A DNA stretch of 64,000 nt from Candidatus Saccharimonadota bacterium (GTDB taxonomy: Bacteria; Patescibacteriota; Saccharimonadia; Saccharimonadales; Saccharimonadaceae). The notes under the pieces are model-generated. The model was given only the letters and a program-made list of their open reading frames with translations, did no database searches and had not been told where the DNA came from. A program made the translations under genes and the position numbers. Positions 1 through 64,000 of the stretch are shown here, piece by piece (within the stretch, counting starts at the first letter, position 1; the number at the start of each line of letters is the position of its first letter). The stretch covers positions 62,001 to 126,000 of the forward strand of contig JAFRJX010000006.1 in assembly GCA_017432025.1 (NCBI GenBank). The letters run 5' to 3'.

Positions 1-168
1 GGAAGTACCACAGCTTTAGCTGCCACTAGCGCAAAATTAATGGATACTAGTGCTCCGGATACCTCTGAAGGTACAACTGCGACGGTGATTTATAAGGTTT
101 CTACAGCATCCGATGTTCCATCTGGTACTTATACTGGTACTGCAACCTATACTTTGACCCAAAAATAG
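1..168 (+). CDS. C-terminal end of a secreted surface-type protein (truncated by window edge)
   Basis: The reading frame is open from base 1 to a TAG at 166-168 and gives 55 residues rich in Thr, Ser and Ala. The final part (pattern VPSGTYTGTATYTL) closely resembles the end of the N-terminal beta domain in two FISUMP proteins here: VSGSYVGKVKYTL in the protein starting at 29669 and PAGTYEGKVQYVL in the one starting at 7517. I infer another member of the same exported-protein family, ending after the beta domain and without a FISUMP module. No sorting signal or membrane segment follows. Its 5' end and full length lie outside the window. Confidence 0.7.
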   Translation, partial: GSTTALAATSAKLMDTSAPDTSEGTTATVIYKVSTASDVPSGTYTGTATYTLTQK

Positions 169-185
169 ACTTATTTAGTATTTGT

Positions 186-193
186 GTTATAAT
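186..193 (+). promoter_or_regulatory. -10 element of tRNA-Ala gene
   Basis: A TATAAT hexamer at 188-193, 9 bases upstream of the mature tRNA 5' end. No convincing -35 is seen. Confidence 0.6.
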
Positions 194-202
194 TATGAGC
201 AC

Positions 203-278
203 GGGGTAGTAGCTCATCTGGTAGAGCGCAGCATTCGCATTGCTGAGGTGGACGGTTCGAGTCCGTTCTACTCCACCA
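203..278 (+). tRNA. tRNA-Ala (anticodon CGC)
   Basis: A 76-nt cloverleaf. The 7-bp acceptor stem GGGGTAG/CTACTCC contains the G3-U70 wobble pair that marks alanine tRNAs. The D stem is GCTC/GAGC, the anticodon stem CAGCA/TGCTG with loop TTCGCAT, and the T loop TTCGAGT. The 3' CCA is encoded. It decodes GCG. Confidence 0.95.
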
Positions 279-296
279 TTTTTTTTGGCCCTTAGA

Positions 297-325
297 TTGA
301 CATTTTAGCGTAAGTATGATATAAT
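297..325 (+). promoter_or_regulatory. Sigma-70-type promoter of the 378 gene
   Basis: TTGACA at 297-302, a 17-bp spacer, then TATAAT at 320-325 preceded by TGA (extended -10). This is a near-consensus promoter. The leader of about 45 nt ends in a GGGGGAA ribosome-binding site before the ATG at 378. Confidence 0.85.
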
Positions 326-377
326 AATAAGAGATAGGGACTTTTTTTTTATTGTTCTTTAAAAAGGGGGAATAGAT

Positions 378-968
378 ATGGAGAGAAAACGGCGAGGAAA
401 AAGGCTATTTCAAGAGCTTTTTATTTCGTTCGGACTTAGCATTGCAATGGTTTTAGCAATTTTTCTTCTCGGTGAGCAGGCGCTGTATCTGTTGACGGAT
501 TCGGCGTTTGGCACGCATGGGAGATTATCAATTCCAACACTTGGGATTGATGTTGCAGTTTATAATGCGCACGGTGAGAATTCGCAGGCAATTGTAGACA
601 AAACCGATTCGGCGGCTTTTATCCGTTGGAAGGAGCAAAATGTGATTGTGGATCATCGTTCACAGAGCTTTTATCTACTTCCGGAGGCAGTTCCTGGCGT
701 GACTAAAGCGTGCCTTGTTACACCGTTTTATACGGATTATTACGTTTGTACGTATTCGGGCACTGGAAAAATCATTTATGGCGAAAACCATATGTGTAAA
801 TTCGTGAATGATCAGGGTGAGGCAGTAAACCTCGCAAACCAAGGTGGCATCTGTATGTACACTTGTCAAAGCGAAATGGTCAATAGCGAAGTTTCGGTTT
901 ATGTAACTTATTGGCGATTATCGAGCATTGACCCACTCCATTTTCTAGAAAAAGTTCTATCACTATAA
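378..968 (+). CDS. Sortase-fold-like membrane-anchored protein
   Basis: 196 aa. A basic N-terminus and one hydrophobic segment (about residues 13-40) suggest a membrane anchor with the rest outside the cell. The start of the exported domain (LSIPTLGIDVAVY, from residue 50) matches the opening strand of sortases. His93 in VDHRSQSF and Cys163 in MYTCQ sit where the catalytic His and Cys would be, and a QAIVDKTDSAA stretch lies between. The catalytic Arg, expected about 7-13 residues after Cys, is not at the usual place; the first Arg is 180. It may be a degenerate or non-classical sortase, or a related peptidase-like protein. It has its own strong promoter and a terminator at 973-998, so it is monocistronic. 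Family assignment is by pattern only. Confidence 0.5.
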   Translation: MERKRRGKRLFQELFISFGLSIAMVLAIFLLGEQALYLLTDSAFGTHGRLSIPTLGIDVAVYNAHGENSQAIVDKTDSAAFIRWKEQNVIVDHRSQSFYLLPEAVPGVTKACLVTPFYTDYYVCTYSGTGKIIYGENHMCKFVNDQGEAVNLANQGGICMYTCQSEMVNSEVSVYVTYWRLSSIDPLHFLEKVLSL

Positions 969-972
969 AAAT

Positions 973-998
973 AGCTCCGGCGAGGCCGGAGCTTTTTT
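973..998 (+). terminator. Rho-independent terminator after the 378 gene
   Basis: A 9-bp GC-rich stem, AGCTCCGGC (973-981) with GCCGGAGCT (985-993), loop GAG, followed by six T. An A-rich stretch on the left (967-970) may let it also stop minus-strand transcription from glyA. Confidence 0.85.
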
Positions 999-1004
999 AC
1001 GGCT

Positions 1005-2390
1005 TTAGATAGCTGGGACTGGGAATTTGAGAGCTAGTTTCTTCACTTCTTTGTGAATCTTCTCGAGTTCTTTTTCGTATTTCTCGAGGCCAGCTTCGTC
1101 CTTGGCTTTGACGCAGACGTCGGCGACATCCTTCATCCAGCCGGCAAGGGTCTTCATTTCCGGTTTGCCAAGGCCACGTGTAGTGATGGCTGGAGTGCCG
1201 AGACGGACGCCAGACGGACGGAAAGCAGCGCCTTTGTCGGTCGGGAGGGAATTGGCGTTAAGAGTTAGTCCAACCATATCAAGAGCCTTTTCGTAGACTT
1301 TACCGTCAAAGCCAAAACTATCTTTGACGTTCACGAGAATTAAATGGTTCTCGGTGCCACCTCCCTGCAAGATGAAGCCGTGTTTTTTCAGCTCATCGGC
1401 GAGGGTTTTGGCATTTTCAACGATATTCTTTGCGTAGGTCTTAAACTCTGGTTTCAGATCTTCGCCGAAAGCGACGGCTTTGGCAGCAATCACATGCTCA
1501 AGTGGACCGCCCTGGGTGCCAGGGAAGACGGCGCGATCAATCAAGATTGGGATGTTCTCGAGAGTTTTCTCTGGTTTCTTCAGTGGGGAAGCAACATTGC
1601 CCTTTGAAAGAATGAGGCCGCCGCGTGGACCACGCAAGGTCTTGTGGGTGGTAGTGGTAACGACATGGAAGCCGTAATCTAGTGGATTCGGATGGACGTC
1701 ACCGGCGATGAGGCCAGCGACGTGAGCCATATCAGCCATCAAGAGACAGTTTGGAATCTTCTTACCGATTTCAGCGACGCGCTTGAAATCTGGAATCTTC
1801 ATAAAGGCGGAATAGCCGACTAGTATAATGCGTGGCTTCTCAGCGAGAGCCTTTTTCTCAAGCTCGTCATAGTCGATATCGCCATCTTCCGTCACGCCAT
1901 AAGAGATGAAATTATAAATCTTCGCGGAACGGGTAACTGGGGAACCGTGGGTGAGATGGCCGCCGGCCGGTAAGCTCATCGCGAGAATCTTATCGCCTGG
2001 TTCGCACCAAGCAAAATAGACGGCTTCGTTGGCGTTCGCGCCAGAGTGTGGTTGCACGTTGGCGTGGTCAGCATTAAAGAGGCGACAAGCGCGGTCAATG
2101 CAGAGACGCTCGATGCGGTCGACGTTGATTTGACCACCGTAGTAGCGGTAATTGCCGAGGACTTCTTTACCGATCTTCGCTTCATCCCATTCTTCGAAAT
2201 CTTTTTTGTCACCACGGCCGACACCGACACCATCAAAATGTGGGTAGCCTTCGGAATATTTGTTGGTTAAAACTGAGCCCATGGCCTTTAAAACTTCCGG
2301 CGAAACGTAGTTTTCGCTTGGAATTAACTCTAAACCTTCGCTTTGGCGAATTTTTTCACTGTCAATCAGACTAAAAACTAAATCTTTCAT
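1005..2390 (-). CDS. glyA: Serine hydroxymethyltransferase
   Basis: 461 aa. It interconverts serine + tetrahydrofolate and glycine + 5,10-methylene-THF, using PLP, in the cytoplasm. Visible signatures are LIPSENY near residue 22, NVQPHSGANAN at 111-121, LMADMAHVAGLIA at 217-229, and the PLP-binding TTTTHKTLRGPRGG with Lys250. Compared with E. coli GlyA there is an extra block of about 30 residues (51-80) between EGYP and RYYGG, right by the active-site loop. It is the last gene of thyA-folA-glyA. An AAGGAG site precedes the ATG and there are 8 bp after folA. In this operon its likely task is to regenerate methylene-THF for ThyA. Confidence 0.97.
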   Translation of the reverse strand: MKDLVFSLIDSEKIRQSEGLELIPSENYVSPEVLKAMGSVLTNKYSEGYPHFDGVGVGRGDKKDFEEWDEAKIGKEVLGNYRYYGGQINVDRIERLCIDRACRLFNADHANVQPHSGANANEAVYFAWCEPGDKILAMSLPAGGHLTHGSPVTRSAKIYNFISYGVTEDGDIDYDELEKKALAEKPRIILVGYSAFMKIPDFKRVAEIGKKIPNCLLMADMAHVAGLIAGDVHPNPLDYGFHVVTTTTHKTLRGPRGGLILSKGNVASPLKKPEKTLENIPILIDRAVFPGTQGGPLEHVIAAKAVAFGEDLKPEFKTYAKNIVENAKTLADELKKHGFILQGGGTENHLILVNVKDSFGFDGKVYEKALDMVGLTLNANSLPTDKGAAFRPSGVRLGTPAITTRGLGKPEMKTLAGWMKDVADVCVKAKDEAGLEKYEKELEKIHKEVKKLALKFPVPAI

Positions 2391-2398
2391 AATTCTCC

Positions 2399-2872
2399 TT
2401 ATTTTAATGAATATTTCGCGAAGGCATAGATTAGATCATGACTCTCTCCTTTCTTAATAATGGTTTTATCATAGCGAGATTTGTCAAAATCAGGGAAATA
2501 GGTATCCGCCTCGGCGGAGGCGTCGATTTCGGTTAGATAAATAGTCTTGGCATATGGAGCAAAGGCTTCGTAAATTTGGCCACCACCAATGATGAAGATT
2601 TCTTCGTCAGTATCTTTGTTGTCAGCGATGAATTGGTCTAAATCGTGAATGGTCTCGTCGGCACCTTCGATGTCGTGGCGAGAAATTACGATGTTTTCGC
2701 GATTCGGAAGTTTGCCTGGTAGACTTTCCCAGGTTTTTCGGCCCATCACGACTTTGTGTCCCCTGGTAGTTTCACGGAAAAATTGCATGTCTTCTTTGAT
2801 ATGAAAGATCAGCTCGCCGTTTTTACCTAGTTCGCCATTTTTTCCGACTGCTGCAATTAAACTAAAACTCAT
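2399..2872 (-). CDS. folA: Dihydrofolate reductase
   Basis: 157 aa from the chosen start, MSFSLIAAVGKNGELG. It reduces dihydrofolate to tetrahydrofolate with NADPH. Seen are the N-terminal SLIAAVGKNGELG, the FRETTRGHKVVMGRKTWESLP strand-loop, and EEIFIIGGGQIYEAF near the nucleotide site. In-frame sequence continues 14 codons upstream into thyA, but the start at 2872 fits the family's N-terminus. It also has a GGAG site 6 bases upstream, inside the thyA end, and begins 1 base after the thyA stop, implying translational coupling. It is the middle gene of the thymidylate-cycle operon. Confidence 0.95.
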   Translation of the reverse strand: MSFSLIAAVGKNGELGKNGELIFHIKEDMQFFRETTRGHKVVMGRKTWESLPGKLPNRENIVISRHDIEGADETIHDLDQFIADNKDTDEEIFIIGGGQIYEAFAPYAKTIYLTEIDASAEADTYFPDFDKSRYDKTIIKKGESHDLIYAFAKYSLK

Positions 2873-2873
2873 T

Positions 2874-3839
2874 TTACTCCGTAACTGGCATCTTAATCGT
2901 GCCGAGGTTTTCATAATTTTCTAGTTTGATATCTTTGAGAGCGCGGGAATTGTCGAAATCGTAGAAGTCCTTAATCTCAGGGTCCAGCCAGAGGGTTGGG
3001 GCCTTTGGTAGGGTGCCGTTCTTTTTAGCTTCGTCGTAGCGAGCGATTTGTTCCTTGATGCCGTCGATTTGATTCTCGTAGATGTGGGCATCATTTGTGA
3101 TAAAGGTGAATTGACCTGGTTTGGCGCCGACGACGTGGGCAATCAAATGACAGAGAACGGCGTATTGTACTACATTAAAGGGTAATCCTAGTGGTACATC
3201 GGATGAGCGGGAAGTGACTAGTATATTTAGTTTGCCGTCAATTAGATTCCACTGTGAGTTCCAGACGCAGGACGGCAGAGCGGCGGTCTCGAGCCACTCG
3301 TTTTGCCAGAGCGAAAGTACCATACGGCGGTTGCCCGGGTTATTCTTCAGAGTCTCAATTAAGTTTTCGATGAGATGATAGCGCTTCACGATCCAGCCAT
3401 AGGCAGTACCGATGGTGTGGGCGAAGTCTTCTGGTGGCAAATCCGGGTGGTTTTTCTTGAAAATTTCGTTCAGATTGCGACCGAGGTAGACACCGTTATC
3501 ATCGGCTTCCCATTCGTCCCAGATTTTGACGTTTCTTTCGTGCAATTCGCGGACGTCATTTGAGGCCATCTGGTAAATCCAGAGCATCTCGAGAACGGCG
3601 GTCTTAAAACCAACCTTTTTCGAGACTAGGATAGGGAATTCTTCTGATAAATCAAATTGAAGGACTTGGTGCGGTAAACGAATGGTTTTTGCACTAGAGG
3701 CGCCTTGGGCAGCGTGATCGGGAATTGCCGAAGCGACCGAGGCCTTTCTGGTATCGGTCTTCTTATAATTGGTAACTTTTTCGCCGTGTTCTAGAATTCT
3801 TCGACATAAGTCGATGTACTGATCATCAAACTTGCTCAT
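2874..3839 (-). CDS. thyA: Thymidylate synthase
   Basis: 321 aa, longer than the usual 264 of E. coli ThyA. It methylates dUMP to dTMP with methylene-THF, releasing dihydrofolate. Visible motifs are FPILVSKK (69-76), GNRRMVLSLW, the nucleophile Cys191 in LPSCVWNSQ, SRSSDVPLGLPFNV for dUMP/phosphate binding, and TNDAHIYENQ. The residue after the catalytic Cys is Val where most homologues have His. The extra length lies in two places, around 31-51 and 105-155. It leads the thyA-folA-glyA operon, so synthesis, DHF recycling and methylene-THF regeneration are encoded together. The start is supported by a GGAGG site and a TATAAT about 20 bases upstream. Confidence 0.95.
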   Translation of the reverse strand: MSKFDDQYIDLCRRILEHGEKVTNYKKTDTRKASVASAIPDHAAQGASSAKTIRLPHQVLQFDLSEEFPILVSKKVGFKTAVLEMLWIYQMASNDVRELHERNVKIWDEWEADDNGVYLGRNLNEIFKKNHPDLPPEDFAHTIGTAYGWIVKRYHLIENLIETLKNNPGNRRMVLSLWQNEWLETAALPSCVWNSQWNLIDGKLNILVTSRSSDVPLGLPFNVVQYAVLCHLIAHVVGAKPGQFTFITNDAHIYENQIDGIKEQIARYDEAKKNGTLPKAPTLWLDPEIKDFYDFDNSRALKDIKLENYENLGTIKMPVTE

Positions 3840-3858
3840 TTAACCTCCGTTCTAGACA

Positions 3859-3867
3859 ATTATAGCA
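3859..3867 (-). promoter_or_regulatory. -10 element of thyA-folA-glyA operon
   Basis: Minus-strand TATAAT (3859-3864), preceded by GC. The leader is short and holds GGAGG before the thyA ATG at 3839. No clear -35 at 17 bp. Confidence 0.6.
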
Positions 3868-3919
3868 TGTTTTAAGAGGCGAAAAGTCGTGAAATAAGGT
3901 GTTTTTAATGCTCTTATAC

Positions 3920-3948
3920 TTGACTTTTTTAAGCATATGTGCTATAAT
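3920..3948 (+). promoter_or_regulatory. Promoter of the sortase gene at 3979
   Basis: TTGACT (3920-3925), a 17-bp spacer, TATAAT (3943-3948) with TGC before it. It is divergent from the thyA promoter. Confidence 0.8.
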
Positions 3949-3978
3949 TAGTAGTAATTAGGTCTATTGGAGTTTATT

Positions 3979-4734
3979 ATGAGTATAGGAAAACGCCTGA
4001 TTATTATTTTTTTATCTAGTTTTATTGGTATTACAACAGTGCCAGACATTTTGGTTTCGGCCGATGCAGCGCCGATTGCAGACGTGAAGTTCGCGGAAGT
4101 TAAGGGTAAGACTGTTTCTGAGGCTCCTGTTCAGGTAGCTACGGCTCAAACCACTACTCAAACTAAGACTACGACGAAGACCGCTACGACTACGGCTAAG
4201 ACGACTACTGCTCAGACTACACAAACGGCTCCGGCTACCCAAGCCCCAGCTCAGAGCACTCCGGCTACTCAAACTCCGGCTACTCCGGCAGTGAAGCCAA
4301 ATCAGATTGTGATTGGTGGTCGTACGATTTCGATGACCATTGTGAATGATACCCGTGCGGATGCTGGTAATCATGTGAATATGTACTGTGGTAGCAATGC
4401 GGCTTGTAATAAGTTCATTTATGGCCACAACTCTTCAGCGGTTTTTGGTAATCTCAAGAATCTTCGTGTTGGTGTTGACACTTTCACGGTTACTCTCAAC
4501 GGTGTTACTTCGACTTATCGTATTGTAAACAAGGTAATCTACGACTATGAACTTGGTGGTATTGGCGCACTTCGCTTGAATGGCGATATGAGTATTAACT
4601 ATATGAATCGTACCGCTAAGGCTAGGGATAATAATAACGTTCAATACGATCTTTCTCTGATGACCTGTCATGGTCAATCACTTGGTAGCGGTAATGCTAC
4701 TGAGCGTCTTGTGCTTTTTGCAAATAAGATATAA
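3979..4734 (+). CDS. Secreted sortase with Thr/Gln/Pro-rich linker
   Basis: 251 aa. Residues 1-31 are a signal peptide (hydrophobic core IIIFLSSFIG, then SADAAP). Residues about 50-105 are a low-complexity linker of TTTQTK and PATQAP repeats, the type that spans a cell wall. From about 109 a sortase domain follows, with catalytic His150 (FIYGHN), Cys230 (LMTCHG) and Arg243 (TERLVLF). Sortases are cysteine transpeptidases that attach proteins to peptidoglycan or join pilins. A linker between signal and catalytic domain is unusual for sortases. In-frame sequence begins 4 codons earlier at a TTG, but TTGGAG there is the ribosome-binding site for the ATG at 3979. Followed by CotH-like and muramidase genes. 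Confidence 0.8.
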   Translation: MSIGKRLIIIFLSSFIGITTVPDILVSADAAPIADVKFAEVKGKTVSEAPVQVATAQTTTQTKTTTKTATTTAKTTTAQTTQTAPATQAPAQSTPATQTPATPAVKPNQIVIGGRTISMTIVNDTRADAGNHVNMYCGSNAACNKFIYGHNSSAVFGNLKNLRVGVDTFTVTLNGVTSTYRIVNKVIYDYELGGIGALRLNGDMSINYMNRTAKARDNNNVQYDLSLMTCHGQSLGSGNATERLVLFANKI

Positions 4735-4737
4735 ATC

Positions 4738-4746
4738 TGATAGAAT
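4738..4746 (+). promoter_or_regulatory. Extended -10, leaderless start of the CotH-like gene
   Basis: TGA-TAGAAT with the hexamer at 4741-4746, exactly 6 bases before the ATG at 4753. Transcription would start at about the A of ATG. The G-run between them is too close to the ATG to act as a normal ribosome-binding site. Confidence 0.55.
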
Positions 4747-4752
4747 GGGGGC

Positions 4753-6036
4753 ATGAGAAAGTGGAGGAAAACGTTATTTTTGGCCCTGTTTATTCTGGCC
4801 TTAAGTGCGTTTTTTGTGGCTAATTCGATTATCGTGACTGGGCATGAGGTTCGGTTAGTGACGCCGACTTTCCCGAGGATTGAGCTTTCGGCCGACCCTA
4901 CGATTGACGAAATCATTGAGAACGGTAAGGAGACGCGCTACCAGGGTGCGGTTTATTTTGTGAATGAGGATTTGTATAAGGATGTCGAGGTCAAGGGACG
5001 GGGTAACACGACTTTTCGAAGTGAAAAAATGCCATTTCAGATTAAATTCTCGGAGAAGGTCGATTTGTACGGGATGGGTAAATCCAAAAAATGGATTTTG
5101 CTCGCGAATTATTATGACAGTACGCAAGTTAGAAATAGCTTGGCTTTTTACCTTGAACGTTTACTTGGTGAGCAATATGCCCTAAACGGTAAATTCGTAG
5201 AGCTTTATTATAATAATGAAAGGTTAGGACTATATTATCTAACGCCAAAGGTAGAAATTGCAAAGAGTAGAGTAGATCTAAGAGATCCACTCGGTGTTTT
5301 AGCTGAATACGATACAGTTCATCATGAAAACAAGGTGTGTTATACGCCGAAATCCGGAGGATGTATCACAGTGTCGGATTTAGTGTCGAAAGACAACGAA
5401 AGTGCAGCGATGACGGACTTTATGAAATCTTATGATAATTTGATGTCGGCGGCGAAGCGTAGCGACTATGCGGCCGTTTCGAAGCTAGCTGATACGGAGT
5501 CGCTCGCAATCTACTATATCCTCAGTGAGTTTTCGGTAAATCCGGATGCCTATGTTTCAAGTTTTTATTTCTACAAGGATGGTCCGGATGATAAGATTCA
5601 TGCCGGTCCGGGTTGGGATTTTGATTTTGCTTTTGGGAATCGGAGGTGGTCTTATGCGAAGGAAGACGAGTTTTTCTCGCCCTCATTTAAACAATTTCAG
5701 CGGCGTTGGGCGTTTGGTGGTTCAGAATATTTTGATAAGGTTAGTGGCACAAGTCGCGTGATGGAGTCGGACGATGCGATTTCGAAACTCCTATACTATA
5801 TGATTGATATGCCGGAGTTTTTAAGCCAAGTGAAGACGATTTATCGTGAGAGATTAATGGGCAAAAAAGACGAAATAATTGGCTTTATTAAAGATGAAGT
5901 TGCTCTTATCAAAGACCAAGCGCTTCGTGACAATAGTCAGCTCCAATTTGATGATTTTTACACGGAACTAGACGAGCTTTTCATTTGGCTTTCGGAACGT
6001 TTTAATCACTTTGACACTGAATACGGCGAAAACTAA
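4753..6036 (+). CDS. CotH-family protein (secreted protein-kinase-like)
   Basis: 427 aa. An N-terminal membrane/signal segment (residues 6-28) places the domain outside the cell. CotH-family signatures are present: VKGRGNTTF, MPFQIKF, KWILLANYYDSTQVRN, a FVELYYNNERLGLYYLTPKVEI stretch and GPGWDFDFAFGN. Bacillus CotH is an atypical kinase that phosphorylates the coat protein CotB; many relatives in non-sporulating bacteria are exported and lack a known substrate. The C-terminal third (from about 340) is helical. It lies 18 bp after the sortase gene and before the muramidase, so a role in envelope modification is plausible. Family call is confident, function is not. Confidence 0.85.
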   Translation: MRKWRKTLFLALFILALSAFFVANSIIVTGHEVRLVTPTFPRIELSADPTIDEIIENGKETRYQGAVYFVNEDLYKDVEVKGRGNTTFRSEKMPFQIKFSEKVDLYGMGKSKKWILLANYYDSTQVRNSLAFYLERLLGEQYALNGKFVELYYNNERLGLYYLTPKVEIAKSRVDLRDPLGVLAEYDTVHHENKVCYTPKSGGCITVSDLVSKDNESAAMTDFMKSYDNLMSAAKRSDYAAVSKLADTESLAIYYILSEFSVNPDAYVSSFYFYKDGPDDKIHAGPGWDFDFAFGNRRWSYAKEDEFFSPSFKQFQRRWAFGGSEYFDKVSGTSRVMESDDAISKLLYYMIDMPEFLSQVKTIYRERLMGKKDEIIGFIKDEVALIKDQALRDNSQLQFDDFYTELDELFIWLSERFNHFDTEYGEN

Positions 6037-6045
6037 GCGTAACTA

Positions 6046-6054
6046 TGTTATAAT
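6046..6054 (+). promoter_or_regulatory. Extended -10, leaderless start of the GH25 gene
   Basis: TGT-TATAAT, hexamer at 6049-6054, with 6 bases to the ATG at 6061. No ribosome-binding site fits in between. Confidence 0.65.
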
Positions 6055-6060
6055 TTTGAT

Positions 6061-6795
6061 ATGAAGAAAAAACTATTCAAGTATTTAGTCATCATTGTGA
6101 TTATTGCTGGGCTAGTTTGGCTGGGCTATACCGGCTTTAAGGAACGCTGGTTTAATATTAATGGTTGGTTTGTGGGTGGTAACCCATTTGGCGTGGATGT
6201 TTCATCATACCAAGAGCGAACTGATTTCAATAAGCTGAAAGATCAAGGTGTGGAATTTGCCTACATTAAGGCGACGGAAGGTAGCAGCCACGTGGACCCG
6301 AGTTTTAAGCAAAAATGGAAAGATGCGGCGGATGCCGGAATGTTAGTCGGCGCTTATCATTTCTTCTCGTATGAAAGTAGCGGTACGAAACAGGCGAAGA
6401 ATTACATTGAGACAGTTGGAAAGCTTAAAGGAAAACTGATTCCGGCGGTCGATATGGAATTATCAATGACGGAAGTTTATAACCCGCCAGCCAAAGAAGA
6501 TGTGGTGCGCGGGCTAAAAGCCTTTATTGCGGTCGTTGAAGAAGAATATGGTGTAAAGCCGCTGATATATGCACAAAAGGATTACATTGATAAGTATTTG
6601 GCGGATGATTTTAAAGATTATCCGAAGTGGGTGCGCAATGTCTTTTATCCGATTTGGGTGGATATGGGTGACGACTGGACGGTATGGCAGTACAACGACC
6701 ATGGTCAGCTAAAAGGTTATCAGGGTGAAACATACATCGATTTCAACGTGGTAAACATGACAAAAGGTGGCCTTGATGCCATCAAAGTGAAATAG
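6061..6795 (+). CDS. Membrane-anchored GH25 muramidase (lysozyme)
   Basis: 244 aa. One N-terminal membrane segment (residues 7-25) is followed by a complete GH25 domain: GVDVSSYQ (Asp46), FAYIKATEG, GAYHFFSY, PAVDMEL (Asp131, Glu133 catalytic region), WVDMGDDWTVWQYND and YIDFNV. GH25 enzymes cut the MurNAc-GlcNAc bond of peptidoglycan. It has no cell-wall-binding repeats, so it probably stays tethered to the membrane. It could act on the cell's own wall or on a host bacterium during episymbiosis; the sequence does not decide. Neighbouring sortase and CotH-like genes support an envelope role. Confidence 0.92.
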   Translation: MKKKLFKYLVIIVIIAGLVWLGYTGFKERWFNINGWFVGGNPFGVDVSSYQERTDFNKLKDQGVEFAYIKATEGSSHVDPSFKQKWKDAADAGMLVGAYHFFSYESSGTKQAKNYIETVGKLKGKLIPAVDMELSMTEVYNPPAKEDVVRGLKAFIAVVEEEYGVKPLIYAQKDYIDKYLADDFKDYPKWVRNVFYPIWVDMGDDWTVWQYNDHGQLKGYQGETYIDFNVVNMTKGGLDAIKVK

Positions 6796-6826
6796 TGTAT
6801 AATAATAAAAAATAACAGGAGGAATA

Positions 6827-7297
6827 ATGGCTAAAAATAAAGGTTTGTATATCGGCATCGGTGCGGTGGTAGTGGTTGCGGTAGTGATTGGGATTATTGT
6901 TGCCGTGACACGCGGTGGTGGCAGTGGCGAAGGTGGTGGCAGTTCTGATTCTACTGTCTATACAGCGAATGACTTTTCGCCAATCGAACAGTCGGTTCAT
7001 TTTGGTGAATATGACGAGATGTTTACACTTTCAAAGTCAATTCAAAACGGCGAAGCAACTGGTAAAATCGTTGAGATTGACGGAATTGTTTCTCACCCCG
7101 GCACCAAATACAGCATTGTTCAAAAGAATGCCGATGGGACTGAGAGTATTGGTACGGAATTCGTGATTGAAAGCAACAATCCAAATTATCCTAAGGATGG
7201 CGATCATGTTATTATGGTGGGAAAAGTCGTCGAGAGAGGCGCAATGTATTGGAATCTTGCGACCATCCAAGAGCTCGTTAGTGTTGTCAACGACTAG
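6827..7297 (+). CDS. Membrane-anchored small beta-domain protein, unknown function
   Basis: 156 aa. Residues 7-28 form a Val/Ile-rich membrane anchor, followed by a Gly/Ser linker (GGGSGEGGGSS). The rest looks like a small beta barrel: GKIVEIDGIVSH at about 83, TEFVIES, HVIMVGKVVERG and WNLATIQEL. The order of strands is reminiscent of OB-fold (tRNA_anti-like) domains, which is my inference. The ATG has a strong AGGAGG site, and a TATAAT lies about 30 bp upstream, so unlike its neighbours it uses a leader. Probably an extracytoplasmic protein. Confidence 0.75.
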   Translation: MAKNKGLYIGIGAVVVVAVVIGIIVAVTRGGGSGEGGGSSDSTVYTANDFSPIEQSVHFGEYDEMFTLSKSIQNGEATGKIVEIDGIVSHPGTKYSIVQKNADGTESIGTEFVIESNNPNYPKDGDHVIMVGKVVERGAMYWNLATIQELVSVVND

Positions 7298-7303
7298 TTA
7301 ATG

Positions 7304-7312
7304 TGTTAAAAT
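7304..7312 (+). promoter_or_regulatory. Extended -10 of tRNA-Ala(GGC)
   Basis: TGT-TAAAAT with the hexamer at 7307-7312, 10 bases before the tRNA. Confidence 0.6.
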
Positions 7313-7322
7313 AGCATTTGGC

Positions 7323-7398
7323 GGGGCATTAGCTCATTTGGTAGAGCGCTTCCATGGCATGGAAGAGGTGACGAGTTCGAATCTCGTATGCTCCACCA
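7323..7398 (+). tRNA. tRNA-Ala (anticodon GGC)
   Basis: 76 nt. Acceptor GGGGCAT/ATGCTCC with the G3-U70 pair, anticodon stem CTTCC/GGAAG and loop ATGGCAT, T stem ACGAG/CTCGT, CCA encoded. It decodes GCC/GCU. A short T-run follows directly. Confidence 0.95.
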
Positions 7399-7516
7399 TT
7401 TTTTGTTCCAATATATCCTCTATGAGCACATAAGAAATTTACAAAATCATTATGCATATTATTATGTTTATGTTATTATAATAGTAGTATGGAGTAGAGT
7501 GGGAGAGGGGTATTTG

Positions 7517-8830
7517 GTGAAAACCAAAGTAAGAACAGAGCTGAAAGCATTTAGACACGCCATAGTGGTATCTGTATCCGTGGTTTTTCTTGGTCTCGTT
7601 ATAGCTAAGGGGGCATATGCCGCTAATCCTGCGGCAGTGGTAGACAATTTGTCTGTTACAGTGGAATCTAATTGCGGTATTACTCATAGTGGTAGTGGAA
7701 CTTATACTAAAACTATTAATCCAGGATCATCAAGTACGATAACGGCAAATACTATAACCGCAGTCTGTAATGATGATGGCGGTTATGCCATCTATGCCAT
7801 TGGGTATTCTGGTGATTCATTTGAAGAGAATAATACTGACTTAATTAGTAATAATAATTCAGACTGGAATATTAAGACAGACGGTTCTTACCAAGGTTCA
7901 TTTTGGAAGATGAAATTCTCTGCAACTGGTGATGCGACTGTAACAAGTCCATACACTACTTACCAACAAATCCCAAGTAGTTATGCCAAGGTTGCATCTT
8001 ACAATGAATACACTACTGGGGGTGTTATTACTCCAACCTATCAAATTTCTCTTGGCCAAGGCCAGCCTGCTGGTACCTATGAAGGTAAAGTACAATATGT
8101 GCTCGTTAATGCAACTAGTGCGGACGCTTCTGATATTCCAATTACTACTATGCAGAATCTTTCAGCCGCAGCTTGCACTTCAACTCCATCCCAGGTTCGT
8201 GATAATCGTGATAATCATGTTTATACAGTACAGCGACTCCTGGACGGTAAATGTTGGATGATGGAGAACCTGGATCTTGGACGTACTGCCCTCACTACGG
8301 ATCTCACAACCTCCAACACTAACCTTGCTACTACCGTAGCTGCTACTACCTTTAATAGTTGGAAAAAAACAACTGGCTCCGCCACCTATGATGCTGGTGA
8401 ATTTATTGTCGTTTCCGGTGCAGACCCCACCAACGGCACCGCCTATGGCACACTCTATAACTATTACGCTGCTTCTGCTGGAACTATCTCGGGAAACAAC
8501 AGCAGTGGTGATGCTCAGTATGATATTTGCCCAGCCGGATGGCGTCTTCCAGTTGGTGGAAGTTCTGGCGAATTTCAAGCCCTCGGTATTCAGTACAATA
8601 ATATAAGAGCTTCAATAGTAAATTCTGGAGCTGCTTTCGCTGTCGCTGGCTACTTCTACGATGCTGCCCTATCAAGCAAAGGATCAATCGGCTACTACTG
8701 GTCTTCTACTAGGTTTGCTTCCACGTCTGTGTACTCGGCAAGCGTATCGTTTTATGGCAGCGGTAGCCTCAGTTCGGCCTTGACAAGTTACAGGAATTAT
8801 GGGTACTCTCTGCGGTGTGTATTGAAATAA
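7517..8830 (+). CDS. Secreted single-module FISUMP protein
   Basis: 437 aa, starting at a GTG preceded by a GGAGAGGGG site. Signal peptide to about residue 35 (LGLVIAKGAYA). Residues about 36-205 are a beta domain also found in the 29669 protein (CGITHSGSG, YAIYAIGYSGDS, GTYEGKVQY). One FISUMP domain, subtype I, covers 8150-8827: CTSTPSQVRDNRDNHVYTVQ, CWMMENLDLGRT, YGTLYNYYAASAG, YDICPAGWRLP, YYWSSTR, and a final RCVLK. FISUMP domains are a beta-rich family of unknown fold partners, common in surface proteins. No sorting signal is present, so attachment is unclear. It is the shortest member of the local family and perhaps the basic unit. Confidence 0.88.
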   Translation: MKTKVRTELKAFRHAIVVSVSVVFLGLVIAKGAYAANPAAVVDNLSVTVESNCGITHSGSGTYTKTINPGSSSTITANTITAVCNDDGGYAIYAIGYSGDSFEENNTDLISNNNSDWNIKTDGSYQGSFWKMKFSATGDATVTSPYTTYQQIPSSYAKVASYNEYTTGGVITPTYQISLGQGQPAGTYEGKVQYVLVNATSADASDIPITTMQNLSAAACTSTPSQVRDNRDNHVYTVQRLLDGKCWMMENLDLGRTALTTDLTTSNTNLATTVAATTFNSWKKTTGSATYDAGEFIVVSGADPTNGTAYGTLYNYYAASAGTISGNNSSGDAQYDICPAGWRLPVGGSSGEFQALGIQYNNIRASIVNSGAAFAVAGYFYDAALSSKGSIGYYWSSTRFASTSVYSASVSFYGSGSLSSALTSYRNYGYSLRCVLK

Positions 8831-8893
8831 CAGTTAGCTAGCCACATTAAATCATTGGCGATAATGGACGAATCAAAAAGGAATTGATTTTTG

Positions 8894-8902
8894 TGTTACA
8901 AT
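8894..8902 (+). promoter_or_regulatory. Extended -10, leaderless start of trpS
   Basis: TGT-TACAAT, hexamer 8897-8902, 6 bases before the ATG at 8909. This decides the start over in-frame codons upstream. Confidence 0.65.
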
Positions 8903-8908
8903 ATAGAT

Positions 8909-9919
8909 ATGAAGACGATTTTAACTGGAATTAGATCAAACTCAGTGCTGACGCTCGGGAATTATCTTGGGGCTCTCCTCCCGATGGTACGTCTAGCAAA
9001 CGAGCATTCAAAAGATTCAAATGTAAATATTTTCGTACCGGATCTCCACTCGATTATTTCCGAAGTGGATGGTGATCTCCGCGAGAATACGATTCGCACG
9101 CTGAAGTATTATTTAGCAGCGGGGCTTGAGATCAATGAAAATATTCACATTTATCGTCAAAGCTATGTGCCGGCGCATTCTGAGCTTTGTTGGATTCTTG
9201 ATTGTGTGGCGACGATGGGCGAAACTTCCCGCATGATTCAGTTTAAAGAGAAGTCAAAAGGCCAGGAATCTTGCAACGTCGGGATTTTTAATTATCCGAT
9301 TTTGATGGCGGCGGATATTCTACTTTATGATGCAGAATACATTCCACTGGGCGAAGATCAATTCCAACACATCGAACTTGCTCGTAATATTGCGATTCGT
9401 TTTAATAATCGTTTTGGTGAAATCTTTACCGTTCCAGCGAAGACTGCCGACCAGGTAAAGTTTATGGAGGTTGATAATGCAATTCGAATTCGCGACCTCC
9501 TAAATCCAGAGAAGAAGATGAGTAAGTCGACAGTTGCGGAAGGCTCGAAGATTATGCTTGATGATGATCCGACAAAAGCCGCAAAAAAGATTATGTCTGC
9601 GACGACTGATTCGCTCGGTAAAGTGAAGTTTGATATGTTTAACCAACCGGGGATTTCGAACTTACTTCAAATTGAAGCACTAGTTACTAATACTCCGCTT
9701 CAGGATGTGATTGCGACTTGGAATGGTGAGACGCGTTATGGTGAATTGAAGGCTAAGGTTGCAGCGAGTGTTTCTGAAATGTTGACCGTATTCCAGAGCA
9801 GAATGGCTGGAATTTCGGATGGCTATGTTTACGATTTGCTGTCGGCTGGCGAGAAATATGCTAACGACGTTGCCAATAAGAAACTGTTAGAAGTGCAAAA
9901 AGCATATCATTTGAGGTAG
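8909..9919 (+). CDS. trpS: Tryptophan--tRNA ligase
   Basis: 336 aa, close to the standard bacterial length. It charges tRNA-Trp using ATP. It is a class I synthetase: the N-terminal TGIRSNSVLTLGNYLGAL carries the HIGH-like signature (GNYLG), VPDLHSI follows, the MAADILLY and GEDQFQHIELARNIA segments bind tryptophan/ATP, and KKMSKS is intact. The start ATG fits the family N-terminus and the leaderless promoter pattern. It is followed after 1 bp by the pseudouridine synthase gene, so trpS, the pseudouridine synthase and the clamp-loader-like gene look like one transcription unit. Confidence 0.97.
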   Translation: MKTILTGIRSNSVLTLGNYLGALLPMVRLANEHSKDSNVNIFVPDLHSIISEVDGDLRENTIRTLKYYLAAGLEINENIHIYRQSYVPAHSELCWILDCVATMGETSRMIQFKEKSKGQESCNVGIFNYPILMAADILLYDAEYIPLGEDQFQHIELARNIAIRFNNRFGEIFTVPAKTADQVKFMEVDNAIRIRDLLNPEKKMSKSTVAEGSKIMLDDDPTKAAKKIMSATTDSLGKVKFDMFNQPGISNLLQIEALVTNTPLQDVIATWNGETRYGELKAKVAASVSEMLTVFQSRMAGISDGYVYDLLSAGEKYANDVANKKLLEVQKAYHLR

Positions 9920-9920
9920 T

Positions 9921-10799
9921 ATGTTTATTACGGGGAAAAAGTTTAGTAAACCGGAAATGTCGCGGGTGATTAATGGCGACATCGAATTAAAAGGCGAAGA
10001 GGAAAAGGAAGAGAAGTTTCGCCTAGATCATTTGATGGTTGAAAAATACAAGAGCTATAACCGCTCATCGCTCCAGAAATTTATTGAAAGTGGTTTTGTG
10101 AGAGTGGATGGGGAATTAGCGAAGAAACCAAACCAGAAGTTTACGAGAGATGTGAAGATTGAACTGGATGTGCCAAATGATTTAAAGAATTCTGATTTGA
10201 AACCGAAGGTTTTGTATGAAGATGATGATGTAATCGTATTGGATAAGCCAGCGGGGCTACTTAGCATGGCAAAAGGTGAGTATTGCCCAGAAGTGACACT
10301 CGAGAATTATGGTTTATTAGTGCATCGATTGGATCGCGACACTTCTGGCGTAGTGATTCTCGCGAAGAATCCGGAAGTACAATCATTCCTTCGCCGTCAG
10401 TTTCAGGATCGCACCACGCATAAGACTTATTATGCAATTATCGAAGGTCGTCCAAAACTCGATAAAGCCAAGATTGACTTGCCGATTGCGCGCGATTTGA
10501 AGCGCCCAACGACCTTCCGAGTGGACGCAAATGGCAAATCATCCGAAACAGATTATGAAGTAATTAAAACAGATGATAAGCATTCATTGGTTGAGCTAAA
10601 ACCAAAGACTGGTCGCACACATCAACTCAGAGTGCATATGAAATATATCGGGCATCCGATTGTGGGCGATGAAGTATATGGTGATGAAAAAGCGAAACGG
10701 CTGTTTCTTCATGCTGGCAAACTAGAAATTACGCTTCCGGGTGGCAAGCGTACGACTTTTGAGTCTAAAACGCCAAAGGAATTCATGGATGTTTTTTAA
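9921..10799 (+). CDS. RluA/RluD-family 23S rRNA (or tRNA) pseudouridine synthase
   Basis: 292 aa. It converts uridine to pseudouridine in structured RNA. After a charged N-terminal extension (1-33), an S4 RNA-binding domain covers about 34-85 (LDHLMVEKY, SLQKFIESGFVRVDG). The catalytic domain starts with VLYEDDDVIVLDKPAGL and has HRLDRDTSG with catalytic Asp138, KTYYAIIEGRP, TGRTHQLRVHMKYIGHPIVGD and RLFLHA. Which uridine it targets cannot be read from sequence. Its end overlaps the next gene by 11 bp. Confidence 0.93.
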   Translation: MFITGKKFSKPEMSRVINGDIELKGEEEKEEKFRLDHLMVEKYKSYNRSSLQKFIESGFVRVDGELAKKPNQKFTRDVKIELDVPNDLKNSDLKPKVLYEDDDVIVLDKPAGLLSMAKGEYCPEVTLENYGLLVHRLDRDTSGVVILAKNPEVQSFLRRQFQDRTTHKTYYAIIEGRPKLDKAKIDLPIARDLKRPTTFRVDANGKSSETDYEVIKTDDKHSLVELKPKTGRTHQLRVHMKYIGHPIVGDEVYGDEKAKRLFLHAGKLEITLPGGKRTTFESKTPKEFMDVF

Positions 10800-11451
10800 T
10801 TCAGTAGATGAAATTCGACCAATTGCTTCGCGGGTTGGGTGCTCGATTTTTGTGTTACCAAAAAACACCAAGTTCGAGATAAAAAATGCCATTATTTTGA
10901 CGCCAGAAACTAAGTCAGTTATTACGATTGAACAGGTACAGGACATGTTGAAACTACTCGGTACAAAACAAAAATCGGATCGCTATATTATAATTTGCCC
11001 AGCGGAACTTTTAGGTCTTGAGGCGGCAAATGCTTTGCTCAAGAATCTGGAAGAACCAAAAGATAATATTCATTTTGTGTTAATAACGGATGTACCTTCG
11101 AAACTTTTACCGACTATTCTCAGCCGTGCTTCGGTCTATTTTTTAAAAACGAAACCGGCGATTGAAAGCGGAATTGAAGCAGATGAAAAGATTAAGGATT
11201 TGGCTAAGAGATTAATGGTGGCAAAACCAGCAGAACTCCCGGCGCTTGCGGATGAGATTACAAAATCGAAGGAAAATGTGAAGGCAAAGACTTTGGAGAT
11301 TGTCGGTACGGCAATTGAAATGCTTTACAAATCTTATTTCATTACAAATAAGGAAGTTTTTATCAAGAAAATCCCGAATTTTTTGACGCTTTATGAAAGT
11401 ATCGAGCGGAACGGACACATTAAAACGCATATTGTGGCCGATTTGCTATGA
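10789..11451 (+). CDS. DNA polymerase III delta'-like protein lacking the ATP-binding segment
   Basis: 220 aa. The match to clamp-loader delta' (HolB) is clear in TIEQVQDMLKLL, YIIICPAELLGLEAANALLKNLEEPKDNIHFVLITD and PTILSRASVYFL, the ATPase core after the P-loop. The region that normally holds the P-loop and zinc-binding cysteines is missing, because the protein begins only about 50 residues before the sensor-1-like part. The C-terminal portion is helical (delta-like collar) but short. Since delta' does not need ATP hydrolysis in E. coli, a P-loop-free form could still work as a clamp-loader scaffold; that is inference. The start ATG lies inside the previous gene's end. Confidence 0.75.
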   Translation: MFFNSVDEIRPIASRVGCSIFVLPKNTKFEIKNAIILTPETKSVITIEQVQDMLKLLGTKQKSDRYIIICPAELLGLEAANALLKNLEEPKDNIHFVLITDVPSKLLPTILSRASVYFLKTKPAIESGIEADEKIKDLAKRLMVAKPAELPALADEITKSKENVKAKTLEIVGTAIEMLYKSYFITNKEVFIKKIPNFLTLYESIERNGHIKTHIVADLL

Positions 11452-11462
11452 TTTTTAAATCA

Positions 11463-11471
11463 TGCTAAAAT
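11463..11471 (+). promoter_or_regulatory. Extended -10, leaderless start of the TPR gene
   Basis: TGC-TAAAAT, hexamer 11466-11471, 6 bases before the ATG at 11478. It overlaps the region just past the previous stop codon. Confidence 0.6.
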
Positions 11472-11477
11472 TGAACC

Positions 11478-12248
11478 ATGATTGCAATTTTTGCTATTCT
11501 TATTTTCGTGGTTTATCTTTCTTTCTTTTTCCCAGTTGAAGAAAAGGTCAAAGAGAAGGAGGAGCGTTCGCCGAAATATACAGCCCAGATGCGAAAGCTG
11601 TGGCAGGTGGCTCAGACTTCGATGAAAGAACGCAAGCCATTTCGCGCCGAAAAAGCTTTACTCACGATTCTAAAATTTGACGAGAAGAACGCGGCAGCTT
11701 ATAACCGTCTCGGAATTCTTTATGCAAAGGATCAAAAATACGATGAAGCCGTGGAATGTTTTGAAATTGCGCAATCGCTCGATAATAATCCAGCTTCGAT
11801 TCATAATGCTGGTCTCATTTATCTTGAAACTGGAGAATACGAGAAGGCAGAAATGGCTTTTCTTCAGGCAATTCAGGTAGAAGGTGATGTACCATCTCGC
11901 TATATGGCGCTTGCAAAAGCGGAAGAGAAGATGGGTAACATGAAGAAGGCAGTCGAGGCGCTTGAAAATGCCTATGAGCTCGATCCAAATGTAGCAACAT
12001 TACGTCAAATTCTAGCGATTTATGAGACAACTGGCGATACGGAAGCTGCAATGGCGGTGACGGCGAGGATTGAAGAACAAATCGTGAAAGATAACGAAGC
12101 TAAGAAAAAACACGCCACTAAATCGGCAACTGAAGCTAGGAAAAAACTCCCGATTCGCAAGGTTACCAAAGCCGTTGCAAAAGCACCGAGTAAAGTAGTG
12201 GACACTACGAAATCGGCTGCGAAGAGCATCAAGCGCAAACGAATTTAG
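11478..12248 (+). CDS. Membrane-anchored TPR protein with basic C-terminal tail
   Basis: 256 aa. An N-terminal membrane segment (residues 2-16) is followed by tetratricopeptide repeats between about 60 and 185 (NAAAYNRLGILYAKDQKYDEA, a PASIHNAGLIYLETGEYEKA unit and two more). TPRs bind other proteins. The last 60 residues are rich in Lys, Ala and Thr (KKHATKSATEARKK, KAVAKAPSKV, AAKSIKRKRI), resembling the basic tail of the protein at 38907-39734. I predict the TPR and tail to be cytoplasmic or exported depending on topology, which is not resolved. Partner unknown. Confidence 0.82.
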   Translation: MIAIFAILIFVVYLSFFFPVEEKVKEKEERSPKYTAQMRKLWQVAQTSMKERKPFRAEKALLTILKFDEKNAAAYNRLGILYAKDQKYDEAVECFEIAQSLDNNPASIHNAGLIYLETGEYEKAEMAFLQAIQVEGDVPSRYMALAKAEEKMGNMKKAVEALENAYELDPNVATLRQILAIYETTGDTEAAMAVTARIEEQIVKDNEAKKKHATKSATEARKKLPIRKVTKAVAKAPSKVVDTTKSAAKSIKRKRI

Positions 12249-12277
12249 TTGATTTTTGAGAGTAATTAATGTATAAT
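12249..12277 (+). promoter_or_regulatory. Promoter of tRNA-Tyr
   Basis: TTGATT (12249-12254), 17-bp spacer, TATAAT (12272-12277). The -35 starts directly after the preceding stop codon. Confidence 0.65.
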
Positions 12278-12307
12278 GAGGTTACTGCTTTTTGCAGTGT
12301 AATTTGT

Positions 12308-12392
12308 GCTGGAATCGTCTAGTGGCAATGACAAGAGACTGTAAATCTCTCGCCTTCGGGCTTCGTAGGTTCGAGTCCTACTTCCAGCACCA
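12308..12392 (+). tRNA. tRNA-Tyr (anticodon GTA)
   Basis: 85 nt with the long variable arm of a class II tRNA (CGCCTTCGGGCTTCG region). Acceptor GCTGGAA/TTCCAGC, anticodon stem AGAGA/TCTCT and loop CTGTAAA, discriminator A, CCA encoded. Confidence 0.94.
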
Positions 12393-12441
12393 TTTTTGTG
12401 CACGTAATTCTTTAAAAAGTTTATGTTTTATATTTAATTTA

Positions 12442-12450
12442 TGCTAATAT
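12442..12450 (+). promoter_or_regulatory. Extended -10 close to the start at 12459
   Basis: TGC-TAATAT with the hexamer at 12445-12450, 8 bases before the ATG at 12459. It is a weaker member of the leaderless or near-leaderless set. Confidence 0.4.
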
Positions 12451-12458
12451 TTAATTAT

Positions 12459-12881
12459 ATGGATTACGATGGGAGACAACCAAAAATCCTTGTTGGTTTT
12501 CTGATAATTTTCGTGTTTGTGATTTTTGGGCTCGTTGCTGGAATTGTTGTTATTTGGTTGAATAGAAACAATGGGGCTGAAGTATCTGATGAGCCGTCGG
12601 AGGTCGAGATGATCATTTCTAAATATCAGGAAATAATTGATAAATCTACGGACGATGGCTCCAAAATGAATGCCTATATTGATAGGGCTTTTGATTTGAA
12701 AAAGTATTCGTTAAATTCTGGTGAAGATTTATGCGATCAGATTTCCAAAGATGTTGATGCTGCAAAAAACTTAGATACGAATAACGACACAGCTGCGATC
12801 CGGAAAAGTATTCTTGCTTTTTGTAAAGCGGACAAGCACACTATCAAGGTTCATGCTGAATTGGAGGCTGACAATGAGTAA
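12459..12881 (+). CDS. Small single-pass membrane protein, unknown
   Basis: 140 aa. A strong membrane helix covers residues 10-35 (ILVGFLIIFVFVIFGLVAG), and the rest is acidic and mainly helical (EVEMIISKYQEIIDKS, EDLCDQISKDVDAAKN). The ATG at 12459 is chosen because an upstream in-frame ATG at 12441 lies within the -10 region. Its last 8 bases overlap the start of the large secreted-protein gene, so the two are probably cotranscribed and may act together. No family recognised. Confidence 0.65.
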   Translation: MDYDGRQPKILVGFLIIFVFVIFGLVAGIVVIWLNRNNGAEVSDEPSEVEMIISKYQEIIDKSTDDGSKMNAYIDRAFDLKKYSLNSGEDLCDQISKDVDAAKNLDTNNDTAAIRKSILAFCKADKHTIKVHAELEADNE

Positions 12882-15800
12882 AAGATTTTTGAAAGTTTTC
12901 TTCCTTCCAGTTACGTTTGGTATTTCCTTATTCTTCAGCTTCGCCATTATTCATGAAAATGCATCTGCCTATTCGGTTTCTGTAGATGTTAACGTCGACA
13001 TCGACTGTCAAGAACGGACTAATTCGTATCACTGTACATCCGACTTGTACTCTGATCAATACTTATGGATGAATAATCCAAATTGGTGCGCGAATGCTCA
13101 GCTATGGGCGAGGCTTTCTTCGGAATTTCGTAGTGACAGTGGTGATTACTATCTTGGTTATCGTACGTGTTGGACTGATGCTATGCAGGATTGGACTCCG
13201 CACTATGGAATATACGGTTTCGATGTGAGTAAAAGTGATGTTAAGCGATGGGGTTATAACTATAGACGGGGAAGATATGAATATTGGGAATATGATATTT
13301 GTGTAGCAATTATTGCTTGGTGGAGCACTGGTGGCGAACCTGGTTGGGATAGTGATTGTAGTAGCTCCATCGTTCTTTCTGAGCTTGCCGCGAATGTATT
13401 GACGATTAAAGCGATTGATACAGATGGCAGATCTTTGTCGAGTATTATTCCTGATGTTACTGTTGAAGTAGAATACGGTGAGACTGCCTATGGGTGCATT
13501 GGCTCTGCAACTGGATATACGAAAAAGTACTGGGGAACTGGTACTTGGAGTGGCAGTTGGTGGAGCAATACGGAGTCGTGCTATAATGCGGGCGTCATTA
13601 ATGATGATACTACTATTTATGCTGTTTTTGAGCGCGACGAGTTTTCTGGCAGAGCTCGTGTATTTGAAGGTAACGGATTAACTGGATCTAATCGTTCTGA
13701 TACTGGTTTCATTGAATATGATAAAACGGTCAGTATAAACATGGATTGTAAGAATGAAGGATGTTATGCAACTTTTGACCTTGCTATGAAGCGAGAACGT
13801 GGCTCTGGGCTTGCATATTATACTGGTTATGCAACTCTAGATGGAACGAAGTACTATATTACGAATAGTCCAAGGAGCCCATTTAGCCCTTCAACTTCTG
13901 GAACGACACTAAGTATTTATAATTATTCTACTTACGCTTATCAGGACTATGCGAATGACCTCCTGAGGCCTGGCGAAACGTATTGCTATCAAGTTTCATT
14001 TTATCCATTTGGTGCTTACGCCAATAATAAAGTTTCGACGGCAGAAGCCTGCGCCCATGCTAATGAATCTACATTTCAGGGGAAGATTAACGTAACAGGT
14101 GGTGCGACAGGTGACACTGGCTGGAAGTCTGAAAGTGATTCGCAGAACAAGATTTTGACTTCTTGCACGTACGCTAGACCTTGTACGGTCAATTTTCAAC
14201 ACTATTTGAGACGGACGTCCGGTATTGGCAGTACTACTTATACGATTAGACGAACTTCAAATTATTCTGATGTACAGAACGCTACTTTGAAAAGCAATGT
14301 GACCGAATATTTCAATAACATTAATAATTATACTGCGGTTAAAGAGGCGGATGATAATAATATCACTCTAGTTCCTGGCCAGATGGTTTGTGAGTTATTA
14401 ACCTTTAATCCTACTAACAACGTGATTGACGTCAAGCCAAATGCCGAAATTAAATATTGTGCTATTGCTACAGGGAATGCTCAGCCATCCGATCCGATAG
14501 ATCCGGCGACAATAGGCGATGATGATCTTAGTAATGCATTCCTGGATATGCGAGTTAAGAATAATTCTGGTGCTGATAAGTATAAAAGCTATCAGAAGAT
14601 TGTTTATGCTAAACCGGGTGACATATTAACTTATCGTGGTACTTACAACCCGATTTTGCAATACAGCGCCTTTATTATTCCGGAAACCATGCAAATTGAT
14701 GGCGGCTCGTCTTCTACTAATACTTTTAGATACTATTTGCATAATTTCTTTAATACAAAAACATCTCCTCCGTGGAATAATGCCATTTCGATTAATTCTA
14801 ATGAAAACTTTTCTTTCTCAAAGAATTACGTTTATTCTGTTGGTAATACTATGAAAAGAAAAGAGACTAATGATTATACAGTCACGACATCAAAGGTTGG
14901 AAAGAAATTAGTTGAGACTGCTAGGACTAATCTTAATAACACAACTAAAACGACTCCTTCTCAGGTCACATTTACTGCGTCGGGCAGCAATATTAACGCG
15001 AACGTAATCACTTTAAGCAAGAACAGTTCAGCTGAGGCTAGGGTGCCTTATAATTTTGATACCGAAGTTGAAGTTATTGTCCCAGAGAATAAAAGAATCC
15101 TTTATTCTGGTGAGGATGATAAATTTAGTTACAAAATTGACGTCGTTAAGAGGACTAATCCTGAAACTACTAATGGGTCGGATAATGATTCGTATGCAAC
15201 TATTGTGCCTGAGTCAGTTTCTAAGCTTATAATTTATCGTCCGGGTTCTTCTGGTAGCGAAAAGACCGGTATTTCTAATTACGGTAGCTCTAAGGCTGAT
15301 GATCTTTGCCGTTATTATGGACTGGTTAATAATGGGGATACTTGTAAATATGGTAATGAGAGAACGCAGACCTTAAATGGCAATGGTAGCAAGGAAGGCA
15401 GTAGCAATGCTTTTGAAATGAATTATATCGTTCCTGATTTGACGGCCGGAACGAAGATTTGTGTTGCGATAGCAGTGTATCCAAGTAACAGTGGTGCTTA
15501 CACTAATTTCGATGACCCTGAAGGCAATCATAGATGGCGTATATCTGATTCCAAATGCTATGTTGTGGCAAAACGCCCTTCATTCCAAGTTTGGGGTGGC
15601 AGCTTATATTCGGGCGGTTCAATTACTACTTCAGCTGCGCATAAGAGGACACTAAGAAATCTGCCAGAATTTACGGGTACTTTTGTGTTTAGTTCTTGGG
15701 TGGAACAGAGTGTGGTTGCACAAGGTCGCGTGGTGGCATTGGCGTCCGGCGCTGCTGCCGGGCTTGCTTCTAATATTGCTGGTGGCGGGAGTTTAGAAAT

Positions 15801-16518
15801 TAATGTAGATTATTGTAAATACCGCGTACCGTTATCTTTAGCTAATTATGTGAGTAGTATTGCTGGTGCTATTTGCACGGGTGCACAAGTTACAGGATAT
15901 TCGGGTATATCAGCCTCGATTACCGCTAAGGAATCAATTATTGCGAGATTGCCGTTCGAGGATTCGAAGGTTTATGAGTATAACAATAATGCAACGATCG
16001 CATTAGACAATGGAACGCCTAAAAATATTGTGCGCTACAATGTTAGCAAGAACGCTACGATTAATTCAAGTACCGTCAGCCCTGGTAGAACTCATATTAT
16101 AAATGTTAGTGGCGATGTATATATAAATGGCGATATCATCTATCAATCTTTGGCGTTTACTTCCCTAGAGGAGATTCCTAAGCTTATTATTTATGGTCAG
16201 AATGTAAATATTGGTTGCCATGTTGAGAGGATTGATGCCATTATTATTGCAGTTAATAATCTAAACACCTGCGTGTCTAATGATATTAATAGTAAGGCTA
16301 ATTCTCATAAGCTGTTGGTTAATGGCGCAATTATGACAGATAATCTACTTCTAAATCGTACATATGGCGCTGCGACTGGTATTAATTCAAAGATTCCAGC
16401 AGAAACCGTTAACTATGATGTTTCTACTATTCTTTGGGGTAGAGCAAAGGTTGATCCTAACAATAAACATAGGAATCTAACTGCTGTTTATACTCACGAA
16501 TTGGCACCGAGATATTGA
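12874..16518 (+). CDS. Large secreted surface protein of the ELAPRY-ending type
   Basis: 1214 aa. The start ATG follows TTGGAGG and overlaps the previous stop. Signal peptide to about residue 32 (FFSFAIIHENASA). The N-terminal part is rich in Trp, Tyr and paired Cys (WWSTGGEPGWDSDC); a middle region has repeated beta domains with Cys pairs (CKNEGCYATFDLAMKRE near 310, CTYARPCTVNFQHYL near 450), each beginning with a TGFIEY or TGWKSE lead. The C-terminal 200 residues hold a parallel-beta-like block (GDVYINGDIIY, PKLIIYGQNVNIGC, AIIIAVNNLNTC, KLLVNGAIMTDNLLLNRTYG) and end in ELAPRY. I associate this ending with large Saccharibacteria surface proteins of unknown function. No wall-sorting motif. 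Confidence 0.8.
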   Translation: MSKRFLKVFFLPVTFGISLFFSFAIIHENASAYSVSVDVNVDIDCQERTNSYHCTSDLYSDQYLWMNNPNWCANAQLWARLSSEFRSDSGDYYLGYRTCWTDAMQDWTPHYGIYGFDVSKSDVKRWGYNYRRGRYEYWEYDICVAIIAWWSTGGEPGWDSDCSSSIVLSELAANVLTIKAIDTDGRSLSSIIPDVTVEVEYGETAYGCIGSATGYTKKYWGTGTWSGSWWSNTESCYNAGVINDDTTIYAVFERDEFSGRARVFEGNGLTGSNRSDTGFIEYDKTVSINMDCKNEGCYATFDLAMKRERGSGLAYYTGYATLDGTKYYITNSPRSPFSPSTSGTTLSIYNYSTYAYQDYANDLLRPGETYCYQVSFYPFGAYANNKVSTAEACAHANESTFQGKINVTGGATGDTGWKSESDSQNKILTSCTYARPCTVNFQHYLRRTSGIGSTTYTIRRTSNYSDVQNATLKSNVTEYFNNINNYTAVKEADDNNITLVPGQMVCELLTFNPTNNVIDVKPNAEIKYCAIATGNAQPSDPIDPATIGDDDLSNAFLDMRVKNNSGADKYKSYQKIVYAKPGDILTYRGTYNPILQYSAFIIPETMQIDGGSSSTNTFRYYLHNFFNTKTSPPWNNAISINSNENFSFSKNYVYSVGNTMKRKETNDYTVTTSKVGKKLVETARTNLNNTTKTTPSQVTFTASGSNINANVITLSKNSSAEARVPYNFDTEVEVIVPENKRILYSGEDDKFSYKIDVVKRTNPETTNGSDNDSYATIVPESVSKLIIYRPGSSGSEKTGISNYGSSKADDLCRYYGLVNNGDTCKYGNERTQTLNGNGSKEGSSNAFEMNYIVPDLTAGTKICVAIAVYPSNSGAYTNFDDPEGNHRWRISDSKCYVVAKRPSFQVWGGSLYSGGSITTSAAHKRTLRNLPEFTGTFVFSSWVEQSVVAQGRVVALASGAAAGLASNIAGGGSLEINVDYCKYRVPLSLANYVSSIAGAICTGAQVTGYSGISASITAKESIIARLPFEDSKVYEYNNNATIALDNGTPKNIVRYNVSKNATINSSTVSPGRTHIINVSGDVYINGDIIYQSLAFTSLEEIPKLIIYGQNVNIGCHVERIDAIIIAVNNLNTCVSNDINSKANSHKLLVNGAIMTDNLLLNRTYGAATGINSKIPAETVNYDVSTILWGRAKVDPNNKHRNLTAVYTHELAPRY

Positions 16519-16525
16519 TCCGGAA

Positions 16526-16534
16526 TGATATAAT
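16526..16534 (+). promoter_or_regulatory. Extended -10, leaderless start of the CDF gene
   Basis: TGA-TATAAT, hexamer 16529-16534, 6 bases before the ATG at 16541. Confidence 0.65.
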
Positions 16535-16540
16535 TATTCC

Positions 16541-17188
16541 ATGGAACGCAGCAAGGTTGTGTTGAAATCTGGTTTTATATTTATCCTGACGAATATTTTA
16601 TTGGCAATTTTTAATCTTGTGATGGGATTAATTTCTGGGTCGATTGCGATTTCTTCTGATGCAGTTCACAGTTTAATCGATGCAATTTCGGGCTTTATTA
16701 TCGTTGGGTGTGAGAGACTTTTAAAACATGGCAAATTCAGCAAGAACCGTAAGAGAATTGAGCGGATTACAACTAGTATTATTGCCCTAATTATCATTGC
16801 GGCTGGTGTGCATATTTCGGTGGAATCGGTTGAAAAAATAATTACGCCAGAAGAAGTCGAATACTCAATTTGGACTGTGGTTGTCCTGATTGGCTCCGTC
16901 GCTGCAAAACTCTGGCTTTCACTTTATTTGAAGAATAATGGTAAAAAGTATGATTCTGATGTACTTGTTGCATCTTCAGCGGAGACTTTTAATGATATGT
17001 TGATTTCGGTGGCGGTGTTTATTTCAATTCTCGTGTATATACTCTTTAGAGTTGATATTGAAGCATATATTTCGCTCGGTGTAGCTCTAATTATTTTTAA
17101 GATTGGTTTTGAATTTTTATTCCCGGATATGTCGCATCGTCACCACCATCCGCTCGAGTCCGATCATTCTCACGGCGCCAACAAATAA
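16541..17188 (+). CDS. Cation diffusion facilitator transporter, short form
   Basis: 215 aa against about 290 for typical CDF exporters. Six membrane helices can be traced. The TM2 metal motif SDAVHSLIDAISG gives His43 and Asp47 (HxxxD, the pattern of Zn-type CDFs). In TM5 the matching position reads SSAETFNDML, Glu148 and Asp152, where His or Asp is usual. The cytoplasmic C-terminal domain that mediates dimerisation is missing and is replaced by a His-rich tail (HRHHHPLESDHSHG), which could bind metal. CDFs export divalent metals against protons. Substrate is inferred only. Confidence 0.87.
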   Translation: MERSKVVLKSGFIFILTNILLAIFNLVMGLISGSIAISSDAVHSLIDAISGFIIVGCERLLKHGKFSKNRKRIERITTSIIALIIIAAGVHISVESVEKIITPEEVEYSIWTVVVLIGSVAAKLWLSLYLKNNGKKYDSDVLVASSAETFNDMLISVAVFISILVYILFRVDIEAYISLGVALIIFKIGFEFLFPDMSHRHHHPLESDHSHGANK

Positions 17189-17236
17189 TTGCTTGTGTTT
17201 ATCTGGAATTATTGCTAAAATTGCCATAAGAAGGTT

Positions 17237-20200
17237 ATGGAAATTCGTTGGATAAATAAGAAGGTGCAACGACTTAAGTTGCGATGCAAATCGCTTAGTT
17301 TTCTCGTAACCTACGCTTCTTTTGTGTTTATCCTCCTTTCTATTGGTGTAGTATATCCGTTCGTGAATATTTTTAAGACAACCGATGCTTTGATAGATCT
17401 TACGGGCGATCCGTCTATTACGATGACATCGACTAAAAGCACGGCGTCAATAACAATCGACCCCTCTCTTACTGGTGTTTTTGAAACTACTTCTGGGAAC
17501 GGCGATATTGCATTTACGGTGTCGACGAATAATTATACCGGTTATGAGCTGTCGGTTCGTAGCATCAATACTACATTAGACTACAATTCCAATTCATTTT
17601 TGCCATTGGTTTCTGGAGTAACGGCGACACAATTTGCGAATGGCGGCAATACTACACTTAACAATCGTTGGGGTTATAAGCCAAATTATTACAACTCAGA
17701 GACAAATGACAAATACTATGGTTCTACCACAACATCTACTGTTCTTGATAGGACATCGGTGGCAAATACTACTGCAAAGCAATATACGATTTCACTCGGT
17801 GCAAGAGCGGATGCATCTCTGCCGATGGGCTCGTATGTAAATGATAGTTTTACTCTTGAAGCGGTGGCAAATGTGGTTCCATCTTCAATCCTGACCGTTG
17901 TATATACTACTGGGATTATTGGCGTGAGTATTGATGGGCATGCGGTTGCCGACGGTGAGACTGTTGAGTTGATTAGAGATATTCCATATGCAATTGATGT
18001 GACTTATAATTCGCCTGCCTATGCTTTCAGCTCATGGTCGGCAACCTCTGGCACACTTGGATCTGCTTCCTCTACTTCAACAACTTATACCATCGGTTAT
18101 CAGAACGCTACACTTACGGCTAATGCTCAACCAAATCAATATAATATCACCATTAAGACCGCTACCGGTATAAGCAAGGTAAGTCTTAATGGTGTAGAAT
18201 GTACAAGTACTTCTGGCTGTACGGTATCTGCTTTAACGTATGGTAGTACTTATAATTTGATTGCAACTCTTGCGACTGGTTATAGTTTTTCAGCTTGGTC
18301 AAATAGCAATGACAAAGGGTACATTGCATCAACAAGTTCCGCTTCTACTACTTATACGGTCGGGAATGGTACAACGACTCTAACGCCTTCTGCTACGGCA
18401 AATAAGTATACGATTACGCTTAACGGAAATGGTGCCACTACGGCCGGCTCTGCATCAACTACTGCTACCTATAACGCGACTACTCTAGCAGCAATTACGG
18501 TTCCGCAGAGAAAATACACTGTTTCTGGATTTACTACTACGAATAACCGAGCATCTGGCGCCACAGTTTCTTCCACTTCTACGCTTACGAGCACTTATAC
18601 ATTTAATGGTTGGTATAAAGAATCGTCAGCGACTAATCTAATTGCATCGAATGTCTCAAATCCAGTACTCCAAGCTAGTACTAGCTATACCGATTCTACT
18701 GGCCATTGGACTTCGACGTCTGTTCAAACTCTTTATGCGGGTTGGTCATCAGCCTCTGTCAAGCTCCCGACTATTTACAAGACTGATTATACTTGCGGCT
18801 GGACGACCGCTTCGTCTGGTGCCTCAAGTATTATGTATACTTCTGGCGGATATATTACACCTTCTAGCAATTTGACTCTCTATGGCGTTTGTATACCTCC
18901 GGATATGCAGGGTCTTTCTGCTTCTAAATGTACAACCACTGAGAGTGAAGTTCGCGATACTCGCGATGGTCATATTTATAAGGTTAAAAGAATGAATGAC
19001 GGTGTATGTTGGTTGACACAGAATCTCGAACTTGGTGCGACAGATCTTACTGTTGCCTTGACTTCTAGCAATTCAAATCTTGCCAGTTCGATTACGGCAG
19101 CCACCTTTAACGGTTGGAAGAAAACATCTGGTTCTAGCACATATACTGCTGGCGAATTTATACAAGTTTCTGGCAATGATGCCGTGAATGGCTCACCGTA
19201 TGGTATCCTTTACAACTTTTATGCAGCTTCGGGCGGCACTATTACTGGTTCAGCTAATACTAATGATGCGCAGTATGATATTTGTCCGGCTGGGTGGAGA
19301 TTACCGTCTGCTACGAGAAATACAGGTGAATTTGTGGACTTTGCTACTTATTACAGTACAAATACTGTGCTTCAACAATCCGTTTCTAGTGGTGGTGCCG
19401 GTATGACGCTTAGTGGTACCTTTACGAGCTCAACGCCAACTTCTAAAGACTGGTTATCGAGTTATTGGTCTTCAAGTGTGGCGGATTCGGGTTGTTTCTC
19501 TAGAAATGGTAAAATGCTTGGTTTCCAATTTACTAACAGTAGTTCAACTATCTATACTGATGCCTGTAATGATCGAGGTAGTGGTCATCTGATTCGTTGC
19601 GTGCTCGATGAGTCAAAGATTTCTGATTTGACCTATTTGCAAGATTTTGCCACGCTTTCCAACGCTGGACGAAAAGGAGTTACTAATTCTATGACGCTTG
19701 GCACGCAATATCGACTAAAGGATAGTCGCGATAATAAGGATTATTATATTGCAAAACTTGCCGATGGTAACGTTTGGATGACACAAAATCTTGACCTTGA
19801 CCTTAGCACTGGCACAACATTAACTTCGGGTAATACCGATATCACAGCCAACTGGACTCCTTCCTCAACTACTCGTACTAACTCGACCTGGACATTCACA
19901 ACTACCGCTCCACAATCCTATAACCCTGGCACGAAATATTGGAACGGCAGTACGCATAATGGTAGCGGTACGAGTACTAATTACATTGCCAATTCCGGTA
20001 CGGCACAATATCACCTCGGTAATTATTACAACTGGACGGCGGCGGTAGCCATGAATAATAGCTCTAGCTATACAACGGCCGGCGTGCTTGTCAATCAATC
20101 GATTTGTCCGGCCGGTTGGACACTTCCTCGTGGCGGTTATGGTCCATCGACTTACTATGCTTTGTCAATCCAATACTCGGGTAGTACTTGGCTTTCGCCG

Positions 20201-20419
20201 ACTTATTTAGCGCTTTCCGGTACTTGGGGTGGATCTTATGATGGTGTCGGCTATTCAGGTATGTTCTGGGCGACTGGTGCTAAAAGCGCCGATCGTGCCT
20301 ATTATGCTGATTTCTCATCGGATGGTAGTCGCAATGTAGGAACTGGTGGTTACGATCGTGATATGGGTCTTCCGGTGCGCTGTATTGCTCGCCCGGCCGC
20401 CGCTTATATCACACAATAA
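17237..20419 (+). CDS. Secreted FISUMP protein with two modules
   Basis: 1060 aa. A membrane/signal segment at about 23-45 is followed by a beta domain (about 50-215) that is nearly superimposable on the one in the 22128 protein (TVSTNNYTGY, NRWGYKPNYYNS, YTISLGARA). Next come two bacterial-repeat domains (LTVVYTTGIIGVSIDG; ITIKTATGISKVSLNGVEC) and an InlB-like repeat (ITLNGNGATTAGS to TLYAGW). FISUMP module 1, subtype I with paired Cys (CWLTQNLELG), starts at 18905. Module 2, subtype II without Cys (VWMTQNLDLDL), starts at 19618. The end is RCIARPAAAYITQ. No sorting signal. Likely a surface adhesin or host-contact protein; function is inference. Confidence 0.87.
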   Translation: MEIRWINKKVQRLKLRCKSLSFLVTYASFVFILLSIGVVYPFVNIFKTTDALIDLTGDPSITMTSTKSTASITIDPSLTGVFETTSGNGDIAFTVSTNNYTGYELSVRSINTTLDYNSNSFLPLVSGVTATQFANGGNTTLNNRWGYKPNYYNSETNDKYYGSTTTSTVLDRTSVANTTAKQYTISLGARADASLPMGSYVNDSFTLEAVANVVPSSILTVVYTTGIIGVSIDGHAVADGETVELIRDIPYAIDVTYNSPAYAFSSWSATSGTLGSASSTSTTYTIGYQNATLTANAQPNQYNITIKTATGISKVSLNGVECTSTSGCTVSALTYGSTYNLIATLATGYSFSAWSNSNDKGYIASTSSASTTYTVGNGTTTLTPSATANKYTITLNGNGATTAGSASTTATYNATTLAAITVPQRKYTVSGFTTTNNRASGATVSSTSTLTSTYTFNGWYKESSATNLIASNVSNPVLQASTSYTDSTGHWTSTSVQTLYAGWSSASVKLPTIYKTDYTCGWTTASSGASSIMYTSGGYITPSSNLTLYGVCIPPDMQGLSASKCTTTESEVRDTRDGHIYKVKRMNDGVCWLTQNLELGATDLTVALTSSNSNLASSITAATFNGWKKTSGSSTYTAGEFIQVSGNDAVNGSPYGILYNFYAASGGTITGSANTNDAQYDICPAGWRLPSATRNTGEFVDFATYYSTNTVLQQSVSSGGAGMTLSGTFTSSTPTSKDWLSSYWSSSVADSGCFSRNGKMLGFQFTNSSSTIYTDACNDRGSGHLIRCVLDESKISDLTYLQDFATLSNAGRKGVTNSMTLGTQYRLKDSRDNKDYYIAKLADGNVWMTQNLDLDLSTGTTLTSGNTDITANWTPSSTTRTNSTWTFTTTAPQSYNPGTKYWNGSTHNGSGTSTNYIANSGTAQYHLGNYYNWTAAVAMNNSSSYTTAGVLVNQSICPAGWTLPRGGYGPSTYYALSIQYSGSTWLSPTYLALSGTWGGSYDGVGYSGMFWATGAKSADRAYYADFSSDGSRNVGTGGYDRDMGLPVRCIARPAAAYITQ
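18905..20395 (+). repeat. Two consecutive FISUMP modules (I, then II)
   Basis: Within the 17237 gene. Module I runs about 18905-19611 and module II about 19618-20395. They are joined directly, with no beta-repeat between them. Shared landmarks: RDN/RDG...YxxxxLxDG, NLDLG, ICPAGWxLP, IRC. Confidence 0.75.
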
Positions 20420-20430
20420 ATAATTCCTTA

Positions 20431-20799
20431 TTATAGTGGTTTTGTGTTTGTTAACGCATCTATAAGGCAAATTGTAAATATTATGAGTGTTATGAGCTTG
20501 ATGACTAGACTTATAATTGCGGTTTTTCGTTTTTCTGTCTGTAGACCAATTATGCCGGTCACTATGGAAATAATCGCGAATAATATACCAACAGTTATAT
20601 AGTACCCAAACATAAATAGAATGAAGAATTCTTTTACCGTATAGTATGACGTTTTGTCGGGACTATTAATTTGGCTCCCTAGCGGGATTATTATTAAAGG
20701 AAATATGCTTACGATATATGGTATTAGTGCAAGAACTAGTGAGGTGGTTGCGTATTTGCTAGAATAATTCTTTAGCCCATTATTGGTATTGCCGTTCAT
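20431..20799 (-). CDS. Small polytopic membrane protein, unknown
   Basis: 122 aa with three hydrophobic segments (about 18-40, 55-80, 92-118) and a TEKRKTA loop. The general pattern (SLVLALIPYI..., ...IISIVTGIIGL) is like DUF4190-type membrane proteins, a weak match. GGAG precedes the ATG and it begins 3 bases after the upstream gene's stop, so it is the second gene of a two-gene operon. It is convergent with the FISUMP gene, with only 11 bp between stops. Confidence 0.65.
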   Translation of the reverse strand: MNGNTNNGLKNYSSKYATTSLVLALIPYIVSIFPLIIIPLGSQINSPDKTSYYTVKEFFILFMFGYYITVGILFAIISIVTGIIGLQTEKRKTAIISLVIKLITLIIFTICLIDALTNTKPL

Positions 20800-20802
20800 T
20801 TT

Positions 20803-21078
20803 TTATCTCCGAAAGATTTGTGGATATTTCTTTTCATACGATGCACTAGTGATTTTACAGAAGACTGCTACGAGTGCCATAAATAGGATAACAAAGAATG
20901 CAATAGTCATTAGAGTTCCATATTCTTTCCAGCTCTTTCCGGAATCATCGAAACTCATTAGTATCCAAACCGGAAACCATACTATTATGCCAAGTAATGA
21001 AACAATAGTAGCTATGCTCTGGATGGTATTTAACCTTTTATATAGCCTTAATACGGAACTTATAAACTGCTCATCCAT
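20803..21078 (-). CDS. Small membrane protein, unknown
   Basis: 91 aa with two hydrophobic helices (about 22-42 and 56-76) and a basic C-terminus (YEKKYPQIFRR). It is the first gene of the small minus-strand operon. The start is supported by a minus-strand TATACT exactly 6 bases upstream of the ATG, so it fits the leaderless set. No family recognised. Confidence 0.6.
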   Translation of the reverse strand: MDEQFISSVLRLYKRLNTIQSIATIVSLLGIIVWFPVWILMSFDDSGKSWKEYGTLMTIAFFVILFMALVAVFCKITSASYEKKYPQIFRR

Positions 21079-21084
21079 AGAATT

Positions 21085-21093
21085 AGTATATCA
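21085..21093 (-). promoter_or_regulatory. Extended -10, leaderless start of the 21078 minus gene
   Basis: Minus-strand TGA-TATACT, hexamer 21085-21090, 6 bases from the ATG. A second minus TATAAT lies a few bases further upstream (21093-21098) and could serve instead with a short leader. Confidence 0.45.
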
Positions 21094-21118
21094 TTATACT
21101 TTATATATTATGTTTTTT

Positions 21119-21127
21119 TGTTACAAT
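21119..21127 (+). promoter_or_regulatory. Extended -10, leaderless start of the 21134 gene
   Basis: TGT-TACAAT, hexamer 21122-21127, 6 bases before the ATG at 21134. Confidence 0.6.
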
Positions 21128-21133
21128 GAAAAT

Positions 21134-21874
21134 ATGAATAAGTATGTTAAACGCGGATTTAGTGTTTGGTTAATCTTTATTAAAAATAAAATTGCTTCGT
21201 CTATCATGATGCTGATGGGTGGCGTAATGATGTTTATGGGAGCGCTGCAAGGGAAAGGCAATGATACGAAAACTTTGCCACTTGTAATTACTTTAATCGG
21301 TGCAGGTTTGGCGTTTTGGGCGTTATTCCGTCTAGGCTATTTGAAGTCGAATCTCGATAATCTAAGTAGTAGCGAGCGTGAGGAAAAAGTGGTCGGGAAA
21401 AAGCTCTTTTGGCTTCAAATTGCCGAGTCGGCGCTTTACTGTGCAGTGGCAGGGCTTGGTATTTTCTTGCTCATAAATACAGACTTTACTAATATTTGTT
21501 TGAATTTGATGTCCGGCTTCTTTACGACATTGAACGGTGTTTTGAACTTAATTTCGACAATTAAGAATCGCGATAAGAAGGATTTCCGCTGGAAGTTTAT
21601 GATCTGTGTGATGATTTGTGAACTTATTCTTGGGCCGTACTTCTTGATTTGTTGTAATTCGATTGATATCAATGGTTACATTGTGATGGGCGCATTAACA
21701 TCCGTAGCCGGTATTATCGAAGTAATTAACGCACTTACACGTGAGAATGTCCACAATACGATTAATGATGGTAAAGAGATTGTTCATACTATCAAGGGCG
21801 ATAAAAAGGTTGAAGAAGCTGAGATTGAGGAGCCGGAAGAGACTCCAAGATTAGATAAATCTAGCGAAGCGTAG
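21134..21874 (+). CDS. Polytopic membrane protein, unknown (HdeD/DUF308-like layout)
   Basis: 246 aa. About six hydrophobic helices occur in pairs (MMLMGGVMMFMGAL, LPLVITLIGAGLAFWALFRLG, ALYCAVAGLGIFLLI, NLMSGFFTTLNGVLNLI, ICVMICELILGPYFLIC, YIVMGALTSVAGIIEVI). The repeated G-x-x-x-F/L-N pattern recalls DUF308/HdeD proteins. An acidic cytoplasmic tail (EEAEIEEPEETPRLD) ends the protein. An open frame continues far upstream, but the region 20783-21133 is occupied by the two minus-strand genes and by the promoter, so the ATG at 21134 is chosen. Confidence 0.72.
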   Translation: MNKYVKRGFSVWLIFIKNKIASSIMMLMGGVMMFMGALQGKGNDTKTLPLVITLIGAGLAFWALFRLGYLKSNLDNLSSSEREEKVVGKKLFWLQIAESALYCAVAGLGIFLLINTDFTNICLNLMSGFFTTLNGVLNLISTIKNRDKKDFRWKFMICVMICELILGPYFLICCNSIDINGYIVMGALTSVAGIIEVINALTRENVHNTINDGKEIVHTIKGDKKVEEAEIEEPEETPRLDKSSEA

Positions 21875-21898
21875 TTGTTGATAATTACTGATTGATGT

Positions 21899-21906
21899 GG
21901 TAGAAT
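21899..21906 (+). promoter_or_regulatory. -10 of tRNA-Thr(GGT)
   Basis: TAGAAT (21901-21906) preceded by TGG, 9 bases before the tRNA. Confidence 0.5.
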
Positions 21907-21915
21907 ATTTTTAAT

Positions 21916-21991
21916 GCCGCGATAGCTCAGTCGGTAGAGCGCATCCATGGTAAGGATGAGGTCACGAGTTCAAATCTCGTTCGCGGCTCCA
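21916..21991 (+). tRNA. tRNA-Thr (anticodon GGT)
   Basis: 76 nt. Acceptor GCCGCGA/TCGCGGC, anticodon stem CATCC/GGATG and loop ATGGTAA, T loop TTCAAAT, discriminator T, CCA encoded. It decodes ACC/ACU. Confidence 0.94.
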
Positions 21992-22101
21992 TTTTTATTT
22001 GATAGTTTTATTTTATTCTTTCTGCGATTAAAGGTTAGTGCATAGATTGCCCGTCTTATCATATGACATATTTAATTAATTGAGTTTATGTTTAACCTGT
22101 G

Positions 22102-22107
22102 TATAAT
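22102..22107 (+). promoter_or_regulatory. -10 of the 2492-aa FISUMP gene
   Basis: TATAAT at 22102-22107, with a leader of about 20 nt that contains AGGAG before the TTG start. Confidence 0.5.
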
Positions 22108-22127
22108 TGTATATGTAGGAGTATATT

Positions 22128-25100
22128 TTGTTGGAGACAATGTCAATTAGGAACACGCGAAAGACTAGGTTTTGTTTTCAATTGTCTATTGTTTTGTTGC
22201 TGGTTATTACGATATTAAGCATTGTTCCATATGATGCGGAAAAAGCCGATGTCGAAGCGGTAGATGATCAAACCTTACCCGCTTCATTGTCATTTATTTC
22301 CGCTAATGACCATGCAACCGTCGCAATTAACCCATCTACAGCTGGTACGTTTGGCGCTTCTTCCGGCGATTCTGATATCAGGTTTACTGTTTCTACTAAT
22401 AATTATACTGGCTATACATTGATGGTCAAAGCGACAAAAACTACTCTTGATTCCACGACTAATGATGTCATTTCCACTTTAGCATCTTCGGTGACTACTT
22501 CTCAATTTAGTAATGCATCGAATACTCCACTTAGCAATCGTTGGGGGTATAAGCCGAATTACTATAATTCATCAACTAACAGTGACAGATTCTATCCTGC
22601 TACATCGGACTCTATAATACTAGATAAAACAGTTGCAGCAAATACTAATGCAAAAGCTTACATTATCTCTCTTGGCGCAAGAGTTAATTATGAAATTCCT
22701 TCCGGAACTTATGAAAATAATACGCTTATGCTCCAATATGTAGCCAATCCGGTACCGTATACGGTTTCTTTTAATGATAATGTTATTGATGATATCGTAA
22801 ATAATATGCCGTCCAGTCTAACTGGTGACTCATCTTCGCCCGATACTGTCACTCTTCCTAATAGAATACCAACTAGGAATTATTATACGTTTGCTGGTTG
22901 GTGTACGGTTCAACCGATAGAGGTAGCGGGAGGCCAACTGTGTCCTGGGACTGTATATTCAGCGAATGGGTCGTATGGTTTGAATTATACTGTCAGTAAT
23001 TCGAATAATGTACTTTATGCGATTTGGACTTCGAATAGAGGATGCAATAAGGCTGCGACCACGATTGGAACTGGTGTTTCTTCAACCGATGCCGTATGTA
23101 TGCAAGATATGAATAACAACGTTATTTCTTCTATGATTACTAGTGCGCAACATTCTTTGGTCGACATGCGTGACGGTAAATCTTATTTCATTGCAAAACA
23201 ATCCGATGGAAAAGTATGGATGACGCAGAATCTTGATTATGTATTAAGCACTTCTAGCACCTTAACTCACCATTCTACAGATATTGGCTATACTGATGTG
23301 AATCTCGATAAGACTTTTTCTCCTAGTGCTAATACCATTACGACTGAAAGCGAGTGGTCAATGAGCGAAAACACCTTGCCTTTTTCGTATGATCCCGGCG
23401 ATATTTATTATTATTCTTCTGGCACGACCGATGATGACACGCCATCTACAGCCTGCAATGATATGAGTACATGTAAGCATTATCATGTAGGCAATTATTA
23501 CACTTGGACTGCTGCTGTTGCATCGAACGATACTTCTTCCATGGTTGATACCTATTCGATAGCGCCCGACTCGATTTGCCCAGCTAATTGGCGGCTTCCT
23601 AGTGGGACCAATAATGATACCTATAACGAATTTAACCGTTTATTGGTTAAGTCTGGTGTAGTGACTGAATATACATCTAAGACTAAAGCATTAAGTTATA
23701 CGACTAACGGTTTTACTCTTTTAAGAAGTGCGCCATTATATATTACTCGATCCGGTGCAATTTGGACTCCTGCGCTGAGCTACTCAGGCACAAATGGTTA
23801 TCTATGGAATGATACTATAACTAGTTCTACTGCGGCTGGAACTTTCAATATGAATAAGAATTATTTAAATTATAGTGCTACTCTTACGAGACGAAATGGT
23901 TTTCCTATTCGCTGTGTTGCTCGAGTGAACGCTGGATCATCCTTGATTAACTATTATGGTAATGGTGCAACCGGTGGCGTTCAAAAGAGCGTTACTATAA
24001 AGAAGGGGAATACATTGCGTTTTCCAACCGATCTTTTTACTAGGCAGAATTATATTTTATCTGGGTGGAATACTAAGGCAGATGGCACCGGGTTATATTA
24101 TGATTTTGACAGTATCTATGATGTTGAATATGATAGCCCGGCTGTCATTGATTTTTATGCAGTTTGGGTTCCGGCTTACAGTATTGTTTACAATGGGAAT
24201 GGATCATCGAATGCCTCTGCGATGGGCGTAAATAATATCGTGAAAAACGGAGACGAAACTCGTCTTTTTGCATCTAATTATAGACGAGATGGTTACGGTT
24301 TTGCTGGATGGTCCGTTACGCAAATTGATCCTGATGCAGCGAATGCGAAAAATTTGATCTCTAATGCAAAAATATTTGGTCCAAACGAGAAAATCGTTGC
24401 AAATAATGTCAATCTTGGTAGTAATGCACCTGCTAATATAACGCTATATGCAGTCTGGATTAAATCCGAAGGCGACATGCAGAACTGGGTGGGGTGTCCT
24501 TCTATGAATATAGGAGATTTGACTGCTAGAAAAGATATAAGAGACAACCAAGTATATGCCATTGCGAAACTAGCGGATGGCAAATGTTGGATGATAGAAA
24601 ATTTAAGATTAGAGACAAACGGTGCGGGCAATAAAGCTGATGCTCAAGGTTTTGATACTGGTTTTTTGGGTCTTGCCACCGCTGAACCTGAGTCGAATTT
24701 TACGTACAGTACCATTATAAGTAATTCTTTATATACTACGTCTAATATCACGGGTGAAAACCAAGCCTACAGGTTCCCTCGCTATAATAATCGTAATACT
24801 AATGATACGGTTGAAATAATGACTAGTGTGAATGAAAACATTTATTCATATGGCAATTACTATTCTTGGCCGGCCGCGAAAGCTAGTATTTACAATTTCA
24901 CTTTTAATGATTCTTTAACTACGGTGAATAGTTCAATTTGTCCTAAAGGTTGGAAACTGCCGTCTGCAAATAACTCTGGTACAGACACTAGTACATTAAT
25001 TAGTAGTTTGAGCTCTGAATCAAAAATGCTTTACCATTTCCCAAACAATATCGTCTATTCTGGTACGCTTAGTAATCGTAACTCTTCCGGAGATATTGCT

Positions 25101-28100
25101 CTACTTTGGGCTGATAATTATAATGGCGCGCAGATTTATCCGCATCATGCACACACGATTTATAGTTCAGTGACTTATAATACTGATAGCGCTAGGGAAT
25201 CATATCCTACTTATTATGGTTTGCCAGTTCGCTGTTTATCTACTAATAATGTGACGATTGCAGACGTCTCTTATCTCCAGAGTTTCAAAAACTATTCTTC
25301 CTCTGAGGTGGACTCAATTGCCGCCTCCATGTCTTATAATACGACTTACAATCTTGTTGATAATCGTGATAATAAAACATATAAGATTGCAAAACTAAAA
25401 GACGATAATATTTGGATGGTCGAAAATCTTGACCTTGGCCGTACTACGCTTACTACTAGCCTTACAAGTTTAAATACGAATCTTTCTACTACAATTTCTG
25501 CTTCAACTTTTAATAGCTGGAAGAAAACAACTGGTTCAAGAACATTTAATAATGGAGAATTTATTAATGTTGATGGCATAGACTCGTTTAATGGAGTCGC
25601 ATATGGTACGTTATATAATTATTTTGCAGCTTCTGCAGGAACAGTCTCTGGACAATCCTATGACTTAATTTATACAACTAATGATATCTGCCCAGCCGGG
25701 TGGCGACTTCCGTCCTATGGGTTTTACGCAAACTACTTAACTCTATTTAATATTTATAAGAATGAGGATAGTGCTAATTATTTTTCAAATATAAGATCTC
25801 CCGTTGCTTCCGGTGGTGCTGCACTTAATCTTTCTGGAACCTTTTATAGTAATACTCCTACTGGAATTGGTAGTACTGGTAGTTATTGGGCAGTAGGATG
25901 GAGTAGTAGTAATGCAATGCTTTGTCCAACTCTCGATACTTCCAGCACGTCTTTCTACCCGAGTTTGCAAAAGGAGCGTGACCTTGGCGCTTCAATACGC
26001 TGTGTAGCTAAACGAACACTTTATCCGCTGACAGTTAAATATGGTGAAGGCGTTGTGGATGTAAAAGTTAATGGTGTGTCAGTTCAAGATGGTGGAACAA
26101 TCAACATTGAGAAAAACACATCATATCCAATTTCTGCAACTGTTTCAGATGGCTATGCATTTTATAGGTGGTCTAAACTTGCCAAACCTGGACTCTTTAA
26201 TGATTTTCGAAGACAGTCGACAACTCTCACGATGAGCGATGAAAGAGAGGTTTTAACAGCCACTGCATTACCGAAAATGCAATTTCTTGATACAGGAGTA
26301 TGTACGTCTACTTCAAGTAAAGTGATTGATGAACGTGATAACCATGTATATACTATAAAGCGTCTTAATGATGGTCATTGCTGGATGGTGGAAGACTTAG
26401 ACCTCGGTCGTACAGCTCTTACGACAGATTTAACATCTAATAATACTAATCTTTCAGCAACGGTAACAGCTGCAACTTTTAATGGCTGGAAGAGTACGAC
26501 CGGGACAAGTTCTTATACTACTGGTGTTTTCGTTCCTCTTTCGGGTATTGATTCGGCTTCCGCTACCCCATATGGCGTCCTTTACAACTATCACGCTGCT
26601 TCTGCTGGCACAATTACAGGGAATAGCAATAGTTCTAATGCAGTTTTTGACATTTGTCCATCCGGGTGGAAACTACCAACCAGTGGAAGCGGTGGCGAAT
26701 TTCAGACTCTCTATGATTATTATAATTCGAATGCCCTTCTTATGGCTCCTATATCCCAAAATGGCGCTGCATTTGCATATAATGGATCCTTTTATAATAA
26801 TGTGCCGTCCGGGTTAGGTACAGTTGGTGGATACTGGTCTTCAACCGTAAGCAATGATTCAAATATGCATTTTATTGGCTATAATACATCGACTATTTCT
26901 CCATCCAACTCGACTTTTCGTAGTACTGGACATGGTATACGATGTATTATGAAAAACTCTACTCGTACCCTCACTATTTCGTATGGTACTGGTGTAGCAA
27001 GTGTAAAAGTTAATTCTATCAGTATTCTTAACGGCAATGCAATTGAACTCGAACCAGGCGTACCATACACTATAGAAATGACGCCGTCTGCTGGGTATGC
27101 GTTTAGTAATTGGTCTGCAACTTCTGGAACGATTGGTTCTACCACCACGCAAACGACAACTTATTCGATTGGATCAGAAAATGCTACTTTAACAGTTATC
27201 GCAGCTAGTACTGCTCCTGACATACAAAATCTTCCATCAGCGAGTTGCACCACTACTGCATCTCTTGCAAGAGATAATCGCGATGATCATATTTATACCG
27301 TTCAACGTTTAGCGGATGGTAGATGTTGGATAATGGAAAACCTTGATCTTGGTCGTACTACACTTACTGCGAACCTTACTTCTGCGAATACGAATCTCGT
27401 CTCTACAGTTTCCGCTACAACATTTAACGGCTGGAAGAAGACTTCTGGAACACAAACATACGATGCTGGTGAATTTATCAGTGTTTCTGGTTCGGACACT
27501 ACTTCTCAAACTCCGTATGGAACTCTTTATAATTACTATGCCGCATCTGCTGGCACCATTACTGGTAGCTCTAATAGTGTTAATGCATTTTACGATATTT
27601 GTCCGGCTGGCTGGAGGCTTCCAACTGGTAGTACTAACGGTGAGTTTAAAACACTTTATGATCAGTATAATTCGCTCGAACGAATTCGTGCATCGATTGC
27701 AAACAATGGAGCCGCCTTTACTTTTGCAGGCTACTTTACTAGTGGTGTTCCGGCTGGTCAGGGTAATAGCGGTGATTATTGGGCTTCTACAAGATATAAT
27801 GATACGTTGGTAGATCGTTTGGTTCTTAATACGTCCGGTGTTAACTCGACCAGTGCTGGTTATCGTAATTGTGGCAGATCGATTCGTTGCATTATGAAAC
27901 AAACGACGCGTATATTAACTGTTACATATAACACTGGTGTGGCAAGTGTAAAAGTTAATGGTATTACTGTTCAAAATGGTGGAATGATTATTCTCGAACA
28001 AGGTTTACCTTACCCTATTGAGGTAACACTGACTAGTGGATATGAATTAGCTAACTGGTCTGCAACTTCTGGAACTATTGGTTCTACAACTGCTCAAACT

Positions 28101-29606
28101 ACAACTTACAGAATTGGTTCAAATAATGCTACTCTAACCGCCACAGCAGCTTCCAGCATCCCTTTCATACAAAATTACCCGTCAGCTAGTTGTACTACTA
28201 CGGTTTCTCAAGCTAAAGACAATCGTGACGACCATGTTTATAAGATTCAACGCCTTGCCGATGGTAACTGTTGGATGATGGAAAACTTAGACTTGGGACG
28301 TACTACACTTACAACAAATCTTACCAGTTCTAACACGAATCTTTCGACTACTGTAGCTGCCTCTACTTTCAATAGTTGGAAAACTACGGCTGGTACCGAT
28401 ACGTATACTACCGGTGAGTTTATTAATGTTTCTGGTTCGGACTATACTTCTAATAATCCATATGGTACTTTGTACAATTTTTATGCTGCTTCTGCAGGAA
28501 CCATCTCAGGGGATGTTAATTACAATAATGCTTCTTATGATATTTGTCCAGCTGGTTGGCGATTACCAACTGGCGGACCGGCTGGCGAGTTTGACACCTT
28601 ATATACGCATTACAACTCTTATGCACTTATGAGGGCATCGGTGGCCAATGGTGGCGCTGCATTTGCGGCTGCTGGGCGCTTCTGGGAAGGTGCAAATTCG
28701 CTCGAAGGCTCAAATGGTTACTACTGGGCCTCGAACAGGAGTACCGATACATATATGTACGATCTGATGTTCTTTGGATACAACACTTCTATTTATCCGT
28801 TGTCCAATAATTATAGAAGTCTCGGGTTCTCAATTCGTTGTATACTAAAAGAGCCATCAAATATTTCTAAAATTTCTTATCTCCAGAGTTTTAAGAATTT
28901 ATCGGCCAGCGACAAAACATCTATAAAGAATTCGATGTCTCTTCATACCACATACAATCTTATTGATAATCGTGACAGTAAGACTTATAGAGTTGCTTTA
29001 TTAAATAATAATATTTGGATAGTAGATAATCTTGATCTCGGTCGTACCGATTTATCTGTCGATCTTACGAGTGCTAATACAAACCTTTCCACGACGGTTG
29101 CTGCTTCTACGTTTAATTCCTGGCGTACCCAACCATCAACAAATTATAACCTTACCGATGGATACTTTATGTCGCTTTCTGGATCAGACAGCACTGCAAA
29201 TGCGGCATACGGTACTTTGTATAATTACCATGCCGCCACTGCTGGAACCATTACTGGGTCTAGTAATAGCAGCAATGCTAGCTACGATATATGTCCTGCC
29301 GGTTGGAAATTGCCAAATGGAGATATTTCTTCTGGTGATTTTATTAACCTCATTAATTATGGTTATAGTAACGTTAGTATATTACGTTCAGCTGTTACGT
29401 CTGGTGGTGCCGGCTTTGCTCATTCTGGATACTTTAATATGTATTATCAGTTATATAATGTTGGGGATAGCGCTGTTTATTGGTCTTCAACTGCCTATGA
29501 TAGTGAAAGTAGAAGAAGTATAACAATTGTGCCAGGATCTAATACACTTGCTCTATATAATCAACCACGATACTTCGGCTTGTCAATTCGGTGCATCCTA
29601 AAATAA
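22128..29606 (+). CDS. Giant secreted protein with seven FISUMP modules
   Basis: 2492 aa. The start may be TTG at 22128 or 22131 (AGGAG 6-9 bases upstream) or ATG at 22140 (GGAG only 3 bases away). A signal/membrane segment (LSIVLLLVITILSIVPY) is followed by the same beta head as in the 17237 protein and an InlB-like repeat. FISUMP modules then start at about 23096 (II), 24477 (I), 25257 (II), 26277 (I), 27222 (I), 28167 (I) and 28863 (II). Two InlB-like repeats precede module 2, and single bacterial-repeat domains (LTVKYGEGVVDVKVNG type) precede modules 4, 5 and 6. It ends at IRCILK. The whole protein is Ser/Thr/Asn/Tyr-rich with few Lys, typical for exported beta proteins. No sorting signal. 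Confidence 0.85.
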   Translation: MLETMSIRNTRKTRFCFQLSIVLLLVITILSIVPYDAEKADVEAVDDQTLPASLSFISANDHATVAINPSTAGTFGASSGDSDIRFTVSTNNYTGYTLMVKATKTTLDSTTNDVISTLASSVTTSQFSNASNTPLSNRWGYKPNYYNSSTNSDRFYPATSDSIILDKTVAANTNAKAYIISLGARVNYEIPSGTYENNTLMLQYVANPVPYTVSFNDNVIDDIVNNMPSSLTGDSSSPDTVTLPNRIPTRNYYTFAGWCTVQPIEVAGGQLCPGTVYSANGSYGLNYTVSNSNNVLYAIWTSNRGCNKAATTIGTGVSSTDAVCMQDMNNNVISSMITSAQHSLVDMRDGKSYFIAKQSDGKVWMTQNLDYVLSTSSTLTHHSTDIGYTDVNLDKTFSPSANTITTESEWSMSENTLPFSYDPGDIYYYSSGTTDDDTPSTACNDMSTCKHYHVGNYYTWTAAVASNDTSSMVDTYSIAPDSICPANWRLPSGTNNDTYNEFNRLLVKSGVVTEYTSKTKALSYTTNGFTLLRSAPLYITRSGAIWTPALSYSGTNGYLWNDTITSSTAAGTFNMNKNYLNYSATLTRRNGFPIRCVARVNAGSSLINYYGNGATGGVQKSVTIKKGNTLRFPTDLFTRQNYILSGWNTKADGTGLYYDFDSIYDVEYDSPAVIDFYAVWVPAYSIVYNGNGSSNASAMGVNNIVKNGDETRLFASNYRRDGYGFAGWSVTQIDPDAANAKNLISNAKIFGPNEKIVANNVNLGSNAPANITLYAVWIKSEGDMQNWVGCPSMNIGDLTARKDIRDNQVYAIAKLADGKCWMIENLRLETNGAGNKADAQGFDTGFLGLATAEPESNFTYSTIISNSLYTTSNITGENQAYRFPRYNNRNTNDTVEIMTSVNENIYSYGNYYSWPAAKASIYNFTFNDSLTTVNSSICPKGWKLPSANNSGTDTSTLISSLSSESKMLYHFPNNIVYSGTLSNRNSSGDIALLWADNYNGAQIYPHHAHTIYSSVTYNTDSARESYPTYYGLPVRCLSTNNVTIADVSYLQSFKNYSSSEVDSIAASMSYNTTYNLVDNRDNKTYKIAKLKDDNIWMVENLDLGRTTLTTSLTSLNTNLSTTISASTFNSWKKTTGSRTFNNGEFINVDGIDSFNGVAYGTLYNYFAASAGTVSGQSYDLIYTTNDICPAGWRLPSYGFYANYLTLFNIYKNEDSANYFSNIRSPVASGGAALNLSGTFYSNTPTGIGSTGSYWAVGWSSSNAMLCPTLDTSSTSFYPSLQKERDLGASIRCVAKRTLYPLTVKYGEGVVDVKVNGVSVQDGGTINIEKNTSYPISATVSDGYAFYRWSKLAKPGLFNDFRRQSTTLTMSDEREVLTATALPKMQFLDTGVCTSTSSKVIDERDNHVYTIKRLNDGHCWMVEDLDLGRTALTTDLTSNNTNLSATVTAATFNGWKSTTGTSSYTTGVFVPLSGIDSASATPYGVLYNYHAASAGTITGNSNSSNAVFDICPSGWKLPTSGSGGEFQTLYDYYNSNALLMAPISQNGAAFAYNGSFYNNVPSGLGTVGGYWSSTVSNDSNMHFIGYNTSTISPSNSTFRSTGHGIRCIMKNSTRTLTISYGTGVASVKVNSISILNGNAIELEPGVPYTIEMTPSAGYAFSNWSATSGTIGSTTTQTTTYSIGSENATLTVIAASTAPDIQNLPSASCTTTASLARDNRDDHIYTVQRLADGRCWIMENLDLGRTTLTANLTSANTNLVSTVSATTFNGWKKTSGTQTYDAGEFISVSGSDTTSQTPYGTLYNYYAASAGTITGSSNSVNAFYDICPAGWRLPTGSTNGEFKTLYDQYNSLERIRASIANNGAAFTFAGYFTSGVPAGQGNSGDYWASTRYNDTLVDRLVLNTSGVNSTSAGYRNCGRSIRCIMKQTTRILTVTYNTGVASVKVNGITVQNGGMIILEQGLPYPIEVTLTSGYELANWSATSGTIGSTTAQTTTYRIGSNNATLTATAASSIPFIQNYPSASCTTTVSQAKDNRDDHVYKIQRLADGNCWMMENLDLGRTTLTTNLTSSNTNLSTTVAASTFNSWKTTAGTDTYTTGEFINVSGSDYTSNNPYGTLYNFYAASAGTISGDVNYNNASYDICPAGWRLPTGGPAGEFDTLYTHYNSYALMRASVANGGAAFAAAGRFWEGANSLEGSNGYYWASNRSTDTYMYDLMFFGYNTSIYPLSNNYRSLGFSIRCILKEPSNISKISYLQSFKNLSASDKTSIKNSMSLHTTYNLIDNRDSKTYRVALLNNNIWIVDNLDLGRTDLSVDLTSANTNLSTTVAASTFNSWRTQPSTNYNLTDGYFMSLSGSDSTANAAYGTLYNYHAATAGTITGSSNSSNASYDICPAGWKLPNGDISSGDFINLINYGYSNVSILRSAVTSGGAGFAHSGYFNMYYQLYNVGDSAVYWSSTAYDSESRRSITIVPGSNTLALYNQPRYFGLSIRCILK
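23096..29603 (+). repeat. Array of seven FISUMP modules with interleaved beta repeats
   Basis: Order: II, [InlB x2], I, II, [rep] I, [rep] I, [rep] I, II. Modules 4-6 and their repeats are the most alike (for example the three bacterial repeats at about 26964-27210, 27908-28150 and, earlier, 26030-26270), which suggests recent tandem duplication of a repeat+module unit of about 950 bp. Confidence 0.75.
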
Positions 29607-29650
29607 TGTAATAGTTTTTATCAGTTTTTGTTTACTAGACTTATGCTTTT

Positions 29651-29659
29651 TGGTAAAAT
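29651..29659 (+). promoter_or_regulatory. Extended -10 close to the 29669 start
   Basis: TGG-TAAAAT, hexamer 29654-29659, 9 bases before the ATG. The predicted leader is only 2-4 nt and no ribosome-binding site is seen. Confidence 0.5.
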
Positions 29660-29668
29660 ATAAGCATA

Positions 29669-32600
29669 ATGGAGTTACGTGGAAGTAAGCGTAGTAGATT
29701 CCGGATTTTTTTGCAATACATCCGGTATAATCCAGAAAGGTTTTTGACACCTTTACTAGTATTTACTACACTGTTATTTTCCATGACTCCGTCTCTTTTG
29801 CGCAAAGGCTACACTATTGATACCGGTGTAGTTTCTTCTGATGCAAACGAGTGTACTTTTACATCAACGGTTACTTCCGCACATACAAAAACCATTAGCC
29901 CTGGTACCACCCAAAGTGATATTGGTACTACTAAAGTTACAACTAAATGTACAAACTCATCGGATCACCAGGTCTATGCAATTGGTTATTCCAATGATAC
30001 CGATGGCAATACCAACCTAATTAATTCCGTAGCCAATGCGACGATTGCGACTGGCACGGCTACGAGTGGTAATGTCTCGAACTGGGCGATGAAGATTGCG
30101 AAAGACACTTCATCATATGAACCAAGCAATCTAACCATTACGAATAGCTTTGGTTCTTACCATAATGTGCCTAGCTCATCTACGCAGGTCTCTAGCTATG
30201 AAGGTGCTACAGACAGTTCCACTGGTTCTTCCATTACCACGACTTACAGAGCCAAGATCTCAGATACCCAGGTTTCTGGTAGCTACGTAGGCAAGGTGAA
30301 ATACACTTTAACTGCTACCATGATCTATGATATTACTATTAAGACGGTGACTGGCATTTCTAAGGTTACGCTTAATGGTGTGGAGTGTACGAGTACTTCT
30401 GGGTGTTTAGTATCCGGACTCACAGAAGGGGAATCATACACACTCGTAGCAACGCTTGCTACTGGTTACAATTTTGCAAGCTGGAATGCGGGAACAAACG
30501 GTTCGGTTGCTAGTACTTCCTCAGCATCCACGACTTATACGGTGGGTAGTGGCAACAGCACAATTACACCTAGTGTTACAGCCAAACAATACACCATTAC
30601 ACTTAATGGCAATGGTGCTACTACGGCTGGTTCATCTTCAACTAAAGCAACCTATGGTTCATCTACGCTTAATGCGATTACGAGACCGGTTAAGCAATAT
30701 ACGGTTTCCGGATTTACTTTGCCAGCTAGTAACAATGCAGACGGTGCAGATGTCACTAGTGCTAGTACAATTACTAGCTCTTATACATTTAGAGGTTGGT
30801 TCAAAGAATCTGCTGCTACTAATTTAATTGCATCAAATGCCGCTACCCCAGTTTTAGCATCTAGTACATCCTATACTGATGGCAATGGTAACTGGTCTTA
30901 TGATGGCACTAGAACGCTTTATGCTGGTTGGACACCACAAATGATTTCGCTGCCAAACATCACAAAACTGGGCTATGATTGCGGCTGGACCGAAACAGCA
31001 ACTAATGCCACAACTAAAGATTTCCAAACTGGCGAATCACTTACTCCAGACAGAAACTACGTTCTTTATGGTGTTTGTATTCCAATTGATTATACTGTTA
31101 CTGTGACTGCTGGTACTGGTATTAGTACACTTGCTCTTTCTGGTTGGACTGGTACTGGTACCGGTACACTTACGAAGACTTTCCGTATTGGTGATACTAT
31201 TGATCTTTCTACTTTTACTCGTAATTATTTGACAGGATTTAATGGAGCGATTTATGGTAAGTATGATAATTATGGCTCCATGAACGGTTATGTCTATACA
31301 GTTGGTGCAGGCAATGGCATCCTTGGGATTAGGGCAAGTAGTCTTGACACTCCGACCTGCACAATGCAAGGTGGTGCTACCAAAGTTTATAACCGCTCTG
31401 ATACCAACTTGATAGCGACCGATGTTTCAGACTCATACGCAAGTAATAGTGTGAATATTACCTATTCATTTGGCTATGCTTCATCGGCGAGCGGGGAATT
31501 AGTCAGCTTCAGCGAAGAACAAGAAAGTAACTATTATCCGATTCTAAAGAATGCTTTCCGCGGATCAAGGTATTATGGCGTAAAGGTTACTGTGACAAGC
31601 GTTGATGATAATTCAATTACAGCCACTTGTACTTCAGGCACCGGATCTAGCACCGGTACGACAGTTGCGAATAGGACGACTATGACATTGATTAATTCTA
31701 GGGTGCAATTAGAGGTTGGAGATGGAACTCTCAGCGGTACGCCTTATTTCTACGTTTATTATGGCGGCGCTAGTGCTAATAAGTATTCTACTAGAACCGG
31801 TACGACGTCATACACTTTGCCGACGGTTACGCCTCCGAGCGGTTATTCGTTTGATGGTTGGTATACATCGGGTGGCGATAAAGTAATGAATGCTGATTTC
31901 TCACTAACTGGCACGGCTGTTTCTAGCTGGTCTAATTCATCTAGTAAATGGGTAAAGACTGGGACGAGTGACTCGTCGACAAATGCGGCAAACATATTGT
32001 ATGCACATTACACCTTTAATGGCGCCTATCTCCAGAATCTTCCGAGCTCTTCTTGCACCACTACTGCTTCGACTGCTTACGATAATCGCGATATGCAAAC
32101 CTATACAATTCAAAGGCTTGACGACGGTAATTGTTGGATGATGGATAATCTTAATCTTGGCGCCGTAGCTCTAACGGGAGATCTTACCAGTTCTAATACG
32201 AATCTTTCAACTACTGTAACTGCATCTACCTTCAACGGTTGGTTAAAAACATCTGGTACACGAACATTTAACGATGGCGAATATATTCCTATCTCCGGCA
32301 CCGATGCAACTTCCGGAACTAAATACGGTACGCTTTATAATTATTATGCCGCATCTGCAGGTACTATTTCTACTAATCTTTACGAACACGATGCAACTTA
32401 TGATATCTGTCCAGCTGGATGGAGACTTCCTACTGGTGGCGATTATGGTGAATTCTTAACGCTTTATAATAACTATAATTCATATGCCGATATGCGTGCG
32501 TCAATTGCTAATGGCGGTGCTGCTTTTGCACTACCAGGTAGTTTTAGTAATTCTACTCCTACCGATTTAGATACCTCGGGTCTTTATTGGTCGTCGACTA

Positions 32601-35600
32601 GATTTGGCAGCTCTGATATGTATGTATTAAGAATGTCTGGTACTTATTCGTCGGTCACGCTTGGCCACTTTACGACCGCTACGAGATGGGGCGGCTATCC
32701 AATTCGTTGTATTTTGAAAAAACCAACAAGTACTTTGACGGTTTCTTATGGAACTGGGGTATCTGGTGTCACTGTTAATGGTGTAGCACTTTCTAGTGGT
32801 GACACGATTGCCTTGGAGCAGGGCGCTAGATATACGATTGATATGACTCCGACAACTAGATATGGTTTTGGTAGTTGGTCTGCTACAACAGGCACGCTCG
32901 ATTCTTCAAGCACTAAATATACGTATTATACTATGGGCTCGTCCAATGCTACGCTCAGCGTAACGGCGACGTACGTGAATACGGCGATTCAAAATCTTAG
33001 CTCTTCTTCTTGTACAACAACCCCTTCTTATGCTTATGATACCCGCGATAATCAGGTATATACTATTAAAAAGTTGAGCGATGGAAAATGTTGGATGATG
33101 GATAATTTGAATCTCGGCGCAATAACTCTCTCGACTAACCTTACAAGCTCGAACACGAATTTATCTTCGACTATCTCTGCTTCTGCATTTAATGGCTGGA
33201 AGAAAACTTCCAATACGCTGACTTATACAGATGGTGTATTTATTTCTCAAGCTGGTAACGATATTGTTTCGCGAACTGCGTATGGCACTTCTTATAATTA
33301 TTGTGCTGCTTCGGCTGGTACTATTTGTACGGATGCTAGCAGTCCCGATGCAACGGCCGATCTTTGTCCGGCTGGCTGGAGGATGCCTTCGAGTTATTCG
33401 AGTGGTAGCGATTATGTCACTCTCCTAAATAATTATAGTACTATGGCGCTTGTCACTGGACCTGTCGCGGGCGGTGGCGCCGCATTTACCCGTTCTGGCG
33501 GACTTGGTGTGTCGAATTATTATTATAATACTTCGAATACGGCTTGGGGCTCTACGATGGCGAGTACTGGCAATCAATATGCGTCTGGGCTCGATATTGG
33601 AAGTGCTAATACCGGGACATTGTCGGCCACTACTGGGCATGGTCGAAATGGTGTAGGCACATTACGCTGTGTGCTGAAGAGTATTACCATTAATAATCTG
33701 ACATTCCTGCAAGACTTTAAGGACCTTTCCGATGCAGAAAAGAATTCTGTGCTCCAGTCAATGTCTTACGGCGTAAATTATACTCTTATTGATAATCGTG
33801 ATAATAAATCTTATAAAGTAGCTAAATTGCAAGATAATAATATCTGGATGGCTGAAAACCTGGATCTTGGTAGGACGACGCTTTCTACTAATCTTACGAA
33901 TGATAATACAAATATTTCTTCTACCGTAACTGCTTCCACCTTTAATGGCTGGAAGAAAACTTCTGCTGCTGGAACTTATACCGCAGGTGAATTTATTAAT
34001 GTTTCTGGAACCGATTCTACTTCTGGTACTGCATATGGCACTCTATATAATTTCTATGCTGCTTCGGGCGGTACTGTTTCGGGTACTTCTTATAGTATTT
34101 CTTCAATGTATGATATTTGCCCGGCTGGTTGGAGATTGCCGTCTGGTGGTAAATATGGTGAGTTCCCAGTTTTGAATGTGTATTACAACTCTAGTTCTCT
34201 TATGAGAACACCAATTACAAGTAGTGGAGCCGCCTTTAACTTAGCTGGTTATTTTTACAATAGCACTCCTACTAGTCAGGGTGGTAGTGGATACTTTTGG
34301 ACATCTACAAGGTATAGTAATACAAATATGTATAATTTAAATCTTAATTCGTCGTCTGTTTATCCTTCGTCTGTTACTGGATACCGGAATTACGGCCATG
34401 CCATTCGATGTATTGTTAAAAGACCTTCGAGTTCACTAACTGTCACATATGGCACTGGTATTTCTAGTGTGAAAATCAATGGTGTTACTGTGCAGAACGG
34501 TGCCGTGCTTGAACTTGAACTGGGCTATGCTTATACCATTGAAGCGACTACTTCTTCTGGATATAGTTTTTCAAATTGGTCAACCACTTATGGTACGATT
34601 GGATATACTAGCGATCGAATTACTACTTTTGGGGTTGGCTTTACTACTGATACGCTTACCGCTTCTGCACACCAAATGGTTTATATGCAAGATATCACAA
34701 AATCACAATGTCAGACTATGACTGCTAGCGGTCCTGCCACAGTATACGATAGTCGTGACAATAGACCATATAAAATAAATTATTTGGCTGATGGAAATTG
34801 CTGGATGTTGGACAACCTTGGCCTTGGTAGTTCATACACGACGTCTCTTACGAGTTCTAATACAAATATTACCGGATCGTATACTCTTCCGGCTTCTACT
34901 ACTACGATTAACTCTTATACTACAGCACAAATTTATTCTGCCTATAAGGATACTACTACTACTACATATGGTTCGGGTACTGGTCGTATGGGGGTATTCT
35001 ATAATTATTGCGCACTTTCGGCTGGTACTGTTTGCTCTAGCTCTAATTCAAGTAATGCTACACAAGATATCTGTCCTAAGGGTTGGCATTTGCCAACCGG
35101 CAATAGTTCGGGCCAATACCAAGCTCTTCGTACTGCTACTGGTAGTGCTAGTGCATTTAATACTGCCTTGTCCGTTACGTTGTCTGGTGTTTACAGAGAA
35201 TCGTCGCTTTCATCATATGGTTCGGCTGTTTTCTATTACTCTTTGTCTGTTTATGATTCAACTAGTATGTATGGTCCATATATTACGGGTAGTTCAGCTG
35301 TAGATGTGCTAAATTATACGACTAGAAACAGTGGTTGGAGCGCACGGTGCGTTAAGACGAGTGATAGCACGACTCCAACTAGCGTCTCCGTTACGGTTTA
35401 TTATGGCACTGGTGTTTCAAGCATCAGAGTTAACAATACGACCGTGTCGAATGGCGGTTCTATTTCGCTTACACCGGGGTCTTCATATTCTATTACAATG
35501 ACGCCGTCGACTAACTATACGTTTAGTAATTGGTATGCGTCTACTGGCTCGGTTACTTCAACTTACTCACAAACAACGTACTATACGCCTACTACAAGTA

Positions 35601-37066
35601 ATGCTACTCTCATTGCCTATGCTTCATTCTCCGGTACTTATATGCAAAATCTTTCGTCTTCATCTTGCACGACTACTGCTTCAACTGTTTATGACAATCG
35701 TGACGGCCAAGCATACACTATTAAGCGCCTAAATGACGGCAGATGTTGGATGATGAGTAATCTTAACCTTGGCGCAACAACTCTTTCTACAAACTTAACA
35801 AGCAGTAATACTAATATTGCGAGTACAGTTGCTTATTCGACATTTAATGGTTGGAAAAAGACTTCTGGTACGGCTACTTATACTGCTGGTGAGTTTATTT
35901 CGGTGTCTGGTTCAGATGCTACTTCGGGAAATGCATATGGCACTCTTTACAATTATTGTGCAGCCACAGCTGGCACTATATGCTCAAGCACAAATAGTGG
36001 CGATGCGGCTTATGATATTTGCCCGGCCGGCTGGAGAATGCCGACTGGTAGTACCGCGGGCGAACTATATAAACTATATACATATTATCCATCATTGTCC
36101 AGTATGCGAGCTTCGGCTTCGAGTGGTGGTGCTGCTTTTGCCCTAGCTGGATACTTTACAAGTGGCGCAGCTACTGGTGCTGGTACTTATGGCTACTATT
36201 GGTCTAGTACTAGATGGGATGATACTACGATGTATCAATTGTTCCTTAATTCGACTGATACCGTAACGCCGGCTGGTGGCGGTTATCGTATGGCTGGGTT
36301 CCCAGTGCGTTGTATACTGGATGAAACTGCTACAATTCCTGGCTATACTTATATGCAAGATTTCTATAATATCTCTTCTTCTGCTAAGGCTTCTGTGCTC
36401 AATTCGATGTCGTTAAATACAACCTATACACTTATTGATAACCGTGATAATAAAAAATATCAGGTCGCAAAACTTAGGGACGGTAAAATTTGGATGGCGG
36501 AAAACTTGGATCTTGGTCGCACTACCCTATCCGTAAATCTCACGAGCTCAAATACGAATCTTGCTAATACTATTACTGCTTCAACATTTAATTCATGGAA
36601 GAAAACTACTGGTTCGCAAAGCTTTGTGTCTGCTGATTTCATTCCAGTTTCTGGTTCTGATGCTACGTCTGGGAATAATTATGCTACACTTTATAATTAT
36701 TGTGCTGCTACGGCCGGTACGATTTGTACGAGTTCGAATAGCTACAATGCTTCGTATGATCTTTGTCCGGCTGGATGGAGGATGCCGACTGGTGGTCCAT
36801 CTGGAGAATTTCAGACAATCTATTCGTACTATAACTCGGTCTCATCGTTGCGTAGTCCTATCACCAGTGGCGGTTTTGCGTTCACGCTTTCTGGTTATTT
36901 CTCAAATAGCGGACCAGCGTATCAGGGTGGGAGTGGTTCATTATGGTCTCAAACCAGGGGTGACAATATTGACACACTTAACTTTGATGTTAATGGGTCT
37001 AGCGTATATACATATGTTAATGTCCAACGTCAAAGCGGCGAATCGGTACGTTGTGTTGTAAAATAA
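29669..37066 (+). CDS. Giant secreted protein with six FISUMP modules
   Basis: 2465 aa. After a basic start and a membrane/signal segment (FLTPLLVFTTLLFSMTPSLL) comes a beta head like that of the 7517 protein (CTFTSTVTSAHTKTI, VYAIGYSNDTDG, SGSYVGKVKYTL). It is followed by a bacterial repeat, an InlB-like repeat and a larger unique beta region (about 480-760, with DTPTCTMQGGATKVYNRSD). Six FISUMP modules begin at about 32030 (I), 32987 (I), 33689 (II), 34685 (I), 35642 (I) and 36340 (II). Bacterial repeats precede modules 2, 4 and 5. The order I-I-II occurs twice. The protein ends with RCVVK and no anchor. Confidence 0.86.
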   Translation: MELRGSKRSRFRIFLQYIRYNPERFLTPLLVFTTLLFSMTPSLLRKGYTIDTGVVSSDANECTFTSTVTSAHTKTISPGTTQSDIGTTKVTTKCTNSSDHQVYAIGYSNDTDGNTNLINSVANATIATGTATSGNVSNWAMKIAKDTSSYEPSNLTITNSFGSYHNVPSSSTQVSSYEGATDSSTGSSITTTYRAKISDTQVSGSYVGKVKYTLTATMIYDITIKTVTGISKVTLNGVECTSTSGCLVSGLTEGESYTLVATLATGYNFASWNAGTNGSVASTSSASTTYTVGSGNSTITPSVTAKQYTITLNGNGATTAGSSSTKATYGSSTLNAITRPVKQYTVSGFTLPASNNADGADVTSASTITSSYTFRGWFKESAATNLIASNAATPVLASSTSYTDGNGNWSYDGTRTLYAGWTPQMISLPNITKLGYDCGWTETATNATTKDFQTGESLTPDRNYVLYGVCIPIDYTVTVTAGTGISTLALSGWTGTGTGTLTKTFRIGDTIDLSTFTRNYLTGFNGAIYGKYDNYGSMNGYVYTVGAGNGILGIRASSLDTPTCTMQGGATKVYNRSDTNLIATDVSDSYASNSVNITYSFGYASSASGELVSFSEEQESNYYPILKNAFRGSRYYGVKVTVTSVDDNSITATCTSGTGSSTGTTVANRTTMTLINSRVQLEVGDGTLSGTPYFYVYYGGASANKYSTRTGTTSYTLPTVTPPSGYSFDGWYTSGGDKVMNADFSLTGTAVSSWSNSSSKWVKTGTSDSSTNAANILYAHYTFNGAYLQNLPSSSCTTTASTAYDNRDMQTYTIQRLDDGNCWMMDNLNLGAVALTGDLTSSNTNLSTTVTASTFNGWLKTSGTRTFNDGEYIPISGTDATSGTKYGTLYNYYAASAGTISTNLYEHDATYDICPAGWRLPTGGDYGEFLTLYNNYNSYADMRASIANGGAAFALPGSFSNSTPTDLDTSGLYWSSTRFGSSDMYVLRMSGTYSSVTLGHFTTATRWGGYPIRCILKKPTSTLTVSYGTGVSGVTVNGVALSSGDTIALEQGARYTIDMTPTTRYGFGSWSATTGTLDSSSTKYTYYTMGSSNATLSVTATYVNTAIQNLSSSSCTTTPSYAYDTRDNQVYTIKKLSDGKCWMMDNLNLGAITLSTNLTSSNTNLSSTISASAFNGWKKTSNTLTYTDGVFISQAGNDIVSRTAYGTSYNYCAASAGTICTDASSPDATADLCPAGWRMPSSYSSGSDYVTLLNNYSTMALVTGPVAGGGAAFTRSGGLGVSNYYYNTSNTAWGSTMASTGNQYASGLDIGSANTGTLSATTGHGRNGVGTLRCVLKSITINNLTFLQDFKDLSDAEKNSVLQSMSYGVNYTLIDNRDNKSYKVAKLQDNNIWMAENLDLGRTTLSTNLTNDNTNISSTVTASTFNGWKKTSAAGTYTAGEFINVSGTDSTSGTAYGTLYNFYAASGGTVSGTSYSISSMYDICPAGWRLPSGGKYGEFPVLNVYYNSSSLMRTPITSSGAAFNLAGYFYNSTPTSQGGSGYFWTSTRYSNTNMYNLNLNSSSVYPSSVTGYRNYGHAIRCIVKRPSSSLTVTYGTGISSVKINGVTVQNGAVLELELGYAYTIEATTSSGYSFSNWSTTYGTIGYTSDRITTFGVGFTTDTLTASAHQMVYMQDITKSQCQTMTASGPATVYDSRDNRPYKINYLADGNCWMLDNLGLGSSYTTSLTSSNTNITGSYTLPASTTTINSYTTAQIYSAYKDTTTTTYGSGTGRMGVFYNYCALSAGTVCSSSNSSNATQDICPKGWHLPTGNSSGQYQALRTATGSASAFNTALSVTLSGVYRESSLSSYGSAVFYYSLSVYDSTSMYGPYITGSSAVDVLNYTTRNSGWSARCVKTSDSTTPTSVSVTVYYGTGVSSIRVNNTTVSNGGSISLTPGSSYSITMTPSTNYTFSNWYASTGSVTSTYSQTTYYTPTTSNATLIAYASFSGTYMQNLSSSSCTTTASTVYDNRDGQAYTIKRLNDGRCWMMSNLNLGATTLSTNLTSSNTNIASTVAYSTFNGWKKTSGTATYTAGEFISVSGSDATSGNAYGTLYNYCAATAGTICSSTNSGDAAYDICPAGWRMPTGSTAGELYKLYTYYPSLSSMRASASSGGAAFALAGYFTSGAATGAGTYGYYWSSTRWDDTTMYQLFLNSTDTVTPAGGGYRMAGFPVRCILDETATIPGYTYMQDFYNISSSAKASVLNSMSLNTTYTLIDNRDNKKYQVAKLRDGKIWMAENLDLGRTTLSVNLTSSNTNLANTITASTFNSWKKTTGSQSFVSADFIPVSGSDATSGNNYATLYNYCAATAGTICTSSNSYNASYDLCPAGWRMPTGGPSGEFQTIYSYYNSVSSLRSPITSGGFAFTLSGYFSNSGPAYQGGSGSLWSQTRGDNIDTLNFDVNGSSVYTYVNVQRQSGESVRCVVK
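32030..37063 (+). repeat. Array of six FISUMP modules, I-I-II twice
   Basis: Modules at about 32030-32719 (I), 32987-33682 (I), 33689-34422 (II), 34685-35356 (I), 35642-36320 (I), 36340-37063 (II). Bacterial repeats lie between successive I modules and before the first I of the second half; none lies between I and II. Confidence 0.75.
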
Positions 37067-37192
37067 AATTTATATTTATCGGTTTACTCTTGGTAGTTGC
37101 ATTTGTTGAGCTTGTAATTTGGCTCCTTCGCGGAGCCGGTGGTTTCTTTGATATTTAGTTTGCTCTACTAGCGCTCGGAATCCGGGGCATTT

Positions 37193-37762
37193 TTATTCCC
37201 CGAAAACTTGATGGACTTTTTCGACGTATTCGCGGCAGGCGTTGGTGTTTTTTAATTTTTCATCTGCGGTAAATATTTCGGCAAGGGAAGAATAATACCA
37301 GCCGTGCTCGCTTTTATCTTTAATCCTGAATTTTTCCCAAAGCTTTTTGCCTAAAACTTCATATTCTCTCGCGATGGCGCGGATATTCGATAGTTTATCG
37401 CCGATGGCGATTAGTTTTGATTCGTAACTAGCGGTTTTTAGGAATGTGATGGTTTCTTCTTTGCGAATTTTCCATGTGTCTTCGGCTGGCTGATCTTCGC
37501 GTTTATCCTCGCTTTCTGAGGCAACGAGATCGGCGATGTGGTCGTTAAACTCTTTACGAATTTCTTCTAGTGGCGTTCCAGTATCCTCTACAACATCATG
37601 CAAAGCGGCTGCAGCTAAAATATCGTCGTCATCAGTGATCGATGCGACGATAGCAACGGCTTCAAGTGGATGGACGATGTATGGGACACTGGTGCCTTTT
37701 CTAAAATCTCCCGAATGTTTTTCGGTGGCATAGACAATGGCTTTATCTAATAGTTTTCCCAT
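37193..37762 (-). CDS. Stand-alone HD-domain protein like RelA/SpoT hydrolase (small alarmone hydrolase type)
   Basis: 189 aa. The sequence follows the hydrolase half of SpoT and MESH1: ATEKHSGDFRKGTSVPYIVHPLEA, AAALHDVVEDTGTP (metal-binding HD), SESEDKREDQP and IAIGDKLSNIRAI. Those proteins remove the 3' pyrophosphate of (p)ppGpp, and MESH1 can also act on NADPH. No synthetase domain is present and none is seen elsewhere in the window. AGGAG precedes the ATG, and a TATAAT lies further upstream. Exact substrate is inference. It is followed on the other side by a minus-strand ADP-ribosylglycohydrolase gene. Confidence 0.85.
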   Translation of the reverse strand: MGKLLDKAIVYATEKHSGDFRKGTSVPYIVHPLEAVAIVASITDDDDILAAAALHDVVEDTGTPLEEIRKEFNDHIADLVASESEDKREDQPAEDTWKIRKEETITFLKTASYESKLIAIGDKLSNIRAIAREYEVLGKKLWEKFRIKDKSEHGWYYSSLAEIFTADEKLKNTNACREYVEKVHQVFGE

Positions 37763-37815
37763 ATTGACTCCTTTTTATCTTTACTTTTTTATTATACCAT
37801 TAAATATGGAAAAGG

Positions 37816-38907
37816 TCAAGCGTTATCAGGTTTAAAGAACTCGTCGTCTTCAAATCTTGTGCGTTTAATGACGCACTCGTCCATTTCGAGAAGCTGATCG
37901 GCGATTTTGACGAGTTCGTCTGACAGATAGACATCTTTTCGCCATTCTTTTGGAATTGCTTCGTAGCCATAGTAGGCGCCAGCGAGCTGGCCGTAACAGG
38001 CGGCGTTTGTATCGGTGTCGCCACCAAGGCGAATTACGGCCATCATGCCATCTTTAAAATTTTTGAAATTCTGAAGTCCCCAGAGTGCAATTGCAAAAGT
38101 GTCGACAATGTAACCGCCAAGATTGTGGAACTGATTCTCGTCACGCTTTAAAGGCCTTTCCGTTAAATCATTGATATTGGAAATCCAGAATTCGTCGTAT
38201 TCTTCACCTTTCATCCAGCGAGATGCATAGTTTATGATGTTTCGCTTTTCAAGGCCGTGTAAGGCTGAGTAAAGCGTCGTAGCGAACAATTCGGTTACGG
38301 TTATAGCTGCGATGCTATCATGGGTTTCTCGGCACGACAACTCGGCCATTTTGAGCGTTGGTGCAATATCTTTGCCATCGATAAACTCACTGTTTTCATC
38401 TTCCGGACTGATTACGAGTGAGCCACTTTCGTAGCCGTCTTTTAAAGTAGGATAATTCTTATTTGGAAAAGTATTCGCGATAATGATTGGCGCTAGTCGC
38501 ATAATTGGCGCGTTGCCGGCCGATTCGGTTTTCTCGGTGTTTTTTGGAATGGTCTTTGATTTCTCCCATTTGTCAAGAGCACGAAGAGTTTGATTACCGA
38601 CGTCGAGTGGCGCTTGTGGGTGTTTGCGATAGTCGGAGTAACACCATTCGTAGAAGCGTCTCATAATATCGTAGGAATCGTAGCCTTTGTTCGCGATTAG
38701 ACTATCGGCGATACAGAGTGCCATTGAGGTATCGTCGGTCCAGACGCCCTCTGGCAAACGTGAGTTCTTATGGAAGTGTTCGATTTTTTCGCCTTGCTGT
38801 TTAATATAGAAGTCTGAAGGTGTTGGTAGAAATTCTACTGGAGCACCCAAAGCGTCGCCGACGGCGAGTCCGACTAACATCCCACGCGCTTTATCCTGGT
38901 ATTTCAT
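37816..38907 (-). CDS. ADP-ribosylglycohydrolase family protein
   Basis: 363 aa. It matches DraG/ARH enzymes, which remove ADP-ribose from proteins or small molecules using Mg ions: GLAVGDALGAPVEF at 13-26, WTDDTSMALCIADSL at 56-70, NAPIMRLAPI, and LGGDTDTNAACYGQLAGAYYG near 300 with the second metal-binding Asp pair. Its ATG overlaps the stop of the upstream gene (TAATG), so the two are translationally coupled. Target unknown. The proximity of an alarmone-hydrolase-like and a nucleotidyltransferase gene suggests a role in nucleotide or ADP-ribose signalling. Confidence 0.92.
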   Translation of the reverse strand: MKYQDKARGMLVGLAVGDALGAPVEFLPTPSDFYIKQQGEKIEHFHKNSRLPEGVWTDDTSMALCIADSLIANKGYDSYDIMRRFYEWCYSDYRKHPQAPLDVGNQTLRALDKWEKSKTIPKNTEKTESAGNAPIMRLAPIIIANTFPNKNYPTLKDGYESGSLVISPEDENSEFIDGKDIAPTLKMAELSCRETHDSIAAITVTELFATTLYSALHGLEKRNIINYASRWMKGEEYDEFWISNINDLTERPLKRDENQFHNLGGYIVDTFAIALWGLQNFKNFKDGMMAVIRLGGDTDTNAACYGQLAGAYYGYEAIPKEWRKDVYLSDELVKIADQLLEMDECVIKRTRFEDDEFFKPDNA

Positions 38908-39734
38908 TATTTCGCCTTTTTAGTAGTTTTCTTCTTGGCGGCCGGTTTTTTGGCGGTAGTTTTAGTGGTGGTTTTCTTGGTTGAAGTTTTCTTTGTGGCA
39001 GTCTTTTTAGTTGCAGTTTTCTTGGTGGTTTTTGGCTTGGCCTCGACCTTTACGGTCTTTTTCTTGGTAGTTTTAGCGACCGCTTTTTTAGCTGGGGCTT
39101 TTACAACTTCTTCTTCGAGCTCTCTTGCCTCCGGTTTTAATTCTTTCAAGGCCTCGGTGAGTTCTTTTTCTGGAGTTTTCTTTGGTTTCTTTTCGTAGAA
39201 TTTGGTGTTATCAACTACGAGACGGCGCTTGCTGTATTCTCGAATAGCTTTCTTGATTTGCTTCTTATATTCGATACGAGTGGAAATCAAAATTTTAGTT
39301 GGATCCTTTGGGATAAAACAGATGGTGTAGTGATTGAAGATAACCGATTTAGTGTCTTTCCAGAGCAAGCGATATTTGCCACTGGAGTTTTGAACTTCGA
39401 TGAAATATTTTGCGATTTGAAGGCTACGCTTGCCTTTGATGTTGTGATATTTATTAATACTGTGGCGGACATAGAAGAAATAAATAGTGCTGATGATAAG
39501 GACGATTGAGAAAAAGATGATTGGATAGACGTTAATGATGTGGTGATTAATCGCAAATGAAATTGCGAAGATTAGAATCATGACAATCGAAACGATTGCG
39601 TAGACCAGAGGTCTAGTGGTCGCGAAGTGCACGCGTGACTTTGGCTCTTCGTGGAGGAAGTCGTAGTTGAGTAGTATCCAGTAAAACTCGTTGTAGTATT
39701 TTTTGTCTGCCGAATCAGTAATATTAATCTTCAT
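38907..39734 (-). CDS. YcxB-like membrane protein with histone-H1-like Lys/Thr/Ala tail
   Basis: 275 aa. Two membrane helices (about 43-65 and 70-93) are followed by a small beta domain of YcxB type (KYFIEVQNSSGKYRLLWKDTKSVIFNHYTICFIP). After an acidic helical linker (EKELTEALKELKPEARELEEE) the last 65 residues consist almost only of Lys, Thr and Ala (KKTATKKTATKKTSTKKTTTK), as in eukaryotic/bacterial H1-like tails that bind DNA. A membrane-fixed DNA- or RNA-binding tail is my inference. The ATG at 39734 is preceded by TTGGAG; the in-frame TTG 4 codons upstream is that site itself. First gene of a pair with the ADP-ribosylglycohydrolase. Confidence 0.78.
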   Translation of the reverse strand: MKINITDSADKKYYNEFYWILLNYDFLHEEPKSRVHFATTRPLVYAIVSIVMILIFAISFAINHHIINVYPIIFFSIVLIISTIYFFYVRHSINKYHNIKGKRSLQIAKYFIEVQNSSGKYRLLWKDTKSVIFNHYTICFIPKDPTKILISTRIEYKKQIKKAIREYSKRRLVVDNTKFYEKKPKKTPEKELTEALKELKPEARELEEEVVKAPAKKAVAKTTKKKTVKVEAKPKTTKKTATKKTATKKTSTKKTTTKTTAKKPAAKKKTTKKAK

Positions 39735-39864
39735 ATTAAACTCCAATCACTCTGTTCTACTCTTATAGTATCATAAATTCGCCATCTCTGTTATCTTGAA
39801 ATTGTTCTAAATATATTATATAATATATAGATAGTACATTAAAAATGCGAAAGGGGGGATAAAA

Positions 39865-41037
39865 ATGTTGCATATTAGAAAGCCGATTATAGAATCTCAG
39901 TTCGAGTTTGCTATGAAGCATGGTTTGATCCGGGCTAGGCACGCTTTGATGTTGGAACAATTCTTTGAAAAGTATGCCGGTGTCAAATTTGCATATGTAC
40001 CGGAGCTAGTATACTTAGCTTTAGCGCAGCTTCTTGATCACGAAGATTCGAAGCGGATTATTTTATACATCCCGTTTGAAATCTTAAAAGATGCACCGCT
40101 TTGGTTTCGAGAAGTCTATCTTGACACTTGGTACAGTATGCTTGGCACGATGGATGTGAGGGAGAACTTTCACGAAGGTGACATGATGGAGCCGGATGCC
40201 CGACCAAATGGGGAATTACCACGAGTCGTAAAGTGCGCCCATCTTACACCTTGGCTACTTGATTATGGCTACCTCACGACTAGCGAAGTTCACGATTTAA
40301 TCTCGCAGAATATTCACCACGAAATATTAGTTCGTAGTTTCAAAGAAACTTGGGGAATTATTTCCGAACGAAATATCTTAAAGCCAGAGCAGCTGGATGA
40401 GCTGGTTGCACTTACAAAAGATATTCCGGATTTTACGCGTCTAGAGCCACTCTATATTTCGCCAAATCGAGCCAAATGGCTGGAAGAAAAAGATAAACCG
40501 CTAGGTGATTTAGTGACACCAAACGCCTGTTTAGCTGGTCCATTTTATCCGAATTTAGATGCAATTATGGACCGATTGACGGCTTATCAAGAAGAAATGG
40601 ATCCGTTTGATATTGCACTCGTTGGCGGTTCTTTCTTAAGAGGCTATGGCACAACCGATTCGGACCTTGATATCGTGCGTTATAGTGATTTTAAGAAAGA
40701 TAATAAGTTCTATATCGGTGATCCAAACCAAGCGCATCTATTCTTTAATTCCGCGTGGCTTCCTGGCGAAAGAGTCTTCAATATTGAAGATTATGTTGTC
40801 TCGGCGGCCTGGCGGTATCGAAAGAATGGGAAACGGAGATTGACGCTCGAAAGAATTGAATCGAATCTGATTCAGTATCGCTTGCTTCACAAAGGTTATA
40901 GTAGATTTACCGGTAAAACTAGTTTTAATACTAGTTCACATCCGGAATTCGACGGAGATTCGCCCTTTTATGATGACGACTTCCGTAAGATTGCAACAGT
41001 TTTATTCTATAAATATGTCTGGTTACCGCAGGCATGA
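39865..41037 (+). CDS. Nucleotidyltransferase-fold protein with large helical N-terminal domain
   Basis: 390 aa. The C-terminal third has a DNA-polymerase-beta-type nucleotidyltransferase motif, FDIALVGGSFLRGYGTTDSDLDIVR, with the GGS and paired acidic residues (DSDLD) that bind metal. The first 230 residues are helical and unrecognised (FAMKHGLIRARHALMLEQ, DAPLWFREVYLDTWYSM). Such domains transfer nucleotides to antibiotics, proteins or RNA, so the target could be any of these. It has AAAGGGGGG before the ATG and shares a terminator at 41041-41066 with the convergent operon. Confidence 0.75.
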   Translation: MLHIRKPIIESQFEFAMKHGLIRARHALMLEQFFEKYAGVKFAYVPELVYLALAQLLDHEDSKRIILYIPFEILKDAPLWFREVYLDTWYSMLGTMDVRENFHEGDMMEPDARPNGELPRVVKCAHLTPWLLDYGYLTTSEVHDLISQNIHHEILVRSFKETWGIISERNILKPEQLDELVALTKDIPDFTRLEPLYISPNRAKWLEEKDKPLGDLVTPNACLAGPFYPNLDAIMDRLTAYQEEMDPFDIALVGGSFLRGYGTTDSDLDIVRYSDFKKDNKFYIGDPNQAHLFFNSAWLPGERVFNIEDYVVSAAWRYRKNGKRRLTLERIESNLIQYRLLHKGYSRFTGKTSFNTSSHPEFDGDSPFYDDDFRKIATVLFYKYVWLPQA

Positions 41038-41040
41038 AAA

Positions 41041-41066
41041 AGGCCCCTAACTCGGGGCCTCTTTTT
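41041..41066. terminator. Bidirectional terminator
   Basis: Stem AGGCCCC (41041-41047) with GGGGCCT (41054-41060), T-run to the right and A-run (41037-41040) to the left. It can end both the 39865 gene and the minus-strand operon ending at 41077. Confidence 0.85.
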
Positions 41067-41076
41067 AATGTGCGAT

Positions 41077-42252
41077 TTACAGAATGTTTTTTCCGGTCAG
41101 ACCTTTAACGCCACCGCGTTCAGGTTTTGCTACGCCCAGTTCACTCCAGTTGATTTGCGAACCGAGCTGCCAGAGCGCGACAAAGTAATCTACTTCCGCA
41201 TCGGAAGTGATGGTGTCGTGCTTCACAAAACCAAGGACATATTTGACCAGATTCTGTTCGAGCCGGACATAATTACTGGAGACGCTGGCGCCGATTTTCT
41301 TCAGCATCAGCTCGCGATTCTTCACGCCAACCATTGACGGCAAACGGGGATCTTCGAGAGTATTTCTGATGTTGTTGGCTTCATAGGCCATAGCAGCGAC
41401 AATCTGAACGCCGGTGCCACGAAATACACGGTTAATCGAGTTAACCAAGGTATCGGCCGCATCATGAAGCAGCGAAGTATCCGGTGGCGGAAGCATTCCG
41501 ACAGCCGAGGAACCGTTCAAAGCACCAACAATTGATGCCGACAGCATGCTCGGGTCGAGCAGATTGCTTCTTCTGGTTTCATACCAGGCATCGAGTGCCT
41601 GATAGCTTTCGGCGATGGCTGGCCAGAGAGTGGTGCGAATACGCCCCAGAAATTCATTCCGACGACCTTCGGTAATGAAGGAGCCGTCGAGGCCATCAAT
41701 GGCTGCAAAGATGTCGCCATAGGCCCGGCGGGTCAGAGATTTACGGAGCGCGTAGAAGGTCGGATCAACTTGTTCTTCGGTCTCGTCCGCATATTTTTCC
41801 ATGGCTTTCGCGAGAGCTTCCGGTACATTGTAGAGTCCGGCACGATCTGCCAAAGCAGCTCTAATTGCTGCAATGTAAGACGAGTCGTCCACTTTCAGGA
41901 TTCCACCAGTTTTCAAGGCAGTGAGCCAAGATTCATCGGTAGGAACGGAAGGAAGCAGCATTTCAAGCGCCGGCGGAATGGCCGCTGCTTTTGTGGTTGC
42001 TTCGGACATAACGGTTGCTTTCTGTTCTTTTTTAAGATCAGAGACGAGCCGGCGGGCTTTGGCCAGTTTCAAGCCGACGCCCGTCAGGTCTTCAACCTCC
42101 AGTACGTAGAGATCTTCGAGAGTCTCGACACCGAGTTTTTCCTCGATGTTTTTGATGATTTCCGCAGTGATGCCATACTCTTTCAGTTTGGCGACCACAG
42201 GATTTTCCTTCACTTCTTCGACCTTTTCGATCGTTTTCTTAGTTTCACTCAT
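41077..42252 (-). CDS. Helix-hairpin-helix/SAM-like N-terminal domain protein, unknown
   Basis: 391 aa. Residues about 20-78 resemble a helix-hairpin-helix or SAM-type domain (YGITAEIIKNIEEKLGVETL, DLTGVGLKLAKARRLVSDLK), found in nucleic-acid-binding or protein-binding proteins. The remainder is helical (AAIRAALADRAGLYNVPEALAK, YQALDAWYETRRSNLLDPSM, NSINRVFRGTGVQIVAAMAY) and not recognised. The ATG at 42252 has GGAGG; upstream in-frame codons lie in the previous gene. It is the last gene of the four-gene operon, 14 bp after the PurA-like gene. Confidence 0.72.
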   Translation of the reverse strand: MSETKKTIEKVEEVKENPVVAKLKEYGITAEIIKNIEEKLGVETLEDLYVLEVEDLTGVGLKLAKARRLVSDLKKEQKATVMSEATTKAAAIPPALEMLLPSVPTDESWLTALKTGGILKVDDSSYIAAIRAALADRAGLYNVPEALAKAMEKYADETEEQVDPTFYALRKSLTRRAYGDIFAAIDGLDGSFITEGRRNEFLGRIRTTLWPAIAESYQALDAWYETRRSNLLDPSMLSASIVGALNGSSAVGMLPPPDTSLLHDAADTLVNSINRVFRGTGVQIVAAMAYEANNIRNTLEDPRLPSMVGVKNRELMLKKIGASVSSNYVRLEQNLVKYVLGFVKHDTITSDAEVDYFVALWQLGSQINWSELGVAKPERGGVKGLTGKNIL

Positions 42253-42266
42253 GATAGTCCTCCATA

Positions 42267-43580
42267 TCATTTTTCAAAATAAATTTTTTCTACTTCCGTA
42301 GGTCCAATTGATAAGCATTCAAGTTCCAGTCCACATTCCTTTTTTATGATGCCGCCTACCCTTAAAAAGAGTTCTTGGCTCGAAATGTTTTCCGGAATTT
42401 GTTCGCTTTCTATGATAGGTATTGCGTTTTTTAGGAAATCCGTGTAGCTTTCGTTATCTTTTGGGCTATTTTGGTAGCCCGTCGAATACTTAAAGCCTTG
42501 TTTCTTTCTTACTATCTCATCAAACCAAGTTAAATAGATTCCACGAAACTTAGTTTCTCTGCAAGATTCTAGAGCGTATCTCATTAGAGAAAAATCTAAA
42601 GGACCGGCCCTAACTTTACCTTGCCAGCGATTATTTGATTTGTGACTGTCAGGTAACATCGTTCGGGTGAAGTTTTCGTCAAAAGTCGGCATTGGGCCGG
42701 CACCATGACGAATTTCATAGGCGCGATGAACTGCTAGATGACTAATTTCGCCGTCAAAACCGGCATTTCTAATCATTTGCTCGCTAAATATCGGGAGCGT
42801 CCTAATGGCGCTGACATGGGGTTTTAAACCAGTTTCAGCGTCGGTTAATACTCCGTGTGAACATTCAACGATAGCGGTTCCGTCTGGTTTTAATACTTCC
42901 TTTAAAGTCGTGAGACGAAGTTTTCTTCCAATATTAAAGAATAAATCCACAATATACGGTAGAAAATCCGGGTCATCCAGGAGTGCTAAGTTATCTTCCA
43001 AACAATTGACGTCGTCTTTTAAAACATCTTCTGGTTTTAAGTTCCGATATAATTGTCGGTAGTATTCCAGCTCTCTTTTTAACTTTTTTAAGATTATCTC
43101 TTTTGAGGATAGCTCAGATGCTTCGATGACGTATTCTTCACCTAAGTTTTGATACATCCGATAGGCTTGCCCAACGCCAGTACCAACTGTCCCGCGAGGA
43201 TTATCTCTTCGCTTGATTTCTTCAAGTTCGGAGGCAATCCGGTGGTATGGCGTGGCACAAAGGCAATTTGGATTAGCCTGAAGCATAAGAAAGGGATTTG
43301 CGATATCATGCTGTTTTAGGGCTTCGGCTTCATTTTCTAGAGAAACCGGCGAAATGATTATCTGTTCTGATAAAAACGTCGGTACTCCTTCAAAGGTTCC
43401 GCAGCCCCATTCAGAAAAGTTAAAACTATCTCCGTTTGAGGTGCGAACGCCATGAGAGCCCTGTGCGCCACCGCGTTTAATGATAACGCTAGCGTCTTTT
43501 TCGTAGGACAATGTGTGCACAATGTTACCTTTACCTCCGTCGCCAGGACCGAGGTCAGTAACAATGATGACTTCGTGCAT
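42267..43580 (-). CDS. Adenylosuccinate synthetase-like protein (divergent PurA homologue)
   Basis: 437 aa. PurA joins IMP and aspartate with GTP to form adenylosuccinate. Homology is seen in VIIVTDLGPGDGGKGNIVH (GTP-loop, Asp14 and Lys17), RGGAQGSHGV (His43, catalytic His region), GTVGTGVGQAYRM, SHGVLTDAETGLKPHVSAIRT and RAGPLDFSLMRYALE. Many positions differ from true PurA: GDGGKG instead of GDEGKG, GGAQGSHGV instead of GGHNAGHT, and SHG instead of EGAQG. This looks like a paralogue recruited to another ligase reaction or signalling job rather than housekeeping purine synthesis. No other purine gene is nearby; the neighbours are vWA, kinase-fold and HhH-type proteins. Confidence 0.75.
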   Translation of the reverse strand: MHEVIIVTDLGPGDGGKGNIVHTLSYEKDASVIIKRGGAQGSHGVRTSNGDSFNFSEWGCGTFEGVPTFLSEQIIISPVSLENEAEALKQHDIANPFLMLQANPNCLCATPYHRIASELEEIKRRDNPRGTVGTGVGQAYRMYQNLGEEYVIEASELSSKEIILKKLKRELEYYRQLYRNLKPEDVLKDDVNCLEDNLALLDDPDFLPYIVDLFFNIGRKLRLTTLKEVLKPDGTAIVECSHGVLTDAETGLKPHVSAIRTLPIFSEQMIRNAGFDGEISHLAVHRAYEIRHGAGPMPTFDENFTRTMLPDSHKSNNRWQGKVRAGPLDFSLMRYALESCRETKFRGIYLTWFDEIVRKKQGFKYSTGYQNSPKDNESYTDFLKNAIPIIESEQIPENISSQELFLRVGGIIKKECGLELECLSIGPTEVEKIYFEK

Positions 43581-43622
43581 TTCGCACCTCTTTTCTGTAA
43601 ACTAAATTGTTAAAGATTTTGA

Positions 43623-44702
43623 TCACAGGTATTCGATTTCGGTTGAGGGCTTTTCTTCGTCCTCAACTTTTTCATCCGGTTGAATCGGCCACAAGTCTTC
43701 TTTTGTTCGGAAGATGTCGCCGATTTTCGGGATTGGGAAGGGAAGTGCTTGACGGAGTTTGGCCTGGGCGCCAATTTCGATATTGTTCAAATCGTAAATC
43801 GTTGACGAGCCGCAGTGGCAAGCTACAGTATTTCCGATATCAGTAATATCGATAGTGCCTTCAGTTAAACCGATGATGGCCGAAATTACTTCCGGAAGCT
43901 GTCCGGTAGTGCTAATTCCAACCACGGATTTTTTGCCGCAGACTTCGCGCCAGTATTCATAGGTGCTTGAGTGGTTATCGACCACCAGAATAAACTGATG
44001 TGTCTTCGCCTTCAGGTCTTTTACGACCTTCTTAAAACTTGGGATTTCGCGCATGTTTTTCAGTTCATTTTCAAAAACACTGTTGCCGAAAATCCGCTGA
44101 ATATCTTGGCGCCTTATGGAACCGTGACAGGTCGCGTCGGTAACGATAAAGTGATAACCTTTAAGGCCGATACGGTTGGTGTAAGCATTCGTTAGGTAGG
44201 CTCTCGCAAACATTGCATATTGCGGATCTTCCGGAGAATCTCCACCGGCGCGCTGCGGGGCCATTTCTTTGAGGTAGCGTACGATTTTCTCGGCTTCCAT
44301 CTCGAACTGCGGGCGGCAGAGGACAAAATCGTCCACTACGTCGCCGAAAATGCCGAGACAGAGTTGCGGGTCATACCCAGGCAGGACTTTGGCGATGGCT
44401 TCATAGAGTTTCGGGAGAATTTTCATCTCCGTATCTACTTCACCACCCATCGAGCCAGTTGTATCACAACTAACTTCGATGTCCATCGGGCATCCCATGG
44501 TGGTAATCCACATCTTACGGTGCGGATTCAAACGAATCTTGGAATAGCGCATTGGGTTAATGCCGGGGTCAACGATTTCGTTGAGCTTTCCGGTCGCACG
44601 GGCCTGCCTTTCAGCAGTTCTCGTGACGTCCTTATCGCTCGTGATGCCGTAAGAACGGCGGGCACTGACATAGCTGTCGACGGAAAAAGGTTTGTCTCCC
44701 AT
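43623..44702 (-). CDS. von Willebrand factor A domain protein
   Basis: 359 aa. The vWA fold is marked by DIEVSCDTTGSMGGEVDTEMK with a MIDAS motif (Asp80, Thr82, Ser84), ILPKLYEAIAKVLPGY, LGIFGDVVDD, and YHFIVTDATCHG in place of the usual second acidic loop. The segment QRAGGDSPEDPQYAMFARA lies near the MIDAS Thr/Asp loop. vWA proteins use a bound metal for protein contacts, and in TerY-type stress systems they pair with kinases. An N-terminal extension of about 70 residues and a C-terminal Glu-rich tail (EKVEDEEKPSTEIEYL) flank it. It starts 1 base after the kinase-fold gene, with GGAGG inside that gene's end. Confidence 0.8.
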   Translation of the reverse strand: MGDKPFSVDSYVSARRSYGITSDKDVTRTAERQARATGKLNEIVDPGINPMRYSKIRLNPHRKMWITTMGCPMDIEVSCDTTGSMGGEVDTEMKILPKLYEAIAKVLPGYDPQLCLGIFGDVVDDFVLCRPQFEMEAEKIVRYLKEMAPQRAGGDSPEDPQYAMFARAYLTNAYTNRIGLKGYHFIVTDATCHGSIRRQDIQRIFGNSVFENELKNMREIPSFKKVVKDLKAKTHQFILVVDNHSSTYEYWREVCGKKSVVGISTTGQLPEVISAIIGLTEGTIDITDIGNTVACHCGSSTIYDLNNIEIGAQAKLRQALPFPIPKIGDIFRTKEDLWPIQPDEKVEDEEKPSTEIEYL

Positions 44703-44703
44703 T

Positions 44704-45540
44704 TTAGTCCTCCTTCAAATTTTTCCAAATGAGTGTGCCTTTATCTCGATAGGTAAATGTGTGATATTTTCTACCCCACAGCTCTTCGATTACGGCATAC
44801 ATCATTTTGTGTGCAGCTTCAAAAGTCATACTGCCATCTCTGGCTAGATTTTCGAGAAGTTCTCGGTAGGCTTTGTCTTTCTCTTCTATTACCGCCCATT
44901 CTAAAAACGTCTTTGCAATTTCTTTGACATAGTCATTTGCAACTACATCAACGTTCTTTTCGGGAAAGTTATAGAAGATGACACGGTGTTTTTCCGGTTC
45001 GATTAGATAATCGCCAATGGAAAATACTGGGTATTCGACGGTGGATTGGTCGTTTGCGACTGCAATTAGCTCGAAAAAGCCGTACAGTTTAAAGATTCGA
45101 CCAAGGATCCAGGCGCTAGTTTTAGCGTCTACTTCGATTTTTGCCATCAACTTTGATAGCGGGATTAGTTTGTCGAAGTCAACATCGGGAAGCGAGTAGA
45201 CATTAATTCTGCGGCCACCTTGCGATTGTTCAATGAATGACGCTTCGAGCTTAGCAAATAACCAATCATAGTGGCTATCATTTTCTTTGGTCGGATTCTG
45301 AAAACGTCGAATTTCTGCTTCAACGGTTTTCATTGTGTTAAACTTTCCAGCCTCGAATGCTAAGACATCGCCGTCTTCAAAAGTCTTGGCTACTTTCAAT
45401 ACAACTGACGAGCCGTCGGCTTTTTCGCCTAGGTAAACGCGGTATTTGTCTGACTCTCCAATCCTGTTTTTGACTTCGAAATCTCTAACCTTCGTTGTTC
45501 TCACTCCCTCCTGAATCAAAATGTAAAAAAATCTATACAC
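44704..45540 (-). CDS. Protein-kinase-fold protein, probably a pseudokinase
   Basis: 278 aa. The N-lobe reads like a kinase: FEVKNRIGESDKYRVYLGEK (glycine-loop region), VVLKVAK with Lys49 in the place of the ATP-binding Lys, and a helix with EAEIRRFQ. The C-lobe has GRIFKLYGFFELIAVAND and YPVFSIGDYLIEPEKHRVIFYNFPE, where one expects HRD and DFG, but neither is intact. This argues for a pseudokinase or very divergent kinase. The start is uncertain: GTG at 45540 and GTG at 45504 both have ribosome-binding sites unusually close. It is the first gene of the operon with its own strong promoter. Confidence 0.65.
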   Translation of the reverse strand: MYRFFYILIQEGVRTTKVRDFEVKNRIGESDKYRVYLGEKADGSSVVLKVAKTFEDGDVLAFEAGKFNTMKTVEAEIRRFQNPTKENDSHYDWLFAKLEASFIEQSQGGRRINVYSLPDVDFDKLIPLSKLMAKIEVDAKTSAWILGRIFKLYGFFELIAVANDQSTVEYPVFSIGDYLIEPEKHRVIFYNFPEKNVDVVANDYVKEIAKTFLEWAVIEEKDKAYRELLENLARDGSMTFEAAHKMMYAVIEELWGRKYHTFTYRDKGTLIWKNLKED

Positions 45541-45561
45541 TTCTCCAGTGCATCGTTTATT

Positions 45562-45590
45562 ATTTTAGCATAATTGCTTAATTCTGTCAA
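45562..45590 (-). promoter_or_regulatory. Strong promoter of the kinase-fold/vWA/PurA-like/HhH operon
   Basis: Minus-strand TTGACA (45585-45590), 17-bp spacer, TAAAAT (45562-45567) with TGC before it. The best minus-strand promoter I see in the window. Confidence 0.8.
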
Positions 45591-45608
45591 TTTATTACAC
45601 CGGTTAAA

Positions 45609-45637
45609 TTGACTATTTATATTGTTTGTGGTATAAT
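45609..45637 (+). promoter_or_regulatory. Promoter of the flotillin gene
   Basis: TTGACT (45609-45614), 17-bp spacer, TATAAT (45632-45637) with TGG before it. The two divergent -35 boxes are only 18 bp apart, so a single regulator could control both directions. The leader of about 94 nt (to 45737) shows no recognisable structure. Confidence 0.8.
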
Positions 45638-45737
45638 TATAAGTATTAGGGTGAGTACATTAAATTTTTGTGAGTTTTTATTTTTTGTCTCTCCCTTTAA
45701 TATACTTGATCAGACTGCTAATTTAGGAGGTTCAAAA

Positions 45738-47375
45738 ATGTCAATCATTCCCATCATTATCATTGCGGTGGCTGTCGTTCTGTTCATTGTGTTGATCTTT
45801 GCGATGATTAAGACTGCGAACGGTAATGAAGCCTTGGTCGTTTCCGGCGTTGGTGCTACTGATAAAAACGGTAATCCCACGATTAAACGCGCCGGTGGTA
45901 GAGTCGTAATACCTTTTATCCAAAAAGCAAAGTATTTCGACTTGTGTGTTCGTACAGCGAAAGTTGAGGGAGATGTAACCAAAACTATCTGCGGTGTTCC
46001 GATTTCAATTGACTGGGCTGTGGCATATAGTCCGGACATTACCTCTGAGGAGAGCCTGCAGAAGGCGGTTTGTAATTTCCTCGATAAAGATGATCAGGAC
46101 CTTGAGCGTGTTATTCTCGATATCGTTTCCGGCGGCGTCCGTGCGGTTATCTCTAGAATGACGCCCGAGGAAGTCATGAATGGTAAGGACCAGCTTGACG
46201 ACAACGTCAAAAAGTCCATTGCTACGCAGATGCATGACCTTGGCTTTAACGCGATTTTGTCTATCCACGAAGTTGAAGATGCAAATGGTTCGACCTACTT
46301 CCACGATTTGGCGGCCAAAGACCGTGAGACAAAACGTCGCGAAGCGGCGAATATCACGGCTGAAAATGATCAGCAGATTCGTGAGACAAAGGCTGAGACC
46401 GATCGGGCAGCACAGGAAAAAGAGCTGGCTGCGCAGGTCATGATTGCAGAAAAGCAGCGTGACACCGATGTGAGACGAGCTCAATTCCAGGCGGAGACGG
46501 CGCGCGAGCAGGCAAAGTCAGAAATGGCTGGCGAACTCGAGCGGACTGATATTACTCAGGAGCTCGAAAAGAAGAAGGGTGCCGTTGCTGTAATGCAAGC
46601 CGAACAGGCTAATCTGGCGGCTTTGAAACAACAGGAAGTCGAAGTGACTCGTGCCGAGACGGCTAAACGGACGACGATTATTTCGGCGCAGGCGGAAGCT
46701 GAGCGCAAGAAAGAAGAGGCGACTGGTGAAGCTGAAGCGGCGGCGGTCAGGAAAATGCGTGATGCTGATGCTTCGGCAGAAGCGCGCAAAACCGAGGCTG
46801 AAGGTAAAGCCTCGGCGCGCAAGACTGAAGCGGCGGCAGAAGCTGACGCTGTAAAGATTCAAGCGGAAGCGGACGCCTCGGCTGTGAAAGCCCGTGGCGA
46901 AGCGGAAGCGGCAGCAATTTCTGCCAAAGGTAAGGCTGAAGCTGAGGCGATTGAAGCCAAGGGTAAAGCTGAAGCTGAGGCGGCTCGTGCACTTTCGGAT
47001 GCTCAGGCAGCTAACGATAAGGTTAACTTCGAGCTGAAGAAGATCGAAATCGAGCAGAATACTCGTGTGCAGGTTGCAACTAATATTGCAACGGTTATGG
47101 CCGAGGTCGGCAAGAATGCTAAGTTCTACGACTTTGGTGGTGGCGCCAAAGAAGGCCAGTCCGGCGATCTTTTGACCAGCGTTCTCACTAGAATTCCGAC
47201 GCTGTTTGCTCAGGCAAATATGCAGAATCAGGCATTGAATGATGAAGAATTGACCAAGACGATTAGATCTTTGGTTGCTTCAGTCGTTGATGCTAAGGAT
47301 AAGGGAACTACTACGACAAGTGACGACGACTCCGATATTGAAGTAGTTGACCACGATGACGCTGATGTGATGTAA
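45738..47375 (+). CDS. Flotillin family protein
   Basis: 545 aa. One N-terminal membrane segment (residues 3-27) is followed by an SPFH/band-7 domain (GNEALVVSGVGATDKNG, GGRVVIPFIQKAKYFDLCVRTAKV, PISIDWAVAYSPD) and a long Ala/Glu/Lys coiled coil (about 190-455, with repeated KGKAEAEA and TEAEGKA units). A short C-terminal domain follows (ATNIATVMAEVGKNAKFYDFGGG) with an acidic end (DDDSDIEVVDHDDADV). Flotillins form large membrane cages or scaffolds and organise membrane proteins. The ATG at 45738 has AGGAGG. It is transcribed divergently from the kinase-fold operon. No NfeD-type partner lies beside it. Confidence 0.93.
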   Translation: MSIIPIIIIAVAVVLFIVLIFAMIKTANGNEALVVSGVGATDKNGNPTIKRAGGRVVIPFIQKAKYFDLCVRTAKVEGDVTKTICGVPISIDWAVAYSPDITSEESLQKAVCNFLDKDDQDLERVILDIVSGGVRAVISRMTPEEVMNGKDQLDDNVKKSIATQMHDLGFNAILSIHEVEDANGSTYFHDLAAKDRETKRREAANITAENDQQIRETKAETDRAAQEKELAAQVMIAEKQRDTDVRRAQFQAETAREQAKSEMAGELERTDITQELEKKKGAVAVMQAEQANLAALKQQEVEVTRAETAKRTTIISAQAEAERKKEEATGEAEAAAVRKMRDADASAEARKTEAEGKASARKTEAAAEADAVKIQAEADASAVKARGEAEAAAISAKGKAEAEAIEAKGKAEAEAARALSDAQAANDKVNFELKKIEIEQNTRVQVATNIATVMAEVGKNAKFYDFGGGAKEGQSGDLLTSVLTRIPTLFAQANMQNQALNDEELTKTIRSLVASVVDAKDKGTTTTSDDDSDIEVVDHDDADVM

Positions 47376-47398
47376 ATCACAATCTAAAAACTCACATT

Positions 47399-47421
47399 GC
47401 CCCCGATTCTGGGGGCTTTTT
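47399..47421 (+). terminator. Terminator of the flotillin gene
   Basis: Stem GCCCCC (47399-47404) with GGGGGC (47411-47416), loop GATTCT, then TTTTTA. Confidence 0.85.
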
Positions 47422-47423
47422 AT

Positions 47424-47454
47424 TTTTTTAAAAAAATCCGCCGTTTCCGGCGGA
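47424..47454 (-). terminator. Terminator of the AAA-CYTH gene
   Basis: Stem TCCGCCG (47437-47443) with CGGCGGA (47448-47454). On the minus strand it is followed by a T-run (the A-run at 47430-47436). Confidence 0.8.
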
Positions 47455-47468
47455 CTTGGTAGCTGGGG

Positions 47469-48590
47469 TTATTTTTCTGGGTGCGGAAGATGTCCGACGC
47501 TTGCGATATTGACATTGCGATAGACTGGGTTTTCGGTGACTTCTTTTACTACCGTCAGATAGCCAGGGATATAAACCTGACTCTCGGTGGTCGGAAGTTC
47601 AACTTCGAGAATCGCGTATTCTTTCTCGTTGGCGTAAACATCGATTTCGAGATACTGTCCGGTGTCTCTTTGCATAACGCAGTAACGCGTTTTTCGAATC
47701 GGATGAAGGTCGGGATCGGCGTGCATCAGAAGCTTTAAATATTCATCTTTACTGATGCGGCGCTCGATTTCGACGCGTTTACTCGGCTCGTCGGTGTAGC
47801 GTTTTTCGGTTTTGGTGAAGCTGTAGCTTCCATTACTACCACGCTGACGGACCCTGACTTCGACATTCGGTTCAGAGACCAGATAGGTTTGCAGGATTTC
47901 GACCTCTTCGCAATTTGGCATGGTCAGTAAAAGCTCGATGTCCGGATATTTAATCAAATATTTCCGTTCAACTTCGTAGGGCTCCGGCTCGCCAAGGAAA
48001 GAAGATACTTCGCTGATTAAGTTTCTCAATTTATCCTCGAAAGAACCGCGATTTCTGATGATGCGAAGATGTGGATGTCCAACCCAGGCATTCTGGGTTT
48101 TCCGGTCTAGTTCGACAGCTTCCCGAATTCCTTCACTTCTTGCTTTATTATTTTCGAGCGTATAGAATTCTTCGGCGCCATCGGCTGCGGTGACGAGATG
48201 AAAGACGGCATCATAGCGATCAAGTGCCTTAGTCATGTTGTAATCGAAGTATTTTAAAACTGCTTCGAACTCTTCTTTACTAAGATAAGCACGATTGTCG
48301 CAAATGCCTCGGTCGCACACGACTAAGACTTTCTCTTTGTCTTTAAGACAGGGGGCGTACACTTCAACGGCGTCTTCTTTGTCAAGCTGAGTGCCCATCA
48401 AGAGCTTCTGAAAGGCCAAGGGATTAGTGAAATCGACTGGCGACATGCCGGAAGTGATGAGCTCGGTGGCGGCTTCATTTACAACGATAACTTTCCAGCC
48501 GTTTTTACTAAAATAATTAGAAATCCAGCTGAGCGCAGTGGTTTTACCGGCGCAAGGACCGCCGGTTAAGACAATCCTTTTCATTTCCAT
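47469..48590 (-). CDS. AAA-type ATPase fused to a CYTH (triphosphate-tunnel) domain
   Basis: 373 aa. Residues 1-200 form a P-loop kinase/ATPase domain: Walker A GGPCAGKTT (10-18), VVNEAATELI, LVVCDRGICDNRAYL (Walker B-like). Residues 203-370 form a CYTH domain with the signature YEVERKYLI (Glu206, Glu208, Lys210), then VEVRVRQRG, YSFTKTEKRYT, RVEIERRISKDEY, KTRYCVMQRDTGQYLEIDVYA and AILEVELP. CYTH enzymes work on triphosphates (tripolyphosphatase, thiamine triphosphatase, adenylate cyclase). The fusion suggests a nucleotide-binding partner for the tunnel domain; the actual substrate is unknown. The ATG has GGAGG; a minus-strand TATAAT is upstream. Confidence 0.88.
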   Translation of the reverse strand: MEMKRIVLTGGPCAGKTTALSWISNYFSKNGWKVIVVNEAATELITSGMSPVDFTNPLAFQKLLMGTQLDKEDAVEVYAPCLKDKEKVLVVCDRGICDNRAYLSKEEFEAVLKYFDYNMTKALDRYDAVFHLVTAADGAEEFYTLENNKARSEGIREAVELDRKTQNAWVGHPHLRIIRNRGSFEDKLRNLISEVSSFLGEPEPYEVERKYLIKYPDIELLLTMPNCEEVEILQTYLVSEPNVEVRVRQRGSNGSYSFTKTEKRYTDEPSKRVEIERRISKDEYLKLLMHADPDLHPIRKTRYCVMQRDTGQYLEIDVYANEKEYAILEVELPTTESQVYIPGYLTVVKEVTENPVYRNVNIASVGHLPHPEK

Positions 48591-48667
48591 CTAAAAAACC
48601 TCCTTAACTACTATTAATGTCCAACAAAAAATATTGTCTCTATTATTATATCATATAACAGATACGA

Positions 48668-49084
48668 CTATTCTTTCTTTTTGATATGGACAAAAATGTT
48701 GTTCTCACCGAGGATTTCAACCACTCGGTAAAGTGTCTCCATGCAGAGCAGCACGCGAGGGTGTGGTGTGTCTTCGTTGTATTCAAAGATGTTGAAGCCA
48801 AAGAGTTTATTGGATTTTAGGCCGTCACAAAAGAGGAATTCGTATTCTTCACCGTCGAAATTGTCGTTTTGCTCGAGGTTTTCCATCTTGATGAGCTTCG
48901 GGTTGGATTGAATCATCGTAACAATCTCAAGCAAGGATTCTTTTGGTAAAGTATGGGTGCTGTATTCACCGTAATCTTTAACCGAGACATTATCTTCTTC
49001 AGTATAATCGACTTTTAGCTCAAAAAATTCATCATCACCATATGGCCACATTGCGGGCTCGCGTCGATACTGGAAGATAATCAT
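48668..49084 (-). CDS. Small acidic protein, unknown
   Basis: 138 aa, soluble and acidic (YGDDEFFELKVDYTEEDN, NDNFDGEEYEFLFCDG), with a C-terminal helix (LLCMETLYRVVEILGENN). The start at 49084 is chosen because a minus-strand TATAAT sits exactly 6 bases before it and the upstream gene's terminator lies just behind; longer versions would run through the promoter and the terminator stem. No family recognised. Confidence 0.6.
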   Translation of the reverse strand: MIIFQYRREPAMWPYGDDEFFELKVDYTEEDNVSVKDYGEYSTHTLPKESLLEIVTMIQSNPKLIKMENLEQNDNFDGEEYEFLFCDGLKSNKLFGFNIFEYNEDTPHPRVLLCMETLYRVVEILGENNIFVHIKKKE

Positions 49085-49090
49085 AGTTAT

Positions 49091-49096
49091 ATTATA
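49091..49096 (-). promoter_or_regulatory. -10, leaderless start of the 49084 minus gene
   Basis: Minus-strand TATAAT with 6 bases to the ATG; it lies directly downstream of the VanZ-like gene's terminator. Confidence 0.6.
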
Positions 49097-49098
49097 TA

Positions 49099-49127
49099 TG
49101 AAAAAACCGCCTAATTCTAGGCGGTTT
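49099..49127 (-). terminator. Terminator of the VanZ-like gene
   Basis: A 9-bp stem AAACCGCCT (49104-49112) with AGGCGGTTT (49119-49127). The minus-strand stop codon lies at its edge and a T-run follows on the minus strand. Confidence 0.8.
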
Positions 49128-49584
49128 CGGCTTTTTTGGCGGCGATGAGTTTGCGAATCCATTCGTAGAAGAGTCCCAGCAGGATACCGATAATCGTTCC
49201 GATAATATTAATACCGGCATCAGCAAGTGATGTACGACGATCAAAGGCGTAAGCCTGCATGAGTTCCGTCAGAACGGCGATGAAGTTCCCCATGATAAAA
49301 GATGTTAGAAGTGTTGCTCTCATTGATAAAGCGGTTTCTTGTATCGCTAGATGTCCGGCAAATGCCAGTACCAGAAATACCATTCCGTGACCGATTTTCC
49401 GCACCAGATAATAAAGGTGCTCGCTATATTCCAGGTCTTTTCCGAACATATTCGAAAACTTTTGGACGATACCAACCGTAGTGTTGGTAACGGTGGTTGA
49501 ATCGGATGAGTTCTGCCAGCAAAGCACAAAGACGACTAGCAGAATTGCAACATATTTAACCCATCTTTTGAGGGCTAAATTCAT
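49117..49584 (-). CDS. VanZ-like membrane protein
   Basis: 155 aa. Four membrane segments are seen, with the VanZ pattern: VRKIGHGMVFLVLAFAGHL (third-loop His), AVLTELMQAYAFDRRTSLADAGINIIGTIIGILLG (conserved E...Q...R..S..D...N..G). VanZ gives low-level teicoplanin resistance in enterococci; most relatives have unknown roles in the envelope. The ATG at 49584 is preceded by AAGGGGTGA. A TATAAT lies about 45 bases upstream. Confidence 0.85.
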   Translation of the reverse strand: MNLALKRWVKYVAILLVVFVLCWQNSSDSTTVTNTTVGIVQKFSNMFGKDLEYSEHLYYLVRKIGHGMVFLVLAFAGHLAIQETALSMRATLLTSFIMGNFIAVLTELMQAYAFDRRTSLADAGINIIGTIIGILLGLFYEWIRKLIAAKKAETA

Positions 49585-49648
49585 ATAAATCACCCCTTAG
49601 TTTTAATGTGCCAAAGCCATTCTTATATTATATCAAATTTCTTGTGTT

Positions 49649-49678
49649 TTGTCAATATAGGGGTGGTTGTAGTAAAAT
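49649..49678 (+). promoter_or_regulatory. Promoter of the Y-family polymerase gene, leaderless
   Basis: TTGTCA (49649-49654), 18-bp spacer, TAAAAT (49673-49678), 6 bases before the ATG at 49685. No SOS-box-like palindrome was recognised near it. Confidence 0.65.
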
Positions 49679-49684
49679 ATGGGT

Positions 49685-51040
49685 ATGAATAAGGTCTATA
49701 TTGCCATTGATTTGAAGTCGTTCTATGCGAGTGTGGAATGCGTAGATCGTGGTTTAGACCCTTTAACAGCTAAACTCGTGGTAGCGGATGCTTCGAGGAC
49801 CGAAAAGACGATTTGTCTCGCCGTTACACCGGCTTTAAAAGCCCTCGGTATTTCTGGACGTGCTAGATTATTTGAAGTTTATCAGAAAACCTCTGATTTC
49901 ATTATTGCGCCACCTAGAATGCGAAAATACATGGAGATAAGCACCAAGATTTTTTCAATTTATGCGACTTTTGTAGCGCCGGAAGATATCCATGTTTATT
50001 CGGTCGATGAAGTTTTTATTGATGCGACCTCATATCTAAAGAATTACAAAATGACCGCCAGGGAATTAGCGCGAACCATGATTGGTAAAGTGCTGGCTGA
50101 AACCGGTATTACGGCGACGGCCGGAATTGGGACAAATCTGTACCTCGCCAAGATTGCTATGGACATTAAGGCAAAGCATATGGAGGCCGATCAAGACGGC
50201 GTGAGAATTGCCGAGCTAGATGAAATGAGCTATCGAAAGGAACTGTGGAGCCACGAACCGATTACGGATTTTTGGCGGGTCGGGCCGGGCTACGCCAAAA
50301 GACTAAAAAAACTCGGTATCCATACTATGGGTGACGTGGCTCGTTATTCGCTGACTGGTTCGGATTTACTTTATAAAGAATTTGGTGTAATGACCGAGCT
50401 TTTAATTGACCATGCTTGGGGCTATGAGCCGGTCGAGATGAAAGATATTCGAAATTTCCGGTCAGAAAACCATTCGGTGTGTTCCGGACAAGTTTTGTCG
50501 CGGCCGTATCAATTTGATGAAGCAAGGGTAGTACTGCTTGAAATGGCGGATCAATTAGCGCTCGATTTAATCCGTAAGAAACTAATGACCAATCAACTGG
50601 TGATTACCATCGAATATGACGTTCTAAGCGCCAATAATCAGTCCGTTGAGCTAAAGAATGACCGCTATGGCAGAAAGGTGCCAAAACACGCCCATGGTAC
50701 CATTAATCTGGATGGTTATTCCGATTCTGAGAAAGAATTCATGGAGAAGTCCGGTGAATTGTTTGATAAGATTATTAATCCTGAGCTCCTCGTCAGACGG
50801 ATTTATATTACAGCGAATCATGTGAAATACTATTTTGAAAAGAAACCTTTGCACCAGCTGAGTATTTTTACTGATTATCAGAAAAAGAAATCTGAGGATG
50901 AACGAAGCACCAGACGCGAGCAGGCGATTCTTGAAATCAAAAGCCGCTACGGTAAAAACGCAATTTTAAGAGGTCTAAATTTTGAAAAAGGAGCGACTCA
51001 GATTGATCGCAATAACCAAGTCGGAGGACATAAGGCATGA
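49685..51040 (+). CDS. Y-family DNA polymerase (UmuC/DinB/UvrX type)
   Basis: 451 aa. Translesion DNA synthesis. The first catalytic motif is VYIAIDLKSFYASVEC; YSVDEVFIDAT carries the second pair of acidic residues; GITATAGIGTNLYLAKIAMDIKAK is the palm-fingers segment, and FWRVGPGYAKRLKKLGIHTMGDVA is the thumb HhH. The C-terminal little finger (about 260-370) has an extended tail (KKSEDERSTRREQAI). The start ATG is supported by the -10/6-base rule; an ATG two codons upstream (49679) lies inside the spacer. It overlaps the next gene by 4 bp (ATGA). Confidence 0.93.
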   Translation: MNKVYIAIDLKSFYASVECVDRGLDPLTAKLVVADASRTEKTICLAVTPALKALGISGRARLFEVYQKTSDFIIAPPRMRKYMEISTKIFSIYATFVAPEDIHVYSVDEVFIDATSYLKNYKMTARELARTMIGKVLAETGITATAGIGTNLYLAKIAMDIKAKHMEADQDGVRIAELDEMSYRKELWSHEPITDFWRVGPGYAKRLKKLGIHTMGDVARYSLTGSDLLYKEFGVMTELLIDHAWGYEPVEMKDIRNFRSENHSVCSGQVLSRPYQFDEARVVLLEMADQLALDLIRKKLMTNQLVITIEYDVLSANNQSVELKNDRYGRKVPKHAHGTINLDGYSDSEKEFMEKSGELFDKIINPELLVRRIYITANHVKYYFEKKPLHQLSIFTDYQKKKSEDERSTRREQAILEIKSRYGKNAILRGLNFEKGATQIDRNNQVGGHKA

Positions 51041-51264
51041 ATTACGATGACATAATTGATTTGCCACATTTCCACGCCGAAGGCCGACCATACATGAGTA
51101 GACATGACCGTGCGGAACAATTTATGCCGTTTAAATCTTTAAAAGGTTTTGATGAGATGGTCGACGAAAGAGAGTTCGATATCAATAAAGACAAGGCGCA
51201 TTTTGAATATGATCCAGAGACTAGCGAACCAGAGTGGTTTGAAGAGGAAATCTACTACTCTTAA
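51037..51264 (+). CDS. YolD-like small protein
   Basis: 75 aa. The motif MSRHDRAEQFMPFKSLKGFDEMVDER is that of YolD-like proteins, which commonly follow UvrX/YqjW-type Y-family polymerases in Firmicutes. Here it is likewise translationally coupled (ATGA overlap). The acidic C-terminus (EPEWFEEEIYYS) is unusual. The small protein probably regulates or stabilises the polymerase, an inference from gene pairing. Confidence 0.82.
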   Translation: MNYDDIIDLPHFHAEGRPYMSRHDRAEQFMPFKSLKGFDEMVDEREFDINKDKAHFEYDPETSEPEWFEEEIYYS

Positions 51265-51333
51265 TTGATTTTTCTGATATTTATGATATAATCGCACGCA
51301 GGTAGAACCTGTACATTTAGAAGGGGGGATATT

Positions 51334-51516
51334 ATGCTAAGTCTACATGTAGCAGTAGCAATTGCGTTTTTCCTGTTATTCATCATCATGCTGATGCAAG
51401 AACTCCGAATGAGGAATATCCTCTTCGCCGAAAAATGGGAACACGTAATCAATATCTTTGTTATCATCTGCTGCGTTACGGTTATCGTTGTACTTTCTCT
51501 TGCTAAAAATTCCTAA
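51334..51516 (+). CDS. Small two-helix membrane protein, unknown
   Basis: 60 aa. Two hydrophobic stretches (VAVAIAFFLLFIIMLM; VINIFVIICCVTVIVVLSL) joined by a charged loop (QELRMRNILFAEKWEH). AAGGGGGGA lies 5 bases before the ATG, a TATAAT is at about 51286-51291 and a terminator follows at 51525-51549, so it is a self-contained unit. No family recognised; toxin-like small membrane protein is one possibility, without further evidence. Confidence 0.6.
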   Translation: MLSLHVAVAIAFFLLFIIMLMQELRMRNILFAEKWEHVINIFVIICCVTVIVVLSLAKNS

Positions 51517-51524
51517 TTCTACCT

Positions 51525-51549
51525 ACCGTCTCGAATGAGGCGGTTTTTT
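51525..51549 (+). terminator. Terminator after the small membrane protein
   Basis: Stem ACCGTCT (51525-51531) with AGGCGGT (51538-51544), one G-T pair, then six T. Confidence 0.8.
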
Positions 51550-51591
51550 CTTTTCGTGGTATAATGAGAATAACTAACTAAGGAGTAAAAA

Positions 51592-52353
51592 ATGTTTAAC
51601 TTAAAGGGAAAGGTTGCGGTCGTTACGGGTGCATCTTCGGGCCTCGGCAAGCAAATGGCATTAGCTTTTGCAAGGCAAGGTGCTAACCTCGTGATTCTCG
51701 CACGTCGCTACGAAAGACTCGAAGAATTCAAGCCGGAACTCGAAAAAGCGGGTGCCGCTAAGGTCTTACCAATTAAATGCGACGTAACTTCAACTGATGA
51801 CATCAATGCTGCTGCCAAGCAGGTTGAAGAGAAATTCGGACGCGTAGATATTCTCTTGAACTGCGCCGGTTCGTCCAAAGATAAGGGCGTACTTGAAATG
51901 ACTGATGAAGAGTGGGATTTCACCATTAGCACCGACGAGACATCAGTTTTTAAGATGACTAGAGCTTTTGCTAATATTATGAAAAAGAATCATTATGGTC
52001 GCATCATTAATATTGCTTCCATGTATGGTTTAGTTGGTAATACTGAGATTCATACAGTTGCCTATCATGCTTCGAAGGGTGCCGTGGTGAACTTTACGCG
52101 GGCTGTGGCAGCTGAACTCGCCACTGAAGGTATTACTTGCAACGCAATTTGTCCAGGTTATTTTGAGACCGAATTAACTAAGGCCGTACTAGATACTGAA
52201 AGATTTCAGGAGTTTGCGAGAACTCACGTACCGATGGAACGTTATGGCAAACCGGGTGAACTCGATGCTGCTGCGGTCTTCCTAGCCTCAGAAGAAGCTT
52301 CGTATGTAACTGGTCTAATTATGCCGGTTGATGGTGGTTACACTTGTATTTAA
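51592..52353 (+). CDS. Short-chain dehydrogenase/reductase
   Basis: 253 aa, classical SDR. NAD(P)-binding VTGASSGLGKQMALAFAR at 11-28, LNCAGSS (NAG-type motif) near 90, NIASMYGL with the catalytic Ser and AYHASKGAVVNFTRA with Tyr and Lys, then NAICPGYFETELTK. The C-terminus VTGLIMPVDGGYTCI fits gluconate 5-dehydrogenase and 3-oxoacyl-ACP-reductase-like SDRs. Substrate cannot be read from sequence. AAGGAG precedes the ATG. Rubrerythrin follows after 12 bp, so the pair is probably one operon. Confidence 0.92.
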   Translation: MFNLKGKVAVVTGASSGLGKQMALAFARQGANLVILARRYERLEEFKPELEKAGAAKVLPIKCDVTSTDDINAAAKQVEEKFGRVDILLNCAGSSKDKGVLEMTDEEWDFTISTDETSVFKMTRAFANIMKKNHYGRIINIASMYGLVGNTEIHTVAYHASKGAVVNFTRAVAAELATEGITCNAICPGYFETELTKAVLDTERFQEFARTHVPMERYGKPGELDAAAVFLASEEASYVTGLIMPVDGGYTCI

Positions 52354-52365
52354 TAAAGGAGGAAT

Positions 52366-52902
52366 ATGTATAAAGGAACTAAAACTGAAGAAAATCTAAA
52401 GAAGGCCTTCGCGGGTGAAAGCGAAGCTCGCAACAAATATACTTATTTCGCTTCAAAGGCAAAAAAAGACGGCTATGAGCAGATTGCCGCCATCTTTGAA
52501 GAAACAGCAGGAAACGAAAAAGAACACGCCAAGATGTGGTTTAAGGAACTAAATGGTGGCTCCGTACCATCAACTGTAGACAACCTCCGTGCTGCCGCAG
52601 ATGGTGAGAACTACGAATGGACCGACATGTATGCCGAGTTTGCCAAGACCGCTCGCGAGGAAGGCTTTGAAGAACTGGCTAAGAAATTTGAGGCTGTCGC
52701 CGAGATTGAAAAGCACCACGAAGAAAGGTATCGCGCTCTTCTAAAGAATATTGAAGATAGTAAGGTCTTTTCTAAGGACGGTGACTGTATTTGGGTTTGC
52801 CGTAACTGTGGCCATATCGTGGTAGGGAAAAAAGCGCCGGACGTTTGCCCGGTCTGTAACCACCCGCAAAGCTATTTTGAAATTAAGGCTGAGAATTATT
52901 AA
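52366..52902 (+). CDS. Rubrerythrin
   Basis: 178 aa. A ferritin-like diiron domain ([47 protein letters not shown] with paired Glu and His ligands) followed by a rubredoxin-like site ([21 protein letters not shown]). Rubrerythrin reduces hydrogen peroxide in anaerobes and microaerophiles, taking electrons via rubredoxin-type donors. GGAGG lies before the ATG. Its 3' end overlaps the convergent sortase B gene by 20 bp. Confidence 0.95.
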
Positions 52903-53647
52903 TTTCTTTGGCATGAAGTACGACTCTGGCTTCGCCGGTGCCAATACAACTAGAAAGGGTCAGGATTTTATCATCTTGGCCTATTTCTACGCCATAATTA
53001 CGGTTCGATCTGGCTTTGATTTCGTTTAGGAAGTCAGTATAAGCTTCAGTGCTATCAAATTGGGCAGTGAGGTAATAATCTTCCGGTTTGTATTCATAGG
53101 TCGAGAAGACTTCGTAAAGCTTGGTTTCTTCTGGTGTAACAAGAATAATGACGCGATTTTCGGCCTTGTTTTGCCAGTCGGCACTGAGAACATTAATAAG
53201 CGAACCAAAGAGCGTGCCATCGTTTAAATTATGGCCATACATGATGATATTCTTGTCATTACCGTTAAAACTGTTTCTAAAATCGGCAAATGGCCAGCCG
53301 AGGATATTATATTGCTTGTCAAAGCTGTGCTTTAAATAATAGGAATTATTGTATGATTTGACGATTGGACAGTCGATATTAGTGCCAAAGACTTTTAGAT
53401 AAGCGACGACGTCTTCATTTTGTTCTTTTAAGGCTTTAAAGTCTACAGCGTATTTATCTTCTGGTTCGGCTTCTTCGTTTACTACGACTGAGTTTTCGAT
53501 GAGATTCAGATTCCTATTAGTCTTATCTTTGTCGATTTGATATTTGATGATATTGTAGCCAGAGATGGCGACCGCTACGCCGGAGGTAATCAAAAGTATT
53601 ATAAATAGGGTTTTTAGAATTCTTCTTTTACTTCCTTCTAGTTTCAT
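52883..53647 (-). CDS. srtB: Class B sortase
   Basis: 254 aa, one N-terminal membrane anchor (11-32), extracellular catalytic domain. The SrtB layout is complete: [53 protein letters not shown] (His139), TLSSC (Cys234) and ARVVLHAK (Arg241). SrtB cuts NPxTx-type signals and joins the protein to the peptidoglycan. The gene lies 46 bp after the large NPTTA-ended protein gene on the same strand, with a hairpin between. The natural reading is enzyme plus dedicated substrate. Confidence 0.93.
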
Positions 53648-53665
53648 AATACTTCCGAAAAATTA

Positions 53666-53686
53666 GGCGGTAGTTTTGCTACCGCC
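53666..53686 (-). terminator. Hairpin between the NPTTA protein gene and srtB
   Basis: Stem GGCGGTAG (53666-53673) with CTACCGCC (53679-53686), and on the minus strand a TAATTTTT after it. It probably stops most transcripts and lets some continue into srtB, so the substrate would be made in excess. Confidence 0.6.
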
Positions 53687-53693
53687 ATTTTTA

Positions 53694-56600
53694 CTACTTT
53701 CTGTAGGATTTTTTGATTCCTACTACGCTTAATGTAGCCATTGCTAATGAGATTACAAATACTGTACTCCAAACAGTGATCGTATCTGCTGTAGTCGGGT
53801 TATTGTTTTGGCCAGAGATAGTGAAGGTTGTGGATGCACTACCATTGGTCCAGTTAAGGGTAAGCGTGTGTGTGCCGTTTGCCAATGTATTAAGATATGC
53901 TGGCTTCAAGGTAACGATGGTGCTTCCTTCGGATTTTTCGTATTTATCCTCCGAAATAATTGTGCCATCTACCGCGACGCTTTCAAGAATGTTAAATTCG
54001 CCACTGCCTCTTACAGTAAGGCCATCATCTTTGTTATCGACTACTGAGTGCGTCTGATTCTCGCCTTCAAGAATTTCATATTCTACAAGACTAGGAGTAA
54101 CTTCGACGAACACCCTCAAGAGATCGAGGTCATTGTTGACGTATTCGGCGGCAAGCGCTTGGCCATTCACTGTGACGGAAACGTTTCTTGCAAATACATG
54201 TTGGTCATCATTTGCAGCAAGATAGATTGCTGCGTAATATTTGTTTCCTTTAATCAGTGCGCCAGTGAAGTATTCTGGGTCAAGACTCCTGGAGGTGTAC
54301 CAGTTACTGTAGTGAGCTCCATTAACGTCGTACTCTGAATTAGCCGGTACCTCTACGGTTACTTGTGGACCTTGAGTAGTTGGATCATTTACATTAGTCA
54401 TTGTTATTTCTGTACCTGCAACCGGGGCAGTGACTGTGATGTTTACGCTTGTAATATTTGTGTAGTCATCGTAAATATCGTGCCATTTGAGGAACAAAGT
54501 GGTGTCACTCGTGATTGGCTGACCAGTGTACTCGGTTTGGAAATTTGCTTCATAGTAGAAACCGTCGAGTTCGTAGTCATTGTAGTAATCACGAAGATCA
54601 TAGCCATCGGCATCTTTTGGTTGAGTAATTGGATTACCTGCAACTACTTGTTGGTCAACCGGTCTAAGATCTTCTCTTAGGATTCCACCATCATCAAATC
54701 TGACGGTATGAATCTTTTTCCAGTTGGCGACAAGTATGATGTCACTATCAAGTGCTGTCGAGAAATTGAAATATGATTTACCCGAGGCAACTTCACCTGT
54801 GTTCTCATTGATGATCGCCTCATCTTTGGACCAGCCGGCGAGTTCGTATCCATCACGTGTTACGTTTTGTGGCTCGGTAGCCGTACCAAGTGCAACTACT
54901 TCCTGTGACTCTGTACCACTACCACCATTGGTATTGAAGTCTACTTCAACGGTCGTTGATCTAGTGACATTTACTTCAGTGTAGTAGTAATTCATGAGGA
55001 AGCCAGAGTCGTATCCATGAGCATGGCATTTTGCATCGTCCACGATTTCGTCGTCGCCATTTACACAGATTAGTGTACCGAGACCCTGTTCTATATGACC
55101 GTTTTCGGCATATTTGTATGGTTCGGTATTAGAGAATAGCGGTGTGCTGTCGATTAGTGGGCTGTTTCCCATTGCTTCGTCAAATTCGGTTTTTTTCTGT
55201 GTAATGAGAGCCGGAATGTCGTTTTGGTACCTAACCGTGATGTTCTGAGTTTGTTCTTTTGCTGCTTGGTATTTATTCTTTAATACCCAATCTCTCCAAA
55301 CAGGTGTTACTACGATATTGGAATTAACTGTAATTTCTTCGCCAGGATATTTATAGCCAACTCCTTCCACATTCCATTTGTCGAAGACTTTGTTCCAAGC
55401 CGGTTCAAAATCGTTGATTGGAAGCTCATAAGTATCGCCACTCGCTACGTCTACGCTTTGCATTGAGCCGGTACCACCGTTGCCATCAAAGCTTACCGTA
55501 TAAGAACCCGGGGCTGGAGCTGCGTTAGTCGTAAAGGCAATCGTGCCGTCCACCGTTGTCTGCGTTGAGCTCATCCAAACCGCTCTCTCATTATTAATAA
55601 AGATCCAAACAGGCGTTTCGTAGCTATAACCTTCGTCAACAGTAAAATGCGCTCTTAAGATGTAGGTAGTGTTTTCCGCATAAGTAGTACTCATGTCGGT
55701 GATCTCAGTGCCAGGCTCCTGAGCGGTGCCACCTTCGTACCACTTTAGGACTGAAACTGTATAATGTTCGTTTACCGGAGTGATTGTCGTTACCATTGGA
55801 TCGCCGGCGACTGGAGCTGAAATACTAGCTCTGAATTCATTAATAGCATCTTCATCAATCCACATTGCGGTGAATTCAATATCATTATGAACTTCAGTTA
55901 CCATTCCTGGTTTATAGTTTCCCTCAACGCTCATCCAATAGCCAAATTTCTTGTTGGCTGGAGCTTCAAAAACGTTTTCTGGGAGGGTAAGTTCGTCGCC
56001 ATCATTCTTTGGGATGGTAAATGTTTCGCCGGTACCATCTCCTGGAACAAATGTCATAGTGAGGCCGGTCTGTGGGCCATCTTCGTTCCATACGGCATGT
56101 AGTTCTACATTTCTATCAAGCGTAAATTCATCGCCTGCGTTAAATGAACCGACCGTTTGTCCTTGATCGTCAAGTTCTTCCCAGACGAGGAATTCTGTTT
56201 CGCCCTTCACTGGAGTTGGAAGTTGAATAATTGTACCAGCTTCATCCGTGACGGATGGGATTGCAGTACCGCCTCTAGTATCGTAGGTTAAAGTGAAAGT
56301 CTGAACTGCCGGTGTTGTAATTGCGACAATTATATAAGTGTCAATATTTTCATAGACGTTAAAGTATTCATCTGGTTCCGAGCCATTTACGGTAATATTG
56401 TCTAACGTCTCATATGTAATTGCATAGTCGTCAGTGGCATGGATATTGATTCTGGCATAGTAGGTAGTATTTGGTAAGATTTCGCCTTCAAATAGCTCCA
56501 TGCATGCGTCAGAGCCGCCTGTACACAAACCTTGTACCCAGTCCGGCATGACGGCTTGATATTTATCCTCTTCATCTGATGCAACATTCGGGACAATATT

Positions 56601-57992
56601 TGGCTCGTTCATGTCATTTTCTTGGTTGTATGTAAGTGTAACCACATCACCGATTGTTGGTGGTTCGAGCGTGAAGCTCATCGATGTTAGTTTTTCGCGC
56701 CAGTGAGCATATACTGTGGTTGGACCCGTGACAGTTTCTTCCCAGCCCCATGGCTCGGTTGCTTCCGGGTCCTTAAACCAGCCATCAAAAATGTAACCTT
56801 CGATTGGATCCGGCTCTTCTAAATCAACTGGAAAACCGATATACGCAACAACTGTTGATTCGTCTTGCTCTGGGTTATTGTAGAAGTTTAGGTTATAAGT
56901 AAAGTCCGTTGGGACGCCTTGAACCCATTTCAAATATACCGTAACGTCATCATCGAGTATTTCTTCGCCGTTAAGTTCTTGGTCACATTCTGCATCGAAG
57001 CAGACGCCGACTAAGAGCATATCTTCGGTTGGGTGAGTCGGCTGGATATTGGTTAGTGCCAATGCCTCCATTATCGTTTGGCCTTTAATACCAAAAACCA
57101 CGTTACTCGGCAGGATTGGATCGCCTCCGTTTTCGTCAACAGTGATTTCGACAACGTCTTCTTGTGGTACGAATCTTGGTGCGAAATATTGACCACCTTC
57201 TGGAATAAATTGATAAGTAGGTTCTGTGGTATATACATGGTCTCCGAAATAAGATTCGCCTGGACCAATGTTCGGATCAGCAGCGTACCATCCCATAAAG
57301 GCATAGCCAAACTCCGGAGTAGCCGTAATGGTAACCGGAGTATCTAGTTCTACTGAAAGGAAATTGTTTGAGGAGGTTAATTCAGTGTTGATTTTTGCTT
57401 GTTCATCAGGGTCATCTGTAGTGAAGTTTACGGAATATGTACCGCCTTCGCCGTTGTGGAGGACGTGAAAGTCGATGGTTGTCATTATGATTGGCTGGGA
57501 TACTTCGGCGGTGCCGAGATCGATGTAGACAAAAATTGTCGATTCATCGCTGGAGTCTGTAACCACCATGGAATTACCCACGTTTGTGTACTCTTCGCCA
57601 TTAAAATAAATAATATATTGTGATGCATCTTGGTTAAATGAATATGCTGCATCGCTAATTTCTATGACGAACCGCATGGCATATCTAGTAGTTCCGTCGG
57701 CTACGGCAGTCGGTGTATCGGTGCCAAATGCATGCCATGAGCCATCTCCGCTCGCCCAATACGACCAACCAGTACTATATTCATTAGTTGTGGTGCCTTC
57801 GGTCGAGTTTGTATATGAGATTGCCGGCAACTCGCCTTCCGTTACGCTCGTGATTGTGCTTGAAAGCTGTACCGACGAGATAGTTGTGTCCGCATATGTA
57901 CTGACTGCTTTTAATAGCTGTAATATGCCGACCACGGCAAAAGCAACCACAGCCGCAGCCAATGGCAAAAACTTAAATTTGATTTTTTTCAT
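53694..57992 (-). CDS. Large cell-wall-anchored protein with InlB-like repeats and NPTTA sorting signal
   Basis: 1432 aa. Signal peptide to about residue 34. A long stretch of beta domains includes InlB-type repeats that end in VYLKW, VYAHW, LHAVW, FTAMW or VTPVW (for example around NLNFYNNPEQDEST and FTLTYDTRGGTAIP), alternating with unknown domains with DEGYSYETPVW-type strands. Near the C-terminus lies an Ig-like X2-type domain (SVAVDGTIISEDKYEK, GTHTLTLNW). The end has NPTTA (residues 1398-1402, bases 53787-53801), a hydrophobic stretch and KKSYRK, a complete sorting signal of the class B type. Strongly acidic overall. Presumed adhesin or host-contact protein. Confidence 0.88.
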   Translation of the reverse strand: MKKIKFKFLPLAAAVVAFAVVGILQLLKAVSTYADTTISSVQLSSTITSVTEGELPAISYTNSTEGTTTNEYSTGWSYWASGDGSWHAFGTDTPTAVADGTTRYAMRFVIEISDAAYSFNQDASQYIIYFNGEEYTNVGNSMVVTDSSDESTIFVYIDLGTAEVSQPIIMTTIDFHVLHNGEGGTYSVNFTTDDPDEQAKINTELTSSNNFLSVELDTPVTITATPEFGYAFMGWYAADPNIGPGESYFGDHVYTTEPTYQFIPEGGQYFAPRFVPQEDVVEITVDENGGDPILPSNVVFGIKGQTIMEALALTNIQPTHPTEDMLLVGVCFDAECDQELNGEEILDDDVTVYLKWVQGVPTDFTYNLNFYNNPEQDESTVVAYIGFPVDLEEPDPIEGYIFDGWFKDPEATEPWGWEETVTGPTTVYAHWREKLTSMSFTLEPPTIGDVVTLTYNQENDMNEPNIVPNVASDEEDKYQAVMPDWVQGLCTGGSDACMELFEGEILPNTTYYARINIHATDDYAITYETLDNITVNGSEPDEYFNVYENIDTYIIVAITTPAVQTFTLTYDTRGGTAIPSVTDEAGTIIQLPTPVKGETEFLVWEELDDQGQTVGSFNAGDEFTLDRNVELHAVWNEDGPQTGLTMTFVPGDGTGETFTIPKNDGDELTLPENVFEAPANKKFGYWMSVEGNYKPGMVTEVHNDIEFTAMWIDEDAINEFRASISAPVAGDPMVTTITPVNEHYTVSVLKWYEGGTAQEPGTEITDMSTTYAENTTYILRAHFTVDEGYSYETPVWIFINNERAVWMSSTQTTVDGTIAFTTNAAPAPGSYTVSFDGNGGTGSMQSVDVASGDTYELPINDFEPAWNKVFDKWNVEGVGYKYPGEEITVNSNIVVTPVWRDWVLKNKYQAAKEQTQNITVRYQNDIPALITQKKTEFDEAMGNSPLIDSTPLFSNTEPYKYAENGHIEQGLGTLICVNGDDEIVDDAKCHAHGYDSGFLMNYYYTEVNVTRSTTVEVDFNTNGGSGTESQEVVALGTATEPQNVTRDGYELAGWSKDEAIINENTGEVASGKSYFNFSTALDSDIILVANWKKIHTVRFDDGGILREDLRPVDQQVVAGNPITQPKDADGYDLRDYYNDYELDGFYYEANFQTEYTGQPITSDTTLFLKWHDIYDDYTNITSVNITVTAPVAGTEITMTNVNDPTTQGPQVTVEVPANSEYDVNGAHYSNWYTSRSLDPEYFTGALIKGNKYYAAIYLAANDDQHVFARNVSVTVNGQALAAEYVNNDLDLLRVFVEVTPSLVEYEILEGENQTHSVVDNKDDGLTVRGSGEFNILESVAVDGTIISEDKYEKSEGSTIVTLKPAYLNTLANGTHTLTLNWTNGSASTTFTISGQNNNPTTADTITVWSTVFVISLAMATLSVVGIKKSYRK

Positions 57993-58077
57993 CTATTACC
58001 TCCTATGCATCTAGATGTATGAAACCCTTAATATAATAATTTTAGCATATGTATTATATGTATGTATATACTTTTTA

Positions 58078-58102
58078 TGAAAAAAGCCTCACTATGGAGG
58101 CT
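58078..58102 (-). terminator. Terminator of the 58124 minus gene
   Basis: Stem AGCCTC (58085-58090) with GAGGCT (58097-58102), and a minus-strand T-run (A-run at 58079-58084). Confidence 0.75.
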
Positions 58103-58123
58103 AATTTCTTTTTTATTTAACGA

Positions 58124-58675
58124 TTATTCTTCAATGGCTTTTTTGTTGTACTTGGATTTGCCAAGACCAAGGATGAGCCAACAGATGTCTGGGAAGAAGA
58201 AGAGACAGACGGCAAAACCAGTGCCCTTACCAAAGGCTTTGGCGCCGTTTCTGGCCACCCAAACCATAGTGACGATGGCGAGTGCAGCAGTGAGGATTTC
58301 GCCAATAATGACGGCTGGATTATCAAAACTGTTAAAGACATATTGGTATTCGGTGCCAACTTTGACAATTTCTACATTGGCGCTAGCGGTCATTGCGCTC
58401 GTAACGACAATACCGCCGAGGAATACCCAAAAGTACCATTCTTCGATACCAAGAATTCTAAAGAGAATATAGATATTATAGAAAGGAATCAGAGATTTCC
58501 AGCCTTTTTCGCCTGCTTTTTCGAAGACCTTCCAAGTGGCAATTATTTGCAAAACGGCGAACAGTATCGCGATTCCAACGATGAATGCGATAACCCCACC
58601 GACGACGGCACCACTTACGAAGGCTTCAGTTTTAGTAGCCCCGCTAAGTAGTTCCTCAAGTTCTGCGTTTAACAT
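58124..58675 (-). CDS. DUF5684-type membrane protein
   Basis: 183 aa. Four hydrophobic helices. The loop KVFEKAGEKGWKSLIPFYNIYILFRI is the characteristic sequence of DUF5684 membrane proteins (no known function), and the C-terminal half has the matching FPDICWLILGLGKSKY. AAGGAG before the ATG and a minus-strand TATAAT with a leader of about 25 bases. Monocistronic. Confidence 0.8.
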   Translation of the reverse strand: MLNAELEELLSGATKTEAFVSGAVVGGVIAFIVGIAILFAVLQIIATWKVFEKAGEKGWKSLIPFYNIYILFRILGIEEWYFWVFLGGIVVTSAMTASANVEIVKVGTEYQYVFNSFDNPAVIIGEILTAALAIVTMVWVARNGAKAFGKGTGFAVCLFFFPDICWLILGLGKSKYNKKAIEE

Positions 58676-58720
58676 GATAACTCCTTAATTATTTTCTTCA
58701 TTATAGCATAGAAAATGTGT

Positions 58721-58726
58721 TATAAT
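58721..58726 (+). promoter_or_regulatory. -10 of tRNA-Thr(TGT)
   Basis: TATAAT preceded by TGT (extended -10), 12 bases before the tRNA. Confidence 0.6.
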
Positions 58727-58738
58727 ACTAGTACATTT

Positions 58739-58814
58739 GCCGACTTAGCTCAGCTGGTAGAGCAACGGTTTTGTAAACCGTAGGTCGTCGGTTCAAGCCC
58801 GACAGTCGGCTCCA
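58739..58814 (+). tRNA. tRNA-Thr (anticodon TGT)
   Basis: 76 nt. Acceptor GCCGACT/AGTCGGC, anticodon stem ACGGT/ACCGT with loop TTTGTAA, T loop TTCAAGC, discriminator T, CCA encoded. It decodes ACA (and probably ACG). Confidence 0.95.
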
Positions 58815-58850
58815 TGAATGCATTTCTTTGCACATCGTATCTAGTCCTCT

Positions 58851-58879
58851 GGAGCCCTGCTTCGCATCGGCTCCTTTTT
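58851..58879 (+). terminator. Terminator after tRNA-Thr
   Basis: Stem GGAGCC (58851-58856) with GGCTCC (58869-58874), loop of 12 bases with an inner GC/GC pairing, followed by TTTTTA. Confidence 0.7.
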
Positions 58880-58895
58880 ATTTCATTTTCTTTTG

Positions 58896-58904
58896 TGCTA
58901 TAAT
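58896..58904 (+). promoter_or_regulatory. Extended -10, leaderless start of rmuC
   Basis: TGC-TATAAT, hexamer 58899-58904, 7 bases before the ATG at 58912. Confidence 0.65.
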
Positions 58905-58911
58905 CGTTTTT

Positions 58912-60045
58912 ATGGATATAGTTTTAGGTGTGATGGGGGTAATAATAATTATTTTGTTAATCGTTTTGATTTTTAAGAAGTCGGCTCCGGCGCAGTCGGC
59001 TGATTTTAAATCAATGGAAGAGCGGCTAATTCGTATGGAAGGTCAGGTTAAGGAAATTAATCCTTCGATTGATCGTAACTTCCGGGAGAACCGCAAGGAA
59101 ATCGCGGAGAATCTCGAAAGACTCCAAACTGGCAATGAGAAGAAGCTTGAGGAAATGCGCGAGACGGTCGATGAAAAGCTTAAAGCATCGGTTGAAAAGC
59201 GTTTTAACGAAAGCTTCAAATCGATTTCTACCCAACTCACTCAGGTCTATCAAGGTCTTGGCGAGATGAAAAGTATGGCGACCGAAGTTGGTGACTTAAA
59301 GAAGGTTATGGAAGGCGTTAAGACGCGCGGTATTTATGGTGAAGTTCAGCTTGGCTCGATTATTAGTGATATGTTAAATAAATCGCAATACGAAGAAAAT
59401 ATTGCGACTAAACCGGGTTCAAGCGATCGCGTGGAGTTCGCAATCAAGATGCCAGGGAAAGAAGACAATGTCTATCTCCCGATTGACTCCAAGTTTCCGG
59501 TCGAGAATTATTCGCGTTTAATTGCCGCTTACGATGCCGGCAATAAGGCTGATATTGCAACTTATCAAAAAGCACTCGCAAATGATGTTAAGGAGCAAGC
59601 TAAGAAGATTTCGACTAAATATATTGAACCGCCAATGACGACCGAGTTTGGAATTATGTTTGTGCCGACTGAATCGCTCTATGCGGAGATTATCCGGATT
59701 CCAGGTCTTTCTGATGAGATTCGTAAGAAACAAAAGATTACGATTGCTTCACCATCAACGCTTCCCGTGATGTTGAATGGTCTTGTAATGGGCTTTAGGA
59801 CGCTGGCGATCGAGAAACGTTCAGCTGATGTTTGGCAAACACTCGGGGCTGTTAAAACCCAATTTGGAAAATTTGGAGAGCTGCTTGAAGGTGTACAGAA
59901 GAAACTGCAAGAATCAGCCAATAAGATCGAATCGGCGAGAACTACTTCTCGTCAGATTGAACGAAAACTTAAGGATGTAGAAGAATTGCCAGAAACTGAA
60001 TCAGCAAAACTAATAGGAGAAATATCAAATGAGTCTGAAGAGTAA
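58912..60045 (+). CDS. rmuC: DNA recombination protein RmuC
   Basis: 377 aa from the chosen start, MDIVLGVMGV. One N-terminal membrane helix (1-20) and a coiled coil (about 35-125). The RmuC domain follows: TRGIYGEVQLGSIISDML, VEFAIKMPGKEDNVYLPIDSKFPVENY, EPPMTTEFGIMFVPTESLYAEI, TIASPSTLPVMLNGLVMGFRTLAIEKRS (nuclease-fold core). RmuC limits inversion at short repeats and is thought to cut DNA structures. In-frame codons upstream to 58828 fall in the terminator and promoter, so the start at 58912 is preferred. Overlaps the next gene by 17 bp. Confidence 0.93.
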   Translation: MDIVLGVMGVIIIILLIVLIFKKSAPAQSADFKSMEERLIRMEGQVKEINPSIDRNFRENRKEIAENLERLQTGNEKKLEEMRETVDEKLKASVEKRFNESFKSISTQLTQVYQGLGEMKSMATEVGDLKKVMEGVKTRGIYGEVQLGSIISDMLNKSQYEENIATKPGSSDRVEFAIKMPGKEDNVYLPIDSKFPVENYSRLIAAYDAGNKADIATYQKALANDVKEQAKKISTKYIEPPMTTEFGIMFVPTESLYAEIIRIPGLSDEIRKKQKITIASPSTLPVMLNGLVMGFRTLAIEKRSADVWQTLGAVKTQFGKFGELLEGVQKKLQESANKIESARTTSRQIERKLKDVEELPETESAKLIGEISNESEE

Positions 60046-61546
60046 ACTCACTCGTAGAAACCGCGATTATATAGTACTTTTTATTCTGAATGCAGCCGGA
60101 ATGATTTTGGAGCTGGTTGCCTCCAGATTAATGTCGCCGTATTTTGGTAATAGTAATTTTGTTTGGACGGCAATCATTGGCATTATTCTTCTGGCTGGTA
60201 GTCTTGGCAACATCCTTGGCGGCAAGATAGCAAATAAGAGAAATGCTAGATACCTCACAATTATGCTGTTACTTTTTGCTGCGATTTATCTAGCCATCAC
60301 GCCGATGATTGATGCGCCGATTCTCTCGGCTATCAAGTCCGGCAATAACGGCGTCCAATTCTCGTCGGTGATTTCTAGTATTGTCTTTTTCTTGGTGCCG
60401 GCAACGATACTCGGCATTATCACTCCGATTATCATGAAAGAGCACATTGCCAGTAGCAAGGATCAAGGCAAGGAATCTGGTACGATTACTGCGGTGATTG
60501 CGATTGGTAGCTTGCTCGGCACTTTTATAGGTGGTTTCTGGATTATTCCAGCAATTGGTACAAGACTTATTTTCGATGTACTTGCTATCACAATTATCTT
60601 GATGGTGCCACTCTTTATGCCAATCACTGATACGAAGAGCATTAAACTCAAATGGCGCTACTTCTTTGCAATGCTGCTGGCGACCATTATAGCAGTTGCT
60701 TCTATCATTACGGTTAATAGTATGACCAAGAATGTTGAGGGCTCGGTTAGTATCGATACTGAATATGGTCGCATAATTGTCGAGGATGGCATTCTAGGTA
60801 ATGATGAGGTGCGTTATTACAAGCAAAGTGGCGCTTATTCTTCAGCTACATTCCTGGCTGAGGATAAGAAATATGATCTCGTCTTTAATTATCTGAAGAA
60901 ATATGACGAAATGTTTAAATTCCTAAACGTGAAAAATACTGCAATGATTGGTGGCGCGGCTTATCAATATCCAAAGTATTTCATTTCGAATTTCAAGGAT
61001 AAGTCTATGGATGTGATTGAGATTGATCCGATGTCGACAGAAATTGCGAAGAATTATTTCTTCCTTGATGATTTAGTAAATGATTTTGACACCGAATCTT
61101 CCGGTCGACTTGGTCTTTATAATGAAGACGGACGTGTCTTCCTAGCTGATTCAACCAAGAAGTACGACGCAATTCTGAATGATGCTTTCTCAGGCGAGGT
61201 ACCGGTGGGAACTCTTGCGACCGTCGAAGCTGCCAAGATTATCAAGAGTCGCTTAAATAAAGATGGTGTCTACATGTCGAATGTCTTAGGTGCGGTTAGC
61301 GGTCATCGTGGTAAGTTTTTACGTTCTGAAGTGAAGACCTTGAGACAAGTCTTTAGACATGTCTACGTAATGCCAGTCTATGAAAATGCTACCAGTAATC
61401 AATACGTGAACTGGATGGTGATTGCTACCGATAATGATAAATATGTACCTAAGACTGTCGATATTGAGATTACCGATAAAGACATCACTCTTACTGATGA
61501 CTATTGCCCAATTGATAGTTTAGTTACAACTGAATATTTTGATTAG
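60029..61546 (+). CDS. Spermidine synthase-like protein fused to a polytopic membrane domain
   Basis: 505 aa. Residues 15-235 form about seven to eight membrane helices (MILELVASRLMSPYFGN at the start is characteristic of this family). From about 250 a Rossmann methyltransferase/aminopropyltransferase fold follows: VRYYKQSGAYSSATF, TAMIGGAAYQYPKYFI (SAM-type loop), MDVIEIDPM, YDAILNDAFSGEVP, MVIATDN. The function of such fused MFS/spermidine-synthase proteins is unresolved; polyamine formation or methyl transfer are both possible. AGGAG lies before the ATG inside rmuC. The stop overlaps that of lepB on the other strand by 4 bp. Confidence 0.87.
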   Translation: MSLKSKLTRRNRDYIVLFILNAAGMILELVASRLMSPYFGNSNFVWTAIIGIILLAGSLGNILGGKIANKRNARYLTIMLLLFAAIYLAITPMIDAPILSAIKSGNNGVQFSSVISSIVFFLVPATILGIITPIIMKEHIASSKDQGKESGTITAVIAIGSLLGTFIGGFWIIPAIGTRLIFDVLAITIILMVPLFMPITDTKSIKLKWRYFFAMLLATIIAVASIITVNSMTKNVEGSVSIDTEYGRIIVEDGILGNDEVRYYKQSGAYSSATFLAEDKKYDLVFNYLKKYDEMFKFLNVKNTAMIGGAAYQYPKYFISNFKDKSMDVIEIDPMSTEIAKNYFFLDDLVNDFDTESSGRLGLYNEDGRVFLADSTKKYDAILNDAFSGEVPVGTLATVEAAKIIKSRLNKDGVYMSNVLGAVSGHRGKFLRSEVKTLRQVFRHVYVMPVYENATSNQYVNWMVIATDNDKYVPKTVDIEITDKDITLTDDYCPIDSLVTTEYFD

Positions 61547-62211
61547 AAACCACGGATCTTCTCGAATGGGAACAGTCTCATAATGACTGGCCCAACGATA
61601 CGGCAGTAAGGAATTGTACCAAGGCCGTTTCTTGAATCCCATGAATTTGAACCTTCACGATTATCGCCAGAAACGAATAATTCACCATCTGGCACCGTTA
61701 CATCAACTTCGCCGCTCGTATATTCTTTTGGGCCATCATCAGTAGCATGACGCCAAGTGGTATCATAATTAAAACCATCTGGATGTTCGTCGTTATAAAT
61801 AGTCATAATGCCAGCTTTAACAACAACCCGTTCGCCAGGAAAAGCAATTACGCGCTTAATAATATATTGATCAGCGACATTTTCTGGGACTGTACAGGTC
61901 ATTGGTTTTACGACGCCTTCTTCTTTGTATTTTTCAACGGATTTTTCATTCTCGTTCATAAAAACAATAATTTGGCCACGCTCCGGGATGTATTCTTGAC
62001 CGATAAAGTGAGCCCAGGATACGGCGGCACGGTTGACAATGACGCGATCATCGTTTTGTAAAGTGTTTTCCATGCTAACGCCGACTACATTATATGAACG
62101 ATAAATATAGGTATTAAGAAATAGAGTACCGAGAACAATCGCTACTACAAAGCCAGCAAGACTCAGAATATCTTTTAATAAAGGATGCTTTTGGAAAAAT
62201 GTTGGTTTCAT
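61543..62211 (-). CDS. lepB: Signal peptidase I
   Basis: 222 aa. One N-terminal membrane helix (16-37) and an exported catalytic domain with the Ser/Lys pair: Ser46 in VVGVSMENTL and Lys119 in YIIKRVIAFPGE, plus GELFVSGDNREGSNSWDSR and GPVIMRLFPF. It removes signal peptides from exported proteins, which fits the many secreted proteins in this window. An acidic loop (MNENEKSVEKYKEEG) is inserted between the Ser and Lys regions. A minus-strand TATAAT lies 7 bases before the ATG (leaderless). Confidence 0.96.
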   Translation of the reverse strand: MKPTFFQKHPLLKDILSLAGFVVAIVLGTLFLNTYIYRSYNVVGVSMENTLQNDDRVIVNRAAVSWAHFIGQEYIPERGQIIVFMNENEKSVEKYKEEGVVKPMTCTVPENVADQYIIKRVIAFPGERVVVKAGIMTIYNDEHPDGFNYDTTWRHATDDGPKEYTSGEVDVTVPDGELFVSGDNREGSNSWDSRNGLGTIPYCRIVGPVIMRLFPFEKIRGF

Positions 62212-62218
62212 GAAAATT

Positions 62219-62227
62219 ATTATAGCA
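62219..62227 (-). promoter_or_regulatory. Extended -10, leaderless start of lepB
   Basis: Minus-strand TGC-TATAAT, hexamer 62219-62224, 7 bases before the ATG. Confidence 0.65.
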
Positions 62228-62251
62228 CTTTTAAGCTTATATTAAATAATT

Positions 62252-62260
62252 TGGTATAAT
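62252..62260 (+). promoter_or_regulatory. Extended -10 of the 62269 gene
   Basis: TGG-TATAAT, hexamer 62255-62260, 8 bases before the ATG, so the leader is 0-2 nt. Confidence 0.6.
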
Positions 62261-62268
62261 ATAGCTGT

Positions 62269-63051
62269 ATGGCTGATTTCATTTTAGCAAGAAAATCCAG
62301 AAATATCGCAAGCAATATCGTGCATATCTTTTTGAATATCTTGCTCGGAATCTTAGCCGTTTTGATTACGGTTTTTAGCGCTAGCCCTTGGCTCGGTATT
62401 CTATTAGTTTTGGTTTCAAAGTGGCGTATTTTCGCAGTGCGCAGACGCTATATTTTGTTGAATCTAAAGTCTAATCTTGTTGATCTTATTGTTGGTTTTA
62501 GTGTCGTGATTCTGGCTTATTTTGCTGGGCATTCATTATTGCCAGTCGATTTTTTACTGATTGTGATTTATGTTTTGTGGCTACTCGTACTTAAGCCAAT
62601 GTCTTCTGAGGTAGCTACTCTTGCACAATCGTTGGTTGCGGTATTTCTCGGTATTTCCGCTTCAACAATTATGACTGCAAGTCTTGATCCGATTCTTGCG
62701 GTAGTTCTAGCATTTCTGATTGGTTATGCTGCTAGCCGTCACGTTTTATCGCAGACCGGTGGCCAAGACTTCACCATGACGACCTTAGTTTGCGGTTTAG
62801 CTTTTGCTGAGATTGCTTGGCTTTGTCACTCTTGGTCGATTGTTTATACTTTCGGAAATACTGGCATCCGGATTCCGCAGGTTGCTATTATTTTGACAAT
62901 TTTCGCCTTTATTTATAACTATGCCAGACAGGCAATGTATAAATATCAGGAAGATTTCAGATTCCGCGATATTTTAGGGCCCGTTCTGTTTGGTGTAGTG
63001 TTAGTAGGCATAATTGTAATTTGCTTTAGTAATCCAATATTTAATATCTAA
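62269..63051 (+). CDS. Polytopic membrane protein, unknown
   Basis: 260 aa with about eight hydrophobic helices (for example IFLNILLGILAVLITVFSA, LVDLIVGFSVVILAYFAG, SLVAVFLGISASTIMTASL, DILGPVLFGVVLVGIIVICF). Between helices there are short basic loops (KWRIFAVRRRYILLN, NYARQAMYKYQEDFRFRD). No family recognised. It lies 9 bp upstream of the HtrA gene, and GGAGG for htrA directly follows its stop, so both are cotranscribed. A role in envelope proteostasis is a context-based guess. Confidence 0.7.
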   Translation: MADFILARKSRNIASNIVHIFLNILLGILAVLITVFSASPWLGILLVLVSKWRIFAVRRRYILLNLKSNLVDLIVGFSVVILAYFAGHSLLPVDFLLIVIYVLWLLVLKPMSSEVATLAQSLVAVFLGISASTIMTASLDPILAVVLAFLIGYAASRHVLSQTGGQDFTMTTLVCGLAFAEIAWLCHSWSIVYTFGNTGIRIPQVAIILTIFAFIYNYARQAMYKYQEDFRFRDILGPVLFGVVLVGIIVICFSNPIFNI

Positions 63052-63060
63052 GGAGGTTTA

Positions 63061-64000
63061 ATGGAAAATATCGAAGAGGGCAAGATTTCTGAAGTACCAA
63101 AACAAGATACTGCCGTAGTGGTTGAGCAACCTAAAGAAACTAGGGAACCAAGAGCTCGTAATACGTTTGCTACATTTCTCGCTACAATTGCAGTTTTACT
63201 CGGTGCTGGTGGTTTGACATTTGGTGTGCTAGCTTATAATGAGGCACACAAGCCGCTTACCGTTTTATCAAGTGGTACGGATGGAAACTCAGCAAACTTC
63301 ACGGAAGGCTCAATTGCTGATGTCGTGAGCAAAGTTTCCGATAGTGTGGTTTCGATTGTAACTTCGACGACTAGCCATAATTATTGGGGGCAAGCTTATG
63401 AATCCGGTGCAGCCGGTACTGGCGTGGTAGTTTCTACTGATGGTTATGTACTAACTAACAAGCACGTGATTGATGGTGCGAATTCGATTACCATCGTGAT
63501 GCATGACGGCACGACTTATGAGAATGCAACAGTTGCCGCTACGGATCCTCTAAATGATATCGCATTTGTCAAAATTAGCAATGTTTCAGATTTGAAAGCA
63601 GCTACGCTTGGCGATTCAAAGACTATTACGGCTGGTCAACAAGTGGTCGCAATTGGTAATGCACTTGGGCAATATCAAAACTCCGTGACTTCGGGTATCA
63701 TTTCTGGTACTGGTCGTTCTCTTACGGCTACGGATAGTTCTGGTAGCATGTCGGAACAACTTAATGATATGATTCAGACCGATGCCGCGATTAACTCGGG
63801 CAACTCCGGTGGTCCACTCATTAATGCAGCTGGCGAAGTGATTGGTATCAATACTGCTACTTCGGCAAGCGGTGAGAACGTTGGTTTCGCGATTCCAATC
63901 GCCAGTGTTAAGGGTATGCTTTCACAACTAGTTTCCAGCGGCAAAGCCGAAAGAGCCTATGTCGGTGTTTATAGCGTTGATATTACACCGGATTATGCCA
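63061..64000 (+). CDS. HtrA/DegP-family serine protease (5' part, cut by window end)
   Basis: 313 codons visible. A short Glu/Pro-rich cytoplasmic start, one membrane helix (about 37-58), then a trypsin-like domain with the catalytic triad: His135 in LTNKHVI, Asp166 in LNDIAFV, Ser249 in NSGNSGGPLI. Activation/substrate loops read AIGNALGQYQNSVTSGIISG. The C-terminal part, normally one or more PDZ domains, begins near the end (AERAYVGVYSVDITPDYA) and continues outside the window. It degrades or refolds misfolded exported proteins. AAGGAGG precedes the ATG. Confidence 0.95.
   Translation, partial: MENIEEGKISEVPKQDTAVVVEQPKETREPRARNTFATFLATIAVLLGAGGLTFGVLAYNEAHKPLTVLSSGTDGNSANFTEGSIADVVSKVSDSVVSIVTSTTSHNYWGQAYESGAAGTGVVVSTDGYVLTNKHVIDGANSITIVMHDGTTYENATVAATDPLNDIAFVKISNVSDLKAATLGDSKTITAGQQVVAIGNALGQYQNSVTSGIISGTGRSLTATDSSGSMSEQLNDMIQTDAAINSGNSGGPLINAAGEVIGINTATSASGENVGFAIPIASVKGMLSQLVSSGKAERAYVGVYSVDITPDYA

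Follow-up and report, generated by a model that had tools for sequence, protein, structure and literature searches.

FISUMP genes of the window

We begin by considering three long FISUMP genes in the window, by which we mean the whole 64,000-nucleotide stretch of a Candidatus Saccharimonadota genome that was analysed. The genes and their motifs lie where a first-pass annotation of the DNA had put them. Their proteins exceed the curated cut-offs of TIGR02145 and PF09603, which places them in the FISUMP (Fib_succ_major) family, and each has a hydrophobic segment at its start. A module is called type I when it has both a Cys in its lead and a Cys before W-M, type II when it has neither, and N when it has an opener lead. 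In the features below, "=" marks a direct join and "~" a beta repeat; type I and type II modules come from the module parse and InlB-like or beta-repeat spacers from the repeat profile, with other or further evidence given in brackets.

17237..20419, +, FISUMP gene 1, 1060 aa: N-terminal hydrophobic segment, beta repeats, I=II (profile matches, module parse)
18866..19609, +, gene 1 type I module, lead Cys CTTT, CWLTQNL
19631..20392, +, gene 1 type II module, direct join; core in the second core group, with openers (also core tree)
22128..29606, +, FISUMP gene 2, 2492 aa: N~~I=II~I~I~I=II (module parse)
23025..23924, +, gene 2 opener (N) module: lead with its own Cys pair (CNKAATTIG...AVCMQDM...SM), VWMTQNL
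23925..24437, +, gene 2 spacer region, Listeria-Bacteroides repeats (profile matches)
24438..25244, +, gene 2 type I module, Listeria-Bacteroides-repeat variant (MQNWVGC, CWMIENL)
25269..26012, +, gene 2 type II module, direct
26013..26246, +, gene 2 InlB-like beta-repeat spacer
26247..26954, +, gene 2 type I module (CTSTSSKVIDERD, CWMVEDL)
26955..27182, +, gene 2 InlB-like spacer, 76 aa
27183..27899, +, gene 2 type I module
27900..28127, +, gene 2 InlB-like spacer, 76 aa
28128..28850, +, gene 2 type I module
28875..29603, +, gene 2 terminal type II module (also ortholog comparison)
29669..37066, +, FISUMP gene 3, 2465 aa: long N-terminal beta region, then I~I=II~I~I=II (module parse)
31991..32719, +, gene 3 type I module
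32720..32947, +, gene 3 InlB-like spacer
32948..33679, +, gene 3 type I module
33701..34420, +, gene 3 type II module, direct
34421..34654, +, gene 3 beta-repeat spacer
34655..35359, +, gene 3 divergent type I module (CQTMTASGP, CWMLDNL)
35360..35602, +, gene 3 beta-repeat spacer
35603..36322, +, gene 3 type I module, modelled with the terminal type II module (also structure model)
36347..37063, +, gene 3 terminal type II module, two-helix lead as modelled (also structure model)
8111..8827, +, single, related type I module closing the 7388-8830 gene

That last gene belongs to a row on one strand (4753-8830) made of a CotH-kinase-family gene, a GH25 lysozyme-family gene, a small unknown and the single-module FISUMP gene. 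Upstream of the three long genes, positions 12814-16518 hold an ORF of 1234 aa without a Pfam match.

The source genome (859 kb in 8 contigs, 97% complete) contains 71 TIGR02145 matches in about ten long genes, which take up a visible share of its 0.86 Mb. By protein comparison its nearest relatives are Saccharibacteria genomes, of which many come from the ruminant gut (roe deer, sheep, goat, buffalo). Among the relatives searched, FISUMP is present in 34 of the 35 same-genus genomes and absent from all 24 genera that belong to other families of the order. In a sample of 380 genomes spread evenly over the phylum, the expansion is essentially limited to this genus, and the other genomes have 0-3 matches each.

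The order of modules

The module profiles from the window were applied to 99 loci (this genome, same-genus relatives and 78 named loci) and the fetched stretches were parsed. This gives 297 domains, and the 281 with both motifs readable are the modules counted here. The front end of an internal module depends on what precedes it: a Cys pair after a spacer, and a Cys-less helical lead after a direct join. Internal type I modules are found 79 times behind a spacer and once in a direct join (n = 80), while internal type II modules are found 80 times in a direct join and 6 times behind a spacer (n = 86). The beta-repeat profile matches 78 of the 79 spacers before type I and none of the 80 direct type II joins; in this genome such a join leaves 6-11 residues between the end of the preceding module and the start of the next. 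The transitions between modules are I~I 56, I=II 50, II=II 24, II~I 13 and I=I 0.

The first-pass annotation had proposed that type II directly follows a type I module and that nearly every type I follows a repeat. Within the window the split is perfect among the 12 non-first modules (5/5 type II direct, 7/7 type I behind a spacer; Fisher p = 0.0013), and it persists in the source genome outside the window (II 13 direct and 1 behind a spacer, I 0 and 19; p = 2e-8). In other genomes the rule holds far beyond chance (II 60 direct and 5 behind a spacer, I 1 and 52; p = 2e-26), and the proposal has thus passed its main test. When only one module is kept per cluster (single-linkage, 60% core identity), 40 type I modules are behind a spacer and 1 is direct, against 6 and 45 for type II (p = 4e-18). 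The motif IWMxENL, offered as the mark of type II, is slightly too narrow, for the window also has VWMTQNL and IWIVDNL. The lone direct Cys module (L116 m3) is placed after a type II, and the six internal Cys-less modules behind a spacer are L026 m2, L033 m1 and m2, L037, L038 (mostly WWM/YWM forms) and L031 m3. No published linkage-dependent lead or grammar of this kind was found in the literature searched, most subscription journals lying outside that search.

The type of a module is unconstrained at the first position of a protein. Since 20 modules with a type II lead open their protein or are its sole module, a preceding FISUMP module is not required. The first module of the 22128 gene had been singled out as an exception to the order, rightly so: it has the opener, a third and recurrent type of lead, which carries its own Cys pair (CNxxATTIGT...AVCMQDM) and is found at 23025-23924 of the window and in L025, L028, L022, L050 and L095. 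The opener module mostly comes first in its protein, behind a Listeria-Bacteroides-type repeat; in L138, from a second genus of the same family, it is directly followed by a Cys-less module.

Other leads were also observed. Relatives from sheep jejunum (L052, L054, L057) have a shorter direct lead of 24-25 residues (TMQxFTxxxAxxMATxETKTL), and their short-lead Cys-less modules stand in rows of up to three; this lead may be another way to join modules directly. At L025:310-6891 and L069:7508-12655, one normal type I module is followed by very degenerate ones (CYMAENL, LWMTDNL).

Leads and cores

The difference between types I and II consists of a lead of ~45 residues plus one residue. The PF09603 model covers residues 46-238 of the 240-residue module and starts at the CWM motif, and most of the lead that carries the position rule is therefore outside the known domain. 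PF09603 itself is matched by all 15 of the type II modules (15/15).

Are the two types two families? The first-pass annotation expected separate profiles to tell them apart, and this expectation stands for the leads and fails for the cores. Lead profiles trained on this genome sort the modules of other genomes by class with 98% correct and an AUC of 0.999, a success that is partly circular because the type label is set by the lead. With linkage as the label, the same training and testing gives 87% correct and an AUC of 0.99. Core profiles reach only 65% correct and an AUC of 0.88 for class in other genomes' modules, and an AUC of 0.86 for linkage. In a tree built from the cores only, type II modules fall into two core groups, one that also contains type I modules and one that contains openers. 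A starred branch parts the two groups (support within them is low), and the starred branches of the tree force at least three changes between I and II. Two ancient FISUMP subfamilies, I and II, are thus rejected, as the core tree mixes both and the core profiles separate them poorly. Since the lead profiles transfer while the cores do not part cleanly, the "subtypes" are best described as linkage-dependent front ends on shared cores.

The cysteine pair

Among the 281 modules, the lead Cys and the CWM Cys are both present in 156, both absent in 118, and mixed in 7 (156/5/2/118). In about 11 of 12 phylogenetically independent contrasts the two Cys are gained or lost jointly, and opposite changes practically do not occur (p = 0.001). 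Types I and II both retain the other two cysteines, that of CPAGW and that of the final RC. Such coupled gain and loss is what a disulfide would give, and the lead Cys and the CWM Cys most likely form one. Both Cys are visible in 8 of the 9 readable single FISUMP proteins from other Patescibacteria, so that type I looks canonical and type II derived; judged from these sequences, the Cys pair is probably the older state.

It may be asked whether the order rule reflects pure descent, with I=II and spacer-I units copied as blocks from a few ancestral cassettes and a lead that has no structural meaning. The genes are long modular paralogs with cassette-like repeats, class is clustered on the core tree more than in shuffles, and independent contrasts of lead against linkage reach only p = 0.06 (4.6 of 6 in the expected direction and 0 against, from few pairs). 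However, the rule persists among the 60% identity clusters, type II leads sit on two core groups split by a starred branch, the two Cys have changed together independently about 11 times, and the sheep-jejunum clade follows the same rule with a different lead and 24-25-residue direct linkers. We consider descent by itself an unlikely account.

Predicted structure

An AlphaFold2 model of the I-II pair at the end of gene 3 has a pLDDT of 94 and a pTM of 0.70, which is moderate for a fixed orientation. The type II lead is predicted to form two helices, 249-253 and 257-266 (pLDDT 85-93). As we estimate a pTM of 0.5-0.6 for two equal domains of unknown orientation, the model leans toward a preferred I-II arrangement. 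A larger spacer-I-spacer-I-II model has a pLDDT of 89 and a pTM of 0.51, and compared with the PDB this five-domain model has mostly repeat-type matches.

Both module types are predicted to have a C-type-lectin fold: of the 47 chains that the structure search listed, nearly all are C-type-lectin-like, with every Z below 8. The top match is the C-terminal domain of Legionella Lcl (Z 7.5, 3.4 A over 112 residues), whose family Lcl_C (PF07603) is additionally matched by 4 of the 15 type II modules; intimin is among the matches (Z 4.2), and among viral proteins the closest match is a phage protein that carries the annotation FISUMP. Sequence search gave no relatives with a solved structure.

The end of the chain

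The three window proteins end with type II, as the first-pass annotation had read them, the 17237 protein with a tail of 8 residues. Among complete multi-module proteins the terminal module is type II in 46 of 54 (10,000 shuffles: mean 25.5, maximum 39). This tendency is borne out in this genome as a whole (9/10) and in the named loci (34/37), and reaches only 3/7 in a small set of other genus members fetched by TIGR02145. Because a type II query was used to fetch the named loci, terminal type II could be overrepresented among them, although the scan patterns are core motifs common to both types. The protein ends a median of 1 residue past its last module and within 11 residues in 53 of 62 proteins, which leaves no space for an anchor at the C-terminus. 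The likely anchor is the hydrophobic segment at the N-terminus, which would make the C-terminus the far end.

The architecture had been read as a stalk of repeat-I units with a type II cap, and a dedicated cap would be the sole ligand binder. This reading fits the enrichment of type II at the end, a level that no shuffle reaches, and the divergence of some terminal modules. The 22128 gene is 89% identical to its L061 ortholog; the terminal type II modules of the two share 64% identity and the other modules 85-96%; in L020/L042 the last type II is again the most divergent module, and L051/L053 points the same way. It is, however, too narrow: II=II tandems and internal type II modules are common, 20 type II leads stand at the first or only position, terminal type II is the minority in the small sample of other genus members, the terminal module is not faster in L025/L095 and L025/L069, and type I modules share the predicted lectin fold. 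We find the dedicated cap very improbable.

Comparison with known systems

The window proteins resemble the FISUMP proteins of Fibrobacteres in high copy number and surface location. Most Fibrobacteres have 17-119 copies, with a suggested role in attachment (PMC4704652). A cohesin-like or matrix scaffold for attachment to fibre, the role suggested for Fibrobacter FISUMP, with no function as a receptor for host bacteria, would agree with that high copy number and cohesin-analogue suggestion and with the many relatives from ruminant gut. The predicted fold, however, is lectin-like, and we regard such a scaffold as distinctly unlikely. A literature search on adhesins of rumen Saccharibacteria gave no match.

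Intimin and invasin, with an Ig-like stalk and a C-terminal C-type-lectin domain, share with the present proteins a beta-domain stalk and a lectin-like module at the far end. Here, however, the lectin-like modules are repeated and interleaved with the stalk, and Saccharibacteria are monoderm. Fibrillar adhesins also have repeated stalk and adhesive domains, a similar plan for which the term "domain grammar" is already in use (PMC8286594); the present rule differs in that it ties linkage to both a Cys pair and the type of lead within one domain family.

FISUMP also occurs among the variable proteins and targets of diversity-generating retroelements (DGRs) (PMC4159848). Lcl and the DGR variable proteins have a single C-terminal domain, whereas up to ten modules are found per chain here. 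DGR diversification of the FISUMP genes is rejected in the loci read, as the template of the lone RVT_1 gene matches only its own phage-like target. That phage-like DGR (L118:323-433 and L118:1021-1131; G000 contig C6 near 85 kb) has a 339-aa reverse transcriptase. Its template repeat and variable repeat are each 111 nt long and differ at 13 positions, 11 of which are adenines in the template; the target is a neighbouring ORF of 137 aa that is not FISUMP.

Proposed model and its meaning

We propose, with a probability of roughly 0.6, that these proteins are N-anchored fibrillar adhesins whose modules would either be held by a disulfide staple after a flexible spacer or dock through a helical lead onto the module before them. 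Stalk-type repeats and the N-terminal hydrophobic segment are present in the window proteins, and adhesion itself is a proposal. An epibiotic Saccharibacterium would carry N-terminally anchored fibres of many FISUMP modules of the C-type-lectin fold. Behind a beta-repeat spacer, a bond between the lead Cys and the CWM Cys would staple the N-terminal extension to the core. At a direct join, where both Cys are gone, the two-helix lead, ending in a mostly conserved Ser-Met, would pack at the junction and give a stiff module pair or row. A module emerging from a flexible repeat would need a local staple, while one starting on another module would be stabilised by packing there; the opener lead, with its own Cys pair, would be a third front end. 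The repeats would give reach, and the direct joins would make stiff ends with several lectins. The C-terminal end, in most cases type II, would point away from the cell and probably bind surface glycans, either of host bacteria or of plant fibre.

Partner recognition by uncultured Saccharibacteria is largely unknown (PMC12206443). A sequence rule that predicts stapled and docked modules would give clear constructs for structure and binding work, and it illustrates how one lectin-fold domain can adapt to different kinds of neighbour. More tentatively, and with the odds against it, this may be a lectin-fold family with a switchable N-terminal adaptor that encodes the place of a module in the chain, stapled or docked. 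Adaptor and core would evolve separately, so that modules could be re-ordered and re-fitted, and fast-evolving terminal lectins might set the partner specificity of the epibiont.
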